From positions 1 to 60,180 of the IMG/VR virus record IMGVR_UViG_3300033146_003163: 60,180 nt of DNA. One strand, given 5' to 3'. This stretch comes from a virus. Shown piece by piece: positions 1 through 60,180 of this stretch (position 1 is the first letter of the stretch; each line of letters begins with the position of its first letter). A model generated the notes under the pieces. It had not been told where the DNA came from and ran no database searches. It was given only the letters and a program-made list of their open reading frames with translations. The position numbers and the translations under genes were made by a program.

Positions 1-340
1 GTTTTTTTTATGAATAACACCACCGTGTCCCAGCCCCGCCGCCATGACCCCTACGTGACGGGCCCTCCCCATCCCTGATCCCTACACACGACACTATGAC
101 GAAGGCTTCCCCCCATCCCTATCCCCATCCCAGATCCCTGTCCCATCCCCATCGAAAAAAATATTTCCCCACCCTACACACGTCGGGCCGTCCCCACACA
201 CAAAGAGACCTGAACCGAAGTCCAGGCCTATTGAGCCTCCTGGGGCAAGAGGGAAGCTATCCCCCTTTATTACACCCGCCGGTTACCAGGCTACTCTCAA
301 TAAGTGAACTAAGTCCAGGTCTACATATCCCATCCCTATC
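1..340. other. Left-end region with no convincing gene; C-rich tracts
   Basis: No credible coding sequence is visible. The + strand is rich in short C runs (CCCATCCC-type units around 65-80, 108-160 and 325-360), so the - strand has many closely spaced GGG/GGGG runs that could form G-quadruplexes. An open frame at 96-404 (+) is made of Pro/His/Ser low-complexity residues with no family resemblance and is probably a by-product of the C runs. On the - strand this is the stretch downstream of the leftward gene block. It also carries part of a degenerate repeat described separately. Confidence 0.6.
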
Positions 341-518
341 CTACTTCCGTCCCTTTCCCCCTCCTATAAAGCCATACCTATCAGTTGTATACCATATCCA
401 ATAAAAGTGAAAGAATCCCAGGCCTATAGAGAATTCCAACCGTTTATACCTATCAGCTACTGGAGGATGGAAGTCTATAAGGATTCCGATAGGGAAACGG
501 AAGAAGCTTAAGCCTACG
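218..518 (-). repeat. Degenerate direct repeats spaced about 92-102 bp
   Basis: Four related segments occur at 503-518, 413-426, 311-323 and 218-230. Read on the - strand they begin GGCTTAAGCTTC, GGCCTGGGATTC, GACCTGGACTTA and GGCCTGGACTTC. Spacing is about 92, 102 and 93 bp. A second direct repeat, ATACCTATCAG, is at 374-384 and 446-456. The first two units lie in the small leftward reading frame 341-565, where they give related peptide segments ('GLSFF', 'GLGFF', and 'DRY' twice). The other two lie beyond its stop. This looks like an eroded tandem duplication. I identified it by eye and it needs a self-alignment. Confidence 0.4.
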
Positions 519-565
519 TAAAGGGTATGGCGTTTTCCGTAATGGAAGTGATCTAAATATCTCAT
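341..565 (-). CDS. Small hypothetical protein, aromatic-rich, internally repetitive
   Basis: A 74-residue frame whose ATG overlaps the stop codon of the preceding leftward gene in an ATGA arrangement, which favours translational coupling and so a real gene. The sequence is rich in Phe, Tyr, Trp and Gly and contains two related halves ('GLSFFRF…DRYK' and 'GLGFFHF…DRYG'), matching the DNA repeat beneath it. It has no signal peptide and no family that I recognise. It would be the last gene of the leftward block. Because it lies in repetitive DNA it may instead be a fortuitous frame. Confidence 0.35.
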   Translation of the reverse strand: MRYLDHFHYGKRHTLYVGLSFFRFPIGILIDFHPPVADRYKRLEFSIGLGFFHFYWIWYTTDRYGFIGGGKGRK

Positions 566-897
566 ACTAGTGATTCGTTAGAGAGGAAGTCGATTTCCTG
601 AGGGATCTTGGACAAGGACAAGGACTGGGATTCTCTGTAATACGTATCATCGGATTCTCGATGGTGGAAACCCAGATGCTTTAAGGACGTAATAGCCTGC
701 TCTTTTGAAGAGAATACGGCTACAGGAAAAGTGACGTCTCCTACGGTCTGGGACAGGACCCAAGGCCGAGATACTTTTCTCTGGAGGGCAGTACGGATCC
801 AATCCTCTATACTTTGAAGGATCGGCCTACAGTGACGGTGATGCCTGTAGGTTAAGGCGAATCGGTTGTGGAAAGAAGTGGCTGGTGATCTTTTCAT
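562..897 (-). CDS. Hypothetical protein (111 aa)
   Basis: Leftward gene lying three bases after its upstream neighbour. The product has a basic, His/Arg-rich N-terminus ('HRHHRHCRP'-like composition) and a C-terminal half rich in Ser, Tyr and acidic residues. No domain is recognised. The tight spacing with the 150-residue gene upstream and the overlap with the frame downstream indicate one transcript starting at the P1 element at 1394-1450. Confidence 0.6.
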   Translation of the reverse strand: MKRSPATSFHNRFALTYRHHRHCRPILQSIEDWIRTALQRKVSRPWVLSQTVGDVTFPVAVFSSKEQAITSLKHLGFHHRESDDTYYRESQSLSLSKIPQEIDFLSNESLV

Positions 898-900
898 ATC

Positions 901-1353
901 TTAAACGGTTTTAGGGGAAAGGAGGACAATGTGGGAAGTGAAGATATCGAGCTCCTTTAGGAACTGCTCTTGGGCTCTCTTAGACTCGATGGGGTTTTCT
1001 GAGGCTGGGAGCTCTGCGAAGTAGGTAGTCTGAAGCACCAGAGTTTGCTCGAAGTGAATCAGATCCTTGTAGAAGGACCGGGTAAAGTATTCGCCATCGA
1101 ATTTACAGATAACCCTTATCCCATCCTTTATGAAATGGACCTCGTCTTTTGTCGGGGTAGAATGGTTAATACTGTAAATCTCTACGAAGCCTAAAGGGAG
1201 AAGGAAGCGGGAAGCTCTACTAACTAAAGGCCTTGGTCCTAACTCGGTAGAGGTCAGGAAGATGTTGATATCCGTTAAGAGATTCCTTAAAGGAGAAGTT
1301 GGGGTCTTTAGGATCTCTTGATCGATGCGTCTTAATAGGGAAGTTTTGTTCAT
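901..1353 (-). CDS. Hypothetical protein (150 aa)
   Basis: First gene downstream, in the leftward direction, of the inverted P1 element; its ATG is about 40 bp from that element. The product looks soluble, with mixed alpha/beta composition, and has no signal peptide or membrane segment. I do not recognise a family. Its position right after a P1 copy, like the primase and the lipoprotein elsewhere, suggests it is one of the genes that this element is meant to control. Confidence 0.65.
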   Translation of the reverse strand: MNKTSLLRRIDQEILKTPTSPLRNLLTDINIFLTSTELGPRPLVSRASRFLLPLGFVEIYSINHSTPTKDEVHFIKDGIRVICKFDGEYFTRSFYKDLIHFEQTLVLQTTYFAELPASENPIESKRAQEQFLKELDIFTSHIVLLSPKTV

Positions 1354-1393
1354 GATGCTATGGGTATTAATTTAGGGGGTAAAACTAGCATCG

Positions 1394-1450
1394 CCTAAGA
1401 GTACTTAAGAGTATTTAGGCAATGCAATATACTCAAAGAATGCTTAAGAG
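1394..1450 (-). promoter_or_regulatory. P1 regulatory element, diverged copy 1 (leftward)
   Basis: Read on the - strand it has CTTAAGCAT, a TATATTGCA core and a second CTTAAGTA followed by CTTAGG. The two CTTAAG boxes are separated by 33 bp, exactly as in the three rightward copies at 22089, 37378 and 44775. Much of the intervening sequence differs, so the spacing and boxes are conserved rather than merely copied. It points at the leftward gene starting at 1353. Promoter/operator function is inferred. Confidence 0.6.
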
Positions 1451-1505
1451 GCTATGCTGGCTTCTTAAATAATTCGGATGGGTGTCTGATAGCCCCTGTC
1501 ATACT

Positions 1506-1763
1506 TTAAAATTTTGGGTGTTTGGTACGGAGTATAGCAATATCCCGTAGAGTAGTTAAATCCCCTTTCTTTTCTAGGATCTCTACGAGGTCTATGATAA
1601 GGTCTATGAGCTCCCTGTCAAGCTTAACGCCACAAGCCTTAAGAGTAGCATCCAAAAGGGGGATAGTGACTTTATCGATAGGCTTGAACCAGGGAGCCCG
1701 TAGAGGAGCCTCAGGCCAATATCCCGGTGTATATGGGGATTGGGGTCCGTTCGGGAAATCCAT
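1506..1763 (-). CDS. Hypothetical protein (85 aa)
   Basis: The product has a Pro-rich N-terminus ('PNGPQSPYTPGYWPEAP') and a helical C-terminal half ('LDRELIDLIIDLVEILEKKG', then 'LRDIAILRTKH'). It follows the 96-residue gene without a gap and is the last gene before the inverted P1 element. No family is recognised. The composition suggests a small phage accessory protein with a disordered N-terminus. Confidence 0.6.
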   Translation of the reverse strand: MDFPNGPQSPYTPGYWPEAPLRAPWFKPIDKVTIPLLDATLKACGVKLDRELIDLIIDLVEILEKKGDLTTLRDIAILRTKHPKF

Positions 1764-2054
1764 CTAAGTAGCTGGATATTGATAAGAGCCCCCTGGAGCA
1801 ACGGCATCTGGACCAGGGTCTTCCTCAAAGGAAGGTTCGGCCTTTACTATGTTATTTGCAATTAAGAGCAATCGAGTATCATCATACCAGACTGATACTG
1901 CTTTCTTGTTCTTCTTCTTCGGTTTTGCTACTACGAGGTGTTGGTTGCACCCTGTTAGGTAATATACACTACCTGTTACTACGCCGGTGAACCCAGTTAC
2001 TATGTCCTTCACTTTGTCACCATTACTGAATTTGAATCTTCTTGTTGTTTCCAT
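1764..2054 (-). CDS. Small phage protein with SH3/KOW-like N-terminus
   Basis: The N-terminal half reads 'FSNGDKVKDIVTGFTGVVTG' followed by 'YLTGCNQHLVV', which resembles small beta-barrel (SH3/KOW-like) proteins that are frequent in tailed phages. The C-terminal third is acidic and Pro/Gly-rich and probably disordered. It sits between two other leftward small genes, abutting the 85-residue gene. Its function is unknown. The fold assignment is by pattern only. Confidence 0.6.
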   Translation of the reverse strand: METTRRFKFSNGDKVKDIVTGFTGVVTGSVYYLTGCNQHLVVAKPKKKNKKAVSVWYDDTRLLLIANNIVKAEPSFEEDPGPDAVAPGGSYQYPAT

Positions 2055-2060
2055 GTTTTG

Positions 2061-2261
2061 TTACGTATTTGGGGATTGTTTCGCCTCAATTTCCCAAGAT
2101 GGGTTTACTGTTGAAGAACCAGAATTAGGGCCCTCGGGTTTAGCCATGTCTTCCTGGATGAGCTTAGAGATATACTCTTCAATCTTGATTCTAGCTGCTC
2201 TACCTTGTCGGTGCAGATATTCAAGCTCTTCTTCTGAAATGTGAATCACGAAATGTATCAT
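2061..2261 (-). CDS. Ribbon-helix-helix-like small protein, possible regulator
   Basis: The 66-residue product begins with a strand-like segment ('MIHFVIHI') followed by 'SEEELEYLHRQGRAARIKIE' and 'EYISKLIQEDM'. This order (beta strand, helix, turn, helix ending xxIxxLIxE) is typical of Arc/MetJ-type ribbon-helix-helix DNA-binding proteins. The last third is Ser/Pro/Asn-rich and likely a flexible tail. If the fold is right it is a candidate for binding one of the phage's inverted-repeat elements, but nothing in the sequence shows the target. Confidence 0.5.
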   Translation of the reverse strand: MIHFVIHISEEELEYLHRQGRAARIKIEEYISKLIQEDMAKPEGPNSGSSTVNPSWEIEAKQSPNT

Positions 2262-2272
2262 ATCGATATAAA

Positions 2273-2596
2273 TTATGGGTTTTCTGTTTTACTAAGTTTA
2301 TGGGTTTTAAGGAGGGTATCTAGCTGAGCCTCCCAAGAGGCAGCCTCTATTGTATCACCGGGGAAATACTTAAGGGTATCAGTGAAAACTGAAATGATAT
2401 CCTCTAGGGTCATTTGTAAGTCCACTTTAAAGCTCCACTCAGCCCTGAAGCCTATGACTACTACCCTAAAGCTTATAACTTTCCCGTCTTTTTCCTCTAG
2501 GGACTTCAGCTTATACCCACGGAATTGGGTTATGGGTATAAGTAAAGATAAGAATTGGCCTAGTACTCCAGGCATCTGTTTAGTAGCATTATTCAT
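2273..2596 (-). CDS. Hypothetical protein (107 aa)
   Basis: Second gene of the leftward block, overlapping the end of the holin-like gene by 8 bp. The product appears soluble and alternates short strands and helices ('YKLKSLEEKDGKVISFRVVV'). There is no signal peptide, Cys cluster or recognised motif. Coupled translation with the membrane protein upstream suggests a shared role, but none can be named. Confidence 0.6.
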   Translation of the reverse strand: MNNATKQMPGVLGQFLSLLIPITQFRGYKLKSLEEKDGKVISFRVVVIGFRAEWSFKVDLQMTLEDIISVFTDTLKYFPGDTIEAASWEAQLDTLLKTHKLSKTENP

Positions 2597-2804
2597 CTTC
2601 TCCTCCTTCTTTTCCCAATGGGAGTAAAACGGCCAAGGCAGATACTGCTATCCCAAAGAGGAATCCAAAGATAATAGTAGCTGCTTGTTGCACTTTTCGT
2701 AAATCCAAGTATACTGCTACTACACCGAGTAGGGTAAACCCTGTGATGATCAGTGCAATGAATAATAAGCTTCGCCAAGCTTTGGCATTTGAAATCTTTT
2801 CCAT
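2589..2804 (-). CDS. Two-helix membrane protein, holin-like
   Basis: The 71-residue product has two predicted transmembrane helices (about residues 13-33 and 41-63) joined by a short charged turn ('DLRKVQQ') and ends in an acidic tail (EGGEDE). Size, topology and charged C-terminus fit class II holins, which permeabilise the inner membrane at lysis. However, no endolysin is visible in the window, so the lysis role is an inference. It is the first gene of the leftward block, directly behind a P2 element on the same strand. Alternative: another small phage membrane protein, for example in superinfection exclusion. Confidence 0.5.
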   Translation of the reverse strand: MEKISNAKAWRSLLFIALIITGFTLLGVVAVYLDLRKVQQAATIIFGFLFGIAVSALAVLLPLGKEGGEDE

Positions 2805-2820
2805 AATAATAAATTTTAAT

Positions 2821-2863
2821 GGTTTATAAAAAAAGCATTGGGAGGGTACTTTTCTCTCTTAAG
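2821..2863 (-). promoter_or_regulatory. P2 regulatory element, leftward copy
   Basis: On the - strand: CTTAAGAG, then a segment with GAAAA and CCCAATG, then CTTTTTTTATAAA. The distance from CTTAAG to the CTTTT box is 22 bp, the same as in the rightward copy at 53096. It lies 17 bp upstream of the ATG of the holin-like gene and points leftward, so orientation follows transcription. Promoter function is inferred. Confidence 0.6.
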
Positions 2864-3216
2864 TGGATGATTTTTATGTTTTAAGTGCATCATTTGCAAG
2901 GTCTTACCCCCACAATTAGAAAACTCCTCTAATGGTGATAAACTTAAGCATAATCCCCCCGAGACTTTTTGAGGTGGGTTGCTTTTATAGTTGCACTCCG
3001 ATAAAGGGGGGCAGGGGGGGTTTTCTTACCACGGGAAACGTGTACTCCTCTCGCTTAAAGGAAAATAAATTAAAGGTAGTCTATAGCAGGTTACCTTTCT
3101 TAGTGTTAGGTATAGGTTAGCAAATATAGGTTTAACTTTGTCTTATGTTCCCCAAAATTTTGCAAGCTCCCAGCACAGCGATAAGGAAAGTGCCAATTTG
3201 TCAGGGGGGATAAAAA
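2864..3216. other. Divergent intergenic region without a convincing gene
   Basis: This lies between the leftward and rightward transcription units. It contains two long G runs (around 3006-3020), an AT-rich stretch and a CTTTTATAGTT segment near 2981 that resembles a weak P2 core. A 62-codon frame at 2932-3120 has no start context or family resemblance. The region could hold operators or an origin, but I see no iterons or strong dyads. Confidence 0.5.
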
Positions 3217-3268
3217 CTTAAGCGGGAAAAGGCAAAAGCATAGCCCAGTGGCTTTTATTAATAAATAT
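3217..3268 (+). promoter_or_regulatory. P2 regulatory element upstream of methyltransferase/terminase block
   Basis: CTTAAG at 3217-3222, CCCAGTG at 3244-3250 and GCTTTTATTAATAAA at 3251-3265, followed 10 bp later by the ATG of the methyltransferase gene. It is the rightward counterpart of the element at 2821 and would drive the head gene block. Spacing from CTTAAG to the T-rich box (28-29 bp) is the longest of the set. Confidence 0.6.
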
Positions 3269-3275
3269 TATTGTT

Positions 3276-4292
3276 ATGTATAGCGTAATCGGATTATCTT
3301 CCGGGGCAGGCATAGTCCTGCACCCCTTTTATCAAAGTCCTGATGTAGAAGTTAAGGCCGGTATAGAATGCCGAAGAGATTATCTATTAGGGGGTATGCC
3401 CGTCCAATTCGAGTTGAATTTCCCAGATGTGACCTATTCAACTAACCTGGAAATCAAACCCGAGTCTGTAGATGTGGTGATCGGCCACCCTAAGTGTGGG
3501 ATGTCTTCCGTCTTCGCCCTCTCTAGAGGGAAGAAGAACACTTCCCATAAAAATGAGCCCTCTCTTGACCTCTTCATAGCAGGGATTCACAAGCTCTTCC
3601 CAAAGTACTTCCTACTTGAGAATCTGCCCAAATTACTGGACACGTACTCGGAAAAGGAGTTCGAAGAGATTTTTGCTAACTACCGGCTGATCTTTTGGCA
3701 CGGGTCAGTAAGCGAGTTCGGAAATTCCCAAAAATCCCGTAAAAGGCTTATTATAATAGGGATTAGGGCTGATCTCTACACCAAGAGAGCTCATAAACTC
3801 CTTTCAAAGCCTAAGCCCGTATATGAACCTCAAACCACTGGCCACCTCTTAATGCACCTTCCTGAGAACGGTCATATCACAGAGGATATCGAGGATGAGA
3901 TAACTATCTATGGTGGAAAGAAGATGTATCTCTGGCAATTACAAAAGTATTGGAGAGACAACCCCGACTTAACCAGGTTTGCTGTAAATAAGGGTAATAT
4001 GAAGTATGCCCCTGGCGTATACATAAACCGAGCAGATAACTACCCTAAGACTGTTCGGAAAACCAACAGGCAATTTAACCCAGACGGTATACAGATGTCC
4101 CCAAGGGAAATGGCCAGAATCCAGGGCGTACCCGATACCTTCAAACTCTGTATGCCAAGTAAACACTGTGTATACGAGGAAAAAACCCTTATTAATAAAG
4201 GCCGGCTGTCAATTGCCAATACCCCTCCTTATGAAGTGGGGCTTTGGTTTAAGCTTTGTATGGATAAGCTATTCCGAACAAATAACAAGTAA
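3276..4292 (+). CDS. DNA (cytosine-5) methyltransferase
   Basis: Transfers a methyl group from AdoMet to C5 of cytosine in DNA, probably to protect phage DNA or to mark it. The C5-MTase motifs are in canonical order: a motif I-like SSGAG start (residues 8-12) with acidic E31, motif IV 'GHPKCGMSS' with the candidate catalytic Cys74, motif VI 'ENL' at 115-117, motif VIII 'QKSRKR' at 152-157, then 'SPREMARIQGVPD' (motif IX) and 'IANTPPYEVG' (motif X). Motif IV is unusual because most enzymes read PPC. The 338-residue length suits a compact enzyme with a small target-recognition region (about 190-260). It is the first gene behind a P2 element, just ahead of terminase, with no restriction partner nearby. 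Confidence 0.88.
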   Translation: MYSVIGLSSGAGIVLHPFYQSPDVEVKAGIECRRDYLLGGMPVQFELNFPDVTYSTNLEIKPESVDVVIGHPKCGMSSVFALSRGKKNTSHKNEPSLDLFIAGIHKLFPKYFLLENLPKLLDTYSEKEFEEIFANYRLIFWHGSVSEFGNSQKSRKRLIIIGIRADLYTKRAHKLLSKPKPVYEPQTTGHLLMHLPENGHITEDIEDEITIYGGKKMYLWQLQKYWRDNPDLTRFAVNKGNMKYAPGVYINRADNYPKTVRKTNRQFNPDGIQMSPREMARIQGVPDTFKLCMPSKHCVYEEKTLINKGRLSIANTPPYEVGLWFKLCMDKLFRTNNK

Positions 4293-4317
4293 GAGTTAAT
4301 TAATTAATGTAAAAGGA

Positions 4318-5820
4318 ATGGCCAATAAGAAAGCCTCTTGGATAGGTACCCAGGGATTCACCTCTTCAGAATTAAAACTACTTGCAAGGTGTGCAAGAGA
4401 CCCTTTCTACTTTATCATCAACTTTTACTGGGTAGTACACCCTATAAAAGGTAGAGTACATTTTGCTTTGTACCCCTTTCAAATACGAGCTTTATGGGAC
4501 TTCTTAAATAACCGATTTAACGTTGTCCTAAAAGCTAGGCAGATGGGGTTATCCGAACTATTGGGTGCCTACATCCTTTGGTTAGTCCTTTTTCACCCCT
4601 ATAAGTCTGTAACCATTATCTCTCTTAAGGATAGGGTTGCTAAAAAGCTTTTAAGGAGAATACGTTTTGCCTATTCCAACTTGCCCCCCGTTTTACAGAC
4701 ACCAATTGTAAACGGTAGGCCTGGAGAAGTTGGTACAGCCTCTGAATTAGTCTTTTCGAATGGGTCTGGCATAGTTTCAGTTCCTACTTCTGAAGATGCT
4801 GGTAGGTCTGATGCTTTATCCCTATTAGTAATGGACGAGGCTGCTATTATGCAATACGCCGAGGTGATTTGGGCTTCTGCCTTTCCTACTCTGGCTACTG
4901 GGGGTTCTGCTATAGTTAACTCAACCCCGTATGGGGTAGGTGGGTTCTTTTACCAGACCTGGTCAGAGTCTCTATTTGGGGGTAACGACTTTAACCCTAT
5001 AAAGATTCACTGGCACCACCACCCTGACCGAGATATCGAGTGGTATAAAACAATGCGTAGGTCTTTAGGGGCTAAAAGGACAGCTCAGGAAATTGACTGC
5101 GACTTCCTTGCTTCTGGAGATACAGTATTTGACTTGGCTGACATAAAAGCTATCGAGGAAGACATTCAAGAAGCTCCTGTAATAGAGTCTAGGTTAAATG
5201 GTAACTTTTTAATCTTTAAAAGGCCTAAACCTGATACTCAATTTATAATTGGATCAGACGTATCTACAGGTAGGGCATCTGACTACTCTTCTTTTACTGT
5301 AATGGATGAAGCGGGTGATGAGTATGCAGCTTTTAAAGGTAGACTACCCGTTAACCGATTACGGGACTTATTAGGGGATACTGGGATAGAATATAACAAG
5401 GCTTTGGTTGCTCCAGAGGCTAATGACGTCGGAGAGGCAGTAGTATCGGGGTTACAGGAAAGGGGTTATCCAAACCTCTACTATCATATACAATTAGTAA
5501 AGGAAAGGCGAAGTGCTAAACCTGTACAAAAGAAGGTACCTGGCTGGTATACTACCGGAGCTAACCGATCTCTCATAATTTCAGCCTTAGAAGAGGACAT
5601 AAGAATGGGTAATGTCCACATTTTAGACCCATTCTTCACAAATGAGGCCTACACTTTCATATACGATGATATGAACCGCCCAGTTGCCCAAAATAAAGGA
5701 GAATACATTGGTGATGGGTCTGAGACCTATGCCGATGACGATATAATGGGGAAAGCCATTACAAATTTTGTAAGAAGAGGAAAGAGAAGAGCATTAACAC
5801 AAACAACACATCCAAGATAA
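4318..5820 (+). CDS. terL: Terminase large subunit
   Basis: Motor ATPase and nuclease that packages DNA into the prohead. The N-terminal ATPase has a phage-type Walker A 'KARQMGLSE' (residues 72-80), Walker B 'LLVMDEAAI' with D173/E174, and the coupling motif 'NSTPYG' (201-206). The C-terminal RNase H-like nuclease has acidic clusters at D314 ('GSDVSTG'), E367 ('APEAND') and 473-475 ('DDD'). The 500-residue length is typical of gp17-like proteins. The gene is followed one base later by the portal gene. No small terminase is recognisable upstream; one of the unidentified small proteins may fill that role. Confidence 0.93.
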   Translation: MANKKASWIGTQGFTSSELKLLARCARDPFYFIINFYWVVHPIKGRVHFALYPFQIRALWDFLNNRFNVVLKARQMGLSELLGAYILWLVLFHPYKSVTIISLKDRVAKKLLRRIRFAYSNLPPVLQTPIVNGRPGEVGTASELVFSNGSGIVSVPTSEDAGRSDALSLLVMDEAAIMQYAEVIWASAFPTLATGGSAIVNSTPYGVGGFFYQTWSESLFGGNDFNPIKIHWHHHPDRDIEWYKTMRRSLGAKRTAQEIDCDFLASGDTVFDLADIKAIEEDIQEAPVIESRLNGNFLIFKRPKPDTQFIIGSDVSTGRASDYSSFTVMDEAGDEYAAFKGRLPVNRLRDLLGDTGIEYNKALVAPEANDVGEAVVSGLQERGYPNLYYHIQLVKERRSAKPVQKKVPGWYTTGANRSLIISALEEDIRMGNVHILDPFFTNEAYTFIYDDMNRPVAQNKGEYIGDGSETYADDDIMGKAITNFVRRGKRRALTQTTHPR

Positions 5821-5821
5821 C

Positions 5822-7312
5822 GTGAGTATATTTGATAAGAATTTTTTTACACTAAGGTCTACTCCCAAGGAGAATACTTCTAAAAAGGAGAAGATCCAGG
5901 AGATAAACCCTCAGAAAACCGTAGGTGTAGGCTTACCAACTTCTAGGGTTAGTGTTCCCGATCTAGAGTCCTCTTATAAGGGGCTTAAGAACTCTATGGA
6001 TTTCGTAACCCCCGATTTCCAATATGAGTACATTCCAATCATCCGTAAGTTATTTAAGGTTAACTCTTCTGTCTTTAGATCTACAGTTACCCTTACAGAA
6101 TTGATTAACTCGGGTTTTAGCTTAGAATTTGACTCTTCAGTTACAGATGAAGTACGTAGAGATATAAACCAACATCTCAAAAAAGTATATAAAACATGGG
6201 GATTAGGTACAGCCGGTATTCACGGTATAATCAATAAAATGGTTAGCCAGATATATGTTGGAGGAGCCTTATCCGTAGAATGGGTCCTTAACAGAGACCT
6301 AACAGGTATAGATTGCCCGGTTTTCGTAAACCCTGAAAATGTCCGAGTAAGATATAACACTTCTACGGGGAGGTATGATTTTTATCAAGTCCCCCACTAC
6401 TGGGAGCCTGGAAGAGATTATACTAAGGATAACGGTGCTATATTACTTAACCCCATTACATATCGTTACTATGGCCTCTTTACTGATGAGGAAAGCCCCA
6501 TAGGAACACCTCCTTTCCTTTCTGCATTGGATGATATCCAATCTCAATTAAAGATGCTCCGTAATATAGGGTTTGTCACTGACCAGCTTGGCCTCATGGG
6601 ATTCTTGGAGGTCATGTTGTCTAAACCCCTCCAAGCAGACGGAGAGAAAGACACCGCTTATATAGCTAGATTAGCTAAGTATTTAAATGACGCAAAAGCT
6701 GCGATAAAAGATGGGACTAAGGACGGAGTAGTTGCAGGTTTTAAAGATGAACATGAGTTCGATTTCCACGCTACTACCAAAGACACCTCTGGGGTAGCAG
6801 ACATCTTTAATATTAACCAAAGGATGGTTTCAAATGGTCTCTTATCTCCCTCTCAGTTCTTGGGAGGAGAGAAAGCGGGGGCTGAGACTGGTTTAGGCAT
6901 TATTTTCACTATGCTATTATCCCAGCTTAACAATATCCAACAATACATATCTGAGATTTTGGAAACTGGAATTTGGATGGAGTTAACCCTTGCTGGGTTT
7001 AAATTTGATTGGTTAGAAGTTAAATTTGATAAGTCAACAGTTACTGATACTTTGAAAGAAGCCCAATCTGAAGAGATAAAGATTAGGAATTCCAATTTAC
7101 TATATGCAGCTGGTATCATATCTCAAGCAACATACGCCAATAGACATGGTTTTGATGCCCCTGACCAAGAGGAACCTCGAGTAGAGATTGATCCTGTAAA
7201 AGCCCAAGCTGAACAAGTAGCTAAAGACAACAAACAGGACCAAGACAACAAGTCCAACCAAAAAACTCGAGAGAAAGAAAAAACACAGCCGAAACGTAAA
7301 GATCAAAAATAG
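5822..7312 (+). CDS. Portal protein
   Basis: Forms the dodecameric ring at the head vertex through which DNA passes. Placement directly after terminase, the length (496 aa) and segments such as 'NPENVRVRYN', 'DIQSQLKMLRNIGFVTDQLG' and a central helix-rich wing fit gp20/SPP1 gp6-type portals. The C-terminus (about 455-496) is a highly charged Lys/Gln/Asp tail, probably disordered. It starts with GTG one base after the terminase stop; no ATG gives a better fit. Confidence 0.88.
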   Translation: MSIFDKNFFTLRSTPKENTSKKEKIQEINPQKTVGVGLPTSRVSVPDLESSYKGLKNSMDFVTPDFQYEYIPIIRKLFKVNSSVFRSTVTLTELINSGFSLEFDSSVTDEVRRDINQHLKKVYKTWGLGTAGIHGIINKMVSQIYVGGALSVEWVLNRDLTGIDCPVFVNPENVRVRYNTSTGRYDFYQVPHYWEPGRDYTKDNGAILLNPITYRYYGLFTDEESPIGTPPFLSALDDIQSQLKMLRNIGFVTDQLGLMGFLEVMLSKPLQADGEKDTAYIARLAKYLNDAKAAIKDGTKDGVVAGFKDEHEFDFHATTKDTSGVADIFNINQRMVSNGLLSPSQFLGGEKAGAETGLGIIFTMLLSQLNNIQQYISEILETGIWMELTLAGFKFDWLEVKFDKSTVTDTLKEAQSEEIKIRNSNLLYAAGIISQATYANRHGFDAPDQEEPRVEIDPVKAQAEQVAKDNKQDQDNKSNQKTREKEKTQPKRKDQK

Positions 7313-7326
7313 TAAACATAAAAAAT

Positions 7327-8862
7327 ATGAAAAGTATGAAAAAGCCTAACTTTCCAGAGGTTATGTCTCTGACTCTTTCCCAAGGCCACAGCCTAGTAGT
7401 AGGCCATATCCCTGATAAGGTTTCTATGAGCGATTTATCAAGAGCTATCGTAGAGAATGCTACAGCTGAGTCTATTAAGAGTTTTGGGTTGTTTGACAGT
7501 ACAGCCCCCAATTATACTACTTTCTATCCTGATGCTACGCCTGATGACTGGACTCCCAAAGAAGAAGACTTTGTTACCCCAGTCTTCAGGCTTTTTTCTG
7601 AAACGATCGTGGTTAAGTATGGTATCCCTATTGATTTCTCTACCCCTGGGTTATTAAAGAACTCTATGGGGATGTTAGTTGGGGCTACAGTTAACCCCGA
7701 CCATGAGGGCGGTTCTGTTGGGAATGCTTTGGGGTCTATTCCCTCTGTAGAGTGGCAAGAGAGCTACACTGTTAAAGGAGTACAGATTCCAGCAGGTATC
7801 CTTGGGAAATTGAAGATCGATGCTAAATCTAACCCCAGGATTGCTAGAGGGGTTATGATGGACCCGCCTAGTATCCATTCTACTTCCGTAACTGTAAGGT
7901 TTAAATGGGAGAAGTCCCATCCAGACATGGAAGATTTTTGGGAGAAGGTTGGGTCTTACGATAAGGATCAAAACCTTATTCGGCTTATCGTAACTGAGAT
8001 TACTTCTTATCCTGAGGTATCCTTAGTACACCACGGGGCTGACCCATATGCCCAGAAAACTAACTCAAGTGGGGCTATCGTTAATCCCATTTATGCGAAA
8101 TCCGTATATGCTTTCTCAGCTGACCCTACTGATGGCTCTGAATTAAAGTGCGGTATTAATTTTAAAGGTCTTTGCAGCCTGGCTGCTGACAATACATTTA
8201 TTCATAATCCAAAATCTAATAAAATGGAACTTAAACAAATTTTAGCAATGTTGGGCCTGGCTGAAGATGCCTTTGCAACTCAGGAAGAGCTGCTTGCCCA
8301 TTACGAATCTTTAACTGCTGACCGTACCTCTCTCGAAGATATTTCGACTGAGTTGGGGATTGACGAGGAGTCTTCTCCCGTTGATGCTATTAAAGCCCTC
8401 AAGGATAACCAGATCCCTGAAGGAGCTAAGCTTATGACCGACAAAGAGGCTGCTTTAATAGCCACTTTAACGGAAGTATTCGGAGAAGCTCTCGATACCA
8501 CTGATTGGGCAGAACTTTCTGCTTTAGCTGGTGATGGTAAAACTTACCTCGAGGATATCCGTAGTAAAGCAACTTCCCTGTACAAACTGGTTTCAGGAGA
8601 AGAAAACGTTGATCCTACTATCGTGGAGGCTATCGAAAAAGCTTCTCTCAAAGAAGTTAAAGCCTACGAAGTCATGTACCAGAAACTGGCCGATACCACA
8701 GCCCCTCTCACTTGTCAGGAGTGTGGTTCCAAAAATGTATCTAGAGCTTCTGCTAAGATTGACCCTAAGCCTGGGGAGGATGGCAAAGGTTCCTATGCTG
8801 ATACCAAAAAGAAGGTAGTCGATTCTCACAAACGTAAAGCTTCTGATATCCACGGCGAATAG
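7327..8862 (+). CDS. Prohead protease fused to a scaffold-like domain
   Basis: The N-terminal part (about 1-280) resembles capsid maturation proteases. It ends in the segment 'EVSLVHHGADPYA', which corresponds to the 'EVSLV…ANP' stretch of HK97-type prohead proteases. The C-terminal part (about 298-460) is acidic and helical ('MELKQILAMLGLAEDAF…'), like an internal scaffold released after cleavage. A short CQECG segment near 465 resembles half of a zinc ribbon. Protease-scaffold fusions upstream of the capsid gene are well known in phages. The catalytic triad could not be assigned with certainty by eye. Confidence 0.7.
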   Translation: MKSMKKPNFPEVMSLTLSQGHSLVVGHIPDKVSMSDLSRAIVENATAESIKSFGLFDSTAPNYTTFYPDATPDDWTPKEEDFVTPVFRLFSETIVVKYGIPIDFSTPGLLKNSMGMLVGATVNPDHEGGSVGNALGSIPSVEWQESYTVKGVQIPAGILGKLKIDAKSNPRIARGVMMDPPSIHSTSVTVRFKWEKSHPDMEDFWEKVGSYDKDQNLIRLIVTEITSYPEVSLVHHGADPYAQKTNSSGAIVNPIYAKSVYAFSADPTDGSELKCGINFKGLCSLAADNTFIHNPKSNKMELKQILAMLGLAEDAFATQEELLAHYESLTADRTSLEDISTELGIDEESSPVDAIKALKDNQIPEGAKLMTDKEAALIATLTEVFGEALDTTDWAELSALAGDGKTYLEDIRSKATSLYKLVSGEENVDPTIVEAIEKASLKEVKAYEVMYQKLADTTAPLTCQECGSKNVSRASAKIDPKPGEDGKGSYADTKKKVVDSHKRKASDIHGE

Positions 8863-8930
8863 CCTTCCCCGGATACTACAAGTACTCTTGCTTTAATTAT
8901 TGAAATATTATACATTAAAACTTAAATATT

Positions 8931-9386
8931 ATGACTTGGACATTAGGGTCGACTTCAAAATCGACAATTTTAAAATCGGAGTCCCACAAGCTCTTTCAAG
9001 AGTTTGAGGTCTCGGGCACTATCCACAAAGGACAGCCCGTTCTGCTTGAGCCTGCCACCGGAAAAGTTATAGCTTCTCCTGGTACTGCTGCAGACAAAGA
9101 CGACATTATCGGAATCTCCATCCACGAAGGTAACTCCATTTATGGGGATACTGTAGTAGTGATGATGAAAGCTTTTGCTATCGTTTCTTGTAAACTGGGT
9201 GCTGACGCTACTGCTGGTAAAGTACAGTATTCTGGATACGATACAAGTGATGCTTATCCTGGAAACCAGAAAGAATTTGCTGGTTATAACTTGGTCGAAC
9301 AGGCCGCTAATACCACCCAGATGTGGGGTTGGGCATTACAGCCGGGCGTAGCTGATGAGATTGTAGAAGTAGCTGTTTCTGTATAA
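8931..9386 (+). CDS. Probable head decoration protein
   Basis: A 151-residue, beta-rich protein between the protease/scaffold and the capsid gene, where lambda gpD-like or DUF2190-like decoration proteins lie. The sequence 'GTIHKGQPVLLEPATGKVI' followed by 'DDIIGISIHEG' and 'VVVMMKAFAIVSC' resembles the beta-tulip type of cement protein in which a small barrel is capped after capsid expansion. No other function is suggested. Confidence 0.68.
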   Translation: MTWTLGSTSKSTILKSESHKLFQEFEVSGTIHKGQPVLLEPATGKVIASPGTAADKDDIIGISIHEGNSIYGDTVVVMMKAFAIVSCKLGADATAGKVQYSGYDTSDAYPGNQKEFAGYNLVEQAANTTQMWGWALQPGVADEIVEVAVSV

Positions 9387-9447
9387 AGGATCTTACTTCG
9401 GATTAGTTTATTAAATCGAATTTTCGAACTTACAAAATACCTAAAAA

Positions 9448-10563
9448 ATGGATATACAAAAATTCCAAAAGTCTGAATATAAGGATATTCGGACCCTCGT
9501 AAAAGAGGCAGAAGCCTTGCGGGTAGATCCTAAAACTCCTGTTGACGTTACCTTTGCGGAGATGGTTAAAACCAAACACAATGTTGACATCGATACGTTT
9601 TACGAATCTCTTGGCGTTGACCCCGCTTTTGACACGATCTCTAACCTGTTTACATCCCCCGATGCGGATGTTCGTTGGTTAATCCCTGAAATCTTCCGCG
9701 ATGCACTTCGCTTGGGTTACCGTAAAGCCCCAATCTGGCCGAGTATCACTGCCGTTGAAGAGAACACAACCGGTCTTTCACAAATCGTTCCTTCAGTGAA
9801 CATGAGTGATGCCACCCCTAAGAAAGTGGGTGAAGGTGAGACTATTCCTTTGGGAACAATCTCTTACCAGTCGAAACAGTTTTCCATCCATAAGTATGGA
9901 CGTGGTATCAAAATTACCGATGAGGTTGCACAGTACGTTTCACTTAACGTTGTTGCCCTTTATCTCCAGGACTTTGGGGTTAAGATGGGTATGGGAGTTG
10001 ACACTCTTGCCATCGACACTCTGATTAACGGTGAACAGGCTGACGGTTCTGAAGCTGCTCCTGTTATTGGAGTTAAAACTGCCGGTACCCTCACTTTCCG
10101 GGATATTTTGAAAATCTGGATTCGTATGAGTGCCATTGGCCGTATGCCGAAACTTATGATCGGTGGAGAAGACATGGCCCTTGAGACTTGGGACCTTCCT
10201 GAGTTTAAAAAACGTACTGTAAACGGTAACAACCCGGACGGTGCTCCTGTTGCCCGCTTGAATGTTAATACCCCATTACCACAGGGAGCTGACTATTACA
10301 TTCATGGTCTTATCGGTGCCGATCAGCAACTGGTCGTTGACCCCAGTTCTGCTTTGCTTAAGCTTAACGCTCAGCCTATGAAAGTTGAATCTGAAAGGAT
10401 CGTATCTAATCAGAGCTCTGCTTTTTACGCTTCTTTCACCACTGGCTTTGCCAAGATGTTTACCGATGCCTGCTTGATTCAGGATATGAGCAAAGACTTT
10501 GCAAACTTCCCATTCCCACCGGAGATGGATTACTATGCTTTGCAGCATGTTTTAATGGACTAG
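9448..10563 (+). CDS. Major capsid protein (HK97 fold)
   Basis: At 371 residues it has the length, position and texture of HK97-fold capsid proteins: an N-terminal helical arm (about 1-65), an aromatic E-loop-like region ('TPKKVGEGETIPLGTISYQS'), a spine-like helix ('ITDEVAQYVSLNVVALYLQD') and a C-terminal A-domain. Codon use is more regular and GC-richer than in the neighbouring genes, as expected for the most highly expressed virion protein. A rho-independent-type hairpin follows the stop. Confidence 0.88.
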   Translation: MDIQKFQKSEYKDIRTLVKEAEALRVDPKTPVDVTFAEMVKTKHNVDIDTFYESLGVDPAFDTISNLFTSPDADVRWLIPEIFRDALRLGYRKAPIWPSITAVEENTTGLSQIVPSVNMSDATPKKVGEGETIPLGTISYQSKQFSIHKYGRGIKITDEVAQYVSLNVVALYLQDFGVKMGMGVDTLAIDTLINGEQADGSEAAPVIGVKTAGTLTFRDILKIWIRMSAIGRMPKLMIGGEDMALETWDLPEFKKRTVNGNNPDGAPVARLNVNTPLPQGADYYIHGLIGADQQLVVDPSSALLKLNAQPMKVESERIVSNQSSAFYASFTTGFAKMFTDACLIQDMSKDFANFPFPPEMDYYALQHVLMD

Positions 10564-10585
10564 TCGTCCAGAATTGAAAATTAGT

Positions 10586-10640
10586 TAAAAAGGGGGTTGA
10601 AGAGGGCACGGTAGTCCACCTCGGGATACTCCCTTTTTTT
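10586..10640 (+). terminator. Probable intrinsic terminator after the capsid gene
   Basis: An outer stem pairs AAAAAGGG (about 10587-10594) with CCCTTTTT (10631-10638), an inner GAGG can pair with CCTC, and the 3' side runs into seven T residues. It lies 25 bp after the capsid stop codon and would reduce read-through into the neck genes, giving capsid excess. Confidence 0.65.
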
Positions 10641-10667
10641 AGTATTACACTTTAAAAACAAAAGAAA

Positions 10668-10997
10668 ATGTCGAAAGTAACAGTAAAATTGGGAAATGGT
10701 CTAAAACACTTTTTTGATATGACCACAGGAGTCTCCGTATTCCCCGGAGAGACGAAGAAAGTTAATTACAATAACTCCAAGGTGAAAGCGGCTTTGGCTG
10801 TTGGTACCCTCATTCGGGCCGGTAAAGTAGAGGAGGAAAACAAATCACAGGACCCTCTCATGGCCAAGACTCGTAAAGATATCATGGAAGAGTATGGATT
10901 CCTCGCTGAGGAGGACTTAGCTAAGGCTGAGAAATGCTCAACAAAAGCGGATCTCGTAGCATTCCTCCGTGAAGTAGAAGGAGATTACGAAGACTAA
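10668..10997 (+). CDS. Hypothetical head/neck protein
   Basis: A 109-residue protein between capsid and connector genes. It begins 'MSKVTVKLGNGLKHFFDM', resembles a small beta domain to about residue 60, and continues into an acidic helical segment ('MEEYGFLAEEDLAKAEKCST') that reads like a short helix-extended-loop-helix repeat. No family is assigned with confidence. Position suggests a virion assembly or minor head role. Confidence 0.55.
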   Translation: MSKVTVKLGNGLKHFFDMTTGVSVFPGETKKVNYNNSKVKAALAVGTLIRAGKVEEENKSQDPLMAKTRKDIMEEYGFLAEEDLAKAEKCSTKADLVAFLREVEGDYED

Positions 10998-11008
10998 AAT
11001 AATTCGTT

Positions 11009-11779
11009 ATGCTTTATAGATTTGCGATGAAATTTGAGGGTTTAGAGATAACCCTCACAGATATTACTAACTACCCAGTAGGGAGCAATCCGGATTTAAC
11101 TTCCTGGAAGATTAGTAGTCCTACAGATGGGACAAGTCCCATTGAGTCAGACGAAAACCCCTTTACAAACCCCTTAGCCCCTGAGAAGCATTACTTCATA
11201 GAGATGCTTTTAAAGGCTACTACAGAGGTTGTAAGTTCGGTAGAAGTAGTGACTACTTCATCGCAAATCTATCTCTTTCAACCTATCGACCAGACTGTAG
11301 AATTACTCTTACCCGGTTACACGGTTCCACAAGAAACCTTTGACAGGTTAAAGAGGAGATGGCAGACTGTAATAGGCCCCGTTGCTGGAGTTCCCCCTGA
11401 GTATACCTACGATGAGACTAAATACCCCGTACAGGCTAATATGCTTATCAGTTATTTAATTGTACGGGATATCTTAGTTACCAGTGCTAACAAGATGCTC
11501 CTAGATTCCACTTCTGGAGGGGGTGCTACTACTAAGATAGTAACAGGGCCCACAGAAGTAGACTTCTCTGATCCTGAAAAAGTGATAGAGGCTTTATTGG
11601 GGGATGGTATGCCCTTTGAAGTATTCATGTCTCAGCTTTGTGGTTTAGCAAGGCTATATGAGATCCATTTCCACGGTTGTTCCGGTTCCCCCTATAAGTT
11701 TACAGTATTCTATACTTCTGATTATTCCTATGAACATCGCTACATAAAAGCTCCAGAATTTATTAAAAAGCCCGTATAA
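11009..11779 (+). CDS. Putative head-tail connector/adaptor
   Basis: The 256-residue product lies at the usual location of the adaptor that docks on the portal. The central helical part ('ANMLISYLIVRDILVTSANK') and the following Gly-rich linker ('TSGGGATTKIVTGPTEVDFS') resemble connector proteins with a helical bundle plus an extended arm. The first 115 residues look like a separate beta domain. The last base of its stop is the first base of the next gene (TAATG). The assignment rests mainly on gene order. Confidence 0.5.
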   Translation: MLYRFAMKFEGLEITLTDITNYPVGSNPDLTSWKISSPTDGTSPIESDENPFTNPLAPEKHYFIEMLLKATTEVVSSVEVVTTSSQIYLFQPIDQTVELLLPGYTVPQETFDRLKRRWQTVIGPVAGVPPEYTYDETKYPVQANMLISYLIVRDILVTSANKMLLDSTSGGGATTKIVTGPTEVDFSDPEKVIEALLGDGMPFEVFMSQLCGLARLYEIHFHGCSGSPYKFTVFYTSDYSYEHRYIKAPEFIKKPV

Positions 11780-12228
11780 TGCCTATCCCTTGGAAAACTT
11801 ACGATGAAGTTTTAGAGAAGTTTTCTACCGAGAACTTTAAAGAGACACTTATTTGGGAAAAGAAGATATCTGGGATTTCTAGATACGGAGAAGGAAGCCC
11901 GATTAGGAGACAGTCTTATGAAGTGAATTGCTTGGTAGACTGGAACTTTTATAGAAGGTGGCCAATTAACAAGCCTGACAATGATGGTTTACAGGATGAA
12001 CAACACTGCTCAGTCTACATCCATAGAAGTGAACTACAGAGATTAGGGCTACTTACCCCAGAGGGTAACCCGGACTTAGATCCCGGTTTAGACCTGTTTA
12101 AGATTGATGGGGTTAAGTATGTATCCGCTGGAGATACTACCGTAGCACAGTCTCTATCTAGCCCTCAGTTCTGTCTCTTAATTTTAAGAAGAGCTCCAAT
12201 ACTAACTGGTCAAAAATCCCGCCCATAA
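11779..12228 (+). CDS. Hypothetical neck protein, possible head completion/stopper
   Basis: A 149-residue protein translated in tight coupling with its neighbours (single-base TAATG overlaps on both sides). Beta-rich with several Trp/Tyr residues and a 'LFKIDGVKYVSAGD' segment typical of small barrel connector proteins. In phages with this gene order, the gene after the adaptor encodes the stopper that retains DNA. There is no motif specific enough to prove it. Confidence 0.5.
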   Translation: MPIPWKTYDEVLEKFSTENFKETLIWEKKISGISRYGEGSPIRRQSYEVNCLVDWNFYRRWPINKPDNDGLQDEQHCSVYIHRSELQRLGLLTPEGNPDLDPGLDLFKIDGVKYVSAGDTTVAQSLSSPQFCLLILRRAPILTGQKSRP

Positions 12229-12800
12229 TGAATCCCGAAAGAATAGGTTCTTATGTAAGACGCCTTAACTTTAATTCCGCTTTAGGAAACGTAGAGTTTG
12301 AATTTCAAGGGGACTGGCTAAAGCTGGATAAGTTTATACAGTACATGGGAGGAAAGAAGAGAAGCCAAAGTATTAAACGAGATTTAGCAAAAGCCCAGAG
12401 GGACTGGTTTCAACGATTTAAAATAAAATTGGTAAACGGGTTACTATCAGAGGGGTCTTCTATAGGGGCACCCTTTGAGGAGCACTCTCCTAACTATACT
12501 GATGGGGGTCCTTCTATAGGTATTCGAAAAGGTATTTACCTGGATGCTTTAAGGAACCTTAGGATTATACAAAAGAATTACATAATCTCCCTATCGTATT
12601 ATCCAGGAGACCTTCATAGGAGATCCCGTTCTAAAGGCCTCCCCTTAGCTGGGTACGCTATGGCTTTTGAACATGGGAAGTTTGACCAACCTCCCCGGCC
12701 CCTTTGGGCCCCCACTTTTGAACGGATGGGAGGCGGTCAAAACATGGTTAAGGTTATGCGAGGAGCCATTGCTTTACGGTTATCTAATATGGGTATTTAA
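12228..12800 (+). CDS. Probable tail completion / HK97 gp10-like protein
   Basis: A 190-residue basic protein. The pattern 'AKAQRDWFQRFKIKLVNGL', a middle linker, and 'AFEHGKFDQPPRPLWAPTFE' resembles minor tail/neck proteins of the gp10-like group, in which a helical N-terminus is followed by a 'fE.G…..pRp…..' stretch. It overlaps the previous gene by one base and is followed one base after its stop by the next ATG. Confidence 0.5.
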   Translation: MNPERIGSYVRRLNFNSALGNVEFEFQGDWLKLDKFIQYMGGKKRSQSIKRDLAKAQRDWFQRFKIKLVNGLLSEGSSIGAPFEEHSPNYTDGGPSIGIRKGIYLDALRNLRIIQKNYIISLSYYPGDLHRRSRSKGLPLAGYAMAFEHGKFDQPPRPLWAPTFERMGGGQNMVKVMRGAIALRLSNMGI

Positions 12801-12801
12801 G

Positions 12802-13482
12802 ATGGGGTTACAATTACAACACATAGAAAGAAGTATATTTGAGGCAGTTAGACTACGGGCTGTAGCTTTGGGTTGTACCCCAGACATTACTACTTTCCCA
12901 GATACCCCTTTAGGTTTGCAACAGTATCAGCAAGCACTATCTCAAATACTTTCCTCTAAGGGATTCGCATTCGAGATTTTCGGAACTGAGGCCCCCTATT
13001 TTAGAGGACAGGAGAAATTTGCAAGGATAACTTTAAATCACAATTCTCTAATCCCTGGTGAGTACGGTATAGACCCAGGAGGAGAGTTAGTACAGGAAGG
13101 AACAGAGTTCCACAGAGTATTTTCGAATAACCTAGTTTACGAATACTACTTAGACTGTATCCTTTTGGCAGATAGCCAGGCAGTTCTACGAATAGGACAA
13201 GATATTCTATATGGGGCTTTGCCCGTTATGGGCTACTTACCCTTTTACCCAGAAGTGGATGAAGACCCTTTTCTCATGAAGTTAGATACCGTAACATCTT
13301 TGAACAAAGATTCCACGGGGTTCATGGGGAAGACTTTAACATACCTAGTCCCAGATGTATTTATCTCTGAAGATATTTCTGAAAATACTCCAGTAGTACC
13401 ATTAACGGAGATCACTTTAGAGACTACCCTTTCTCAGTATTTAGGGATTGGGGCATTAACAACTGAACTTCTTATTAAATAA
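12802..13482 (+). CDS. Hypothetical tail-terminator-position protein
   Basis: I chose the ATG at 12802, one base after the preceding stop, over an in-frame ATG at 12667 that would overlap the previous gene by 134 bp and add an unlikely Pro/Leu-rich leader. The 226-residue product lies just before the sheath, where tail terminator or sheath-capping proteins are encoded. It contains 'FARITLNHNSLIPGEYGIDPG'-like beta segments, and a Leu/Thr-rich C-terminus ('LTEITLETTLSQYLGIGAL'). No family is recognised. Confidence 0.55.
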   Translation: MGLQLQHIERSIFEAVRLRAVALGCTPDITTFPDTPLGLQQYQQALSQILSSKGFAFEIFGTEAPYFRGQEKFARITLNHNSLIPGEYGIDPGGELVQEGTEFHRVFSNNLVYEYYLDCILLADSQAVLRIGQDILYGALPVMGYLPFYPEVDEDPFLMKLDTVTSLNKDSTGFMGKTLTYLVPDVFISEDISENTPVVPLTEITLETTLSQYLGIGALTTELLIK

Positions 13483-13500
13483 TCATAAAACCTTTAAAAA

Positions 13501-15033
13501 ATGTCAAAGAATACAGCTAACGTTTCCATTAACGTTATTAACAAGGCCCAATCTGTAGCTACCCCATCGCTGGGAGTTATATTCGTGGCAGGGGAGACTG
13601 ATTACGGTATCCCGAACAACCCCGTAGATGTTATCACATCTGTTCCCCAATTCGAGAAACTATATGGGAGTCTGAGTAAACACTCCGATTTTCCGTTGCT
13701 TTGTGAGCTCGCTATCCAAGCCGGTGCCAAACTCCGGGTATGTAAGATTGTAGGTGCTGCTGCACACCCCGCAAGTCATGGGATTGAGAATGACACAGGG
13801 GAATTGCTGGCCACTATTACTACTAAAGGTAAGGGGTCCATCTACAATACTATGGACCTGGTTATCATGAAGGCTACTAACCTTGACCCGAATTGCTTTA
13901 ATTTGGTTCTTACCATAGTTCTTCCTTCTCCCGGTGGTGATATTACTATCCAAGAGGTTTATGAGAACCTTGAGGCTCCCACTAGCGATGCTCCTCCATA
14001 CACTTGGCTTAAGCCCATCGTAGATGGCTCTGACCTTGTCACTGTAACCTATGCCGACCTTACGGGAGTAACAGGTTCATTTATCCCATTCCAAATCGCT
14101 GTAAAACTTACAGGGGGTGCTGATGACTTCGCTCTTGCTGCTGCTGACTATACAGGTAGCCCTACCTTAAGGACTGGGTTCCATTCGTTCGACCCCTATG
14201 AAGAAGCCTTTATCATTTCCGCTCCTGCTGTTACTGAGGCCGAGATCACGGGTATCTATGGAGCTGGCCAAGCCTATGCTGCCTTACGTAAAGACCTTGT
14301 TTACTTTTACCCCTTTGCAAATTCCCTTAACACTGCTACTGACATTGTAACCCATCTTGAAGGCCTTACAGCTTCTAAGTACGTGGGTTCTTTTGGAGGG
14401 GGAGTTAAAGTGGTTGATGCTTTAGAGGGTGGGGTTAAAGAAACCCTTTCTACTGGAGAGTTGCTGGGCATTGTAGCCACTTCTCATTCCTTCAACGGAC
14501 CTTGGATCTCAGCTACTTCTTATGTTAATGGGATCTTTAACCAGGCTCTTGGAGTAGTGAATAACTTTGGGTCTCCTGCCTCTATTGCCGATTTAAATCT
14601 TATCGCAAACGCCGGAGGAAATATGGTAGTTAACAAGGCTGGTTCTATTATGCAGTGGGACTTCTATACAATGGACACTGCTGAATCTCCCGAGAAATTT
14701 TTAACCATTATGTTTTTAGAGATTTACTTACGGAAGTCCCTTAAACCGATGCTGGAAAGGTTCTTAGGTAAACCCAATACGTTCAGTACTTGGGAAGAGA
14801 TCTATTACACAGTTCTCCCATTCCTTACTAACTTGGTAGACCAGGAAGCTTTATATGAGTTCAAATGGGATGGTGACCAGTTTGCTAAGTCTCTGGATGA
14901 CCTTAAAATCAACGATCCGGATGATGTAGGGTTAGGAAAATACAAGATTCAGTTACAGATTAAAACTGTTGCTCCAATGGTAGAGATCTCTCTGGATATT
15001 ATCCTCACAAAGAACTCTGTAGAGTTTGAGTAA
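13501..15033 (+). CDS. Tail sheath protein
   Basis: The contractile sheath subunit; its presence defines the virion as myovirus type. The N-terminus ('TPSLGVIFVAGETDYGIPNN' and 'FEKLYGSLSKHSDFPLLCEL') matches the conserved start of sheath proteins, with a variable insertion domain (about 85-230). The conserved C-terminal domain ('EKFLTIMFLEIYLRKSLKPM', then '…LQIKTVAPMVEISLDIIL') supplies the intersubunit handshake strands. Length of 510 aa is normal. It is followed at once by the tube gene. Confidence 0.92.
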   Translation: MSKNTANVSINVINKAQSVATPSLGVIFVAGETDYGIPNNPVDVITSVPQFEKLYGSLSKHSDFPLLCELAIQAGAKLRVCKIVGAAAHPASHGIENDTGELLATITTKGKGSIYNTMDLVIMKATNLDPNCFNLVLTIVLPSPGGDITIQEVYENLEAPTSDAPPYTWLKPIVDGSDLVTVTYADLTGVTGSFIPFQIAVKLTGGADDFALAAADYTGSPTLRTGFHSFDPYEEAFIISAPAVTEAEITGIYGAGQAYAALRKDLVYFYPFANSLNTATDIVTHLEGLTASKYVGSFGGGVKVVDALEGGVKETLSTGELLGIVATSHSFNGPWISATSYVNGIFNQALGVVNNFGSPASIADLNLIANAGGNMVVNKAGSIMQWDFYTMDTAESPEKFLTIMFLEIYLRKSLKPMLERFLGKPNTFSTWEEIYYTVLPFLTNLVDQEALYEFKWDGDQFAKSLDDLKINDPDDVGLGKYKIQLQIKTVAPMVEISLDIILTKNSVEFE

Positions 15034-15066
15034 TCATTTAAGTAATAACCTTTAAAAAATATTATT

Positions 15067-15609
15067 ATGCCTGTAATTAAAAATCCCAGGAAGAAGTTTA
15101 ACTTTAGGATCACCATCCTGACTAATCCCGTTCTTCCTGTTTTTGCAGCTCAACAAGTTACTACACCGGACATTGAGGTGGAGGCTGTTGAACATGGTTT
15201 TGCGAATACCGTTTTAAAGACTGCGGGTCTTGTAAAAGTTGGTACTCTAAAAATTGACCGAATCATCTCTATGCTACCGGCAGATGGCCAAGCTTTTATC
15301 CGGTGGCAACAGAATGCCCAGAATGCTATCACCCAAACTGGGGGTGACCCAGAAGACTATAAACAAATAGTAAAGATAGAAGAGTATGCCCAGTATAATC
15401 AAGGGAACGTTGAGGTAATCGATACTTACTATGCTATTGGATGTTGGCCTCAAAAAATAAATGGAAGAGAGTATGACAGGACTGCTTCTGAAAATGTAGT
15501 AGAGTCTATAGAATTAGCCGTAGACTACTTGTCATTAAACATGACATTTTTACTGGCAGTTCTGCCAAGGATTATGAAACCATCAACACCTTCATCTCTG
15601 GGATTATAG
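15067..15609 (+). CDS. Tail tube protein
   Basis: Gene order (after sheath, before chaperone and tape measure) and sequence ('FNFRITILTNPVLPVFAAQQ', then '…EAVEHGFANTVLKTAGLVKV') fit a T4 gp19-like inner tube subunit. The well-behaved part ends near residue 158 ('AVDYLSLN'). The last 22 residues ('MTFLLAVLPRIMKPSTPSS…') do not look like a tube C-terminus. The -1 frame over the same stretch reads into the next gene without any start codon. The true end of the protein is therefore uncertain (see the junction at 15534). Confidence 0.82.
   Translation: MPVIKNPRKKFNFRITILTNPVLPVFAAQQVTTPDIEVEAVEHGFANTVLKTAGLVKVGTLKIDRIISMLPADGQAFIRWQQNAQNAITQTGGDPEDYKQIVKIEEYAQYNQGNVEVIDTYYAIGCWPQKINGREYDRTASENVVESIELAVDYLSLNMTFLLAVLPRIMKPSTPSSLGL
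15534..15552 (+). other. Candidate -1 slippage region at tube-chaperone junction
   Basis: Two slippery-like heptamers lie in the tube reading frame: ATTAAAC (15534-15540, codons TTA AAC) and ATTTTTA (15546-15552, codons TTT TTA). A -1 shift at either joins the tube to the frame of the chaperone. That frame is open from 15492, reads protein-like ('TGSSAKDYETINTFISGIIV') before its first ATG at 15651, and has no ATG, GTG or TTG upstream of that. A one-base sequencing error in the T run is the competing explanation. Confidence 0.4.
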
Positions 15610-15650
15610 TAGGAGGAGATTTAGGATCAAGAGTATCACCTACTGCAGTA

Positions 15651-16211
15651 ATGGGTATGTTACTTAGAGATAAGTATTACCTTTTATTAGCTTCCAGGAT
15701 ATTTTCACTAAGTCCTATCCTGTACTTCAAACATACATGGATGGAAGGAGCTGAACCTTTAGAATACGATGTAGATTTAGAGCAGTACATTTGGGACTAC
15801 ACTAAACCCTTTCCTACTATTGGTTCCCCCGATTATTTTGACCAACGTATTCCCCCTTACCCTGAAGGAACCGATGGGTGGGTATACTTCTCTTTGGGAG
15901 ACCACGAGGCCCGTTTTAAGTTTTTAGACGGGAAAGGAGAGGCCTATCTATTAGACCTTCCGGCTAACAAACGCAGTATTAATCAGCAATTCTCTGCCCG
16001 TGAGCTCCAGGTTAAGACAGGAGATTCATGGGAATTAGTTAGGAACTTCGGGTACTTCAGTGCCAGGGATATGGTTATTCTTAGAAGTAAGTTAGCTGAG
16101 TCTGATCCAGAGATACAAGGCCTGGTTATTATTAGTAACCCTTATACTGGAGAGGAAATCCCTATGTCTATTTTGGGGATCGTGGATTTTTTCTTCCCAA
16201 CGAGGATTTAG
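15651..16211 (+). CDS. Tail assembly chaperone (G-like, zero frame)
   Basis: Lies between tube and tape measure, the position of lambda G/T-type chaperones that coat the tape measure before tube assembly. The 186-residue zero-frame product starts at the first ATG of its frame ('MGMLLRDKYYLLLASRIFSL'), has an acidic middle, and ends '…GIVDFFFPTRI'. Protein-like sequence continues upstream in the same frame without a start codon, so this ATG may not be the natural N-terminus. A TTTTTTC slippery heptamer 19 bases before the stop leads into a longer -1 product. Confidence 0.7.
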   Translation: MGMLLRDKYYLLLASRIFSLSPILYFKHTWMEGAEPLEYDVDLEQYIWDYTKPFPTIGSPDYFDQRIPPYPEGTDGWVYFSLGDHEARFKFLDGKGEAYLLDLPANKRSINQQFSARELQVKTGDSWELVRNFGYFSARDMVILRSKLAESDPEIQGLVIISNPYTGEEIPMSILGIVDFFFPTRI

Positions 16212-16360
16212 AGGGGGTTTATTTTAACTTATGCTTGGCCAAGTTAAGCTTAACTTGGACTGAGTTTTTATCTTTTGGTATGTCTAGGATAGCAAGGTTC
16301 AAGGCTTTATCTGACTCATATTTTGATGCTCAGCATAAAGCCCTTTCTAAGCCTTCCTAG
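16187..16360 (+). CDS. -1 frameshift extension of the tail chaperone (GT-like)
   Basis: The heptamer T TTT TTC at 16187-16193 is a perfect X XXY YYZ slippery site in the chaperone frame (codons TTT TTC). After a -1 shift, reading continues 'LPNEDLEGVYFNLCLAKLSL' and on to a TAG at 16358, adding about 55 residues rich in hydrophobic and helical segments. The alternative would be a 164-bp gap without a gene before the tape measure. This matches the conserved G/GT organisation of long-tailed phages, where the T-like extension recruits tube subunits. Confidence 0.75.
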   Translation, partial: FFLPNEDLEGVYFNLCLAKLSLTWTEFLSFGMSRIARFKALSDSYFDAQHKALSKPS

Positions 16361-16375
16361 TTCTAAATTCTCGTT

Positions 16376-18364
16376 ATGTTATTAGGAAGCAACAATAAAA
16401 CCCTAGCTCTAGGGATTAGAGTATTTCTTAAGGATGAGTTTTCTGGGCCTACCAGAAATATGACGGATGCGTTACGTGGTTATAAGAAGGAGTTCTTAGC
16501 TTTTCAAGAGAACCTTCGAGTAGCTCGTAACGCTTCTGCTGTGATAGCTACTACAGGGGCCCTACTCACTAAGGGTATGGTATCTGCAGTAAACCAGGGG
16601 GCAGACTTCTTATATATCATGAAAGGGGTCCAAGCTATTACTAGTGCCACTCGGTCCGCTTTAGAGGCCTCATCCAAATTGGCTATGCGAATTGGTAGAG
16701 AGACTATGTTTACTCCCGAAGAGGTTGCTTCCGGTATGCGTTTTATGGCTATGGCTGGTCAACAGCTTTCTACTATTAATTCCACTATCCGAGCAGCAAC
16801 TAACCTTGCTGGTGCTACTATGACTAGGTTAGGGGGTAAGATGGGAGCTGCTGATATCTTAACAAATACTTTAAAAGCTTTCGGATTAGCAGACCGAGAG
16901 TCCTCTTATGTCGCTGACCTTTTGACTAAGGCTGCTACCAGTGCTAACGTAACTCTGAATGACTTAGGTAACTCTATTAAGTACGTGGCAGCTACTTCAC
17001 GAAACCTAAACATCCCAATGACCGAGACCATTGCTGGGTTAATGGCTCTAGGTAATGCGGGTATCTTTGGGAGTATGGGAGGTACTAGTTTAGAGAATGC
17101 TTACAGGTATCTAGCGAACTCTTTATCCCCCAGCGCTACTAAAAAGGCTAAAGCTGCTTGGGCTAGTTTGGGCTTAACCCGGAAGGACATTACTTCTACT
17201 AAGGGAGACCTATTACCCATATATGAAGTGATGGCAAAGATACAGAATAAACTAAAATCAATAGGCTCTATCCCAACACAGAATATCCTTAAAGACATCT
17301 TTGGAGTAAGGGGCCAAAAGGCTGCTGCTACTTTGATGCGTAATTTATCCCAATACGAGGGCTTTGTCCATTTACTAAGACGATCTAGTGGGACTGCCCA
17401 AGAGAAAATGTCAATGATGATGGATGAGGTAAAAGGGGATATCTTAAAACTTACCTCTGCCCTGTCTGGTTTACAAGTGTCTTTTGCCAAGGCAGTAGGC
17501 CCTACCTTCAGGTCATTTGTACGGGGTTTGACTACAGTAGTTACTAAGTTGTCAGACTTCTTGTCTACTCCCTTTGGGTCTTTCTTAGCCAAGCTGGCTA
17601 TGGGGATTACTGCTACTGTGACTGCCGTTGCTGTTCTTAGATTAGGGATCCACTCTCTTATCTATTCTCTAAGGATGTTATCTGCTACCTCCAAGGGTAT
17701 GCAAGCTTCCACTAGGTTTATGGTAAACGCTTTACTTGGGAGAGCGACTTTTACGGGTACTAATCCTGTTGTTCCTCCAGTAGGCCTCCAGTCTTCCCCT
17801 GTTAGGAATGTTGCTGGGTTCCCAAGTACCTGGGTCCAGCGTAGTGGGTACAGGTACCAACGGTACAACACCCCCACGGGTAGAGCCCCATCTTGGAGTG
17901 TTAAACCTCTTATGATTTCGGGTATGCCCAGGTTAGTCGCTGCTACTAGTAGAAGTACCTCTATTCTAACAGGGTTAGCTAGTGTAGGAAAAGGTATTCT
18001 AGGATTCTTTGGAGGCCCAGTAGGACTAGCTTTTACAGCACTGTCCTTCGCTATGCCCTTTATCATAGATGCTTTATCCGATAACACTAAAGCTACAGAA
18101 GAAAATACACAGGCTTTAAAGAAGGAGACTCCCTCTGCTAATGCAAACCTTTTGTTTGAAGCTTTAAAAGGGATGTCAGTTGATGAGATGGCTACAGCTT
18201 TGATAAATAAATTTGATGAATTGATCCGTTCTAACCAAGCCCAGGCAGAGGCTTTTAAAGAAGCTATAGAAAACTCTGATTTCTTATCCATCGCTAGTAT
18301 TTATGCGGGGACTAATGCGGGTCAGTTAGAACCAACTTTCCAAGGAGGACTGCCAGATGAGTAA
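16376..18364 (+). CDS. Tail tape measure protein
   Basis: Determines tail length and fills the tube lumen. The N-terminal 350 residues match the TP901-type tape measure core, with segments such as 'GMRFMAMAGQQLSTINSTIR' and 'KAATSANVTLNDLGNSIKYV'. There are hydrophobic helices around 402-425 and 535-555. At 662 residues it is short, implying a tail of roughly 100 nm by the usual 1.5 Å per residue rule. The 3' end overlaps the next gene by 8 bp. Confidence 0.88.
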   Translation: MLLGSNNKTLALGIRVFLKDEFSGPTRNMTDALRGYKKEFLAFQENLRVARNASAVIATTGALLTKGMVSAVNQGADFLYIMKGVQAITSATRSALEASSKLAMRIGRETMFTPEEVASGMRFMAMAGQQLSTINSTIRAATNLAGATMTRLGGKMGAADILTNTLKAFGLADRESSYVADLLTKAATSANVTLNDLGNSIKYVAATSRNLNIPMTETIAGLMALGNAGIFGSMGGTSLENAYRYLANSLSPSATKKAKAAWASLGLTRKDITSTKGDLLPIYEVMAKIQNKLKSIGSIPTQNILKDIFGVRGQKAAATLMRNLSQYEGFVHLLRRSSGTAQEKMSMMMDEVKGDILKLTSALSGLQVSFAKAVGPTFRSFVRGLTTVVTKLSDFLSTPFGSFLAKLAMGITATVTAVAVLRLGIHSLIYSLRMLSATSKGMQASTRFMVNALLGRATFTGTNPVVPPVGLQSSPVRNVAGFPSTWVQRSGYRYQRYNTPTGRAPSWSVKPLMISGMPRLVAATSRSTSILTGLASVGKGILGFFGGPVGLAFTALSFAMPFIIDALSDNTKATEENTQALKKETPSANANLLFEALKGMSVDEMATALINKFDELIRSNQAQAEAFKEAIENSDFLSIASIYAGTNAGQLEPTFQGGLPDE

Positions 18365-19196
18365 TAATACACAATACCTGTATTCATGTCGCCCCTTAGT
18401 ATACGGGGATAGTACTTTAGCTAGTTTGGCTTTAGGGCCTTTGATAGCTGCTCCCCTAGTGGGTTACACTGTTAGGTTACACAAATACTTTTTAGGATCA
18501 CGTAGGAGAGAGGCCTTAGAAAAACTATCTGCTAAGTTGGACCGTCGGGATAAAACAGACTACTCCAGCTTCTTTAAACAGGGGCCCTTGGAATACCCTA
18601 AGGCTACTACACCTGAACCCCGTGAACTTTATGTAGAGACTCCCATCCGTATTATCCGCCCAGAGTCTTTGGCTATTCACATTGTAGACCCTTTCAAAGC
18701 TGCCCAGGAGGGGGCTAGGCCTTACATAGTTTTAGACTTTCCCCCTAAAGAATTATCAATAGATATAAAAAGCGACTTCGCTGCTGTAAAGATACTGGGA
18801 GCTAATAACCCTCATTATCACTATGGTGGTAGTGAGGACACTATTACGTTAGAAGTAGACTGGTATCACTTTGCTAGAGGAAGCCAAAAGAACTCTGTAA
18901 TTGAGAAGTGCCGGGCTTTAGAAGCTTTGACTAAGGCTGATGGCACTCGGAGACGTCCCCCGATTATCTATCTACAGTGGGGAGTTAAGAACCCAATCTT
19001 CCGCAACCACTTCTTTGTCATGACTTCTGCTTCATACAAGCTGCGTAACTTCACTAATACCTTATTAGCTAGCACCCGTAACCCCAATCAGGGATTGAAC
19101 AATGAGGGGGGAATGCTTCCCTTGTATGCTACTCAGACTGTGGTATTAAAAAGGGTAACTCCCCACTCTTTAACTTGGAAGGAGATATTACAATGA
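18357..19196 (+). CDS. Baseplate/tube-initiator protein (CIS tube-like)
   Basis: A 279-residue protein between tape measure and LysM protein. The segment 'VLDFPPKELSIDIKSDFAAV' followed by 'GGSEDTITLEVDWYHF' resembles the Afp7/gp54-type proteins of contractile injection systems ('FNPxxLx…' and 'GG…LxLELxF'). These form the first ring above the hub and often precede a LysM protein, as here. Residues 23-36 are hydrophobic but there is no clear signal. The next gene's ATG overlaps its TGA (ATGA). Confidence 0.6.
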   Translation: MSNNTQYLYSCRPLVYGDSTLASLALGPLIAAPLVGYTVRLHKYFLGSRRREALEKLSAKLDRRDKTDYSSFFKQGPLEYPKATTPEPRELYVETPIRIIRPESLAIHIVDPFKAAQEGARPYIVLDFPPKELSIDIKSDFAAVKILGANNPHYHYGGSEDTITLEVDWYHFARGSQKNSVIEKCRALEALTKADGTRRRPPIIYLQWGVKNPIFRNHFFVMTSASYKLRNFTNTLLASTRNPNQGLNNEGGMLPLYATQTVVLKRVTPHSLTWKEILQ

Positions 19197-19462
19197 TCTA
19201 TGAAAAAGGTTACATAATAACCCATGAGGATAGCACTAAATTCTTAGGGTCAGCTCTGACTATATCCCCATCAATAGTAGGAAAGAAACCTTACATTACT
19301 ATGGAGGGGGATACGCTATTTCGTATAGCTAACACCCAATTCCAGGATACTAGATCTTGGTATGATATTGCTTTGTTAAACCCGGACCTTCCGGACCCTA
19401 TCGTCATTCCGATAGGAACCACCTTATTCCTACCCGTATATGGTAAAACTTCCCGTAGTTGA
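19193..19462 (+). CDS. LysM-domain baseplate protein
   Basis: The C-terminal half is a LysM fold ('YITMEGDTLFRIANTQFQDT', then 'WYDIALLNPDLPDP' and 'IPIGTTLFLP'), as in the gp53/Afp8-like baseplate proteins that link hub and wedge. I start it at the ATG at 19193, which overlaps the previous stop as ATGA; an ATG at 19175 is six codons further upstream. Product about 89 residues. It overlaps the hub gene by 23 bp. Confidence 0.75.
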   Translation: MIYEKGYIITHEDSTKFLGSALTISPSIVGKKPYITMEGDTLFRIANTQFQDTRSWYDIALLNPDLPDPIVIPIGTTLFLPVYGKTSRS

Positions 19463-21368
19463 TATCTTCGCTGTACTGCCCTTAGTGGGCACCGACTTTG
19501 AGGAGAGGCTCTTAGTGGTAGATGGAGCAAGCGTTGGGAGGTCTAGTCTTGCCTCCTTCTCTTATACTTACAAACAGAGTGGGGATGATAAGGGCCACTT
19601 CATACTAAGGTTTGACCATGTGAATATTGATATCTCCGCTTTGCGCAGGGGTAACTATTTAAGGGTTAGGTGGGGGTATTCTTACCAGCCCGCTGACCAG
19701 CGCTTATCCCAACTAGTGGCGATTGATAAATTACATGTTACCTATAATAAGTCAGGGCTATCTATAAAAGTCCTATTTTTGTCTATAGCTGGGTTTAAGA
19801 TGAAACACCCAAACCAGATAGATAATGCTTTCGACTCGCTGTCAGAGGAGGGTATAACTATCTACTACGAATACTACAACCCTATCTCTAAGTCAACTAT
19901 CCAATACATTTATTCACCAGCTCACGGAACCCGTACTTATGCTGAGAAGGTTAGGAAAGATAAACAGGACGAAGCACAGGACTATGATGATCGTATAAAG
20001 GATGCTAAAAAGGGAGTAGTAACAGATGACCCGAATTGGGTAAGTAGCTATGGGTCTTCCCCATTTAGCCACGCTTACATCAGTGGGGTAAGCTCGGGGT
20101 TTTCAGGCCCCGATTCTGAAACCCATAAAGTATTATCAGAGAAAGGGTACAGAGCTTTTAGACAGAAGATTCAGGAGGCTTTGGCTAAGGCTGTACTGGC
20201 TAAGACAGGAGACTTCCTAATGAGCACCCGAGATCAGGGGATAAACATAACCACAGACATATCTCAGAGAGCTCCTATAACAGGTATACGACCTTCAGGG
20301 GTTATCTCCATTACATACAAAGAATTACCCAAGAAACTTACTACTGCTTACACTTCTGTAGTTAGCGTTAACCCTACTACTGGTGAGGTGAAGACCGAGA
20401 CCTCACATGTTTATCGAGGAGGTAGTAAGATCTACCGGTTTAGTAAGACTCACAAAACTTTCGTAGAGTACGATATAGTTTATCAAGATGGGGTTTATGG
20501 AACTAAACAATACAATCCTTCTACTGGAGAAGAGTTTATCCCATTGTCTGCTGAAGACCAAGAGTTATTTATAAAGAGTTCCAAGGAGATGAGTAAAAGG
20601 ATGGAGTCAGTTAACTCCGTTCATGCTCACATGGACCAAGAGCAATACTACACAGCGCAGGGTATCCCGAAGGACGCTATGCAAAGGGATCTTGATTCTC
20701 TCGAGTACGAAGGTTATGAGAAATACAGAACTGGGGCTTTTACTAGAGAAGACATAGGGGTAGAGGGGGATGGCACCGCAATCATTGCTAGAGTAGTTCC
20801 CGGAGATACTGTATCTGAGAATAACCGGATAGTACAAGAGAGGTTAATAGACTTCTTTCATGCCACTGGGGTATCTATAGTTATGGAAGGAGACCCCAAG
20901 ATTTTTGGGAATTATAACTTCGCTTTAGCTGACTTCGTAGTTAACTTTAATGGGGTATATGTAGCTTTAGACACTACCCACGCTATCATTAAAGGGAAGT
21001 ATATCACAACTATTTTGGGGGGTAGGATACCGGAAAACATTACTTCTATTGTAGCAGAGGTCCAAGAGTCAATCGATGATAGGTCTAAGCGGATAGTAGA
21101 GAAGTACTCTTCTTTAGCTAAACCTGAAGACTTCTTTAATATTATACATTGGGCTGGGGATGAAGATTATCTAGAAGAACAATACTATCCGGATGAGACC
21201 CCGTCTTATGACTTTAGTAAGGATGGAACAGAGGGAGCTAAGGCAAGGAAAAATTCTACTAAGTATTACAAAGATAGGGATTACAAAGAGGTAGATTCAA
21301 AGCTAGACTCTGGAGATGGTTATATGAAAACAATTGAGATGTCAGATATTGATTTACAAAGCAAATGA
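19440..21368 (+). CDS. Baseplate hub protein (gp27/gpD-like)
   Basis: The 642-residue product has the beta-barrel-type start of hub proteins ('ASFSYTYKQSGDDKGHFILR', then 'LRRGNYLRVRWGYSYQPADQ'), which form the trimeric hub that holds the spike. An insertion rich in charged and Gly/Ser residues covers about 165-460, unusually long for gpD-type hubs. The last 60 residues are very hydrophilic. It overlaps the spike gene (ATGA) and lies directly downstream of the LysM gene, the canonical hub-spike order. Confidence 0.75.
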   Translation: MVKLPVVDIFAVLPLVGTDFEERLLVVDGASVGRSSLASFSYTYKQSGDDKGHFILRFDHVNIDISALRRGNYLRVRWGYSYQPADQRLSQLVAIDKLHVTYNKSGLSIKVLFLSIAGFKMKHPNQIDNAFDSLSEEGITIYYEYYNPISKSTIQYIYSPAHGTRTYAEKVRKDKQDEAQDYDDRIKDAKKGVVTDDPNWVSSYGSSPFSHAYISGVSSGFSGPDSETHKVLSEKGYRAFRQKIQEALAKAVLAKTGDFLMSTRDQGINITTDISQRAPITGIRPSGVISITYKELPKKLTTAYTSVVSVNPTTGEVKTETSHVYRGGSKIYRFSKTHKTFVEYDIVYQDGVYGTKQYNPSTGEEFIPLSAEDQELFIKSSKEMSKRMESVNSVHAHMDQEQYYTAQGIPKDAMQRDLDSLEYEGYEKYRTGAFTREDIGVEGDGTAIIARVVPGDTVSENNRIVQERLIDFFHATGVSIVMEGDPKIFGNYNFALADFVVNFNGVYVALDTTHAIIKGKYITTILGGRIPENITSIVAEVQESIDDRSKRIVEKYSSLAKPEDFFNIIHWAGDEDYLEEQYYPDETPSYDFSKDGTEGAKARKNSTKYYKDRDYKEVDSKLDSGDGYMKTIEMSDIDLQSK

Positions 21369-22093
21369 TAGATTTTTCTCTTTACATGCGTAGGCTAGTG
21401 TTAGACGGGTTAGAGTCCTTTGGAAGGTACTACTCCTCGTACTATGGATTTGTTGTTGATAACAAAGACGAGAGTGGTTTGAACAGGCTTTCTGTTATAG
21501 TACCAGAGGTCTTCCCGTCTGGACGAGCAGTAGTTGCTCTACCTAACGGGGTCTATGCTGGGAAGGGCTATGGCATCCAGCTATTACCCAAGTCAGGGGA
21601 CATGGTGTCTATCAAGTTTAGACATGGTAACACAGATTACCCAATGTGGGGCTTCTCTAATTATCAACATGGACAGAAGCCAGAAGTCTTTAAAGACCCT
21701 GAAACAATCGGGATAGTAACCCCCAACGGGATTTCCATTTTAATAAACGACAAAGAAGGTGAACAAGAGATTACTTTAACTACTAAGGATGGTACGATTC
21801 TTTCTGTAAAGGATGAGGAGATCGCCCTTACCCATAACAAAGATACGAAAGTAGTTATTAAAGATGGAGAGGTTACTGTAGGCAAAGACCAGATGACCCA
21901 TTTCTCTAAGGGGGAAAACACCCAAGACATCCTCAAAGATCTGGTAGATATCATAGACACATGGTCAAAACTTATTTCAGTACCAGTAGCCGGTACTCCT
22001 ACTCTGAATACCGTTTATTTTGGAGATGCGATGTCCATTCCCCTTGCTAAACTAAAACAAGATATAGAGAAATCTATTACCAAGTACTCTTAA
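21365..22093 (+). CDS. Baseplate spike protein (gp5/gpV-like OB fold plus beta-helix)
   Basis: The N-terminal OB domain is recognisable ('YYGFVVDNKDESGLNRLSVI', then 'GYGIQLLPKSGDMVSIKFRH' and 'PMWGF'). It is followed by a repetitive Asp/Lys/Thr beta-helix ('EQEITLTTKDGTILSVKDEE', 'DTKVVIKDGEVTVGKD') typical of membrane-piercing spikes. No lysozyme domain is inserted. The tip appears to be a helical C-terminus rather than a separate metal-binding apex. The stop codon lies inside the CTTAAG of P1 copy 2. Confidence 0.82.
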   Translation: MIDFSLYMRRLVLDGLESFGRYYSSYYGFVVDNKDESGLNRLSVIVPEVFPSGRAVVALPNGVYAGKGYGIQLLPKSGDMVSIKFRHGNTDYPMWGFSNYQHGQKPEVFKDPETIGIVTPNGISILINDKEGEQEITLTTKDGTILSVKDEEIALTHNKDTKVVIKDGEVTVGKDQMTHFSKGENTQDILKDLVDIIDTWSKLISVPVAGTPTLNTVYFGDAMSIPLAKLKQDIEKSITKYS

Positions 22094-22148
22094 GCATACT
22101 TAAACTATATATTGCAATTACTATGCACTTAAGTACTTTTAGGGATAA
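22089..22148 (+). promoter_or_regulatory. P1 regulatory element, copy 2
   Basis: CTTAAGCATACTTAA at its left, a TATATATTGCAATTAC core and CTTAAGTA at 22128. It matches copies 3 and 4 base for base over the first 45 bp and then differs at 'CTTTTAGGGATA' versus 'TGCTTAGGGATA'. The left CTTAAG contains the TAA stop of the spike gene. It lies about 115 bp before the gp25 gene and should control the baseplate wedge and fibre block. Confidence 0.7.
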
Positions 22149-22171
22149 CATAAAGCATCGCTATTTTAATT

Positions 22172-22258
22172 ATGGATACTGCCTATATTAAATATGCTTA
22201 TAATAAAAATAAAGAAAGACCAGGACCACATAATTTACAAGTAAACATTAACTTATAA
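22172..22258 (+). CDS. Possible 28-residue leader peptide
   Basis: An ATG-initiated frame ('MDTAYIKYAYNKNKERPGPH'…) fills most of the space between P1 copy 2 and the gp25 gene and ends 4 bp before its ATG. It is Tyr/Asn/Lys-rich with no recognised motif. The region also contains a TGCTTATAATAAA stretch that resembles the P2 core. It may therefore be non-coding leader rather than a peptide gene. Confidence 0.25.
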   Translation: MDTAYIKYAYNKNKERPGPHNLQVNINL

Positions 22259-22262
22259 TAAA

Positions 22263-22625
22263 ATGGATAACAGATACGGGTTATATTTTCCAATCATACT
22301 TAGTCAGGGGGCTCCAATAGCACCTGCCTTAGTGGACAGTGTTGATGCTTCTCTCAGACACATCTTCACTTGGACTATCGGAACTCGTAACTTTAATCTT
22401 AGTTTTGGGTCCCCGTTATACCACATGCTGGGTCAGTTAACATCTGATAAGAATCTAGAGATACTAAGAATCTACTCCCTCCAAGCTATTGCTCGTTGGG
22501 AAAAACGATTAGAGGTTACAAACCTAGAACTAGTAGCTGATCGAGACACTGGGCTTGTTAACATCCAGATTGAGGGAAAGATTATGCCAGAGAATATTGA
22601 TTATACATACGAAACCGCCTTATGA
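22263..22625 (+). CDS. Baseplate wedge protein gp25-like
   Basis: At 120 residues it is the normal length for the gp25/gpW family. 'LVDSVDASLRHIFTWTIGTR', 'FGSPLYHMLGQ' and 'ARWEKRLEVTNLELVADRDT' correspond to the family's core helices and the 'WEPRI'-like segment. It forms the lower sheath-binding part of the wedge. The next gene starts before this one ends (4-bp overlap), and gpJ and gpI follow, giving the standard wedge operon. Confidence 0.87.
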   Translation: MDNRYGLYFPIILSQGAPIAPALVDSVDASLRHIFTWTIGTRNFNLSFGSPLYHMLGQLTSDKNLEILRIYSLQAIARWEKRLEVTNLELVADRDTGLVNIQIEGKIMPENIDYTYETAL

Positions 22626-24310
22626 AAATATCAACCAATTGGGTAGGCTATATAGACAGGACTGCATCAGCAATCCGCTCATCAGTTTTAAAGGCTCTGT
22701 CCACAAACGTACCAGAGTTAACTGATCGTAGCAGTTCTAACTTATTAATTATCCTTATAGACATCTTTGCTGGTGTATCTGAATTGTTAAACTATTACAT
22801 AGATACCACAGCAAGAGAGCTATTTCTTCCTACAGCTCGTAGGTTTAGCAGTGTATTGAAACAAGCTTTCTTAGTAAACTATAATGGAAAGGCAAGAGTC
22901 ACAGCATTCGTATCAGTGGAACTAGTGGCCTTAGATTCTTTAGGGAACCCCGTTGCAGTTCCTTCTGATTTTGAGATACCAATGGGAACGATCTTTAGAG
23001 ATAAGAATGGTAATACTTGGTTAAGCGTTACATCTCTAACTTTTAGGAAAGATTACTCTTCTATTGTACTGGAGCTTTCCCAGTATGAAACGATAACTGA
23101 CGATGACTTTGGGGTATCAGACGGTAGTTTGAATATGATGATAAAGCTCCCAACTGAGTACGCTCATGAATCCTTAGATGTTAAAGTAGGAGCTGAATAT
23201 TGGAACAGGGTAGACGACCTGGGCTTCTCTAAGCCAGATAGTAAAGACTTCCAAGTAAAAATGCAGATGGATGGTGGAGTTTACTTGGTATTTGGGGATG
23301 GGGTGACTGGTGCAGTTCCGCCTATAGGATCTCCGATACTAGGCTCTTACAAAGCTACAACAGGAACGGGAGGAAATATCCCATCTGATTATATTAAAAA
23401 TATTGTAACCTTGATCCCAGTATTGCCTCCTGTAGCTTCCTACTCTGTGAGTAACCCGAATCCTGGGTATGGAGGTAAGAGCATAGAAGGTATAGAAGAG
23501 ATTAGGAAAGCAACCCCCCTATCCTTACGAACACTGCACAGAGCAGTTTCAAGACAAGATTATCTGGATGTAACATTATTAGCACCAGGAGTACGGGGAG
23601 TTACTTTGGGGTATGACTGCGGACTAGGGGTCCTTTTGTTTGTAGTCCCAGAAGGAGGAGGTAATCCAACCCAAGCTTTTCTTAATAGCGTAGAAACCTT
23701 TGTAAAGCAGAGAGGTATAGCAGGGTTCCCAACTAAGATCCTTCCTTCGGGAGAGACACATATACATGGGATAATGCGTATCCAAGGTAGATACCGAGTA
23801 ACTGAAACTACGATTCTTAAAGCAGTAACAGCTGCTTTGATAGACCTCTACAGCCCATACAAGAGTAACATAAACCAGGCAGTACGCCAGTCTGATATCA
23901 TATCTACTGTTGACAACTTACCTGAGGTAGACTTTTTGGTATTGGAGGAATTCTGGGCAGAGCCTTATCTGAGACCCAGCAACCTTTCAATAGATCTCCA
24001 GTACTCAATCAAGATACTTATGAATTCTAATGTTATCGTACATTGGAAACTGGTCTACAACTATGTGAATGATGATTTCCAATTGTATAAGGATAATGTA
24101 TCTAACCAAGCTTTAACCCCAGGTACAGTATATAACATTGATGGTATTATGGAGATAGTGATACCCTCTGTTCCAGCCAACTTAGTAGCAAATGATTCTT
24201 GGACGTTCACAACGTACCCATATTCTAAAGATGTAGAATTAGACGATATGTCAATTCCTATAATTGGTCCTAATGATTTCACATTTATAATACAAGAAAC
24301 AAATGGGTAG
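22622..24310 (+). CDS. Baseplate J-like wedge protein (gp6-like)
   Basis: The 562-residue product has the J/gp6 hallmarks: N-terminal helices ('NLLIILIDIFAGVSELLNYY'), a central region with 'GTGGNIPSDYIKNIVTLIPV' and 'GKSIEGIEEIRKATPLSLRT', then 'HRAVSRQDYLDVTLLAPGVR'. These are the conserved 'GxxxES…R…P' and 'R.VT..DY' segments. The C-terminal 100 residues form an additional beta domain. It builds the ring around the hub that triggers sheath contraction. Confidence 0.87.
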   Translation: MKISTNWVGYIDRTASAIRSSVLKALSTNVPELTDRSSSNLLIILIDIFAGVSELLNYYIDTTARELFLPTARRFSSVLKQAFLVNYNGKARVTAFVSVELVALDSLGNPVAVPSDFEIPMGTIFRDKNGNTWLSVTSLTFRKDYSSIVLELSQYETITDDDFGVSDGSLNMMIKLPTEYAHESLDVKVGAEYWNRVDDLGFSKPDSKDFQVKMQMDGGVYLVFGDGVTGAVPPIGSPILGSYKATTGTGGNIPSDYIKNIVTLIPVLPPVASYSVSNPNPGYGGKSIEGIEEIRKATPLSLRTLHRAVSRQDYLDVTLLAPGVRGVTLGYDCGLGVLLFVVPEGGGNPTQAFLNSVETFVKQRGIAGFPTKILPSGETHIHGIMRIQGRYRVTETTILKAVTAALIDLYSPYKSNINQAVRQSDIISTVDNLPEVDFLVLEEFWAEPYLRPSNLSIDLQYSIKILMNSNVIVHWKLVYNYVNDDFQLYKDNVSNQALTPGTVYNIDGIMEIVIPSVPANLVANDSWTFTTYPYSKDVELDDMSIPIIGPNDFTFIIQETNG

Positions 24311-24962
24311 GCTTAACGAGTTCTTTTTTAAATCTCTTCCAGACTTTTTTCGGATCCACGATACATATCCCGATGTTAATAACAAAGGGATATTGGAGCG
24401 TTATTTGGATACCCTACAAGCTGACATGGAGATAACTGAACAGGATATAACTTCTCTAAGCTCTGCTATATTCCCGGCTGAAGCTAAGGAAAAACACTTA
24501 GATTACATAGCCGCTTTATTAGGAACGCCTCCATTACTGGTATTAGATGAGGAAGATCTATACAGATTTATCCTATCCCATATAATAGGGGTATATAAAT
24601 ACAAGGGAACAGAGGAAGGAGTAAAAAGGTTTTTTAACTTGTGGGGATTTGAGGTTACTTTGGTATACACTACACCCACTAATTCTTCTTATGATACCCC
24701 CCTAAACTATGACGAGGGACACCAATACGACCAAGGTTGCTCGGTATGTATTAGTGTAGATATAACTCTACAGCCCTTTACCCAAGAAGCTGCTGAAGCT
24801 ATAACTGATCCAAAATTCCCTGACAGAGTCGCTAGAGCCCTACGGTCAGTTGCTCCTATTTTCTGGTATTCAATAACGACAAACTATACTTCACCTTACT
24901 TAGTAAATGAGGATGACCTTATCATCAACTCAGACTTGGGTAGGATGACAGTATTAAAATAA
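24303..24962 (+). CDS. Tail protein I-like baseplate protein
   Basis: The 219-residue protein follows gpJ with an 8-bp overlap. It contains 'LDYIAALLGTPPLLVLDEED' and 'GVYKYKGTEEGVKRFFNLWG', the pattern of the P2 gpI/T4 gp53-like family in which 'R.ll…….r..KGT..gi……G' is conserved. It usually links the wedge to tail fibres, and here the next genes are fibre-related. Confidence 0.8.
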   Translation: MGRLNEFFFKSLPDFFRIHDTYPDVNNKGILERYLDTLQADMEITEQDITSLSSAIFPAEAKEKHLDYIAALLGTPPLLVLDEEDLYRFILSHIIGVYKYKGTEEGVKRFFNLWGFEVTLVYTTPTNSSYDTPLNYDEGHQYDQGCSVCISVDITLQPFTQEAAEAITDPKFPDRVARALRSVAPIFWYSITTNYTSPYLVNEDDLIINSDLGRMTVLK

Positions 24963-24969
24963 ATAAGAT

Positions 24970-26160
24970 ATGGCTAGTGGAGATATATATGAAAGCACGC
25001 TACCCCAAAAACCTATGCCAGATGCCCTGGACTGGGTAAGGATAGTAACACAGGATGGTAAATCTGTTATGGTTCCTAAGAACAGTTTAGGGGGAGCTTC
25101 TGTAATTACTGGGTTAGCTTATTTAATTACAGATCCTGGTACTCCTGTAGACAAGGACCTATGGCTATGTATGGAGTCAGGAGAGTTTACTAATTTTGGA
25201 AACCTTACAGCCTCTGCCCAAGACTTTCTGGTATATAACGTGGACCATTGGGAAGTAGTTAAAGATCCTAGATCTCTGTTAGGATACTGCGTATGTAATG
25301 ATACTGATCCTACTAAAATGCCAAACCCTTTGCCCGGCCAGTACTTCGTGGGGATCTGGGATAACAGGCCTTGGTTTATTAACAACGCTGGTACTATACG
25401 GGAGTTTGTGACAGTACCCTGGGAAGACCATTACTATGTTGACTTAGTAGTAAACCTATACTCTTCAGATTATACCCCCACTATTGGGGACACCATAGAG
25501 GTTTCTGTCCCGATCCAGAATGCCGGGACTGTAGATGACACGGGAGTTTCTGTAGAGATCCCAGCTGTTTCGGGGTTGACCTATCAATCAGATAACAGTG
25601 GAGGATCTTATGACCCAGCTACTGGAGTCTGGACAATTGGCCAATTCCCCTCAGGCCAAGCCAGGACTCTTAGGATAAATTTTTCAGTAGATGTCTCTTC
25701 TGCTATGTCTGTCTCTGCCACTATTTCTGGGGATGCAGATGACAAGTACCCTACAAACAACTCAGCTGTAATCGCTATCAATGCCCATCCCCCATTACCT
25801 CCCATATACTATGGAAGGAGAGTTAGTAGTATTCCTCCTGACTCGGTTGATATTAAAGCTGGTACTAAAGTAGAAGGATACGATTATACAGTTAACCAGT
25901 TTATCTTTCCTCCGGATATAGAATCCCAGTTTTTATGGGCAGCTATCCCGGATGGAGTATTCCCTGATGATTTTAATAAGTGGATGGATGTACAGAATAC
26001 GCTAAACCAGGGGAATATAAGTACGGGGAATCCCGGTGAAGGCTCTGACTTTATGAAAAGAATCCCCGGTCTTACATCTGTAGATGGGGTGGACTACGTA
26101 ATTTACATGTCCAACTACCTATCCTACTTTAAAAACGATTTGAAAATTTATAAACAATAA
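24970..26160 (+). CDS. Tail protein with CARDB/DUF11-like Ig domain
   Basis: The N-terminal 130 residues are phage-structural in character. Residues about 155-265 read as an immunoglobulin-like repeat: '[20 protein letters not shown]', then '[20 protein letters not shown]' and '[11 protein letters not shown]', as in CARDB/DUF11 domains of bacterial surface proteins. The rest is unassigned. Placed between the wedge genes and the giant fibre, it probably anchors or decorates the fibre. It ends 4 bp before the fibre ATG. Confidence 0.6.
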
Positions 26161-26164
26161 AACG

Positions 26165-29100
26165 ATGGCAATCCCTTTTAACGAATCCCTTTGGGCTGCT
26201 CTACAGGCCCCTTTAGACATCAAAACATATGTAGGTGATCTTACTACTTTTCCATTCCTAAAGTACGCTGCTAAAGAGGATATTGAGATGTACGTTAGAT
26301 ACCCCAATATGATTGTGACTGATCTAAACACTGGGATGGCTTATACGTTAGAAGGTGGGATTACAAACAGCTACTGGGTTGAAGTACCTGATTATTGGAA
26401 TCGTAAAATCCAAGCTAGAGTAGTAAGGTCTGGGGACCAAGCTATTGTACAATGGTACGACGGAACCTCTTGGCATGACACACCCATTAAGATATCAGCA
26501 GACCCTGACAATGCCGCTACGATTGGGTCAGACGGGGGGTTATACGTACCTCTTTCTTCTGGAGGGTCTGGGAAATACCTTAGCTCTGTGGATGCTGCTA
26601 CCCTATCCGCGGTAGTCTTCGCCTTTTCAGACGGATCAGATTTTACAGAAGATTTTATGCAATACTTTGTAAACCAGGGAGGACCCGGTTTTGAGTATAG
26701 ACCTGTTAAGTTAAACTCGTCTGGGAAAATAGACCCCAGTATGTTAGATACTTCTATCTTCCATTTAGTCGGAGCTTGGGACCCCTCTGACCCGGATGGC
26801 CCTAATGATGATAACACAGGATGTGATCCTTCACTTGGTTGTGAATACCCAGATGTAACTGGCCAGAATCCTGGAGCATTTTGGTATGTGGATAAGTTAG
26901 ATAACCCTGATTGTAGTACTCCCGGAGGGGATGATTGCTACGGATTTACTACTGGAGATTTAATAAATAACACGGTTAAAGTAGGGGACTTCATGGTTTG
27001 GGGAAGTGCTGGGTGGAGCATTATGGTAGGAGAGATGAATCCTACTTTATATATGAAGATAGCAGACTATGATTCTGGGAGCGATGCTGCACCGCTAGCC
27101 GTAGACAAAGCACGGAACAGCGATAAACTGGAAGGCCATCCTGCCTCATATTTTGAACCTGATTTAAACAACCCAACTACTGATGACCAAGTACTATCGT
27201 CTAAGACGGATGGAACAAGGTCTTGGGTAGACCCCCAGACTGGGCCAGAAGGTCCACAAGGTCCAGAAGGACCCCAAGGAGATTCTATAAACTGGTTAGG
27301 GGAACTAGCTACCCCACCCCTGACCCCTGCTGAGCTTGACGCATATTACAACATTCCAGAAGGTCAAGCCTACATATTCCACGGATCGGGTTGGGACCAA
27401 CTATCACAAAAAGGAGAGACAGGAGCTCAGGGACCCCAAGGACCCATTGGGCCTGACGGGCCTCAAGGAGATACTGGTCCTAAAGGAGATACTGGAGACG
27501 AGGGGCCTCAAGGAGATTCAATTAACTGGTTAGGGGAGTTTAGTACTCAACCAACTACCCCTGTTACTCTAGATGCTTATTTTAATACTGTAGATGGGCA
27601 ATCCTATATTTTTAACGGGGTTGACTGGGATAAGCTATCCCAAAAGGGAGATCAAGGGATACAGGGGGAACAAGGTATTCAGGGTATCCCTGGAGAAAAG
27701 GGAGATACAGGGGACCCAGGACCTCAAGGGGACCCAGGGCAGGATGGAGACCCCGGTCCTCAAGGGGACCCAGGACCACAAGGGCCAGAAGGCCCTACTG
27801 CTGTATCTGGGGATACAGGTAACATGGCTGTTCTTGGTAGTGACAACTTAATCTTTGTACCTCAATTTTCTAGCCCTGATGATAATTACTTGAATGACGT
27901 AGATGCTTCAGACTTATCCGCTGTTAAGTTCGCTTTCGAGGATGGCTCAGATTTCACAGAAGATTTTAAAAGCTCTTTCGTATTCGATGAGAATACTCCG
28001 ATGGCTCCCGTAATGTTGAATTCTGCTGGTAAGATAGACCCTGCCCTTTTAGATACTAATATCTTTTACTTAGTAGGGGAATGGGATCCCTCTGATCCCG
28101 ATGGACCTAGTGATGATAACTCTGGTTGCGATCCTTCCCTTGGCTGTGAATACCCAGATACTACTGGAGAAACTCCTGGAGCTTTCTGGTTTGTATCCCA
28201 CCTATCTAACCCCGATGGTACTGACCCAGTAGATAACCGAGACTACTACACTTTCACTACTGATGGTGGAGACTTAGAGGGTAAGAGAATTAAAGTAGGG
28301 GACTTCATGGTTCTCAGTGTATCCGGCTGGTCAATAATGACTGGATATATGAACCCCGCTTTGTATATGCGGAAGAGTACTTACGATACCGATAATACTG
28401 GAGTAGTTGATGACTCTGAACAATTAGGTGGGGTTGATGCTGCCCTCTACGCTTTAAAAACTGACTACGTTGCAAGGGCTGGAGATACTATGACTGGGAA
28501 CTTAGTAGTAGGGGCAGGGGTGCTTCACGCTAGTATCAGTGCAAAAAACGGGAATGCTTCTACCAGTGGCTCTTCATCATTCATTCTTCGAGATAATAAT
28601 GGAAACCCCCGAGGAACTTTTTATTCAAGGAACTTCGGTTATGTAGGAATCCAAAGACAAGCTGCAGATCAATCTGTAGCCGCAGAGATTTCTTTATCTG
28701 ACAATGGAAACTTACACTCTGAGTTAGCTATAACCCCTGTAGACAATTACGATTTTACTCCTAAGAAGTTTGTCGATGAGGGGCTAGCTTTAAAAGAAAA
28801 CTCTTTAGGGAACCCAAGTAATGATGGTTACATTCTATCCTCTACTGCTAGTGGAACAAGGTCTTGGGTGCCTTCTACCTCAGGCCCTCCTGGGAAAGGG
28901 ATTAACTGGTTAGGAGAACTAGCTGCAGCTCCGGACCCAGCAGAAGAGTTGGATGCTTACTTTAATACCACAGACGGTCAATCCTATATTTATAACGGTA
29001 CTGACTGGGACCAGATGTCTCAAAAAGGTGCTAAGGGTGATACTGGAGACACTGGTCCACAGGGTCCTCAAGGGGAACAGGGTATACAGGGTGAGAAAGG

Positions 29101-32100
29101 TGATCCCGGAGAGAAAGGAGATACTGGAGACCCCGGACCAAAAGGAGACACTGGAGATACAGGACCACAAGGACCCGAAGGCCCCCAAGGAGATTCTATA
29201 AACTGGTTAGGGGAACTAGCTGCCCCACCTACAGATCCTGCTCCAGTTTTGTTAGACGCCTATTTTAACACTACCGATGGCTGTTCATATATCTACAACG
29301 GTACTGATTGGGATTTAATGGCACAAAAAGGTGCACAGGGACCACAAGGGATACAGGGGGAGCAAGGAGAGAAAGGTGATACTGGAGACCCCGGACAAGA
29401 TGGTGCCCCAGGACCTCAGGGTGACCCCGGCCCACAAGGTATTCAAGGTATTCCTGGGGAAAAGGGGGATACTGGTGATACTGGCCCCGAAGGCCCCCAA
29501 GGACCAGAAGGTCCTTCTGAACCTTCGGTTGATGCCGATAACCTTATTACTAAGGGGTCTGATGGGTTACTATGGGTTTCTAAGACTCACTTACATGACA
29601 CTCAGTATTACCGTAAAGACTTATTCGTAACTACTAGTACTCCGGATAGCCCTATCCTATTAAACAATAATGGGAAGATAGACCCAAGTATGTTGGATAC
29701 TTCTATCTTCCACCTTATCGGTGATTGGGATCCATCTGACCCAGACGGACCCAATGATGACAACTCAGAATGTGATCCTACTGACGGATGCGAATACCCA
29801 GATGCTAGTGCTGAGACCCCAGGAGCTTTCTGGTTAGTATCGGCATTATCAAACCCGGACGGCACAGATCCTGGGGATAACCGAGACTACTATGATTTTA
29901 AAACAGTAGGAGGTGCTCTGGAAGGAGAACGAATTAAAGTTGGAGATTTCATGGTCCTAACTGCTGCAGGGTGGAGCATAATGTCTGGGTATATGAATCC
30001 AGCTTTATATATGCTGAAAACAGATTATGATAGTGGGGATGGAAGTGCTAACCCACATACTGTTGACCACGCTGTATACGCTGACTCAGTTGCCTCACAT
30101 ACACATCCCTACTTGCCTTTAGCTGGTGGGATTATTACAGGAGACCTCGAAGTACAGGGGGTATTAAGAACTCATAATATCTATGATGACCCGAATGGGG
30201 ATTTAGTTATTAATGAGAAGGACTACTCAGGGAAGAAATTATCTGGCATTGTTTTTTCAGATACGTCAAAACCTACTAATCCAGGGATCTGGTGGGACAG
30301 CGTAGATGAGAGATTTGAGATTAGGAAAGCTGGAGAAGCTGCAGCAGATCCCGGTCATGTAATATGGAATGACGATAACTTTGACCCAGGTACAAAAGAA
30401 GACTCTTTAGGAGATCCTAGTACCGATGGGTTCATCCTGTCTTCACTGGCAGATGGAACAAGGTCTTGGGTATCTCCTACCTCAGGCCCTCCCGGAGAAG
30501 ATGGTAAGTCTATCGTTTGGTTAGGAGAATTTGATGATGCTCCTACTAGCCCCAATGAATTAGAGGCCTACTTCAACAACATTGATGGATGCTCCTACAT
30601 TTGGGATGGTGGGGAATGGGACTTCATGGCTAGAAAAGGAGCCCAAGGAGTAGTAGGCCCTCAGGGTATCCAAGGAGAACCTGGTCCTAAAGGGGATCAA
30701 GGAGATCCTGGTCCTCAGGGTATTCAGGGAGAACAAGGACCTCAAGGAGACCCAGGACCTAAAGGGGATACTGGATCTACCGGTCCACAAGGAGACTCCG
30801 TTAATTGGTTAGGAGAATTTGATGCAGTACCCCCTGACCCCGTTGTATTAGACGCATACTTTTTAATCCCAGAGGGCCAGTCCTATATTTATAATGGTAC
30901 TGATTGGGATTTAATGGCCCAAAAAGGAGCTAAAGGAGATACTGGTTCCACAGGCCCCCAGGGTGAGCAGGGCCCTCAAGGAGATCCAGGACCCCAAGGT
31001 ATCCAAGGTATCCCTGGAGAAAAGGGAGATACAGGGGATACTGGTCCACAGGGTCCTCAAGGACCCCAAGGTGAGCAAGGCTTACAAGGAGACCAAGGCC
31101 CTCCAGGACCCGATGGTCCCACGGGACCACAAGGCCCCGGAGGCCCTCAGGGAGCTTCCATTAATTGGTTAGGAGAGTTTGATGAGTACCCTACTTCCCC
31201 CGTTACCCTGGACGCATTTTTTCATGCGCTTGACGGAAGAGCTTACATTTGGGATGGAGGAGAATGGGATTATCTATCTGACAAGGGGGCCAAAGGGGAT
31301 ACTGGTTCCACAGGCCCCCAAGGAGACCCCGGTCCCCAAGGTATTCAAGGAGAAAAGGGAGATCAAGGAGACCCCGGTCCCCAAGGTATCCCAGGGGAAA
31401 AAGGAGATACTGGAGATACTGGTCCACAAGGACCTGAGGGTCCCGCTGGCCCTACCGGACCTCAAGGGGATTCAATTAACTGGTTGGGTGAACTCGATGC
31501 TGAGCCAACTACTCCTGCTACATTAGACGCATACTTTTTAATCCCAGAGGGCCAATCCTATATTTATAACGGTACTGACTGGGACCAACTATCCCAAAAA
31601 GGTGCTAAAGGAGATCCTGGTGCTAAAGGGGATCAAGGAGATCCAGGACCACAAGGCATCCAAGGAGAAGAAGGACCACAAGGACCCGAGGGGCCCATTG
31701 GTCCAACGGGAGGTACTGGCCCACAAGGAGCTTCCATAGTTTGGTTAGGGGAATTCGCTGATCCACCAGATTCCCCTAATACTCTTGAAGCTTACTACGA
31801 TACAAGTGACGGAAGAGCTTACATTTGGGACGGGGCAGAATGGGATTACCTATCTGAAAAGGGTGCTAAAGGGGATCAAGGAGACCCCGGTCCCCAAGGT
31901 ATTCAAGGAGAAAAGGGAGATACTGGAGGTACTGGACCACAAGGTCCAGAAGGACCCCAAGGTATACCGGGAGAAAAGGGAGATCAAGGAGATCCAGGGC
32001 CAACCGGTCCTGGCGGACCCCAGGGCCCAGAAGGACCCCAAGGACCTAAAGGGGATCCAGGAGATCCTATTAATTGGCTGGGAGAGTTTGATAATCCCCC

Positions 32101-35062
32101 AACAGACCCAGCCCCTGTAGAGTTGGACTCATACTTCAATAAGTCTAATGGAAACTCTTATGTTTTCAACGGTACTGATTGGGATTTAATGGCACAAAAA
32201 GGGGCCCAAGGTATCCAAGGAGAAGTAGGACCACAAGGAGACCCAGGCCCTCAAGGAGATCCAGGACCTAAAGGAGACCCCGGACAAGATGGTTCCCCAG
32301 GACCTCAAGGAGAGCCAGGACCTAAAGGGGATACTGGCCCTACCGGTCCTCAAGGCCCTGCTGGTCCGTCCACTCCTTCAGGGGATGAGCATAATGCTTT
32401 AACGGTGGGATCAGATAGCTTACTAATGCTTCTTCCTACTAATATGGGAGGGTCTGGCAACGAAGATAAAGTAGTTAAACTTAATGGAAGTGGCCTGATA
32501 GACCCCTCAATGCTTGACACCTCTTCCTTCTACCCAGTGGCTCCTTGGGATCCTAGTGCAGGTACAGAGTACCCTAGCACTGATGGGGAAACACATGGAG
32601 CCTTCTGGTGGGTTGAAACTTTAACGGGCGGTAACCCCTACACATTCACTACTGGAGACTTAGCAGGAAGAGAGATCTCAATTGGAGACTTCATGGTTTG
32701 GGCAGCTTCAGGCTGGGGGATTATGGCAGGAGAGATGAACCCTCAACTCTACATGAAGATCGCAGACTATGCTAATGGTTCCGGGGCTAGCAATGGCAGT
32801 AAGGTAGACCACGCTATGTACGCTGATGAGGCTCCCGTTGGAGGCCACACATTAATGGCCCACTCAGATGTAACTGCAGGAACCCCCGCAGATAATCAGA
32901 TCTTAAAGTGGGATGCTGATACTAATAAGTGGGTATTGGCTGCTGACAATAACTCAAATGAAGTTATAGTATACGACAATGAAGCTGGCCTCCCCGCTAC
33001 TGGGTCTGAAGGTATCATATACATTACTAGAGACACAGACTTTATCTGGATATGGGATGTAGACACTAGTACTTACAAACAACAAGTGGGCCCTCCTGGT
33101 GCTAAAGGGGATCAAGGAGACCCTGGTCCTCAGGGTGACCCCGGTCCTCAAGGAGATCCCGGTCCTACAGGACCTGGAGGACCTGAAGGCCCCCAAGGAC
33201 CAGAAGGCCCCCAAGGAGAAAAGGGAGATAAAGGAGACCCCGGTCCAATCGGTCCTACAGGACCTGAAGGCCCTAAAGGAGATTCGATAGTTTGGTTAGG
33301 GGAATTCGCTGATCCCCCAACAGACCCAGTTCCTGTAGAACTCGATGCTTATTTTAATACTACTGATGGATGTTCCTATATTTATGACGGTACCGAATGG
33401 GATTTAATGGCCCAGAAAGGAGCCCAAGGTATACAGGGGGACCAGGGTCCCCAAGGAGATCCAGGAGAAAAAGGAGATACCGGTGATCCAGGTGCTCCCG
33501 GTGATCCAGGGCCAATCGGTCCTACAGGACCTGAAGGCCCTAAAGGAGACTCAATCAACTGGTTAGGGGAATTCGCTGACCCACCCACTGATCCAGTTCC
33601 TGTAGAACTCGATGCCTACTTTAATACTACTGACGGATGTTCCTATATACACAATGGGACTGATTGGGATTTAATGGCCCAAAAAGGTGCCAAAGGAGAT
33701 ACAGGAGCCCAGGGGGAGCAAGGTATCCCAGGAGAAGAAGGCTCGCAAGGCCCTCCCGGAGATCCCGGAGATCCCGGTCCTGCTGGTGCCCCAGGAAGTA
33801 GGTGGTACTCTGGAACAGGGGCTCCTGATGCGGGTCTTGGTATAGACCACGATTTCTACTTGGATGATGGAAATGGAGATGTATATGAGAAGGCTTCTGG
33901 TGCTTGGGCTGTTATAGACAATTTGACTGGTCCCCAAGGTATTCAAGGTATTCAAGGTATACAGGGAGAACCTGGTCCTAAAGGAGACACCGGAGAACCT
34001 GGTCCTCAAGGAGAACAGGGTATACAGGGAATACCAGGGGATACTGGACCACAAGGAGCAGAAGGACCCCAAGGTCCTGCCGGTCCTCAAGGAGACTCAA
34101 TTACCTGGTTAGGGGAGTTTGAGACTGCCCCTACAGACCCAGCCCCTGTAGAGCTTGATGCCTATTTTAACACTACCGATGGTAGCTCCTATATACACAA
34201 CGGTACTGATTGGGATATGATGGCACAAAAAGGTGCCACTGGTTCTACTGGCCCCCAAGGAGATCCTGGCCCCCAAGGAGATCCTGGCCCTAAAGGGGAT
34301 ACTGGGGATACTGGTCCTGCTGGTCCTCAAGGAGAACAGGGAATACCGGGAGAAAAGGGAGATCCAGGGGATACTGGCCCACAAGGTCCAGAGGGTCCAC
34401 AAGGACCCCAAGGTATACAGGGTGAAAAGGGAGATCAAGGAGATCCCGGACCTAAAGGGGATACTGGAGATACTGGTCCACAGGGCCCTCCCGGTCCTAC
34501 TGCAGTAAGCGCTGACTCAGGAAACTTAGCTGTTATCAGTGCTACAGACGGCCTAATTTTTGTTCCTTCTTCACACAGCCACACTTTAGCTGGGTTATCT
34601 GATACAAATATTGGAACTCCAACTGCTAACCAGGCTCTGATGTACGATGAAGCTAATGCTAAATGGATAAATAAGTCTTTGCCTACTAGTTCAGACAGAT
34701 TAGTTGCTGCTGACACTGAGGATGGTTCTCCCGGTACTCTATCTGATAAGTTAGAAGGTGGTACTAATGTCGATTTAGCGATGAGTGCTGATGGGTTAAG
34801 GGTTGTTATTAATGCCAATCAACCTGACGTATCTGGGTTTATGGAACAGTCCATGTATGACCCCGATGGGGATGGTAAAGTTCTGGATTCCGTACATGCA
34901 GACGAGGCGAGTACTGCCAGCCATGCTGATGCAGCCGACGTAGCAGTATCTGCAGGCCAGTTGGAAGACGCAGAGAGTACTGGTACTTTTAGGACTATAG
35001 CAGTGGTATCAGCTTTACCCGGTTCTCCTAATTCCAATACTATTTATTTTATAACCTCTTAA
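26165..35062 (+). CDS. Giant collagen-like tail fibre (2965 aa)
   Basis: Nearly 3,000 residues built from Gly-X-Y collagen-like tracts ('[10 protein letters not shown]', '[10 protein letters not shown]') that would form trimeric triple helices, interrupted by two kinds of globular module. The first, about 45 residues, begins 'WLGEF/L', continues '[20 protein letters not shown]' and occurs 13 times. The second ('[11 protein letters not shown]…WDPSDPDGP… GAFW… GDFMVW…LYM') occurs four times. Tail-fibre motifs 'AGDTMTGNL' (about 28480) and 'GGIITGDL' (about 30126) are also present. It should be a long, flexible receptor-binding fibre, with the N-terminus facing the baseplate. The repetitive DNA makes both real variation and assembly collapse likely. 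Confidence 0.87.
27290..34215 (+). repeat. 13 'WLGE' modules alternating with Gly-X-Y tracts
   Basis: Modules begin near 27290, 27523, 28903, 29200, 30514, 30802, 31162, 31476, 31737, 32071, 33290, 33557 and 34104. Each encodes [N/V/T]WLGE[F/L], a Pro-rich turn, 'LDAYF'-like and 'SYI-NG-W' segments, then '(A/S)QKG', and passes straight into Gly-X-Y repeats. Adjacent modules at 33290 and 33557 are almost identical over the first 20 codons, pointing to recent unequal exchange. Similar modules are known between collagen-like tracts in other phage and bacterial proteins; their ligand is not established. Confidence 0.8.
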
Positions 35063-35098
35063 GAGTATTTTAATAACTGAGATTCTTTTATAATAAAG
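35058..35098 (+). promoter_or_regulatory. P2 regulatory element upstream of the adhesin gene
   Basis: CTTAAG at 35058-35063 contains the TAA stop of the fibre gene. ATTTTAATAA follows at 35067, and CTTTTATAATAAA at 35085-35097. This is the most diverged copy, with ACTGAGAT in place of CCCAATG. It would start a separate transcript for the adhesin 14 bp downstream. Confidence 0.5.
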
Positions 35099-35111
35099 AC
35101 ACTTTTACAGA

Positions 35112-37373
35112 ATGGCAATTTACGTAGGAACTCAAGAAATCCTGGCTGGTAAGTTAAAGTTGGGAGGCAACGATATACAGGAGGTATATGTGGGGTCACA
35201 GAAAGTGTGGCCACCTGCTCCGCCTGATGTTCATTATGCTACTATTGTTAGTAATGGTAGTATGTATATATCAGTAGTTGATGTTGAGGGTGTATATGTC
35301 ATTGTTAATGATACAGTACGTACAGATGTACCTAATGGAAGTACTCAGCTAACTATCGCTGTTAACGGTACTGCAAAAGTTTATATTCCCGGAAATATAG
35401 TTCCTACCACTACTGATCAAATAGTAGCTTTTTATGAAACTAATAAAGCTCCGAGCATACAATCTCTCACTATTCATAATTTTGGTAATTTAATTTCATT
35501 GTATCAATTAGCAAGAGAATGTGGTAATTTATCTACTATTATAATTGAAGATAAAAGACCAACTATTCAATCTATAACAACAGCTTTTTATGAAACTAAT
35601 ATTTCTGATGTTATAGATATGAATTATGAAGGAGTACTTTATGCACAATCTACTTATGTAGGTACACCTCTTTCATCAAATATTAATCTTGAATTACCAA
35701 ATGCTATTAATCTAAGTTTTATGTTTGATATGTATAGTTCTTCAGCATCATTTGGAGATATTTCAATCATAGCTTTGAAAGCAACAAACTGGTGGAAAAC
35801 ATTTAATGGTATTCCTGCTACACATGCCCATGTTGAAATGGGAGCTGGTGTAGCAGACAGTACAAAAGAGATGTTTAGATATGCTGAAGATCTCGAATGT
35901 ATTACGGGAGTATTAGATACTACACAATGTAGTGATACAAGTTCAATGTTTGCAATGGCTAATAATCTTATAAGCCCTAATGCAGATGAACAAAATGCTA
36001 TTGAAGGTAGAGCGAGGTGGGAAAATGACGCTTGTGATGTACCCCTATATGAGACCATAGCTTTCAGGTTTACCTTAGCAAGTGGGAATAATTCAGATAC
36101 TACTTGTGTGGAGGTTATTGAGGTTAACAATGGTGTGATGATCTATAATGAAGATACTGGAGAACAGTTTTTAGTAAATGGGGATGGGTTATCCTTGGTA
36201 CCCATTGGGGTTTCTGGTAATTTTTCGGTTAGGCTTAAGTCGGGTTCTGATACGAGTGATCGTTCAAGGATAAGATTTCCTGTATTTACAGGACAAAACC
36301 CAGATGCTGAACCCTCAATAGGTAGCTTGGGGATAGAGGATCCAGGTTACTTAAATAAGTTAGATTATTTATTGTATGGGCAAAGGCTATTTACAACTGG
36401 GTTGTCTGGAGCCTTTAATATAAAAGAAGTCATAGATACCTATGCCCACGCTTTTGACGGTACTGCTATTTCTGAGATCCCTTTTAATATCTTTAAACCA
36501 GACCCCGTCCAACGATCAGAGTGCGAATTTATTTATGCTTTTGCTAATACTCCTAACTTACAAGACGTTGACCTTCCTGTCATACACGGGTGGAATCTGA
36601 CAGGTATGTTTTACAATTCGGGAGTTTCTACTGTACTCAATGTGATACCGGATTTGAGAATAGGGGACTATTCAGTTATGAGTGAAATATTTGCAAACTG
36701 TTCTAATCTTGACTCTGTAGAGAACATTGAAGCTGTAAGTGAGTTGGCAGATTCAATGTTTTATGGGTGTACTCAGTTAGTCTGCATAAACGGTCATTTC
36801 GATCTTCTTACTTATGGAAGTAATATGTTTACTAATTGTAACAACTTAGTACGACCCAGTGCTAGTGAAATTCTAGACATCGAAGCAGGGGAAGATGTAG
36901 TTATTAGCTCCTGTAGCCCTCCTACCCCCGAGCCCCTAATTCCTCAGATGACTGGGTATACAACTGGGAATGTTACTGTGAGTGCCTCCAATGAGTATCC
37001 CGATGCAGCTTTAGCAGCTTGGAAGGCTTTTGATAGGGACAATAATACAAGGTGGTCTACCGAGTTCAATGTTACGACAGCCCATTTACAGATCGAGTTT
37101 AGTGATGGGAATAAAGACATTTATACTATTACCGTTAGGGCTTCTGCTTCTGCTGATTGTGGTCCTACTATGATAACTCTACAAGAGTCCAGTGATGGTA
37201 ACACTTGGAGAAGCGTACAACAGTTTACGGGTATGACCTGGACACCCGGCCAATACAGGGAGTTAACTGTTACCCAGCCTACTAGCTACTCTAAGTTTCG
37301 ATTACAGATGCAGGCCCAAGTCTGCGGATCTGCGAACTTGGGACTAGCGGAAGTACAGTTCATAGGGTTTTAG
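35112..37373 (+). CDS. Tail adhesin: BspA-like repeats plus C-terminal discoidin (F5/8C) domain
   Basis: The N-terminus ('MAIYVGTQEILAGKLKLGGN…VYVGSQKVWPP') is a typical attachment tag of phage receptor proteins. Two related blocks follow, each ending in a similar segment ('NLISPNADEQNAIEG…' near 290 and 'NLVRPSASEILDIEAG' near 600), in the style of BspA/DUF285 leucine-rich repeats. Residues about 620-753 form a discoidin/CBM32-like domain ('AAWKAFDRDNNTRWSTEF', 'ITLQESSDGNTWRSVQQF', 'FRLQMQ…LGLAEVQF'), likely to bind glycan. The stretch 35461-35760 is about 27% G+C by my count and jumps to near 48% by 36001, suggesting a swapped segment. The predicted role is host receptor recognition. Confidence 0.75.
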   Translation: MAIYVGTQEILAGKLKLGGNDIQEVYVGSQKVWPPAPPDVHYATIVSNGSMYISVVDVEGVYVIVNDTVRTDVPNGSTQLTIAVNGTAKVYIPGNIVPTTTDQIVAFYETNKAPSIQSLTIHNFGNLISLYQLARECGNLSTIIIEDKRPTIQSITTAFYETNISDVIDMNYEGVLYAQSTYVGTPLSSNINLELPNAINLSFMFDMYSSSASFGDISIIALKATNWWKTFNGIPATHAHVEMGAGVADSTKEMFRYAEDLECITGVLDTTQCSDTSSMFAMANNLISPNADEQNAIEGRARWENDACDVPLYETIAFRFTLASGNNSDTTCVEVIEVNNGVMIYNEDTGEQFLVNGDGLSLVPIGVSGNFSVRLKSGSDTSDRSRIRFPVFTGQNPDAEPSIGSLGIEDPGYLNKLDYLLYGQRLFTTGLSGAFNIKEVIDTYAHAFDGTAISEIPFNIFKPDPVQRSECEFIYAFANTPNLQDVDLPVIHGWNLTGMFYNSGVSTVLNVIPDLRIGDYSVMSEIFANCSNLDSVENIEAVSELADSMFYGCTQLVCINGHFDLLTYGSNMFTNCNNLVRPSASEILDIEAGEDVVISSCSPPTPEPLIPQMTGYTTGNVTVSASNEYPDAALAAWKAFDRDNNTRWSTEFNVTTAHLQIEFSDGNKDIYTITVRASASADCGPTMITLQESSDGNTWRSVQQFTGMTWTPGQYRELTVTQPTSYSKFRLQMQAQVCGSANLGLAEVQFIGF

Positions 37374-37377
37374 TACT

Positions 37378-37436
37378 CTTAAGCATACTTAAACTATATA
37401 TTGCAATTACTATGCACTTAAGTATGCTTAGGGATG
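37378..37436 (+). promoter_or_regulatory. P1 regulatory element, copy 3
   Basis: Identical to copy 4 (44775) over about 57 bp, from CTTAAGCATACTTAA through the TATATATTGCAATTAC core to CTTAAGTATGCTTAGGGAT. Perfect 12-bp inverted repeats (AAGCATACTTAA and TTAAGTATGCTT) flank a 25-bp centre. It begins 4 bp after the adhesin stop and precedes the lipoprotein gene by about 70 bp. It lacks a T tract and strong GC stem, so a terminator is unlikely. Confidence 0.7.
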
Positions 37437-37507
37437 ACCTATACTATCTCAAATTACACTCTGGCATATAATATTCATTAAAATTAAAACCTTAAAATCT
37501 TACGCAA

Positions 37508-39034
37508 ATGAAAAGATTAATTTTCTTTAGCCTTGCAGTGCTTATGACACTCGGCTTTTTAACTCAGTCTTGTAAAAAAGACTTGCCTACTATGGGTACA
37601 GAAAAAGGACAGCTCCAGCTCTCCCTTAACCAGACCGATTTTCAAACTGGTCTGAAAGATGTAGGCTTTGACTCTGTACCGGAGTGTAGTGACCTTGGTT
37701 GGTCCTATGCAAAATTTGTTATCAATGGAGACACCATCAAAACTGGGCTTATTACAATGGCCGACGGTACCGTTAATACGGAACCTTTACAATTAGATGT
37801 AGGGGTATATACCGTAACACGTTTTTGGGTATTTAACGACAATGGTACTCCCAATGACGAAAGTGATGACATCCTTATCCGAGCAGCCCCCCTACCTGGT
37901 AGTACGTACTACCCTCTTGTGGCTAATGCCCTCGACATCAGTGTGGAGATACAAGCTTTTAAAAAGGTTAATTACGTTATCGACGTACTATGCTATGAGG
38001 AGCTGTTCTATGAAGAGTTTGGATTCGTATGGTTTACCCTAAATGACGTGGTGGTACATCAGATCTGCGTTTTTGGGGATGTCTGTACAACCGATCCCGA
38101 TTTATATGCCGGGAGCCTTTATGAGGGGCAGCAAAACGGTCTACAGATGGATATGCCGGCAATCTTCGAGGCTCTAATTTACAAGAATGAGGTACTCCAA
38201 TCAACATTTAGCAATGAGGCGTGGCTCGGTGAAGGCGAATGCTTGCCGGTGTACTGGGCAGATGATGTTGACCTCGATGAGGACTTCTATCTGGTTATTA
38301 AAACATTGCTACCGGTAGGAACAGGCTTTGGATATGTTACCACAGATAGTATTGCGATTGATCCGGATGATGGAAGCGGGCTTATGCTTGATGATGGTGT
38401 TCTCGTCTTCGAAGTAGGTGATTGTAATGGGGGGCCCAACGTTTATGGGTGTACAGCTTGGATTAATCTACCCACCACTACTTTCACTTTCACCTTATCA
38501 GGAAATAGCTACATGGTTATCGATGCAGGTACAGGAGATACTACCTGGTACCCGGCATCCCTTGGCACATACTTTAGCTATGACTTCAGCGGAGTACCCA
38601 GTGGCTATGCGGTCCACGATGGGACTTGGGCTGGTTGGTGCGGAGATAAGAATACTGGAATCTCTGGAGGTAATAGTTACACTGCGAAATTTGTAAGTTC
38701 AGTTCAGCCACTTCCCACTGGTTTTTATTTAAGCCAGACACAAGTTAATGAGTTAAACTGGATCTTCAACCATTTGCAGGACTTCTTCCCTGGCTTAGAT
38801 CAAGATGATTGGGTAAGTTGGCAAACTTCACATCCGGGAGAGTTTTACGAACTTCAAACAGCGATCTGGATGATTACGAATGGTATCAGTTCAGGGAGCC
38901 ATACTTTAGCACAATCTATTTACGATGTAGCTATCGCGAATCCCTTGTATAGTCCTCCGATGGATGGTACAGGTATTGTATTTGTTTATATGGGTAATGA
39001 TATACAGCTTCAATTTATACAGCTGCACTGTTAA
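37508..39034 (+). CDS. Phage-encoded lipoprotein with thioester-domain-like C-terminus
   Basis: A type II signal peptide is clear: MKR, a hydrophobic core (residues 4-18) and lipobox 'LTQSC' with lipidated Cys22 followed by KKD. The mature protein would be an outer-membrane or surface lipoprotein of a Bacteroidota cell. Residues about 30-305 are beta-rich. From about 365, 'GTWAGWCGDKNTGI' (Cys378) and, 72 residues later, 'YELQTAIWMITNG' (Gln450) resemble the Cys and Gln segments of thioester (TED) adhesion domains. It stands alone behind P1 copy 3 and ahead of a hairpin. Possible roles are superinfection exclusion, host-surface remodelling, or a moron-type cargo. Lipoprotein status is solid; the thioester reading is tentative. 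Confidence 0.75.
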   Translation: MKRLIFFSLAVLMTLGFLTQSCKKDLPTMGTEKGQLQLSLNQTDFQTGLKDVGFDSVPECSDLGWSYAKFVINGDTIKTGLITMADGTVNTEPLQLDVGVYTVTRFWVFNDNGTPNDESDDILIRAAPLPGSTYYPLVANALDISVEIQAFKKVNYVIDVLCYEELFYEEFGFVWFTLNDVVVHQICVFGDVCTTDPDLYAGSLYEGQQNGLQMDMPAIFEALIYKNEVLQSTFSNEAWLGEGECLPVYWADDVDLDEDFYLVIKTLLPVGTGFGYVTTDSIAIDPDDGSGLMLDDGVLVFEVGDCNGGPNVYGCTAWINLPTTTFTFTLSGNSYMVIDAGTGDTTWYPASLGTYFSYDFSGVPSGYAVHDGTWAGWCGDKNTGISGGNSYTAKFVSSVQPLPTGFYLSQTQVNELNWIFNHLQDFFPGLDQDDWVSWQTSHPGEFYELQTAIWMITNGISSGSHTLAQSIYDVAIANPLYSPPMDGTGIVFVYMGNDIQLQFIQLHC

Positions 39035-39049
39035 ACCCTTTTGGTTATC

Positions 39050-39074
39050 GGGGATAGGGGTTAAGCCTATCCCC
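39050..39074 (+). terminator. Hairpin after the lipoprotein gene
   Basis: GGGGATAGG (39050-39058) pairs with CCTATCCCC (39066-39074) around a 7-base loop. No T run follows, so it may be a rho-dependent or weak terminator or an mRNA-stabilising hairpin. It isolates the lipoprotein gene, which has its own P1 element, from the structural genes downstream. Confidence 0.5.
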
Positions 39075-39115
39075 TGTAATCACAAGTAAGTTTTGACTAT
39101 TAATTAAAATTAGGT

Positions 39116-40159
39116 ATGGGACGTTTATTTGGAAAACTTGGATTTAACTTAGGGTTTGCTGGTAGTTTAGAAGCTCCTGAAACCCCTTTAGAGGGGTACC
39201 CATTAGAGCAGCATCCCGACTGGAGAGTCCTACAAGGTATTTACGATACAAAACTAGGCTGGAGAAAAAGAGGAGAAACGATATTTGTTAGAAACCAGCC
39301 TGTCTCTGGGGTAAAAAATCTAGCTTTTAAATCCTTTTATCTGGAGGACGGTTACATATTGGGTACATACCTATATCAACCAATGTCTGGGGAGACTTGG
39401 ACAATCCCCTTTGCTAAGATGGTAAATGGAAACAACATCATTGGAGCTAGGATATTGGCTAACAAGGTTGAGATAGTACAAAGGAGAAACGGAACATGGG
39501 CGACTAGAGCTTCTACACCTGTCCCAGCAGGCTCATCTCATTGGGTTGTACATATCACTAATGACCATGTCTATGTAGAGATAGATGGAGTACCTGTACT
39601 GGACAGTTCTCACGCTGTACCCGGTCCAGGTTATTTCGGTATTAGTATGCACAAATTTGAGATTGGAGCAGAAACTGATTTCTTAGAGAATTACAAGGTA
39701 TTTGCAGAAGAGCCCATCACATATCGAGGAGAGCTGATAACATATAACCAAAAAATCATAAAAGACATGGCTGAATTATTTAACATATTAGCATATGAAA
39801 AATCTCTCGTAGCTAGCGTAGAGGTTACAGCAGTAGACCCTGACTGGTTACCCATTAACCAGCTTGTAACACAGGAGAAAGAACCGGGGGATTACGAAGT
39901 ACTATTCTCTATGGGTTGGAGTTATGATGTTACCAATAAATCGGGTAAGATCAGGTTTTCACTTGACGGAGGATCTAGCTGGGAGGAGAGATCAGAAGAA
40001 CCGAAAGATAAGACCGACAAAAGGACATCGAGTATTATCCTTCCATTGACCCTTACTACAGCCCAAACCCTGGACATCCAGCTGGAGGCTAACAAGGAGG
40101 GGACGGACCATATCATGACAATTCACCATTCGCTGATCTCCATTCAGCGAGTGAAATAA
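39116..40159 (+). CDS. Structural protein with LamG-like lectin fold
   Basis: A 347-residue protein. About residues 55-195 read as a concanavalin/LamG-type sandwich: 'YILGTYLYQPMSGETWTIPF', 'NKVEIVQRRNGTW', 'SHWVVHITNDHVYVEIDGVP' and 'PGYFGISM'. A second beta domain (about 225-347) includes 'GKIRFSLDGGSSWEE'. This suggests a carbohydrate-binding tail or head fibre component. The small genes on its 3' side are probably co-transcribed. Confidence 0.6.
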   Translation: MGRLFGKLGFNLGFAGSLEAPETPLEGYPLEQHPDWRVLQGIYDTKLGWRKRGETIFVRNQPVSGVKNLAFKSFYLEDGYILGTYLYQPMSGETWTIPFAKMVNGNNIIGARILANKVEIVQRRNGTWATRASTPVPAGSSHWVVHITNDHVYVEIDGVPVLDSSHAVPGPGYFGISMHKFEIGAETDFLENYKVFAEEPITYRGELITYNQKIIKDMAELFNILAYEKSLVASVEVTAVDPDWLPINQLVTQEKEPGDYEVLFSMGWSYDVTNKSGKIRFSLDGGSSWEERSEEPKDKTDKRTSSIILPLTLTTAQTLDIQLEANKEGTDHIMTIHHSLISIQRVK

Positions 40160-40180
40160 ATAATCAAAAACAAAGAAAAC

Positions 40181-40621
40181 ATGGAACAAAGATTGCAAGA
40201 TGTATTAGTACCTAAGGATTCAGTATCCTTTGAGGTACCTTTGAACACAACTTGGAGAAGAGAGTACGGCTCTCTTAACCTTGTATTTGGCATTGAATAT
40301 GAGAATCGTAAAGTAGGTTTACTATTCAAAGCACAACCTCAACCCGATGGTTCTATCACAGGAGAATTCTGGGCAGGTACCATTCCCACTACTGCAGAGG
40401 GAACCTGGGATCTTAAGAAGCTGTCTGACTTAGAGAACTGGAATGGAGTACACACCTTTGAGATTGGTCACGATGATGACGAGGTTTTCGTTATAGAGAA
40501 AAAACACCCAATTTCAATAAGCCACCGTTTCGAAGCCCATGATGTTGGAGAGCCCTTAAGCTTTTTAACACCCGCTTTCAGGTGGAGACCTCGTTGGGAC
40601 GTTAAAGTTAAACTTGTTTAA
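40181..40621 (+). CDS. Hypothetical beta-rich structural protein (146 aa)
   Basis: The product alternates short strands and turns ('SLNLVFGIEYENRKVGLLFK', 'HTFEIGHDDDEVFVIEKKHP') and has no signal or membrane segment. Its style and position next to the LamG-like protein suggest a small virion or fibre-associated protein. No family is recognised. Confidence 0.55.
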   Translation: MEQRLQDVLVPKDSVSFEVPLNTTWRREYGSLNLVFGIEYENRKVGLLFKAQPQPDGSITGEFWAGTIPTTAEGTWDLKKLSDLENWNGVHTFEIGHDDDEVFVIEKKHPISISHRFEAHDVGEPLSFLTPAFRWRPRWDVKVKLV

Positions 40622-40632
40622 AACCCATAACT

Positions 40633-40908
40633 ATGGAATTAGTAGCACAACAGGGCTTAGATAATGCCCAACTTTTGTATCCTGGTAAGTCTTTGATAGC
40701 TCTTACAGATGGAGCAGCCCATGATCCCCAATTAACCCGTCCCACTGTGGCTCGGATTTTTACAACCCAAGCTGGAGTAAAGCTTTCTATTGACCCCGTA
40801 CCGGAAGTCACTAAAGCTTTCACCTTAAACGTGGGAGAGAATATCTGGGGAGTCCCTGGTGGAGCCCAGATCTGCGTATTTGGAGGTGACGCTGAACTGA
40901 TGTACTAG
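40633..40908 (+). CDS. Hypothetical small structural protein (91 aa)
   Basis: A compact beta-rich protein ending 'LNVGENIWGVPGGAQICVFG' and an acidic tail. It begins 11 bp after the previous stop, and its own stop abuts the next ATG with no gap, so the three genes are one translational unit. No family is recognised. Confidence 0.5.
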   Translation: MELVAQQGLDNAQLLYPGKSLIALTDGAAHDPQLTRPTVARIFTTQAGVKLSIDPVPEVTKAFTLNVGENIWGVPGGAQICVFGGDAELMY

Positions 40909-41169
40909 ATGAAAAGGATCTTAGCAGTATTTCTGATAGTAGGGAGTCTCTTAGTAGCCTCCCTACTTATTCAGTGTAACACTCTTCATAATCCTAAGCG
41001 GGAAGTTAAGGAAAGGACTATCTCTGTAGATACTGTCTTTGGTCCTAATGGCCAGATCCTTTACATAAAGAAACATCACTCAAATGAGTTTAAGGAGGAG
41101 GTGTATCTATACTCTATAGTAGGTTTAATGGTAGTCCTTATCGCATTAGTTTTGTACGGAAAAAAATAA
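40909..41169 (+). CDS. Lipobox plus C-terminal helix protein, spanin-like
   Basis: The 86-residue product starts with MKR, a hydrophobic run (residues 4-21) and lipobox-like 'LLIQC' (Cys23), then about 40 polar residues, then a C-terminal transmembrane helix (about 65-83, 'YSIVGLMVVLIALVLYG'). An outer-membrane lipid anchor plus an inner-membrane C-terminal helix is the layout of unimolecular spanins, which fuse the two membranes at lysis. The periplasmic part is much shorter than in known u-spanins, so it could instead be a small double-anchored membrane protein with another role. Confidence 0.45.
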   Translation: MKRILAVFLIVGSLLVASLLIQCNTLHNPKREVKERTISVDTVFGPNGQILYIKKHHSNEFKEEVYLYSIVGLMVVLIALVLYGKK

Positions 41170-41175
41170 TAAAAG

Positions 41176-42615
41176 ATGAATAAAAATCACATTGAATATT
41201 TAGACCCTATAGATTCCTTCCCACAGCAGGAAGCTAGAATACCTCTTGCTAAGCCCGGTAGGTATTTGGGATTTGACACTTGGGTAGCAGATGGCCAAGG
41301 TACAGGGGACATCCCCATTCGAGTAGGCCATTCCAAAAAAGGGGTTTTGGGGATTGTCCCTGCCCAGCCCTTTTCAGATGAAGCCAACACTCTTCAGTAC
41401 ACGGGAACTCTAGTGACTTGTCAAGGTGTAGTACATAACCGCATCATAGATAATATCCTAATAGAGGGGATTCCACTATCCTTTGACAGTAACACTGGAA
41501 CTCAGGATAAGTACTGGTTATTTTATGGAAGGTACTCTTGGGTTCCCACTGCTGGCGGGTCACAGGTAGAGTTCGGGATCTATGAATTTTCTCCGACTAA
41601 CCTAGAGGAGATAGACCTATGGGAATTTATTACTTCTCCCAATATAGAGTTCCCCATAGGATACTTTGTTATTAAACCTAACACAACTGACATCACGGGG
41701 TTAGCTTATTACCCAGCCTTAACCCCTAAATTCGCTTGGTCAGAGGAAGCTTACTTTGATCCCAACTTATATGCTAAGCTGTGGGAATACAATGAGTTCC
41801 ACATGACCAACTACCTACAGCTCCAAGAACTAAACGATGATAATGTTGACACCAGTGCTTGGGAGCTAAGCTTTGATGGGGATAAGGGCAATGTTATCGA
41901 TGTCACTTTAACTAAGCCCCTAACCGCTTTGGTCACTATAAACAGTGGGAATAGAAGAACACAGGGAGTATACTTTTTTAAGTTTTCTAGCTTGGCCCAT
42001 GAGCCTTTAAGGTTGTTTGAAACAGGCAATATCAAAATACCCCCTGGTGCAGAAGAGATGTATTACGGGGCAAGAGTTATGAATGTTTATCATGGCCAAA
42101 CCCTGATAATGCTTAAATCCACGAACATGGTAGGCCAAGAGGTTTGGACAATTTGGAATAAATTTCCAGAGTCTCGTATACGGGGAACCTGGAAAACTCT
42201 AGACCCTAAAGTATTAGAGAACCCATCGTATATCCAGTTTGATTACCTGGAGTATCTTAAAGACCCATTCACTGGACATGTTAAAATCCGGGCTCAGATA
42301 AGGCAAACTAGGCCTAGTGGAATAGTTTCTGGTACTTATAACAATGTGGCTAATGTACCTCTTCCGATTGATTACTCCCCATCGACTTGTCCAACAGACC
42401 CCTCCACTTGTAGGATGGCTGTACAACATGCCATTTGTACTACTGCCTACAAACAATCCATAGCGGGTATACCAGATCCCCCCGGTTTTGAAACTACTAT
42501 GGCTATTGTTTCTGCTGTTCTGGTTATTACCCCCGATAATACTATCGACCTAATTGTACAGGACTTAGAGCCTGGTACTTACCTGTTTTCTGAATTCCAT
42601 CTTTCTAATGGATAA
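41176..42615 (+). CDS. Large hypothetical structural protein (479 aa)
   Basis: A beta-rich protein with many aromatic residues and Thr/Pro turns, no signal peptide and no repeats. The N-terminus ('KPGRYLGFDTWVADGQGTGD') and a segment '…PIGYFVIKPNTTDITGLAYY' look like phage baseplate or fibre appendage proteins. It is the last gene of the structural block and is followed within 30 bp by a strong terminator. No family is recognised. Confidence 0.55.
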   Translation: MNKNHIEYLDPIDSFPQQEARIPLAKPGRYLGFDTWVADGQGTGDIPIRVGHSKKGVLGIVPAQPFSDEANTLQYTGTLVTCQGVVHNRIIDNILIEGIPLSFDSNTGTQDKYWLFYGRYSWVPTAGGSQVEFGIYEFSPTNLEEIDLWEFITSPNIEFPIGYFVIKPNTTDITGLAYYPALTPKFAWSEEAYFDPNLYAKLWEYNEFHMTNYLQLQELNDDNVDTSAWELSFDGDKGNVIDVTLTKPLTALVTINSGNRRTQGVYFFKFSSLAHEPLRLFETGNIKIPPGAEEMYYGARVMNVYHGQTLIMLKSTNMVGQEVWTIWNKFPESRIRGTWKTLDPKVLENPSYIQFDYLEYLKDPFTGHVKIRAQIRQTRPSGIVSGTYNNVANVPLPIDYSPSTCPTDPSTCRMAVQHAICTTAYKQSIAGIPDPPGFETTMAIVSAVLVITPDNTIDLIVQDLEPGTYLFSEFHLSNG

Positions 42616-42641
42616 GATCCCGTTCCTGTGTTTCTTTTGCT

Positions 42642-42667
42642 GGGCCCCGTTTGGGGCCCTTTTTTTG
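42642..42667 (+). terminator. Strong rho-independent terminator ending the structural block
   Basis: GGGCCCC (42642-42648) and GGGGCCC (42653-42659) form a seven-pair GC stem with a four-base loop, followed by eight T residues. This is the best terminator in the window and separates late structural genes from replication genes. Confidence 0.92.
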
Positions 42668-42686
42668 TTTACAAAAATTAATTCCC

Positions 42687-42719
42687 TTGTAAACCGTATA
42701 ATCTTTTTTATTATATTTG
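42687..42719 (+). promoter_or_regulatory. Host-type (Bacteroidota) promoter
   Basis: TTG at 42687-42689 and TATATTTG at 42712-42719, 22 bp apart, match the Bacteroidota housekeeping pattern (-33 TTG, -7 TAnnTTTG). It lies just behind the strong terminator and 23 bp before the ATG at 42743, so it likely starts the early or replication transcript using host RNA polymerase. Confidence 0.6.
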
Positions 42720-42742
42720 CATTACATATTAAAAAAGGGTTT

Positions 42743-43306
42743 ATGAAAGCACAGGACAAAATGTTAAGGCTATTTTCCGAGACGGAAGGCCTTAAAAAGA
42801 AGTTAGCTTCTAGTTTTAATTACAGTCGATATGGTTTTTCTTACGATGACATTATCGGCTTTCTTGATGACAAAATCATCCACGTATTTATGAGGTATCC
42901 CGATAAGGATTACGAGGAATTATTGGGGTTGTGTATTACTTCTATGAGAAGGGTTATCCCTCGGTTAGCCAGGAAGTATGGCAGGGAAGTATTAGTAGAT
43001 AGTATAGTTTTCGAAAGAGCGGTTACCGAAGAAGCTCCTCAGATATCTACTTTAATCTCTAACGTGATCCCCCTGCTAGAAACACATAGTAGGGCCTTGA
43101 TAGAGGTAATCCTAGACCCACCCGCTTACATCCTTGCACGGGTAACTAACCCGGACCACAGAATCCCCTCTCACTTGTTTCTCGAGTATTTAGATTTCCC
43201 TATAAACAAACAAACCGTTAAGATGTTTAATAAATTTAGACGGGACCTGTTTAGTTTTATACGAGAAAAAATAGACCCTGAAACACTTGAATTAAAATAT
43301 ACTTAA
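42743..43306 (+). CDS. Putative sigma-factor-like protein
   Basis: I start it at 42743 because the longer frame from 42608 would run through the terminator and promoter. The 187-residue product has 'FSYDDIIGFLDDKIIHVFMR', then 'DYEELLGLCITSMRRVIPRL'. This is the spacing of a sigma region 2 ('D-D-hh-…-hhxxhhRxxhxR'). The C-terminal 'LFLEYLDFPINKQTVKMFNK' is compatible with a helix-turn-helix. It is the first gene behind a host-type promoter, where a phage transcription factor would be expected. Fold and role are inferred and should be tested by profile or structure comparison. Confidence 0.4.
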   Translation: MKAQDKMLRLFSETEGLKKKLASSFNYSRYGFSYDDIIGFLDDKIIHVFMRYPDKDYEELLGLCITSMRRVIPRLARKYGREVLVDSIVFERAVTEEAPQISTLISNVIPLLETHSRALIEVILDPPAYILARVTNPDHRIPSHLFLEYLDFPINKQTVKMFNKFRRDLFSFIREKIDPETLELKYT

Positions 43307-43345
43307 GTTCGATAGAATTTTAATCCCCATTGGCTTTTATAATAT
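43302..43345 (+). promoter_or_regulatory. P2 regulatory element upstream of helicase
   Basis: CTTAAG at 43302 contains the stop of the preceding gene. ATTTTAATCCCCATTGG follows at 43316, and CTTTTATAATATA at 43333-43345 runs directly into the ATG at 43346. The distance from the TATAAT-like box to the start codon is only 3 bp. If that box is a -10, the transcript must be leaderless or start upstream of the usual point. Confidence 0.6.
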
Positions 43346-44770
43346 ATGGAAGAAAATAAATTTTCCTTTGACCTGACATTTCAGGCAGAGGTACTTCGAT
43401 TTATACTAAACAATAGCGATGGTTATAAAGCCCTTGATTTTATAAACCATCGCTATTTCTCCTTGTTAGAGCATAGCATCATAGCTCATGCGCTAGAGGC
43501 TTTGTGGAAGAATACTTCTAATATTCCTTCTAAGCCTTTGTTAAGGAATGCTATCCAGGCATCTTTCAGAGACCGGATGTTTGCCGATGCTTTAACATCA
43601 AATGATCGAGCTGATATCTTGACTCTTGTAGAAGACCTGTACTCTAGGCCTGCGAAGGATGGGAAAGAGATTTTAGTAGAGATAGTAAGATTCGCTTCCT
43701 ATGTGGACCTTAAAAACACTCTTGAAAACTTTCAGCTAGAGGACTACAGTTCTTACAAAAGTTTTAGCGAAAGGGTAATCCAAGCCATCCATAAAGAGGA
43801 CCAGTTAAAGGAGAAGCGAGGAGCTTTCTTAATAAAAGATATCAAAGAAAGACAGCTATCAAGGCAAGCACAAGATTTGATCATACCATCACCTTTCTAC
43901 CAATTGAATAGGTTAACAAGCGCAGGGGGTTTTTCCCCTGCTTCTGTGTTAGTTATCTTGGATAAACCTAAGAGGTTAAAGACTACTCTGATGGTTAACA
44001 TAACCAGAAGGTATTTAGCTAGGAAGAAGAAGGTACTATACATTGACCTTGAGAATGGGGAACTAGAGATAGTGACTAGAGAAGAACAGAGTATCGGAAG
44101 AGTTACTAAGAAGGAGATTATAGCTGGGACTAAGGATAAGGAAATACAAAAGGTCTTAAGGAGGTATAGGAGGATAGGGGGAGAGATGTACGTAAGAAGG
44201 CTACCTGGTTTCTCTACTGCCTTAGATATCCAGAGAGTGATTAACGAAATATACCGGGAAGAGGGGTTACTATTTGACGTTCTCATCATTGATTACCTAG
44301 CCCTTATGGGAAGTATATCTGGAAAGACTGATGACTTTGGACGTATCTCAGATGCTTATGTAGATGTGGCTAACTTGGCTTTCGAGAATAGCTTCGAGGT
44401 TGTATGGACAGCTAACCACGTAGTAAGGGGTGCTTCTAAACGGGAAAGGACTAGGTATATTGGGGACGATATTGCAAAGTGTATCGATATCGTAAGACAC
44501 GCTCAGGGGATCTTTGGCCTTAACCGGTCCATCGAAGAAGAGGAGAATGGGATAGTTAGGCTAGAGATTGTAGAGGGCCGAGAAACTCTTCCAAGAGGGA
44601 GGGGATACTTTAGGGTCGATGCTCCAACCCAACGAGTAGATGAGTTAACTAAGAAAGAGGTTGCACAGCTAACTGCTGAAGGGATTCTTTATAACCCAGA
44701 CAACGCCTACCAGGAAGAAGGAGAAGAGGACTCTCCCAAGAAGAAGGGGAAGCCAACTGGAGACATTTAA
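43346..44770 (+). CDS. DnaB-type replicative helicase with degenerate P-loop
   Basis: The 474-residue protein has an N-terminal helical domain (about 1-175) and a RecA-like motor domain: P-loop region 'LDKPKRLKTTLMVN' (K212, T213), 'KVLYIDLENGELEIVTREEQ', Walker B 'DVLIIDYLALM' and 'WTANHVVRGAS' near the usual sensor position. The P-loop lacks both glycines of GxxxxGK[T/S] but keeps the Lys-Thr. The following primase gene supports a replisome role (T4 gp41-like). The C-terminus is acidic, then basic and probably disordered. Confidence 0.78.
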   Translation: MEENKFSFDLTFQAEVLRFILNNSDGYKALDFINHRYFSLLEHSIIAHALEALWKNTSNIPSKPLLRNAIQASFRDRMFADALTSNDRADILTLVEDLYSRPAKDGKEILVEIVRFASYVDLKNTLENFQLEDYSSYKSFSERVIQAIHKEDQLKEKRGAFLIKDIKERQLSRQAQDLIIPSPFYQLNRLTSAGGFSPASVLVILDKPKRLKTTLMVNITRRYLARKKKVLYIDLENGELEIVTREEQSIGRVTKKEIIAGTKDKEIQKVLRRYRRIGGEMYVRRLPGFSTALDIQRVINEIYREEGLLFDVLIIDYLALMGSISGKTDDFGRISDAYVDVANLAFENSFEVVWTANHVVRGASKRERTRYIGDDIAKCIDIVRHAQGIFGLNRSIEEEENGIVRLEIVEGRETLPRGRGYFRVDAPTQRVDELTKKEVAQLTAEGILYNPDNAYQEEGEEDSPKKKGKPTGDI

Positions 44771-44774
44771 TATG

Positions 44775-44833
44775 CTTAAGCATACTTAAACTATATATTG
44801 CAATTACTATGCACTTAAGTATGCTTAGGGATA
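44775..44833 (+). promoter_or_regulatory. P1 regulatory element, copy 4
   Basis: Carries the same left and right arms (AAGCATACTTAA and TTAAGTATGCTT, 12 bp, perfectly complementary) and TATATATTGCA core as copy 3. It starts 4 bp after the helicase stop. A further TATATTGC at 44877-44884 lies 20 bp before the preferred primase ATG and could be the -7 box actually used. Confidence 0.7.
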
Positions 44834-44903
44834 AAATAAAATGTCGCCTACTGCAATTCTGATACTGCCTTTTTATTATATTGCATTAAATAAAAATAAA
44901 CGG

Positions 44904-45875
44904 ATGAACAAGAATCTACAGAATAAAGTTTATGGCTACCTTATTACAAGGTTAAGGGCCTTTGAGTACAAGGGTTCTTGGCTTAAGCTACCCACCTGCC
45001 CCTTTTGTGGTGGAGAAGAGAAGCTTGGGATTAACCTTGTTACCAACTATGTCCACTGTTTCAAGTGTGAACATAGGAGTGGGGTAATAGATTTTATCCA
45101 GAAGGTAGAGGGCATTCACCAGAAGAAGGAAGTATACAGGTTTTTGGGAGACTTTACAAGCTATGAGTATACTCCTCCTCCTATGGAATTGCTCGAAGAG
45201 CTTCCGGTAATTTTACCCAAGGGTTATGTAAACATCCGTAGAGGAGAAACAGGAGTGGGTAAATTGGCTAGGAAGTACTTACTGAGTAGGGGGTTTTCCT
45301 TAGAATATCTGGGGAAAAGGGGGATAGGATACGTACAAAACCCAGAAGAGGGTCTTTATGGGTTTATAATCATCCCATTCTATAAGGATAAGAAGTTAGT
45401 ATACTTCCAGACTCGAAGGTTCTTGGGGGATGGTCCTAAGTATAAGAACCCAGCTGTGGAGGATTTTGGGATAGGAAAACAAACCCTTATATATAATATC
45501 GATAGTTTAAATAAACGATTTAAACAAGTATCACTATTCGAGGGAGCTTTTAATGCTTTAACGCTTGGTGAAGAGACTGTAGCCATTCAGGGTAAGGTAC
45601 TAAGCCTTTGGCAAAGAAGCCGGATCCTTACTTCTAAAGTTTCCTTGATTAATATTTGCCTAGACTTCGATGCCCTTGAATATGCTTTTAGGATAGCGAT
45701 GGAGTTAGTTCCTTACAAAGCTGTACGGGTAGTAGTATTCCCAGATGGAGAAGACGCAAATGATTTAGGGAAAGAAAAGACTTTAAAATTGATTGAAGAA
45801 ACTGAGATAATTAAAACCTATAAAGATTTAAAAAGATATGAGTCAAAGTTATATAGAGAAATTAAAAATAACTAA
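44904..45875 (+). CDS. DnaG-type primase
   Basis: I start it at 44904 ('MNKNLQNKVYGYLITRL'); an upstream ATG at 44841 would translate a promoter-like AT-rich stretch. The N-terminal zinc ribbon is complete ('CPFCGGEEK' and 'HCFKCEH'), followed by a Toprim catalytic core: 'YGFIIIPFYKDKKLVYFQTR', 'SLFEGAFNALTLGEE' with the conserved Glu, and 'INICLDFDA' / 'VVVFPDGEDANDLG' with the metal-binding Asp residues. It synthesises RNA primers with the helicase upstream. The last 38 bp overlap the next gene. Confidence 0.87.
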   Translation: MNKNLQNKVYGYLITRLRAFEYKGSWLKLPTCPFCGGEEKLGINLVTNYVHCFKCEHRSGVIDFIQKVEGIHQKKEVYRFLGDFTSYEYTPPPMELLEELPVILPKGYVNIRRGETGVGKLARKYLLSRGFSLEYLGKRGIGYVQNPEEGLYGFIIIPFYKDKKLVYFQTRRFLGDGPKYKNPAVEDFGIGKQTLIYNIDSLNKRFKQVSLFEGAFNALTLGEETVAIQGKVLSLWQRSRILTSKVSLINICLDFDALEYAFRIAMELVPYKAVRVVVFPDGEDANDLGKEKTLKLIEETEIIKTYKDLKRYESKLYREIKNN

Positions 45876-46560
45876 GGACGAATTCTTATCGGCCCTGGGA
45901 GATGTAAGAGACCCTCAAAAGCTTTGGGAGATCTTAGTAGAAGCTGGGTATGTAAAGAAGAAGCGATTAGGGGATGATAATGAGGGGATGTTTCTTAAGG
46001 TATGGCTAGCAGTTCGTAAGAAGTTTAAGCTGGGTAGCCCTAAGAGTATTCCGAGGTCTCAGTTAGAAGAAGCTACTTATGAAGCGATGGCATTTGCTAA
46101 AGAGTTCGACTTAGATTTGAGGATAGGGATGGTGGCCTACTGTACAATAGCAGCAGAACAATTCGAAGCCCACCAGTTATACAGACTTCCTTTCTTTAGT
46201 GATAAGATTTCTCACTTTTATTCAGTACACCAAGAGGTATTGAAAGATCCTAATAAAGGGCTAACTGATAAACTGATTGACTTATATGACTACCATAGGG
46301 TTGAAAGGTTTGGGGAACATTGGTGGCCAGACTCTCCTCAAGATCGCTTACACTTTGTACGATTAGCAGGTATCCTTAAGAAGAAAAGGATAAACCCTGA
46401 GGAGTATATGCATGAGATTTTCGATAGGTATGACTGGTTAGGGAAACCCTTTAGTTTAACAGCCCTGACTAAAGTCTCTGATGATAATACTGACTCTACT
46501 AGAGAACCCGTAAAAGTACGTAGAGTTACATTAAAGAGAGGAGCTGATAGATATGATTAG
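45838..46560 (+). CDS. Hypothetical replication-associated protein (240 aa)
   Basis: Overlaps the primase by 38 bp and the next helicase by 8 bp, so it is translationally coupled to both. The product is mostly helical and basic at the C-terminus ('VKVRRVTLKRGADRYD'). The segment 'YEAMAFAKEFDLDLRIGMVA' has no known motif. Its location suggests a replisome accessory such as a helicase loader, but no homology was recognised. Confidence 0.55.
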   Translation: MSQSYIEKLKITKDEFLSALGDVRDPQKLWEILVEAGYVKKKRLGDDNEGMFLKVWLAVRKKFKLGSPKSIPRSQLEEATYEAMAFAKEFDLDLRIGMVAYCTIAAEQFEAHQLYRLPFFSDKISHFYSVHQEVLKDPNKGLTDKLIDLYDYHRVERFGEHWWPDSPQDRLHFVRLAGILKKKRINPEEYMHEIFDRYDWLGKPFSLTALTKVSDDNTDSTREPVKVRRVTLKRGADRYD

Positions 46561-47953
46561 GATGGAGATAAATAATAACAGGACTAAGTTATCTGGAGAT
46601 ATAAAACCTCTAAAGGCTTTATATAAACACTTGAGCTTTAAGCACCCAGAAGCGTACCATATCCAGCAACATGTTAAGTATAAGTGGGATGGTATGGTAC
46701 ATCCCCTATCTAATAAAGGGTGGATAGCCACTGGGTTATTAGAGAGGGTCGTTAATTTTCTATTTGATTATGGGGAATATGACTTTGAAGTGATCGATCA
46801 TAGAAGAATGCCAGAGGTTGGTAGTATCCCAGATAAAGTAGGGATCTTGACTCTCCGCCCTTATCAAAGAGAATCCTTAGAACTATTCTTATCCCATACT
46901 TTATTGGATGCCCCACATCCCAGGGGGTTATTTCTCCAGGCTGTTAATGCTGGTAAGACCCTGGAAATGTTTGCGTTACATTTATCCTATAAAGACGCCA
47001 GGACAATCATATTATTGAATTCTTCTGTTTTATACAAACAGATGAAGCAGGATTTAGTATCGGTCTTTGGGGATGATGCTGGATGGATGCAAGGAAAAAG
47101 GATAAAGTGGGGAAAGATTATGGTAGTGATGGCCCCTACTTTAAAGAACAGGTTAAAGGATTACCAATCTGAGCTGCTAGAGTATAACATATTACTCACA
47201 GATGAAGCAGACTTAGCTACGAACAAGGTCTTTAAAACTATCTACACAGCTTTATCCCATATCTCCGTTAGAGCAGCCTTCACAGGTACCGCTTTTATGA
47301 GGAATCTAAAAAAGGATAGCCTTCGTAATAACACTATGGTAGAAACTTTTGGTGAAGTTATCCACGAGGTTAGTATGAAGAACCTGGAAGATTGGGGCCA
47401 CAGTACTAAGCTAAAGATTAAACTAATAAAAGCCCCAAGGGTTATCCGGTCCTACTCAGATTGGATGCTAGAGTTTAAAGAGACAGCTATATATGAGGAA
47501 GCTACCCATAGGCTAGTCCTTAAAAGGATCAAGCATAACCAGAAGTTGGGTAGAAGATACATATTAGTAGTGACTAAGTTTATCGAACAAGCTGAAATTT
47601 TATTCGATTACTTAAAGGACAAAGTAAAAGGTAATATAGAGTATATCCACCATAAAAAAGTTGGGGACTCTATTGATAGGTTTAGAGATGGGGATATTGA
47701 TATCCTAATCTCTACTCTCTTCATAAAACGAGGTATGAATTTACCCTTAATACAGACCATTATCTCTGTAGCAGATGGGGAATTCTATACCAATCCTATC
47801 CAAGTAATTGGTAGAGGAACTAGGTTGGACAAGTCTAAGGACCTTATCATCTATGAGGACATTCTATTCAATGGTAAGTACTTAGCCTCTCACAGTAGAC
47901 AACGGATCAAATATTATAAAGGACTTAAAGTAGAGATAAAGGACTACTCTTAA
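46553..47953 (+). CDS. UvsW-like superfamily 2 helicase
   Basis: Motifs appear in order: Q-like 'LRPYQRESLELFL', P-loop 'AVNAGKT' (first Gly replaced by Ala, Lys-Thr retained), DEAD box 'LLTDEADLAT', motif III 'FTGTAF', motif V 'ILISTLFIKRGMNLP' and motif VI 'QVIGRGTRLD'. At 466 residues it is close to T4 UvsW, which unwinds branched recombination intermediates and R-loops. It belongs to the primase transcript and ends in the CTTAAG of the next P2 element. Confidence 0.85.
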   Translation: MIRMEINNNRTKLSGDIKPLKALYKHLSFKHPEAYHIQQHVKYKWDGMVHPLSNKGWIATGLLERVVNFLFDYGEYDFEVIDHRRMPEVGSIPDKVGILTLRPYQRESLELFLSHTLLDAPHPRGLFLQAVNAGKTLEMFALHLSYKDARTIILLNSSVLYKQMKQDLVSVFGDDAGWMQGKRIKWGKIMVVMAPTLKNRLKDYQSELLEYNILLTDEADLATNKVFKTIYTALSHISVRAAFTGTAFMRNLKKDSLRNNTMVETFGEVIHEVSMKNLEDWGHSTKLKIKLIKAPRVIRSYSDWMLEFKETAIYEEATHRLVLKRIKHNQKLGRRYILVVTKFIEQAEILFDYLKDKVKGNIEYIHHKKVGDSIDRFRDGDIDILISTLFIKRGMNLPLIQTIISVADGEFYTNPIQVIGRGTRLDKSKDLIIYEDILFNGKYLASHSRQRIKYYKGLKVEIKDYS

Positions 47954-47994
47954 GTCTTGAGAATTTTAATAACCCAATGCTTTTATAATAAATA
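47949..47994 (+). promoter_or_regulatory. P2 regulatory element upstream of the nucleotide module
   Basis: CTTAAG at 47949 contains the helicase stop. ATTTTAATAACCCAATG follows at 47963 and CTTTTATAATAAATA at 47980-47994, six bases before the next ATG. This is one of the best-formed copies, and would drive the nucleotide-metabolism genes from 48001 onward. Confidence 0.62.
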
Positions 47995-48000
47995 ACAAAT

Positions 48001-48381
48001 ATGCCCAGGAAATCACGCAAAAGGTCGGTAGAACCTCAGACCTTCTTACACCCCATAAATATAAAAGATTTTGGGGATCCAGAGAAGGATCCCTGCTTTG
48101 GTAAGCTGTATGATTTATCTGCTAACGAATGCCAGATTTGTGGTGATTTTGAGCTATGTAGTATAGCCTTTGCCCAGAAGCTTCAACAGAAAAGATTAGT
48201 AGCAGAAACGAAGACGAAGACTAAAGACTTAGAGCTGAACGAGTTAGACTTCAAAAGGGAAGTAAGGAAGTTCTACGAAGACTTCGTTTTAAAAGGGAAT
48301 AGTAAAGCCAGAGCCTTACGTAAAGCCTCCCGGAGGTACCGAGTTAAAGTAATTAAAGTGAAAGAACTTATAAAACAATAG
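48001..48381 (+). CDS. Small basic protein with four-Cys cluster
   Basis: The 126-residue protein has a Lys/Arg-rich N-terminus and four cysteines in 'DPCFGKLYDLSANECQICGD' plus 'FELC'. The pattern is Cys-x11-Cys-x2-Cys-x5-Cys, suitable for zinc or an iron-sulfur cluster. The rest is helical and strongly basic ('KARALRKASRRYRVKVIKVK'), so nucleic-acid binding is plausible. It opens the nucleotide-metabolism transcript. Similar small Cys proteins occur in other phages but have no established function. Confidence 0.6.
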   Translation: MPRKSRKRSVEPQTFLHPINIKDFGDPEKDPCFGKLYDLSANECQICGDFELCSIAFAQKLQQKRLVAETKTKTKDLELNELDFKREVRKFYEDFVLKGNSKARALRKASRRYRVKVIKVKELIKQ

Positions 48382-48384
48382 ATT

Positions 48385-49032
48385 ATGGATGTAAAACATT
48401 TAGAAAACATCGAGATCCCTAAACCTAAGCACTATTTTATAACAGTGTGGGGATTACAAAAAGGCTTAGTGAGAGACTATGCTAAAATTGAAAAACTGCC
48501 TGCCTATCCTTTAAACCTGGATCTAAAAGATAGCCAGACTTTGCTGAAGGACTTCATAAGTAGGGCAGTTGAAGAGCTTGCAGAGGCCTATGAACAGATC
48601 ACAGTTCACAAAGACTTCCAACTTTTTTATGAAGAGCTTGCAGATACTCTGCACTTCATGGTGGAGACTATGATTTTCTCAGGCCATCTCCCGGATTTTG
48701 TGGGACCTAAGATGTTGGATATTATCGCAGAGAATGCAGTTGAGAAACCCGGTACAGCAAAGAGTAAAGATATTAACTTTACAGCTTTAGCGATTTGGAT
48801 GTGGGATGTAACCTATCTCCTTAACTTAGCTCGTAACGTTTTCCGGAACAAGCCCTGGAAACAAACTCAGGTTATAACAAAGCAGCCCGAGTACATACTC
48901 CTGTTACGTAAAGCCTTCTCTACTTTTATCTATGGAATGACCAACGTAGTGGGGTTAAGTAAAGAAGAGATCTTTGCTGAGTACTACAAAAAGAATCAGA
49001 TAAACCGTTTTCGCATAAAGAGCAAGTACTAA
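48385..49032 (+). CDS. All-alpha NTP pyrophosphatase (dUTPase/dCTPase, gp56-like)
   Basis: The metal-binding pattern of the MazG/dimeric dUTPase superfamily is visible: E64-L-A-E67 ('AVEELAEAYEQ') and E84-L-A-D87 ('YEELADTLHFMVETM'), 17 residues apart. T4 gp56, which destroys dCTP and dUTP so that only modified cytosine is used, belongs to the same superfamily. The protein ends with a basic stretch and its stop overlaps the next ATG. Together with the dCMP-type synthase two genes later, a dCTPase role is attractive but dUTPase cannot be excluded. Confidence 0.72.
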   Translation: MDVKHLENIEIPKPKHYFITVWGLQKGLVRDYAKIEKLPAYPLNLDLKDSQTLLKDFISRAVEELAEAYEQITVHKDFQLFYEELADTLHFMVETMIFSGHLPDFVGPKMLDIIAENAVEKPGTAKSKDINFTALAIWMWDVTYLLNLARNVFRNKPWKQTQVITKQPEYILLLRKAFSTFIYGMTNVVGLSKEEIFAEYYKKNQINRFRIKSKY

Positions 49033-49796
49033 TGATCCAGAAGACCTATGCCACATCCCTTGATGCTTTTCGGGGAATAAATAAAACCCTTTTATTTGAC
49101 GCAGAAGCAATAGAGGAGTCAGGTTTTCAGCAGTCTAGTCAGGTTAATTTATATAACCTATTAGTTAGGGTTGAACGATCCTATCTGTCTGAAGATTTTG
49201 ACTTCTCTGCTCTTGCTAACTACAGGGCAGCAAAGGGGACCTCTCTTATAAACAACTATGTAGACAGGGATTATTTGGATGAAGTAATAGCCCAAGTATT
49301 GCACAAGGAACTACGTAAAACTAAGAGCTATAATCTTAGCTTCCATTTTACGAATGCCCACGATGGTGGGAAGGGCTGCTTACTTACCTGTACTTTTGCC
49401 CGAAGATACAATGACCCAACCCCTGTACTCATAGCCAATGTCAGAGCAAGTGAGAGTTTTAAGCGATTACTATTTGACTTCCTTTTATTACATAGGATGG
49501 GTCAAAAAGCCTATGGGGATCAACCTTTTGCTGTAGAGATTTTCTTTCCGTACATTTGGCAAGTCCCAGATTGGGCTTCCATGTTTCTAAAATTCGATAA
49601 GGCTTCTTTGAGGAAAGCTAAGAAAGCAGAGGAGGGAACATATCCTAACAAGGTGTACAAAAAGTATATCCAGTTAAAGAATACACCTGAAGAAGAGATG
49701 AACGCCTTTAAGTATCATGCCCTTAAAAGGTCTTGGAAGGTTGTAAATGATGCCACTGCCAAGCCCCCTTATCTTGCAGCCGATTTTCAGATTTAA
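49032..49796 (+). CDS. Thymidylate-synthase-superfamily-like protein (divergent)
   Basis: Not recognised at first sight. However, 'GGKGCLLTCTFARRYNDPTP' followed by 'VLIANVRASESFKRLLFDFL' can be aligned with the thymidylate synthase core: Cys116 (or Cys120), Arg138 and Asp149, with the Arg-to-Asp distance of 11 equal to that in the synthase encoded next. The C-terminal 'HxY' segment is not evident. The N-terminal 90 residues are helical. It may be a diverged partner or a second base-modifying enzyme. The fold is an inference from spacing and gene context. Confidence 0.42.
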   Translation: MIQKTYATSLDAFRGINKTLLFDAEAIEESGFQQSSQVNLYNLLVRVERSYLSEDFDFSALANYRAAKGTSLINNYVDRDYLDEVIAQVLHKELRKTKSYNLSFHFTNAHDGGKGCLLTCTFARRYNDPTPVLIANVRASESFKRLLFDFLLLHRMGQKAYGDQPFAVEIFFPYIWQVPDWASMFLKFDKASLRKAKKAEEGTYPNKVYKKYIQLKNTPEEEMNAFKYHALKRSWKVVNDATAKPPYLAADFQI

Positions 49797-49837
49797 CATT
49801 TTTATTATATTTATAAAACCTTAAAAATTAGAACGTT

Positions 49838-50557
49838 ATGAGAATTTATGGAACGGCAGAAGAATTGATCTCTGAGATATTTAGAGACTTAGATGAGATG
49901 GGGACTATTGTTAAGCCCCGATCTTACCAAAACAAGGACATATCAGGAAACCCCGACTTTATTACAAAGGAGTTACAGATGTATGTGTACGGTTTAGTAG
50001 CATTGCCTGACCCTGAAGTCCTGTTCCTTTTCGAAGGAGAGAAAGCCAAGGATTGGTGTTTGGCAGAGTTCCAGGAAAGAATTGATTTCACGGGGGGTAT
50101 AAACCCTGGAGAGGCTTGGAAAATACGACAAGACGTATGGGAACAATTTTTGGTTAATGGGAAGTTTGATTACACTTACAATCAGAGGTTACAGTTTAAC
50201 TCTAACCTTCATCTAATTATCCATGAACTGAAAAGAAACCCTGGCTCAAGGCAGTGTTGGTTACCTATTTTTAACCCAGATGACGTTGGTTACCTCGGAG
50301 GTAAGAAACGTATACCCTGTTCTTTGGGCTATCATTTTATGGTACGAGATGGGAAACTCTCTATGACTTATGTCCAACGGTCTGCCGATGCTGTACAGCA
50401 TTTTGGGAATGATATATATTTAGCTTGGATGATGAAAGAATGGGTAGCTAAACAGATTAATGTAGAACCCGGCTATCTGTTTCATAACATCTTTAGCCTA
50501 CACTCTTACCGAAAAGATTGGGGGAAATTAAAAAAGGGAATTTCAAAACTTATATAG
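49838..50557 (+). CDS. Thymidylate synthase family enzyme, predicted dCMP-specific
   Basis: Clear thymidylate synthase core: 'LKRNPGSRQCWLPIFNP' (phosphate-binding Arg), catalytic 'IPCSLGYHF' (Cys161), 'QRSADAVQHFGNDIYLAWMM' (Arg181, Ser182) and 'SLHSYRKDW' (His222-x-Tyr224). The Cys-to-Arg spacing (20) matches E. coli ThyA (Cys146, Arg166). Eleven residues after the Arg, ThyA has Asn177, which selects dUMP; here it is Asp192. The same Asn-to-Asp change makes T4 gp42 act on dCMP, forming 5-hydroxymethyl-dCMP. Hence a dCMP hydroxymethylase or methylase is predicted rather than dTMP synthesis. Length of 239 is close to gp42 (246). Confidence 0.8.
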   Translation: MRIYGTAEELISEIFRDLDEMGTIVKPRSYQNKDISGNPDFITKELQMYVYGLVALPDPEVLFLFEGEKAKDWCLAEFQERIDFTGGINPGEAWKIRQDVWEQFLVNGKFDYTYNQRLQFNSNLHLIIHELKRNPGSRQCWLPIFNPDDVGYLGGKKRIPCSLGYHFMVRDGKLSMTYVQRSADAVQHFGNDIYLAWMMKEWVAKQINVEPGYLFHNIFSLHSYRKDWGKLKKGISKLI

Positions 50558-50558
50558 A

Positions 50559-50906
50559 ATGGGAAAATTAAAAGAACAGAAAGAGCGAGGCTATAAGGCC
50601 ATCGCTCTTTTAGTATCACAGCTCTCCGAGTTGCAACCTAAACAAGGTTTAATAGTAGTGAAAGATAAGAGGATAGTAACCTCTTGTTTTAACCAGGTAA
50701 AAGGGGGCTTGGCTTTAACTGCAATTGATGTCTTAAACGATATCATACATGATAACCCCAAGATTCGAGAAGACCTCAGACAGTCCAGGGTATTCCACGT
50801 GGGGGATGTAAGCAATGAAGATGCAGAATGGATAGCAGGAGAGGGGATAAAACAATTAATAATAATAAAACATGAAGTCAGTTTACCGCATATGCCGATC
50901 ACTTGA
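50559..50906 (+). CDS. Deaminase-like fold lacking zinc ligands (pseudoenzyme)
   Basis: The pattern 'LIVVKDKRIVTSCFNQVKGG' … 'ALTAIDVLNDII' … 'VFHVGDVSNEDAEWIAGEGI' … 'KQLIII' follows the cytidine/dCMP deaminase fold. But the catalytic HAE is replaced by about LTA (residues 53-55) and the PCxxC by SNEDA (85-89), so zinc could not bind. It lies directly after the dCMP-type synthase and overlaps the DNA polymerase by 35 bp. A regulatory or structural partner role is possible. The fold call is by eye and needs structural prediction. Confidence 0.45.
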   Translation: MGKLKEQKERGYKAIALLVSQLSELQPKQGLIVVKDKRIVTSCFNQVKGGLALTAIDVLNDIIHDNPKIREDLRQSRVFHVGDVSNEDAEWIAGEGIKQLIIIKHEVSLPHMPIT

Positions 50907-53100
50907 GGAGGTAAAGAAGGTTATCTCTTACTGTAAGGTGACTGGGTATGCTAGTGTTGACTTTGAAACTACTGGTAGCAACCCTAGAGACCCTAACTTT
51001 TACCCTACTATTATAGGGGTATCCTTCCAAGTAGGTAGTTCCTGGATTATACCTTTGGGACATTTTGATTCCCCCTTTGAGGATTGGAGGGAGGTCTTTG
51101 ACCTATTTGCCAGGGAGGTATGGGAGAACCCAGCTATAACTAAGTTTGCTTGGAATGCTATCTTTGAAACTAAGGTCTTCTTACACTACGGATATCATGT
51201 ACGGGGTAGATTGCTTGATGGGTTACTTGCTAAGTACTTACTGAATGAGGAAAGGCCTAATGACCTCAAGTCTATCACTGATCAGTTTTTACCCGATTTT
51301 GCTGGGTATGATTTACCGGGTCAGCCTGGTAAGAAAGCAAGTAAGGAAGCTATCTTTAACTTCTGGTCCAACGTAGAGTTAGAAGAGTTATCAGAATATT
51401 GTGGTCTTGACTGCGATAATACTTTTAGATTAACTTTACACTTTGAGAATAGACTGATTGATTTAGGGTTGTACCACTTACTCCGTAACCTTTATATGCC
51501 TCTGGTGAAAGTAATAGCAGAGTCTACCCTTGATGGGGTCCATATTGATAGGACTTATCTGAAGTGGTTAGATGGGTTCTTTGCTAAAAAGATAGCAGCT
51601 GTAGAGAAAACGCTATTTGATATCCCTGAAGTTGAAGAGTATAACGAGATCTTCGTAGAAGATAAGATCGAAGCATACATAGATGAGATTCAAGACGAGA
51701 TTGACTTTGATAATTTATCGAATAGCCAGATTGCTGCAAGAGAAGAGAAAATATCTAGGGTAGAGGCTGGAGAGCCCACAACAAAGAAGGAATTAAAACT
51801 TTTTGAAAACCTTAATTTTGGTTCTCCTAAACAACTGATAGGTTTATTATATGAATCGGAGGATGGGTTTGAGTTTCCAATATTAGGAAGGTCTAAGACA
51901 GGGGCCCCAGCAACAGATGAAACAACTCTGTTAAAGCTTAAGCCATACGATGAGAGCGGGTTTATTGATAAGCTCTTAGAGTTTAGGGGAATAAAGAAAC
52001 TATATTCCACCTATGTTAAGAATATCCTGGAAGAACAGCTAACCGATGAGGATAGGTTACACCCAAGCTTTCTTCCATTCGGGACAGTGACTGGGAGGTT
52101 AAGCAGTAGGAATCCCAATTTCCAGAATCTCCCAAGAGTAAAAGGAAAGGATTCTCTAGATTCTTATATAAAGAAATACATCATCCCACCTCCCGGATGT
52201 CTATTCTTGGAATCAGATGGGTCCCAGATGGAATTACGAGTTGCAGCAGAATTAGCCAGAGATAAGGCTATGATGGAGGTATACAATCAGGGTAAGAACA
52301 TCCACGTGCAGACTGCTTCACTAGTATTTGGTATCCCCTATGGGGACATTCAAAAAGCTAGAAAGGACCCTGACCATCCTCAACATGATGCAATGGTTAA
52401 GAAACACAAAGCAGCTAAGGTATTAAACTTCACAATCTTTTATGGGGCTGGTGCTAAGAAAGTAGCAGAGTTCTTAACAGAGAGGACTGGGGACTACCAT
52501 ACAAAGGAGGAGGCAGAGGAAATGATTGAGGACTGGTTTGCAGCTTTCCCTGATATTGGTAGGTGGATAAAAAGAATAAGGAAACAGGCTAAACGGGATG
52601 GTTATGTAACTAACATGTTTGGGTTTAAGAGACGGCTGCCAATCTTATTGGAAAATCCAAAACAACTGCAAGGAAAGGAATCTTATAGTTATGCAGAGGC
52701 AGAGAGGCAAGCTATCAACAGTATAATACAGGGCTCTGCTTCTATGATAACCTTATGGTTAGCGATTAAGGTATATGAAGCGGTACGTTTAGGTATACTA
52801 CCTGACTATCTAAAGTTGGTGATCACCGTACATGATTCAATTGAGTATACCCCAATTGTTAAAGATGCAGCCCGTGTAGTAAAGACCATCCAAGACATGG
52901 CTGTTGCATTACCCGAGATGGAAGACTATCTTGGGGCTACTATGAAGAACGTACCTATGAAATTCTCCTCTGAGATTGGGATTAATTGGGGAGTAATGCA
53001 GGAAGTAGAGCGGGATATGGATTATGCCCAGTTCTATATGGAACAGTGGGAAAAGTATAACCAGGCTGAATTCCCACACATAAATTATTTAAAAACTTAA
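50872..53100 (+). CDS. polA: Family A DNA polymerase with 3'-5' exonuclease
   Basis: The replicative polymerase. The exonuclease domain has 'VDFETTG' (D30, E32), and later motifs 'KFAWNAIFETKV' and 'YCGLDCDNTFRL'. The palm/finger domain has motif A 'LESDGSQMELRVAAE' (D449), motif B 'KKHKAAKVLNFTIFYGAGA' and motif C 'ITVHDSIEYTP' (D655). Motif C reads HDS where bacterial Pol I reads HDE; such substitution occurs in phage enzymes. The 742-residue length, lacking a 5' nuclease domain, fits a T7-like layout; a separate 5' nuclease is encoded at 56479. It overlaps the preceding gene by 35 bp. Confidence 0.93.
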   Translation: MKSVYRICRSLEEVKKVISYCKVTGYASVDFETTGSNPRDPNFYPTIIGVSFQVGSSWIIPLGHFDSPFEDWREVFDLFAREVWENPAITKFAWNAIFETKVFLHYGYHVRGRLLDGLLAKYLLNEERPNDLKSITDQFLPDFAGYDLPGQPGKKASKEAIFNFWSNVELEELSEYCGLDCDNTFRLTLHFENRLIDLGLYHLLRNLYMPLVKVIAESTLDGVHIDRTYLKWLDGFFAKKIAAVEKTLFDIPEVEEYNEIFVEDKIEAYIDEIQDEIDFDNLSNSQIAAREEKISRVEAGEPTTKKELKLFENLNFGSPKQLIGLLYESEDGFEFPILGRSKTGAPATDETTLLKLKPYDESGFIDKLLEFRGIKKLYSTYVKNILEEQLTDEDRLHPSFLPFGTVTGRLSSRNPNFQNLPRVKGKDSLDSYIKKYIIPPPGCLFLESDGSQMELRVAAELARDKAMMEVYNQGKNIHVQTASLVFGIPYGDIQKARKDPDHPQHDAMVKKHKAAKVLNFTIFYGAGAKKVAEFLTERTGDYHTKEEAEEMIEDWFAAFPDIGRWIKRIRKQAKRDGYVTNMFGFKRRLPILLENPKQLQGKESYSYAEAERQAINSIIQGSASMITLWLAIKVYEAVRLGILPDYLKLVITVHDSIEYTPIVKDAARVVKTIQDMAVALPEMEDYLGATMKNVPMKFSSEIGINWGVMQEVERDMDYAQFYMEQWEKYNQAEFPHINYLKT

Positions 53101-53136
53101 GAGTGAAAATACTAAGCCCAGTGCTTTTATAATAAA
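53096..53136 (+). promoter_or_regulatory. P2 regulatory element upstream of the recombination block
   Basis: CTTAAG at 53096-53101 contains the polymerase stop. GTGAAAATA and GCCCAGTG follow, then CTTTTATAATAAAC to 53136. It is 22 bp from CTTAAG to the CTTTT box, as in the inverted copy at 2821. It would drive the genes from 53155 onward. Confidence 0.62.
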
Positions 53137-53154
53137 CAAATAAAAATAGTTACA

Positions 53155-53388
53155 ATGAGTTACCCATTAAAATTTAGAAGGATCACAAGATCTGTACAAC
53201 CCCGGCTAAGGTCCAGACGGGAGTTCTTATCAACTGTTTCCGCTAACCTTAATACAGTTTGGGGAACAGATATGCTGGCAATGTCCATTGCTTCAGCCTC
53301 TGCCTCTAACGACTCAAGAAGAGTTAAGAACAGAAGGATAAGAAAACGTAAGTCTAATCACCAGAAAGTTATAAATAAAAAAGGATAG
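53155..53388 (+). CDS. Small, strongly basic protein (77 aa)
   Basis: Arg/Lys-rich at both ends ('FRRITRSVQPRLRSRREFL', 'RRVKNRRIRKRKSNHQKV') with a short neutral middle. It could bind nucleic acid. The middle ('SASASNDS') is probably flexible. It starts 18 bp after the P2 element and is followed 3 bp after its stop by the kinase gene. No family is recognised. Confidence 0.6.
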   Translation: MSYPLKFRRITRSVQPRLRSRREFLSTVSANLNTVWGTDMLAMSIASASASNDSRRVKNRRIRKRKSNHQKVINKKG

Positions 53389-53391
53389 GAT

Positions 53392-54045
53392 ATGAAAAAA
53401 CCATTAAAAGTAGCATTCTCTGGCCCGAGTGGGTTAGGGAAAAGTACTCTCTGTAAATACATACAGGATGCTATTAGCCTGGAGTGGTTATCTACAAGTG
53501 CCGGGGATATTTTTACTGGGGCTGATGTTGCCCTATTAAAAGATAAGTATGGGTATTCCCAGTCCGGCCATAGGGATGTCATTAACCTGAGTGCCGATAA
53601 CCCTGAGTTTGGGTGGACATTCCAAAGGTTAATCCTAAACCGTAGAGCGGATCAGATCTTTACTCACAATGACTTTGTAATCGACCGATCCCCTATGGAT
53701 AATGTCGCCTATATGTTATCCCAAATCTCACACCAGGCTTCTGAAGATGATATAAAAGGGTTTATACAAACGGCCCAGATAGCTTACCAGGAGTTGACAC
53801 ATGTCATTCAGATTCGCCATTCTCCAGATATCCCCTCTATAGAGGACAACGGTAGTAGAATCCCCAATACTTACTTCCAAAAGTATATATCTGACGTATT
53901 TATGGGGGTTTACGCTAGATACTTTGCTAACCAACCGGGCCCAAGGGTCATCACAATCGATTTCTGGGATTTAACGGAAAGAAAAAGGGTAGTAAGGGAC
54001 TTCCTAAAGAACCCCCAAATGGAGATGGATTATGCGGGTTCCTAA
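53392..54045 (+). CDS. P-loop nucleotide kinase-like ATPase
   Basis: Walker A 'GPSGLGKS' at residues 11-18, and 'FVIDRSPMDNVAYML', the DR-x-x-x-D segment typical of nucleotide kinases of the AAA_28/thymidylate-kinase group, near 100. Length of 217 aa fits. In a phage that replaces cytosine, such a kinase would raise modified dCMP to the diphosphate, the role played by T4 gp1. Substrate is unknown. It overlaps the next gene by 14 bp. Confidence 0.68.
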   Translation: MKKPLKVAFSGPSGLGKSTLCKYIQDAISLEWLSTSAGDIFTGADVALLKDKYGYSQSGHRDVINLSADNPEFGWTFQRLILNRRADQIFTHNDFVIDRSPMDNVAYMLSQISHQASEDDIKGFIQTAQIAYQELTHVIQIRHSPDIPSIEDNGSRIPNTYFQKYISDVFMGVYARYFANQPGPRVITIDFWDLTERKRVVRDFLKNPQMEMDYAGS

Positions 54046-54460
54046 GGGAGAGAAAATATCACTAAGGATAAACGGGGATCTAATTGTTCTCGATATTGCT
54101 AAAGAGTTTTCTTTAGAAGAGCGGGAGGTTAAGCCCCTTTCCAAGTACTTCGCTTACTTGGTTGGGTTAAAGGCTAGGCTATACCGTTTGCTAAAGGAAC
54201 GAGAGCTAGAGAAAGACAAATACTATTATACCCAGTTCCTTATAATTAAGGATGATGATACCTTAGATTACCCCAAGTCTAACGAGTGGGTAAAAGCTGA
54301 AATTATGGAGGACGAGAAGTACTTAGAATTACTTGAAATCTATAACCAGACTGAGATCAATTACAAAGTGATTGTAGATGTGGTAAAAGCATATGAAATA
54401 AAGATATCTATGGCAAGGGCCTTGATGTCTATGGAACGGACCGAAAAATATCTGAGTTAA
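54032..54460 (+). CDS. Putative recombination mediator (UvsY-like)
   Basis: A 142-residue helical, charged protein just upstream of SSB and RecA-like genes, where T4-like phages encode UvsY (137 aa), which loads UvsX on SSB-coated DNA. The C-terminal segment 'KAEIMEDEKYLELLEIYNQT' and 'YKVIVDVVKAYEIKISMARA' resembles the helical half of UvsY in style. Sequence alone does not prove it; size and gene order are the main support. Confidence 0.45.
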   Translation: MRVPKGEKISLRINGDLIVLDIAKEFSLEEREVKPLSKYFAYLVGLKARLYRLLKERELEKDKYYYTQFLIIKDDDTLDYPKSNEWVKAEIMEDEKYLELLEIYNQTEINYKVIVDVVKAYEIKISMARALMSMERTEKYLS

Positions 54461-54494
54461 TCTCTGAGTTATTAATAAAAATCAATTAAACGCT

Positions 54495-55232
54495 ATGGCA
54501 AAGAAAAGTTTAAAAGAACGGCTAAAGAAACGCCGTCAGGAAATTAAGGAAAGGTCCTCAGGTTCTGGGAACATTTTCTTTATTAAGGCTGGTAAAACCC
54601 GGTTTAGGATTCTCCCCGTTGAAGACGAGGATGAGGATTTTTCCTTTGAAGCAACCCATTTTTATTTGGGTGGGACGATTAAAGGAGTCTTTTCAAGGGC
54701 TTCCTTGGGTGAAGATTGCCCGATTAAGGAGTTCTATGAAGAGTTAAAAGAATCGAGTGATCCCGGTGACAAAGAGAAAGCTAAAAAGTTTCCTCCTCGT
54801 AAGAAGTATTTAGTTCCCGCAATCGTTTATAAGGATGAGCGTGGTAGAGAGGTAGACACTGATCGTGGGGTATGTCTTGTTATGCTTCCATCCAGGACTT
54901 ACGGAGAAGTTATTGACAGTTATCTGGATCCCGACTTGGGAGATTTTACTGACCCTGAAGAAGGATATGACTTCAAAGTTACTCGAACAGGTACCGGTAA
55001 AATGGATACTGAGTATACCATTCAACCTATGAGGCCTACGCCTTTACCGAAAGAGTTTAGCAAACCCGTTAACCTTCACAAGATGATTGAAGCTGCCTTG
55101 CCCTCTCGTGAAAAAGTAGAGGAATACTTGGAACAGTGGAAAGAAATTATTGATGATGGGGAGGATGAGCCAAAAGAAAAGCCTCGTAAGAAAAAAGGTA
55201 AGAAAGCGAGGAAACACAGGGGAGACGCTTAG
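54495..55232 (+). CDS. gp32-like single-stranded DNA-binding protein
   Basis: A basic N-terminus ('KKSLKERLKKRRQEIKER') is followed by an OB-fold core ('AGKTRFRILPVEDEDEDFSF', 'CPIKEFYEELKESS', 'PRKKYLVPAIVYKDERG', 'GVCLVMLPSRTYGEVIDSYL') resembling gp32-type SSBs. The region 'EIIDDGEDEPKEKPRKKKGK' is acidic then strongly basic; known SSBs usually end acidic, so the basic end is unusual. The CxxC/His zinc site of T4 gp32 is not evident. It coats ssDNA for replication and recombination with the RecA-like protein encoded next. Confidence 0.75.
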   Translation: MAKKSLKERLKKRRQEIKERSSGSGNIFFIKAGKTRFRILPVEDEDEDFSFEATHFYLGGTIKGVFSRASLGEDCPIKEFYEELKESSDPGDKEKAKKFPPRKKYLVPAIVYKDERGREVDTDRGVCLVMLPSRTYGEVIDSYLDPDLGDFTDPEEGYDFKVTRTGTGKMDTEYTIQPMRPTPLPKEFSKPVNLHKMIEAALPSREKVEEYLEQWKEIIDDGEDEPKEKPRKKKGKKARKHRGDA

Positions 55233-55264
55233 GCTATGGCTACAGCTTTTTCTGCTTGGGATGA

Positions 55265-55282
55265 GGGCAACACTAGTTGCCC
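55265..55282 (+). promoter_or_regulatory. Hairpin between SSB and RecA-like genes
   Basis: GGGCAAC (55265-55271) and GTTGCCC (55276-55282) form a perfect seven-pair stem with loop ACTA, followed by TTGTCTTG rather than a clean T run. It lies in the 108-bp space before the preferred RecA start and could be a partial terminator or an RNA processing or stability element, letting SSB exceed the RecA-like protein. Confidence 0.5.
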
Positions 55283-55340
55283 TTGTCTTGAGCCTTATCA
55301 CACGGAGTTTGCAAATGGATCAATCATAACAACAGAAACT

Positions 55341-56486
55341 ATGGCAAAAAAGAGACAAGTAAAACGGTTAAGTCCCAGTGATTTATCCGAGAAATATTTT
55401 GGGGCTGGTATCGTTGCTGATATAGCTATCCCAGATGAAGAAAAATTATACATTCCTACGAAGTCCCCCGTCCTTAACTACCAGTTGGGAGGGGGATTTA
55501 TGTATGGTAGAATAGCAGAGATTGCTGGCTACGAGTCATCAGGTAAAACTCTGATGGCTATCTCTGCAGCAGCTGCAGCCCAGGAGTTAGGTGGGGTAGC
55601 AATTATCGTGGATGCTGAAATGGCTTTCTCTGAGATCTGGGCTGAGAAGAATGGCTTGGACTTAGATAAAACTTTTATCTATCCAGAGAATACTTTGGAA
55701 AACATCTCGGACTTTGTGGTGGAGTCAGCCCTTGCATACAGGGCAGAGCTAACCAACAATGAGCCCATCCTATTAATCGTAGACTCTATTGCAGCTCTCG
55801 ATACTCTGGAGGCTATGATGACCTCCGAGCTTGATTCTAAAGCTGAGATGGGGATACGAGCTAAGGCCTTATATAAAATGCTGAGATTACGTAATAGGCT
55901 ATGGCACAGACTTGGTATCACAGTAATCTTTATCAACCAGCTAAGGGATACGATATCCACTGGCTTTGGCTCTCAGTTTAAGGATAGTAGAGCAACCCCT
56001 GGTGGAAGAGCAATGCCTTTTTATGCTACCCAACGAGTATACTTGGAGGTTAAGAAAACTTTGACTATCGGGGGTAAAAAGAATAAGAGAAAAGTTGGAG
56101 TAGAGGTTGCTGTTGAGATGAAGAAAAACAAGATCGCTATCCCCAAAGCCACTCGTAGAGTTAAGGTTATATTCCACCCAGACGGTGGGGATATTGGTTG
56201 GGATAAGTATGATGGTTTAATTGATATCCTTATCTATGAAGATGTCATAGTAAAAGAGGGAGGCCAATATAGATTCGATGATGAAGAACTCGGGTCTACT
56301 AAAGAGGATGCCTTAGAAGCTTTGATCGATGACCCAGAATTACTGGGAGATGCTTGCATAGAAGCTGGGATTATGACTGTAGAGGAAATGCAGAAAAGGC
56401 TAGACGATACTACGGACAACCTTTATGAGGTTACAGAGGACTTATTCCCTAAAAAAGGTAAAGGGGAGGATGATGACGATGAGTAA
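55341..56486 (+). CDS. RecA/UvsX-like recombinase
   Basis: I choose the ATG at 55341 ('MAKKRQVKRLSPSDLSEKYF'); the in-frame ATG at 55236 would add 35 residues unlike any RecA and translate through a hairpin. The RecA core is clear: 'SPVLNYQLGGGFMYGRIAEI', Walker A 'GYESSGKT', 'AIIVDAEMAFSEIWAEKNGL', Walker B 'PILLIVDSIAAL', L1/L2 region 'GITVIFINQLRDTISTGFGS' and '…TPGGRAMPFYATQRVYLEV'. The tail is acidic (EDDDDE), as is usual for RecA/UvsX proteins. It catalyses strand exchange in recombination-dependent replication. Its last bases overlap the next gene. Confidence 0.92.
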   Translation: MAKKRQVKRLSPSDLSEKYFGAGIVADIAIPDEEKLYIPTKSPVLNYQLGGGFMYGRIAEIAGYESSGKTLMAISAAAAAQELGGVAIIVDAEMAFSEIWAEKNGLDLDKTFIYPENTLENISDFVVESALAYRAELTNNEPILLIVDSIAALDTLEAMMTSELDSKAEMGIRAKALYKMLRLRNRLWHRLGITVIFINQLRDTISTGFGSQFKDSRATPGGRAMPFYATQRVYLEVKKTLTIGGKKNKRKVGVEVAVEMKKNKIAIPKATRRVKVIFHPDGGDIGWDKYDGLIDILIYEDVIVKEGGQYRFDDEELGSTKEDALEALIDDPELLGDACIEAGIMTVEEMQKRLDDTTDNLYEVTEDLFPKKGKGEDDDDE

Positions 56487-57372
56487 AGCAGAGAACGTAT
56501 TAATCATAGATGCCTTTAACCTGGCACATAGAGCCCAGCATAAGTTTAACCTGTCCACAGCCACGGGTACCCGGTCGGGAGTAGCTTATGGGTTTATTTA
56601 TATCCTAAGTTCTATGGTGAAAAGATTTAGCCCTAACCGAGTAATCACCGTGTTTGATGGAGGTAGGGCCCAGTTTAGGAAAGATTTATTACCTGACTAT
56701 AAAGCTAGGGAAAATACATTGGGGGATGAGAGAGAACATTTTATGTCCCAGATTAAAGACCTAGAGGAATACCTACCCTATCTGAATACCCACGTATACT
56801 ATGCTGATGGGGTAGAAGCAGATGATGCAATAGCTGCTATGGTTTTATCCTCTAGAGGAATAAACATAACTCTAGTCTCTAGCGATAAGGATTTTATCCC
56901 CTTACTAGGCCCCCGTTTTAAAATATTTAACCCCTTTAAGAATAAGCTCATATCCACTATCAACGTAAAGAAAGAGTATGGGTTTGATGAATCAGAATTC
57001 TTAGATTTCCTTATCTTGGATGGGGATAAGTCAGACCATATCCCCGGTGTATTTGGGCTGGGGCCTAAGAGAATCCGGGCATTCCTAGATACCTACGGGT
57101 CCATAGAAAATTTTCTGGATTCCAACGCGACGGGGCCGTTCGAAGATTACAGGGATGCGATAGAGGAAGTCTACATACGTAACAAACGGTTGATTGACCT
57201 ACGGTATTCTTCCCGAAAACTTTTTGGGGTTAAGAGGGGTAAGATTATAGTCTTCCAAGTAAGCACTGGTACGTTTGACCTAGATAAGCTGAAGCCTTTT
57301 CTCCATAAATACCAGTTAAACAAATTTAGGAGAGACGGTTTCCTTGATACCTTTAAAAACATAAGCCGATGA
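56479..57372 (+). CDS. 5'-3' exonuclease / RNase H (FEN family)
   Basis: I choose the ATG at 56479 ('MSKAENVLIIDAFNLAHRAQ'), overlapping the recombinase stop; an upstream ATG at 56425 would add 18 residues that lack the family pattern. FEN/PIN motifs are present: 'LIIDAFNLAHRA', 'ITVFDGGRAQFRKDLLPDYK', 'VEADDAIAAMV', 'TLVSSDKDFIPLL' and the helix-hairpin-helix 'GDKSDHIPGVFGLGPKRIRA'. It removes RNA primers and flaps, complementing a polymerase without this domain. Length of 297 is close to T4 RNase H (305). Confidence 0.9.
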   Translation: MSKAENVLIIDAFNLAHRAQHKFNLSTATGTRSGVAYGFIYILSSMVKRFSPNRVITVFDGGRAQFRKDLLPDYKARENTLGDEREHFMSQIKDLEEYLPYLNTHVYYADGVEADDAIAAMVLSSRGINITLVSSDKDFIPLLGPRFKIFNPFKNKLISTINVKKEYGFDESEFLDFLILDGDKSDHIPGVFGLGPKRIRAFLDTYGSIENFLDSNATGPFEDYRDAIEEVYIRNKRLIDLRYSSRKLFGVKRGKIIVFQVSTGTFDLDKLKPFLHKYQLNKFRRDGFLDTFKNISR

Positions 57373-58316
57373 GGGGAATTATATTTTCAGATTTACACTT
57401 GCATACTTGGCCGCAGTTTAATGTAGATAACGTAAGGCTGCGGTTCCAATTAAGCGTACTCGAGAAAATGATGAAGTTAGGGTTTAAGAATGATGTCCCA
57501 GTATTTTTCGGTGGAGACTTTTTCCACCAGCCCGTTTCATTAGACAACGACCTTCTTTCTGTTGTCCTCCCCGAGTTACGTAGGATTTTAAACCAGTACC
57601 CAGCTAACCTTTATGCTATAACTGGAAACCATGATGTCTCTAAGATTAATAGTATAAAAAGAAGATCTCCTTCCTATATTAATACTCTGGCCAATACCTT
57701 TAAAAACTTTAAGGTAATAGACTTCGACCGGGTAGAGACTCTGGACTACGTTGTACATGGAGTCCCCTATATACATTTTAATGAGGGGTTAATGGATTAC
57801 ATAAATAGCATCGAATTATCCGATAAGTTTAATATCCTTTTATTACACACTGACTTTAGAGCCCAGCGAGATACCAATGGCATAGTAATAGGGAAAGGAG
57901 AGGGTATTAGTGAGAAAGATTTATCTAGATTTGATTTAGTAGTATCCGGGCATGTCCACAAGGCTGCACATTTAAGGAAAAACATCTATTCGATTGGAGC
58001 CCCTATGCAACAGAGGGTTTCGGATATGGGAGGTTCTTTTGGATACTGGATTATTACAAACGATCTGGGTTTAAAGTTTCGTAAATTAAAAGGACCAGAG
58101 TTTCGGTATTATACTAATGAAGAGGATATTACCGATGACTATAACTATTGGGTAAAAGAAAACATCTCTAGAGAAGAGAGTAGCCAAGAGGTAGAAGATT
58201 TCTTAGATTTATCCGATCGCAAACGTATTATAAGGAATTACTTGAAAGCCCAGGGGGTAGTAAGTAAAAGTAAAAGAAGTCTATTAATAAACCTAGTATC
58301 TGAGATCGATGAGTAA
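57369..58316 (+). CDS. SbcD/Mre11-like nuclease (gp47)
   Basis: The calcineurin-type phosphoesterase motifs are complete: 'SDLHLH' (7-12), 'GGDFFHQ' (48-54), 'TGNHD' (85-89), 'LLLHTDFR' and 'VVSGHVHKAA'. The enzyme forms a nuclease complex with the gene that follows and processes DNA ends for recombination. The stop overlaps the next ATG by 8 bp, as in gp47-gp46 pairs. There is no sign of damage in this subunit, unlike its partner. Confidence 0.9.
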   Translation: MRGIIFSDLHLHTWPQFNVDNVRLRFQLSVLEKMMKLGFKNDVPVFFGGDFFHQPVSLDNDLLSVVLPELRRILNQYPANLYAITGNHDVSKINSIKRRSPSYINTLANTFKNFKVIDFDRVETLDYVVHGVPYIHFNEGLMDYINSIELSDKFNILLLHTDFRAQRDTNGIVIGKGEGISEKDLSRFDLVVSGHVHKAAHLRKNIYSIGAPMQQRVSDMGGSFGYWIITNDLGLKFRKLKGPEFRYYTNEEDITDDYNYWVKENISREESSQEVEDFLDLSDRKRIIRNYLKAQGVVSKSKRSLLINLVSEIDE

Positions 58317-59904
58317 CACGGGAATAACTTTTAATACCCTTAAAATAGTAGGGTTTGGGAATATTATTGATTACACTGTATATAAGTTAAACGATCCAGG
58401 TCTAACAGTTATACGGGGTAGGAATGGAGCGGGTAAATCCACTATCTTTTCTGCTTTATCCTGGGTTTTATATGGTAAGCCCCTAAAGAGTGGGTCTACC
58501 ATAGAGACTTGGGAACACAAAAGACCTTCGGGTTGGGCAGGTACTATGGTTTCAGTAACTATGTATAGGGGTGAGACCAAGGTAAAACTGATTCGCTGTA
58601 AGGATTATAAAAGAAAGATTGGTACAGTTAAAGGAGGTAACAGGTTAATCGTAGAGGAGGCTGGAGTACCCTTAGACATCAAGGATAAAAGGGATATACA
58701 GAAATACATAGAAGCCTTGTTAGGCATGTCTCATAACCTTTTTACAACCTCTGTGATTTTTGCCCAAAAAGGTACCCGTTTTATAGAGTTACCTGGTCCT
58801 GATAAGAAGGCTATCTTAGAGGAGAGCTTTAAAATTGACTGGATTACCAAGGCCCAAGACCTAGCTAAGAGTAAGAGAAAGGCTTTAGATAAGCCCCTAG
58901 CCTTAGCCAATAAGGAAATGGAAGGATTAAATAAAGAGCTTGGGTCTTTGAAGGAAGTCTTGGATAGTGTAGAGGAATCTCGTAAGGATTTTGAAAAGCA
59001 AAAGGAAGAACGGATAAAAAAGATAAAGAAAGATCTGAAGGATAAAAAAGCTATAAAGGGGTACGAAGGACTAGATACCTTAGTTAAAGAGGAGGAGGAT
59101 TTAAAGAATAAACGGGACAACGCTAAGAATGCTCTCGATAAATTCAATAAGGAGAATAAGACTCTTGTAAATGACCTCGTAACCTACAACATAGAAGAGA
59201 CCCAACTCATAGCTTCTAAGACGAAGTTAGAGAAAGAGATTCTAGTACATAAGCAGGCTAAGGTTAAAACTTGTCCTACTTGTGGAGCTAGATTAAAGGG
59301 GAGTAAAGCTAAAGACTACCTCTCTGAGTTAGAGGAAAAACTGATTAAGGAAAGAGAAAAGCTCAAGAATGTTCAGGCTACCCTTAGGGATTTGGACCTT
59401 TTAGATATCCGTAAAGCCAAGCTAGTTAAAGAGTTTGACAAGAGCCAAGAGCTTTGGGAGGAAAAGAGTGGGGTCTTGGCTAAAGCTCGAGAAGAGAATG
59501 TAGCTTTCGAACAAGCCAAAGGAAGTATAAAGGAATTGGAAAAGGATTTAATAAGAGAAAAGGCCAAGGAGTTCAAAGACCCCAGTAAAAACGTTAAGGT
59601 TAGAGTATTCGAAATTGAAAAACAGAAGAAAGGGGTTTTAAAGACTATTAAGAGACACTCTAGGGCTATCTCACTATTAACCTGGTCTATAACAGGCCCT
59701 CTTTCAAACAATGGGATAAAGGCCTTTCTGTTCTCCAAACTCTTACAAAAACTAAACCTTAAGCTTAATCACTATTCTAAGTTTACTGGAGTAGGGATTG
59801 AGTTATTTATAGACATGGAGTCTTCTCGTAAAAACGTAGAAGCGATAGTCTATAAGGATGAAGCCCCTGTGGATTATCATGACTTATCCGGTTTGATGAG
59901 TTAG
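58309..59904 (+). pseudogene. SbcC/Rad50-like ATPase (gp46), interrupted at the signature motif
   Basis: The N-terminal ATPase half is intact ('TVIRGRNGAGKSTIFSALSW', Walker A at 37-44; Q-loop region 'TTSVIFAQKGTRFIELPGPD'). Next come a coiled coil, a zinc hook 'CPTCG' (C322, C325) and a return coil. The reading frame then reaches 'VDYHDLSG', the start of the ABC signature LSGG, and stops three codons later. The missing ATPase lobe (Walker B and H-loop) appears in another frame immediately downstream. About 25-35 residues expected between signature and Walker B are absent. Either the gene carries a frame-breaking deletion or the assembly lost roughly 80-100 bases. Confidence 0.8.
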
Positions 59905-60047
59905 ATATCTTTTTAGATCCAGAAAACTCTGCAACCCTTATGAGCTTGGTAGCGGATATTGCTGAAACCAAGAATACTTATTTAATAACCCATAACCCTA
60001 CTTTGGATGTACGTGGGGCTACCTATAAAACCGTAGAAGATGAGTAG
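59886..60047 (+). pseudogene. Detached C-terminal ATPase lobe of gp46-like protein
   Basis: In the frame two bases on from the preceding gene, the sequence reads 'RFDELDIFLDPENSATLMSL' and continues to 'TYLITHNPTLDVRGATYKTV', ending at TAG 60045-60047. This is Walker B with catalytic Glu, D-loop and H-loop (His in 'ITHN') of the same ABC ATPase. The frame has a stop just upstream (59880) and no start codon, so as written it is not expressed alone. Confidence 0.75.
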
Positions 60048-60180
60048 AATTAATTCTAGTAAAAAAGGTGGAAAAAATGAAAGAGATATAGCTAAGTTGT
60101 TTACTGCTTGGACGGGGGTGGAATTCGTAAGAGTCCCCCGGTCCGGCGGTTTACAGTGGAAATCTGGCTTATCTGTAACT
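60040..60180 (+). CDS. PDDEXK-like phage nuclease, N-terminal part (cut by window end)
   Basis: Starts at ATG 60040 inside the last codons of the detached ATPase lobe and runs off the window after 47 residues. The visible part, 'SSKKGGKNERDIAKLFTAWT' then 'GVEFVRVPRSGGLQWKSGLS', matches the beginning of a phage PDDEXK-type endonuclease/resolvase group ('KG…ER-hA-hh-W-G…F.R.PrSGG'), in which Glu and a later Asp/Glu-x-Lys bind metal. The catalytic D/ExK segment would lie beyond the edge. It may act as a Holliday-junction resolvase. Confidence 0.6.
   Translation, partial: MSRINSSKKGGKNERDIAKLFTAWTGVEFVRVPRSGGLQWKSGLSVT

Follow-up and report, generated by a model that had tools for sequence, protein, structure and literature searches.

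The sequence under study, called the window here and analyzed over its full length, is a virus record from IMG/VR, 60,180 bases long and possibly incomplete. Family searches of the record identified a terminase, portal, head protease, major head protein, tail sheath and tape measure and, on the replication side, a DnaB-type helicase, a primase, a DNA polymerase A, a UvsX-like recombinase and SbcC-like genes. These genes mark the phage as a myovirus. A Shine-Dalgarno-like sequence precedes just 6 of 57 genes, gene leaders are A/T-rich, and Bacteroidota promoters (TTTGCAT-N-TATATTTGCAT) are clear in several relatives. Together, these features make a Bacteroidota host likely.

The paired-box cassette and its copies

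Between the genes of this phage lies a repeat, here called the cassette, in which two CTTAAG boxes enclose a gap of 33 bp. It is present in four copies:

22089 to 22146, plus strand: copy 1, with boxes at 22089-22094 and 22128-22133 and an inner -7-type box, TATATTGC, at 22108-22115; orthologues in two relatives, G001 and G002
37378 to 37435, plus strand: copy 2, with boxes at 37378-37383 and 37417-37422 and the inner box at 37397-37404
44775 to 44832, plus strand: copy 3, with boxes at 44775-44780 and 44814-44819 and the inner box at 44794-44801
1391 to 1448, minus strand: copy 4, diverged and inverted, with boxes at 1443-1448 and 1404-1409 and the inner box TATATTGC at 1424-1431

The CTTAAG-N33-CTTAAG repeat is genuine. 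CTTAAG occurs 33 times in the window against 18.4 expected from base composition, and four pairs lie 39 bp apart against 0.018 expected at any one spacing. When CTTAAG was placed at random, no single spacing up to 200 bp held more than two pairs. A position-matrix scan had been proposed in the preliminary description of this DNA; our weight-matrix scan of the window recovered exactly the four copies, scoring 59-76, and no fifth. The next-best score, 11.6, belongs to a copy read in reverse.

The plus-strand copies are near-identical over about 58 bp, as first described, with 95-100% identity. Those at 37378-37435 and 44775-44832, previously judged identical by eye, show no difference over 58 bp, and the 22089 copy departs from the other two at 3 of 58 positions. 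The copy originally placed at 1394-1450 is indeed inverted and diverged: it carries 25 mismatches in 60 positions, yet its 33-bp gap is exact. It faces leftward genes, the first ATG of which is at 1353. The perfect 12-bp arms (AAGCATACTTAA/TTAAGTATGCTT) attributed to the element exist at 37378 and 44775 but not at 22089 or 1404, and so are not a conserved feature. The half-site pattern also extends into the left flanks, beyond the limits first given for the copies.

All four cassettes are intergenic, in a window whose intergenic share is only 5%; the sole exception to this placement is a five-base overlap of the 22089 copy with the upstream stop codon. The copies at 37378 and 44775 each start 5 bp past the upstream stop codon, and their second box ends 85 bp before the next ATG.

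We recovered two relatives that share the cassette, G001 (IMGVR 3300002856_000030; helicase 59% identical, head protein 70%) through a helicase search and G002 (3300033146_000406; head protein 90%) through a terminase search. A DNA polymerase query returned no viral relatives. G001 has two cassettes and G002 has one. Because G001:14571-14615 and the G002 copy sit between homologues of 21365-22093 and 22263-22625, they are orthologous to the 22089 site. Their interiors are mostly changed, but the boxes are kept, 39 or 40 bp apart. The other G001 copy precedes the helicase; in the window, a copy follows the helicase.

Across the three phages, the CTTAAG boxes are invariant in all seven copies, the gap measures 33 bp (34 bp in G002), and TA always follows the right CTTAAG. 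Many half-sites, read from the outside toward the box, follow CC(A/T)AAG-nn-TA-CTTAAG. Every copy is intergenic and faces the downstream genes, so the repeats are neither scattered within genes nor unoriented. The earlier proposal of sequence-specific DNA recognition, with a promoter-like core and operator-like arms, is also supported.

A loose pattern (both boxes plus ATTAS) matched at three places only among 2.9 million viral contigs, and the only relatives found in this way were G001 and G002. A near-exact 45-mer scan of IMG/VR gave no further match, and blastn against known phages gave none. More distant relatives contain no CTTAAG pairs at 39 bp, and no palindromic-pair architecture with other hexamers is repeated in the relatives. 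In three distant relatives (G010, G011 and G016), the place that corresponds to the 22089 copy has a small intergenic gap or none.

Promoter-type boxes, proposed transcription units and a candidate regulator

Only two intergenic places, 3128 (minus strand) and 42712 (plus strand), have perfect host-type boxes (TATATTTGC), and none of the cassettes has one. These boxes and the other features relevant to transcription are as follows:

3120 to 3128, minus strand: host-type -7 box TATATTTGC, facing leftward genes, without a good -33 element at the usual distance
22189 to 22196, plus strand: outer -7-like box TAAATATG, 61 bp downstream of the right CTTAAG in copy 1
22263 to 37373, plus strand: proposed unit of copy 1, the baseplate and fiber block, based on gene order and with putative limits
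37508 to 42615, plus strand: proposed unit of copy 2, extending as far as the terminator, based on gene order and the terminator
42642 to 42666, plus strand: strong intrinsic terminator, seven G-C pairs then seven T, dividing 37508-42615 from the sigma-like gene
42712 to 42720, plus strand: host-type -7 box TATATTTGC before the sigma-like gene, 31 nt before the ATG at 42743, with TTG at 42687
42743 to 43306, plus strand: candidate regulator, a sigma-like protein of 187 aa
44877 to 44884, plus strand: outer -7-type box TATATTGC, 63 bp downstream of the right CTTAAG in copy 3
44905 to 59904, plus strand: proposed unit of copy 3, with primase, polymerase and other replication genes

On the right arm, the 22089 cassette would serve 22263-37373, and the 37378 cassette would serve 37508-42615, with transcription stopping at the terminator. 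The host-type promoter would then express 42743-43306 and the helicase, and the 44775 cassette would express 44905-59904. We preferred the ATGs at 44905 and 42743 over longer open reading frames from 44841 and 42608 on the basis of leader position and homologue alignment. For the head and early tail genes (3276-22093), we identified neither a host-type nor a cassette promoter.

The Bacteroidota sigma-A promoter box is TAnnTTTG, and TAnnTTGY (the SM5 class) is a mutagenesis-supported Flavobacterium psychrophilum promoter box at -12 to -5 (PMC9723704). The cassette core, TATATTGC, fits TAnnTTGY in all four window copies. The preliminary description had likened the core to a host -7 box; its promoter-like character stands, but it does not have the host TAnnTTTG form. 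On both strands of the window, TATATTGCA occurs five times only, in the four cores and in the outer box of the 44775 copy. The host sigma-A pair (TAnnTTTG with TTTG about 20 bp upstream) is found at none of the window cassettes, and no -33 TTTG element was seen at them. We also rejected a sigma-70 -35/-10 promoter, as none of the four cassettes has a coding-strand consensus match and matches are not enriched relative to shuffles; the opposite strand carries two 9-of-12 matches, which overlap the leftward copy. Intrinsic terminators at the cassettes were rejected for want of a T-run.

We scored as a -7-type box either a 7 of 8 match to TAnnTTTG or a match to TAnnTTGY, counting five independent copies. 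An inner box lies 20-22 bp before the right CTTAAG in four of the five (shuffle P ~4e-5) and an outer box 57-63 bp after it, also in four of five (P ~7e-5); both offsets were picked post hoc, so these P values serve as indications. The inner box is absent from one G001 copy (G001:14571). Copies with the outer box occur in all three phages; it is weak at 37378, and the leftward copy has none.

Two gene products had been put forward as possible regulators of these sites. That of 2061-2261 (66 aa) has no family match and no tie to the sites. The 42743-43306 product stands as a candidate, given its own host-type box and an N-terminal predicted fold that resembles sigma domain 2 with weak statistics. 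Its homologues adjoin the helicase in G001, G016, MT121964, MT121960 and further viral loci, and TATATTTG lies ~30-55 nt before the ATG in every homologue examined. Only in the window and G001 does the gene share the direction of the helicase; in all other relatives the two are opposed.

Overall confidence in the whole-protein model is low (pTM 0.44). A sigma factor heads its PDB matches, and many of the others listed are sigma factors too, but at E above 1; several weak viral matches to the protein are phage sigma factors. The N-terminal 83 residues model well (pLDDT 93, pTM 0.82). Low-rmsd PDB matches to this domain are largely sigma domain 2 (SigE, SigA), with a TM-score of 0.5-0.6, probability up to 0.66 and E above 1; potassium-channel, immunity-protein and designed-binder entries are mixed among them. 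Pfam sigma profiles (Sigma70_r2, Sigma70_r4_2) do not match the product, a profile search of solved structures gave matches at chance level only, and the sequence-level similarity to sigma regions 2 and 4 used to recognize a phage sigma factor was not found. We found no link between this protein and CTTAAG. The structural predictions are suggestive only: they describe a sigma-like protein, short of a proven sigma factor.

A promoter model and its alternatives

We lean toward a model in which each cassette serves one transcription unit as its phage-specific promoter and depends on a regulator. What we observed is the sequence, spacing, orientation and location of the copies, their conservation in three phages and the lack of perfect host boxes at the cassettes. 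The host RNA polymerase would use the TATATTGC core as its -7-type box. If the core occupies -12 to -5, the left CTTAAG would fall at -31 to -26, the position of the host -33 TTTG, and its right-hand counterpart would span +9 to +14. Both inverted half-sites, each consisting of CTTAAG and its outward flank, would be bound by a phage protein that recognizes their sequence, replaces the missing -33 contact and opens the promoter. Host-type promoters would first supply the early gene products; the fiber block, the 37508-42615 block, the replication block and one leftward block would then be expressed at middle or late times. Some 80 bp downstream, a second -7-like box may provide a tandem start. 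Binding, start sites, timing, activation over repression and the role of the 42743-43306 product are parts of the model.

Several results support the cassette model: the excess of exact 39-bp pairs with no other copies, the retention of the 22089 site in three phages despite its changed interior, the matching offset of the inner box in four of five independent copies, the confinement of TATATTGCA to cassettes, and the host-type box at the sigma-like gene in all relatives examined. Against the model stand the missing inner box at G001:14571, the diverged leftward copy that lacks a downstream box, and the downstream box at fixed distance, a competing promoter.

Such a promoter could take the form of a downstream module (GATAC/TATAC ... 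TATATNTGC) ~60 bp after the right CTTAAG, placing the boxes near -70 and -109 as distant, enhancer-like activator sites. The regular position of the outer box argues for this arrangement. So does G001, in which the outer box TATATATGCAA is the same in both copies and the inner box is not kept, and G002, in which the extra base between the boxes is balanced by a shorter stretch downstream, so that the left box and the module remain 86 bp apart. However, the outer box is weak or lacking at two window copies, an outer start would leave almost zero leader in one G001 copy, and all four window copies have a perfect inner box. We consider distant activation, the main rival, unlikely.

Repression is less probable still. 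Boxes serving as operators, for example in early or late shut-off, would cover the -33 region on the left and the start on the right, and they do flank the inner promoter where classical operators sit (box placement per PMC9723704). However, no -33 element was seen, so the promoter would be weak unaided, and the record contains neither an HTH_3 repressor nor an integrase and hence no sign of lysogeny. Stoperators and lysogenic operators were rejected on the same absences.

Three near-identical copies beside unrelated genes, with an inverted-repeat look, might also reflect a mobile (MITE-like) repeat or a recombination or inversion site spread through intergenic gaps. This is very improbable, as orientation strictly follows transcription in three phages, one site is common to all three, box spacing is held despite diverged interiors, and the flanks differ with no target-site duplication seen. 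Resolvase and tyrosine integrase, both families searched for, are absent from the record, which rules against an inversion site. Finally, an element acting as RNA (a 5' hairpin or attenuator) is scarcely credible: hairpins are stable at 37378 (z -3.8) and 44775 (z -5.2), but the other five copies show no or slight gain over shuffles (z -1.9 to +0.6), there is no Rfam match and no T-run after the element, and perfect arms in two copies only do not make a conserved RNA hairpin.

Returning to the regulator-dependent promoter, the cassette looks like a control element with which this phage lineage turns on later genes. In the open-access literature, we found no case of an early-to-late transcription switch in Bacteroidota phages, which is weak evidence, and the literature searched holds no description of a long, fixed-spacing, double-box cassette. 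The finding supplies a sequence-defined candidate switch, its target units and a candidate regulator conserved across a myovirus family, and the cassette could act as an infection-triggered promoter in a phylum short of genetic parts. More tentatively, and with real doubt, the cassettes may represent a new class of Bacteroidota-phage promoter. In such a class, a TAnnTTGY-type core would lie between two palindromic boxes of the same sequence, spaced 39 bp apart, and the reader would be a sigma-like phage protein from a new family that a host promoter expresses early. A family-wide phage promoter, TACTAT...TATATAA, would be overlain or replaced by the cassette in this sub-lineage.

Comparison with known systems

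Mycobacteriophage stoperators, to which the element was first compared, are also oriented repeated sites in a phage genome. They are 13-bp single sites, up to ~30 per genome, mostly off promoters and bound by the immunity repressor (PMC6550527), whereas the cassettes are four long bipartite sites, all at unit starts. With no integrase or HTH_3 repressor in the record, we abandoned the analogy. The ESAS elements of Cluster K mycobacteriophages, inverted repeats of 17 bp whose spacer varies from 4 to 13 bp and which adjoin a 13-bp start-associated sequence (PMC3203893), resemble the cassettes in having inverted repeats with similar half-site length, upstream of a gene subset and conserved between related phages. 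In contrast, the cassette spacer is fixed at 33-34 bp in all seven copies, which places it outside ESAS, and cassettes lack the 13-bp sequence and occur at unit starts only.

Among the described Bacteroidota promoters (PMC9723704), the SM5 class of Flavobacterium psychrophilum has the TAnnTTGY motif, which TATATTGC fits in all four window copies. Paired CTTAAG boxes are not described there, and the cassettes lack the -33 TTTG.

Closer parallels may lie in two other kinds of phage promoter. In phiEco32 and 7-11, positions of phage-sigma promoters are conserved between phages as their sequences change (PMC8948821). Here too there is a sigma-like phage gene, and the position of the putative promoter is kept among related phages as sequence changes; unlike the cassettes, the phiEco32 and 7-11 promoters are short, with one or two parts, and sigma activity in our phage is only suggested. 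At T4 middle promoters, a MotA box centred at -30 replaces the -35 element and the host -10 is kept (PMC2988021). General, untargeted family searches of our record included no MotA or AsiA homologue among their matches. With the inner box as the promoter element, the cassette would come close to this geometry: near -30, a box specific to the phage would substitute for the upstream element of the host, a host-like box would lie near the start, and several copies would serve later transcription units. The cassette differs in that its palindromic box appears twice, 39 bp apart, with one box downstream of the probable start. In its mode of action, the cassette would come closest to these two kinds, the T4 middle promoters or the phage-sigma promoters found in phiEco32-like phages.

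A sigma-like gene family beside the helicase

The 42743-43306 product and its homologues in related viral loci (L004, L060-L071, MT121964 and MT121960) form a new family, predicted to be sigma-like. Its genes adjoin a helicase gene, nearly always in divergent orientation, and a host-type promoter box (the Bacteroidota -7 box, TAnnTTTG) is present at every member among the homologues examined.

CTTAAG sites, non-coding stretches and the fibre region

Across the whole window CTTAAG is over-represented (33 occurrences against about 18 expected), mostly at sites outside the cassettes, the intergenic elements with two CTTAAG boxes separated by a 33-bp gap. Three sites share a single intergenic region with a minus-strand host-type box; this region is likely involved in control or replication:

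2805-3275, 471 bp, intergenic, separating the divergent arms; CTTAAG at 2858, 2943 and 3217

No gene was called at the left end (positions 1-340), a C-rich stretch in which ATCCC/CCATCCC repeats are numerous. The 2,965-aa product of 26165-35062, which contains long repeats of the collagen-like Gly-X-Y type, is probably a tail fibre; the next gene, 35112-37373, encodes BspA-type LRR and F5/8 domains.

Host and a second promoter-like motif in the wider family

One related phage contig (L059, PWOA01000087.1; head protein 54% identical) was binned in a Cloacimonadota MAG, which calls into question either the family's host range or the binning itself.

In the wider phage family, GGTACTATTATATAA is a strand-specific promoter-like motif lying 15-60 nt upstream of many genes. 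Scanning upstream regions of six relatives (G029, G010, G011, G016, G020 and G022) with up to 3 mismatches gave 16 sense and 3 antisense matches against 3.2 expected from shuffles, counted in the same data from which the motif was derived. In G029, the motif scan placed it at:

9725, minus strand, GGTACTATTATATAA site
14008, minus strand, GGTACTATTATATAA site
20657, minus strand, GGTACTATTATATAA site
30641, minus strand, GGTACTATTATATAA site

Possibly, GGTACTATTATATAA represents the phage promoter ancestral to this family.
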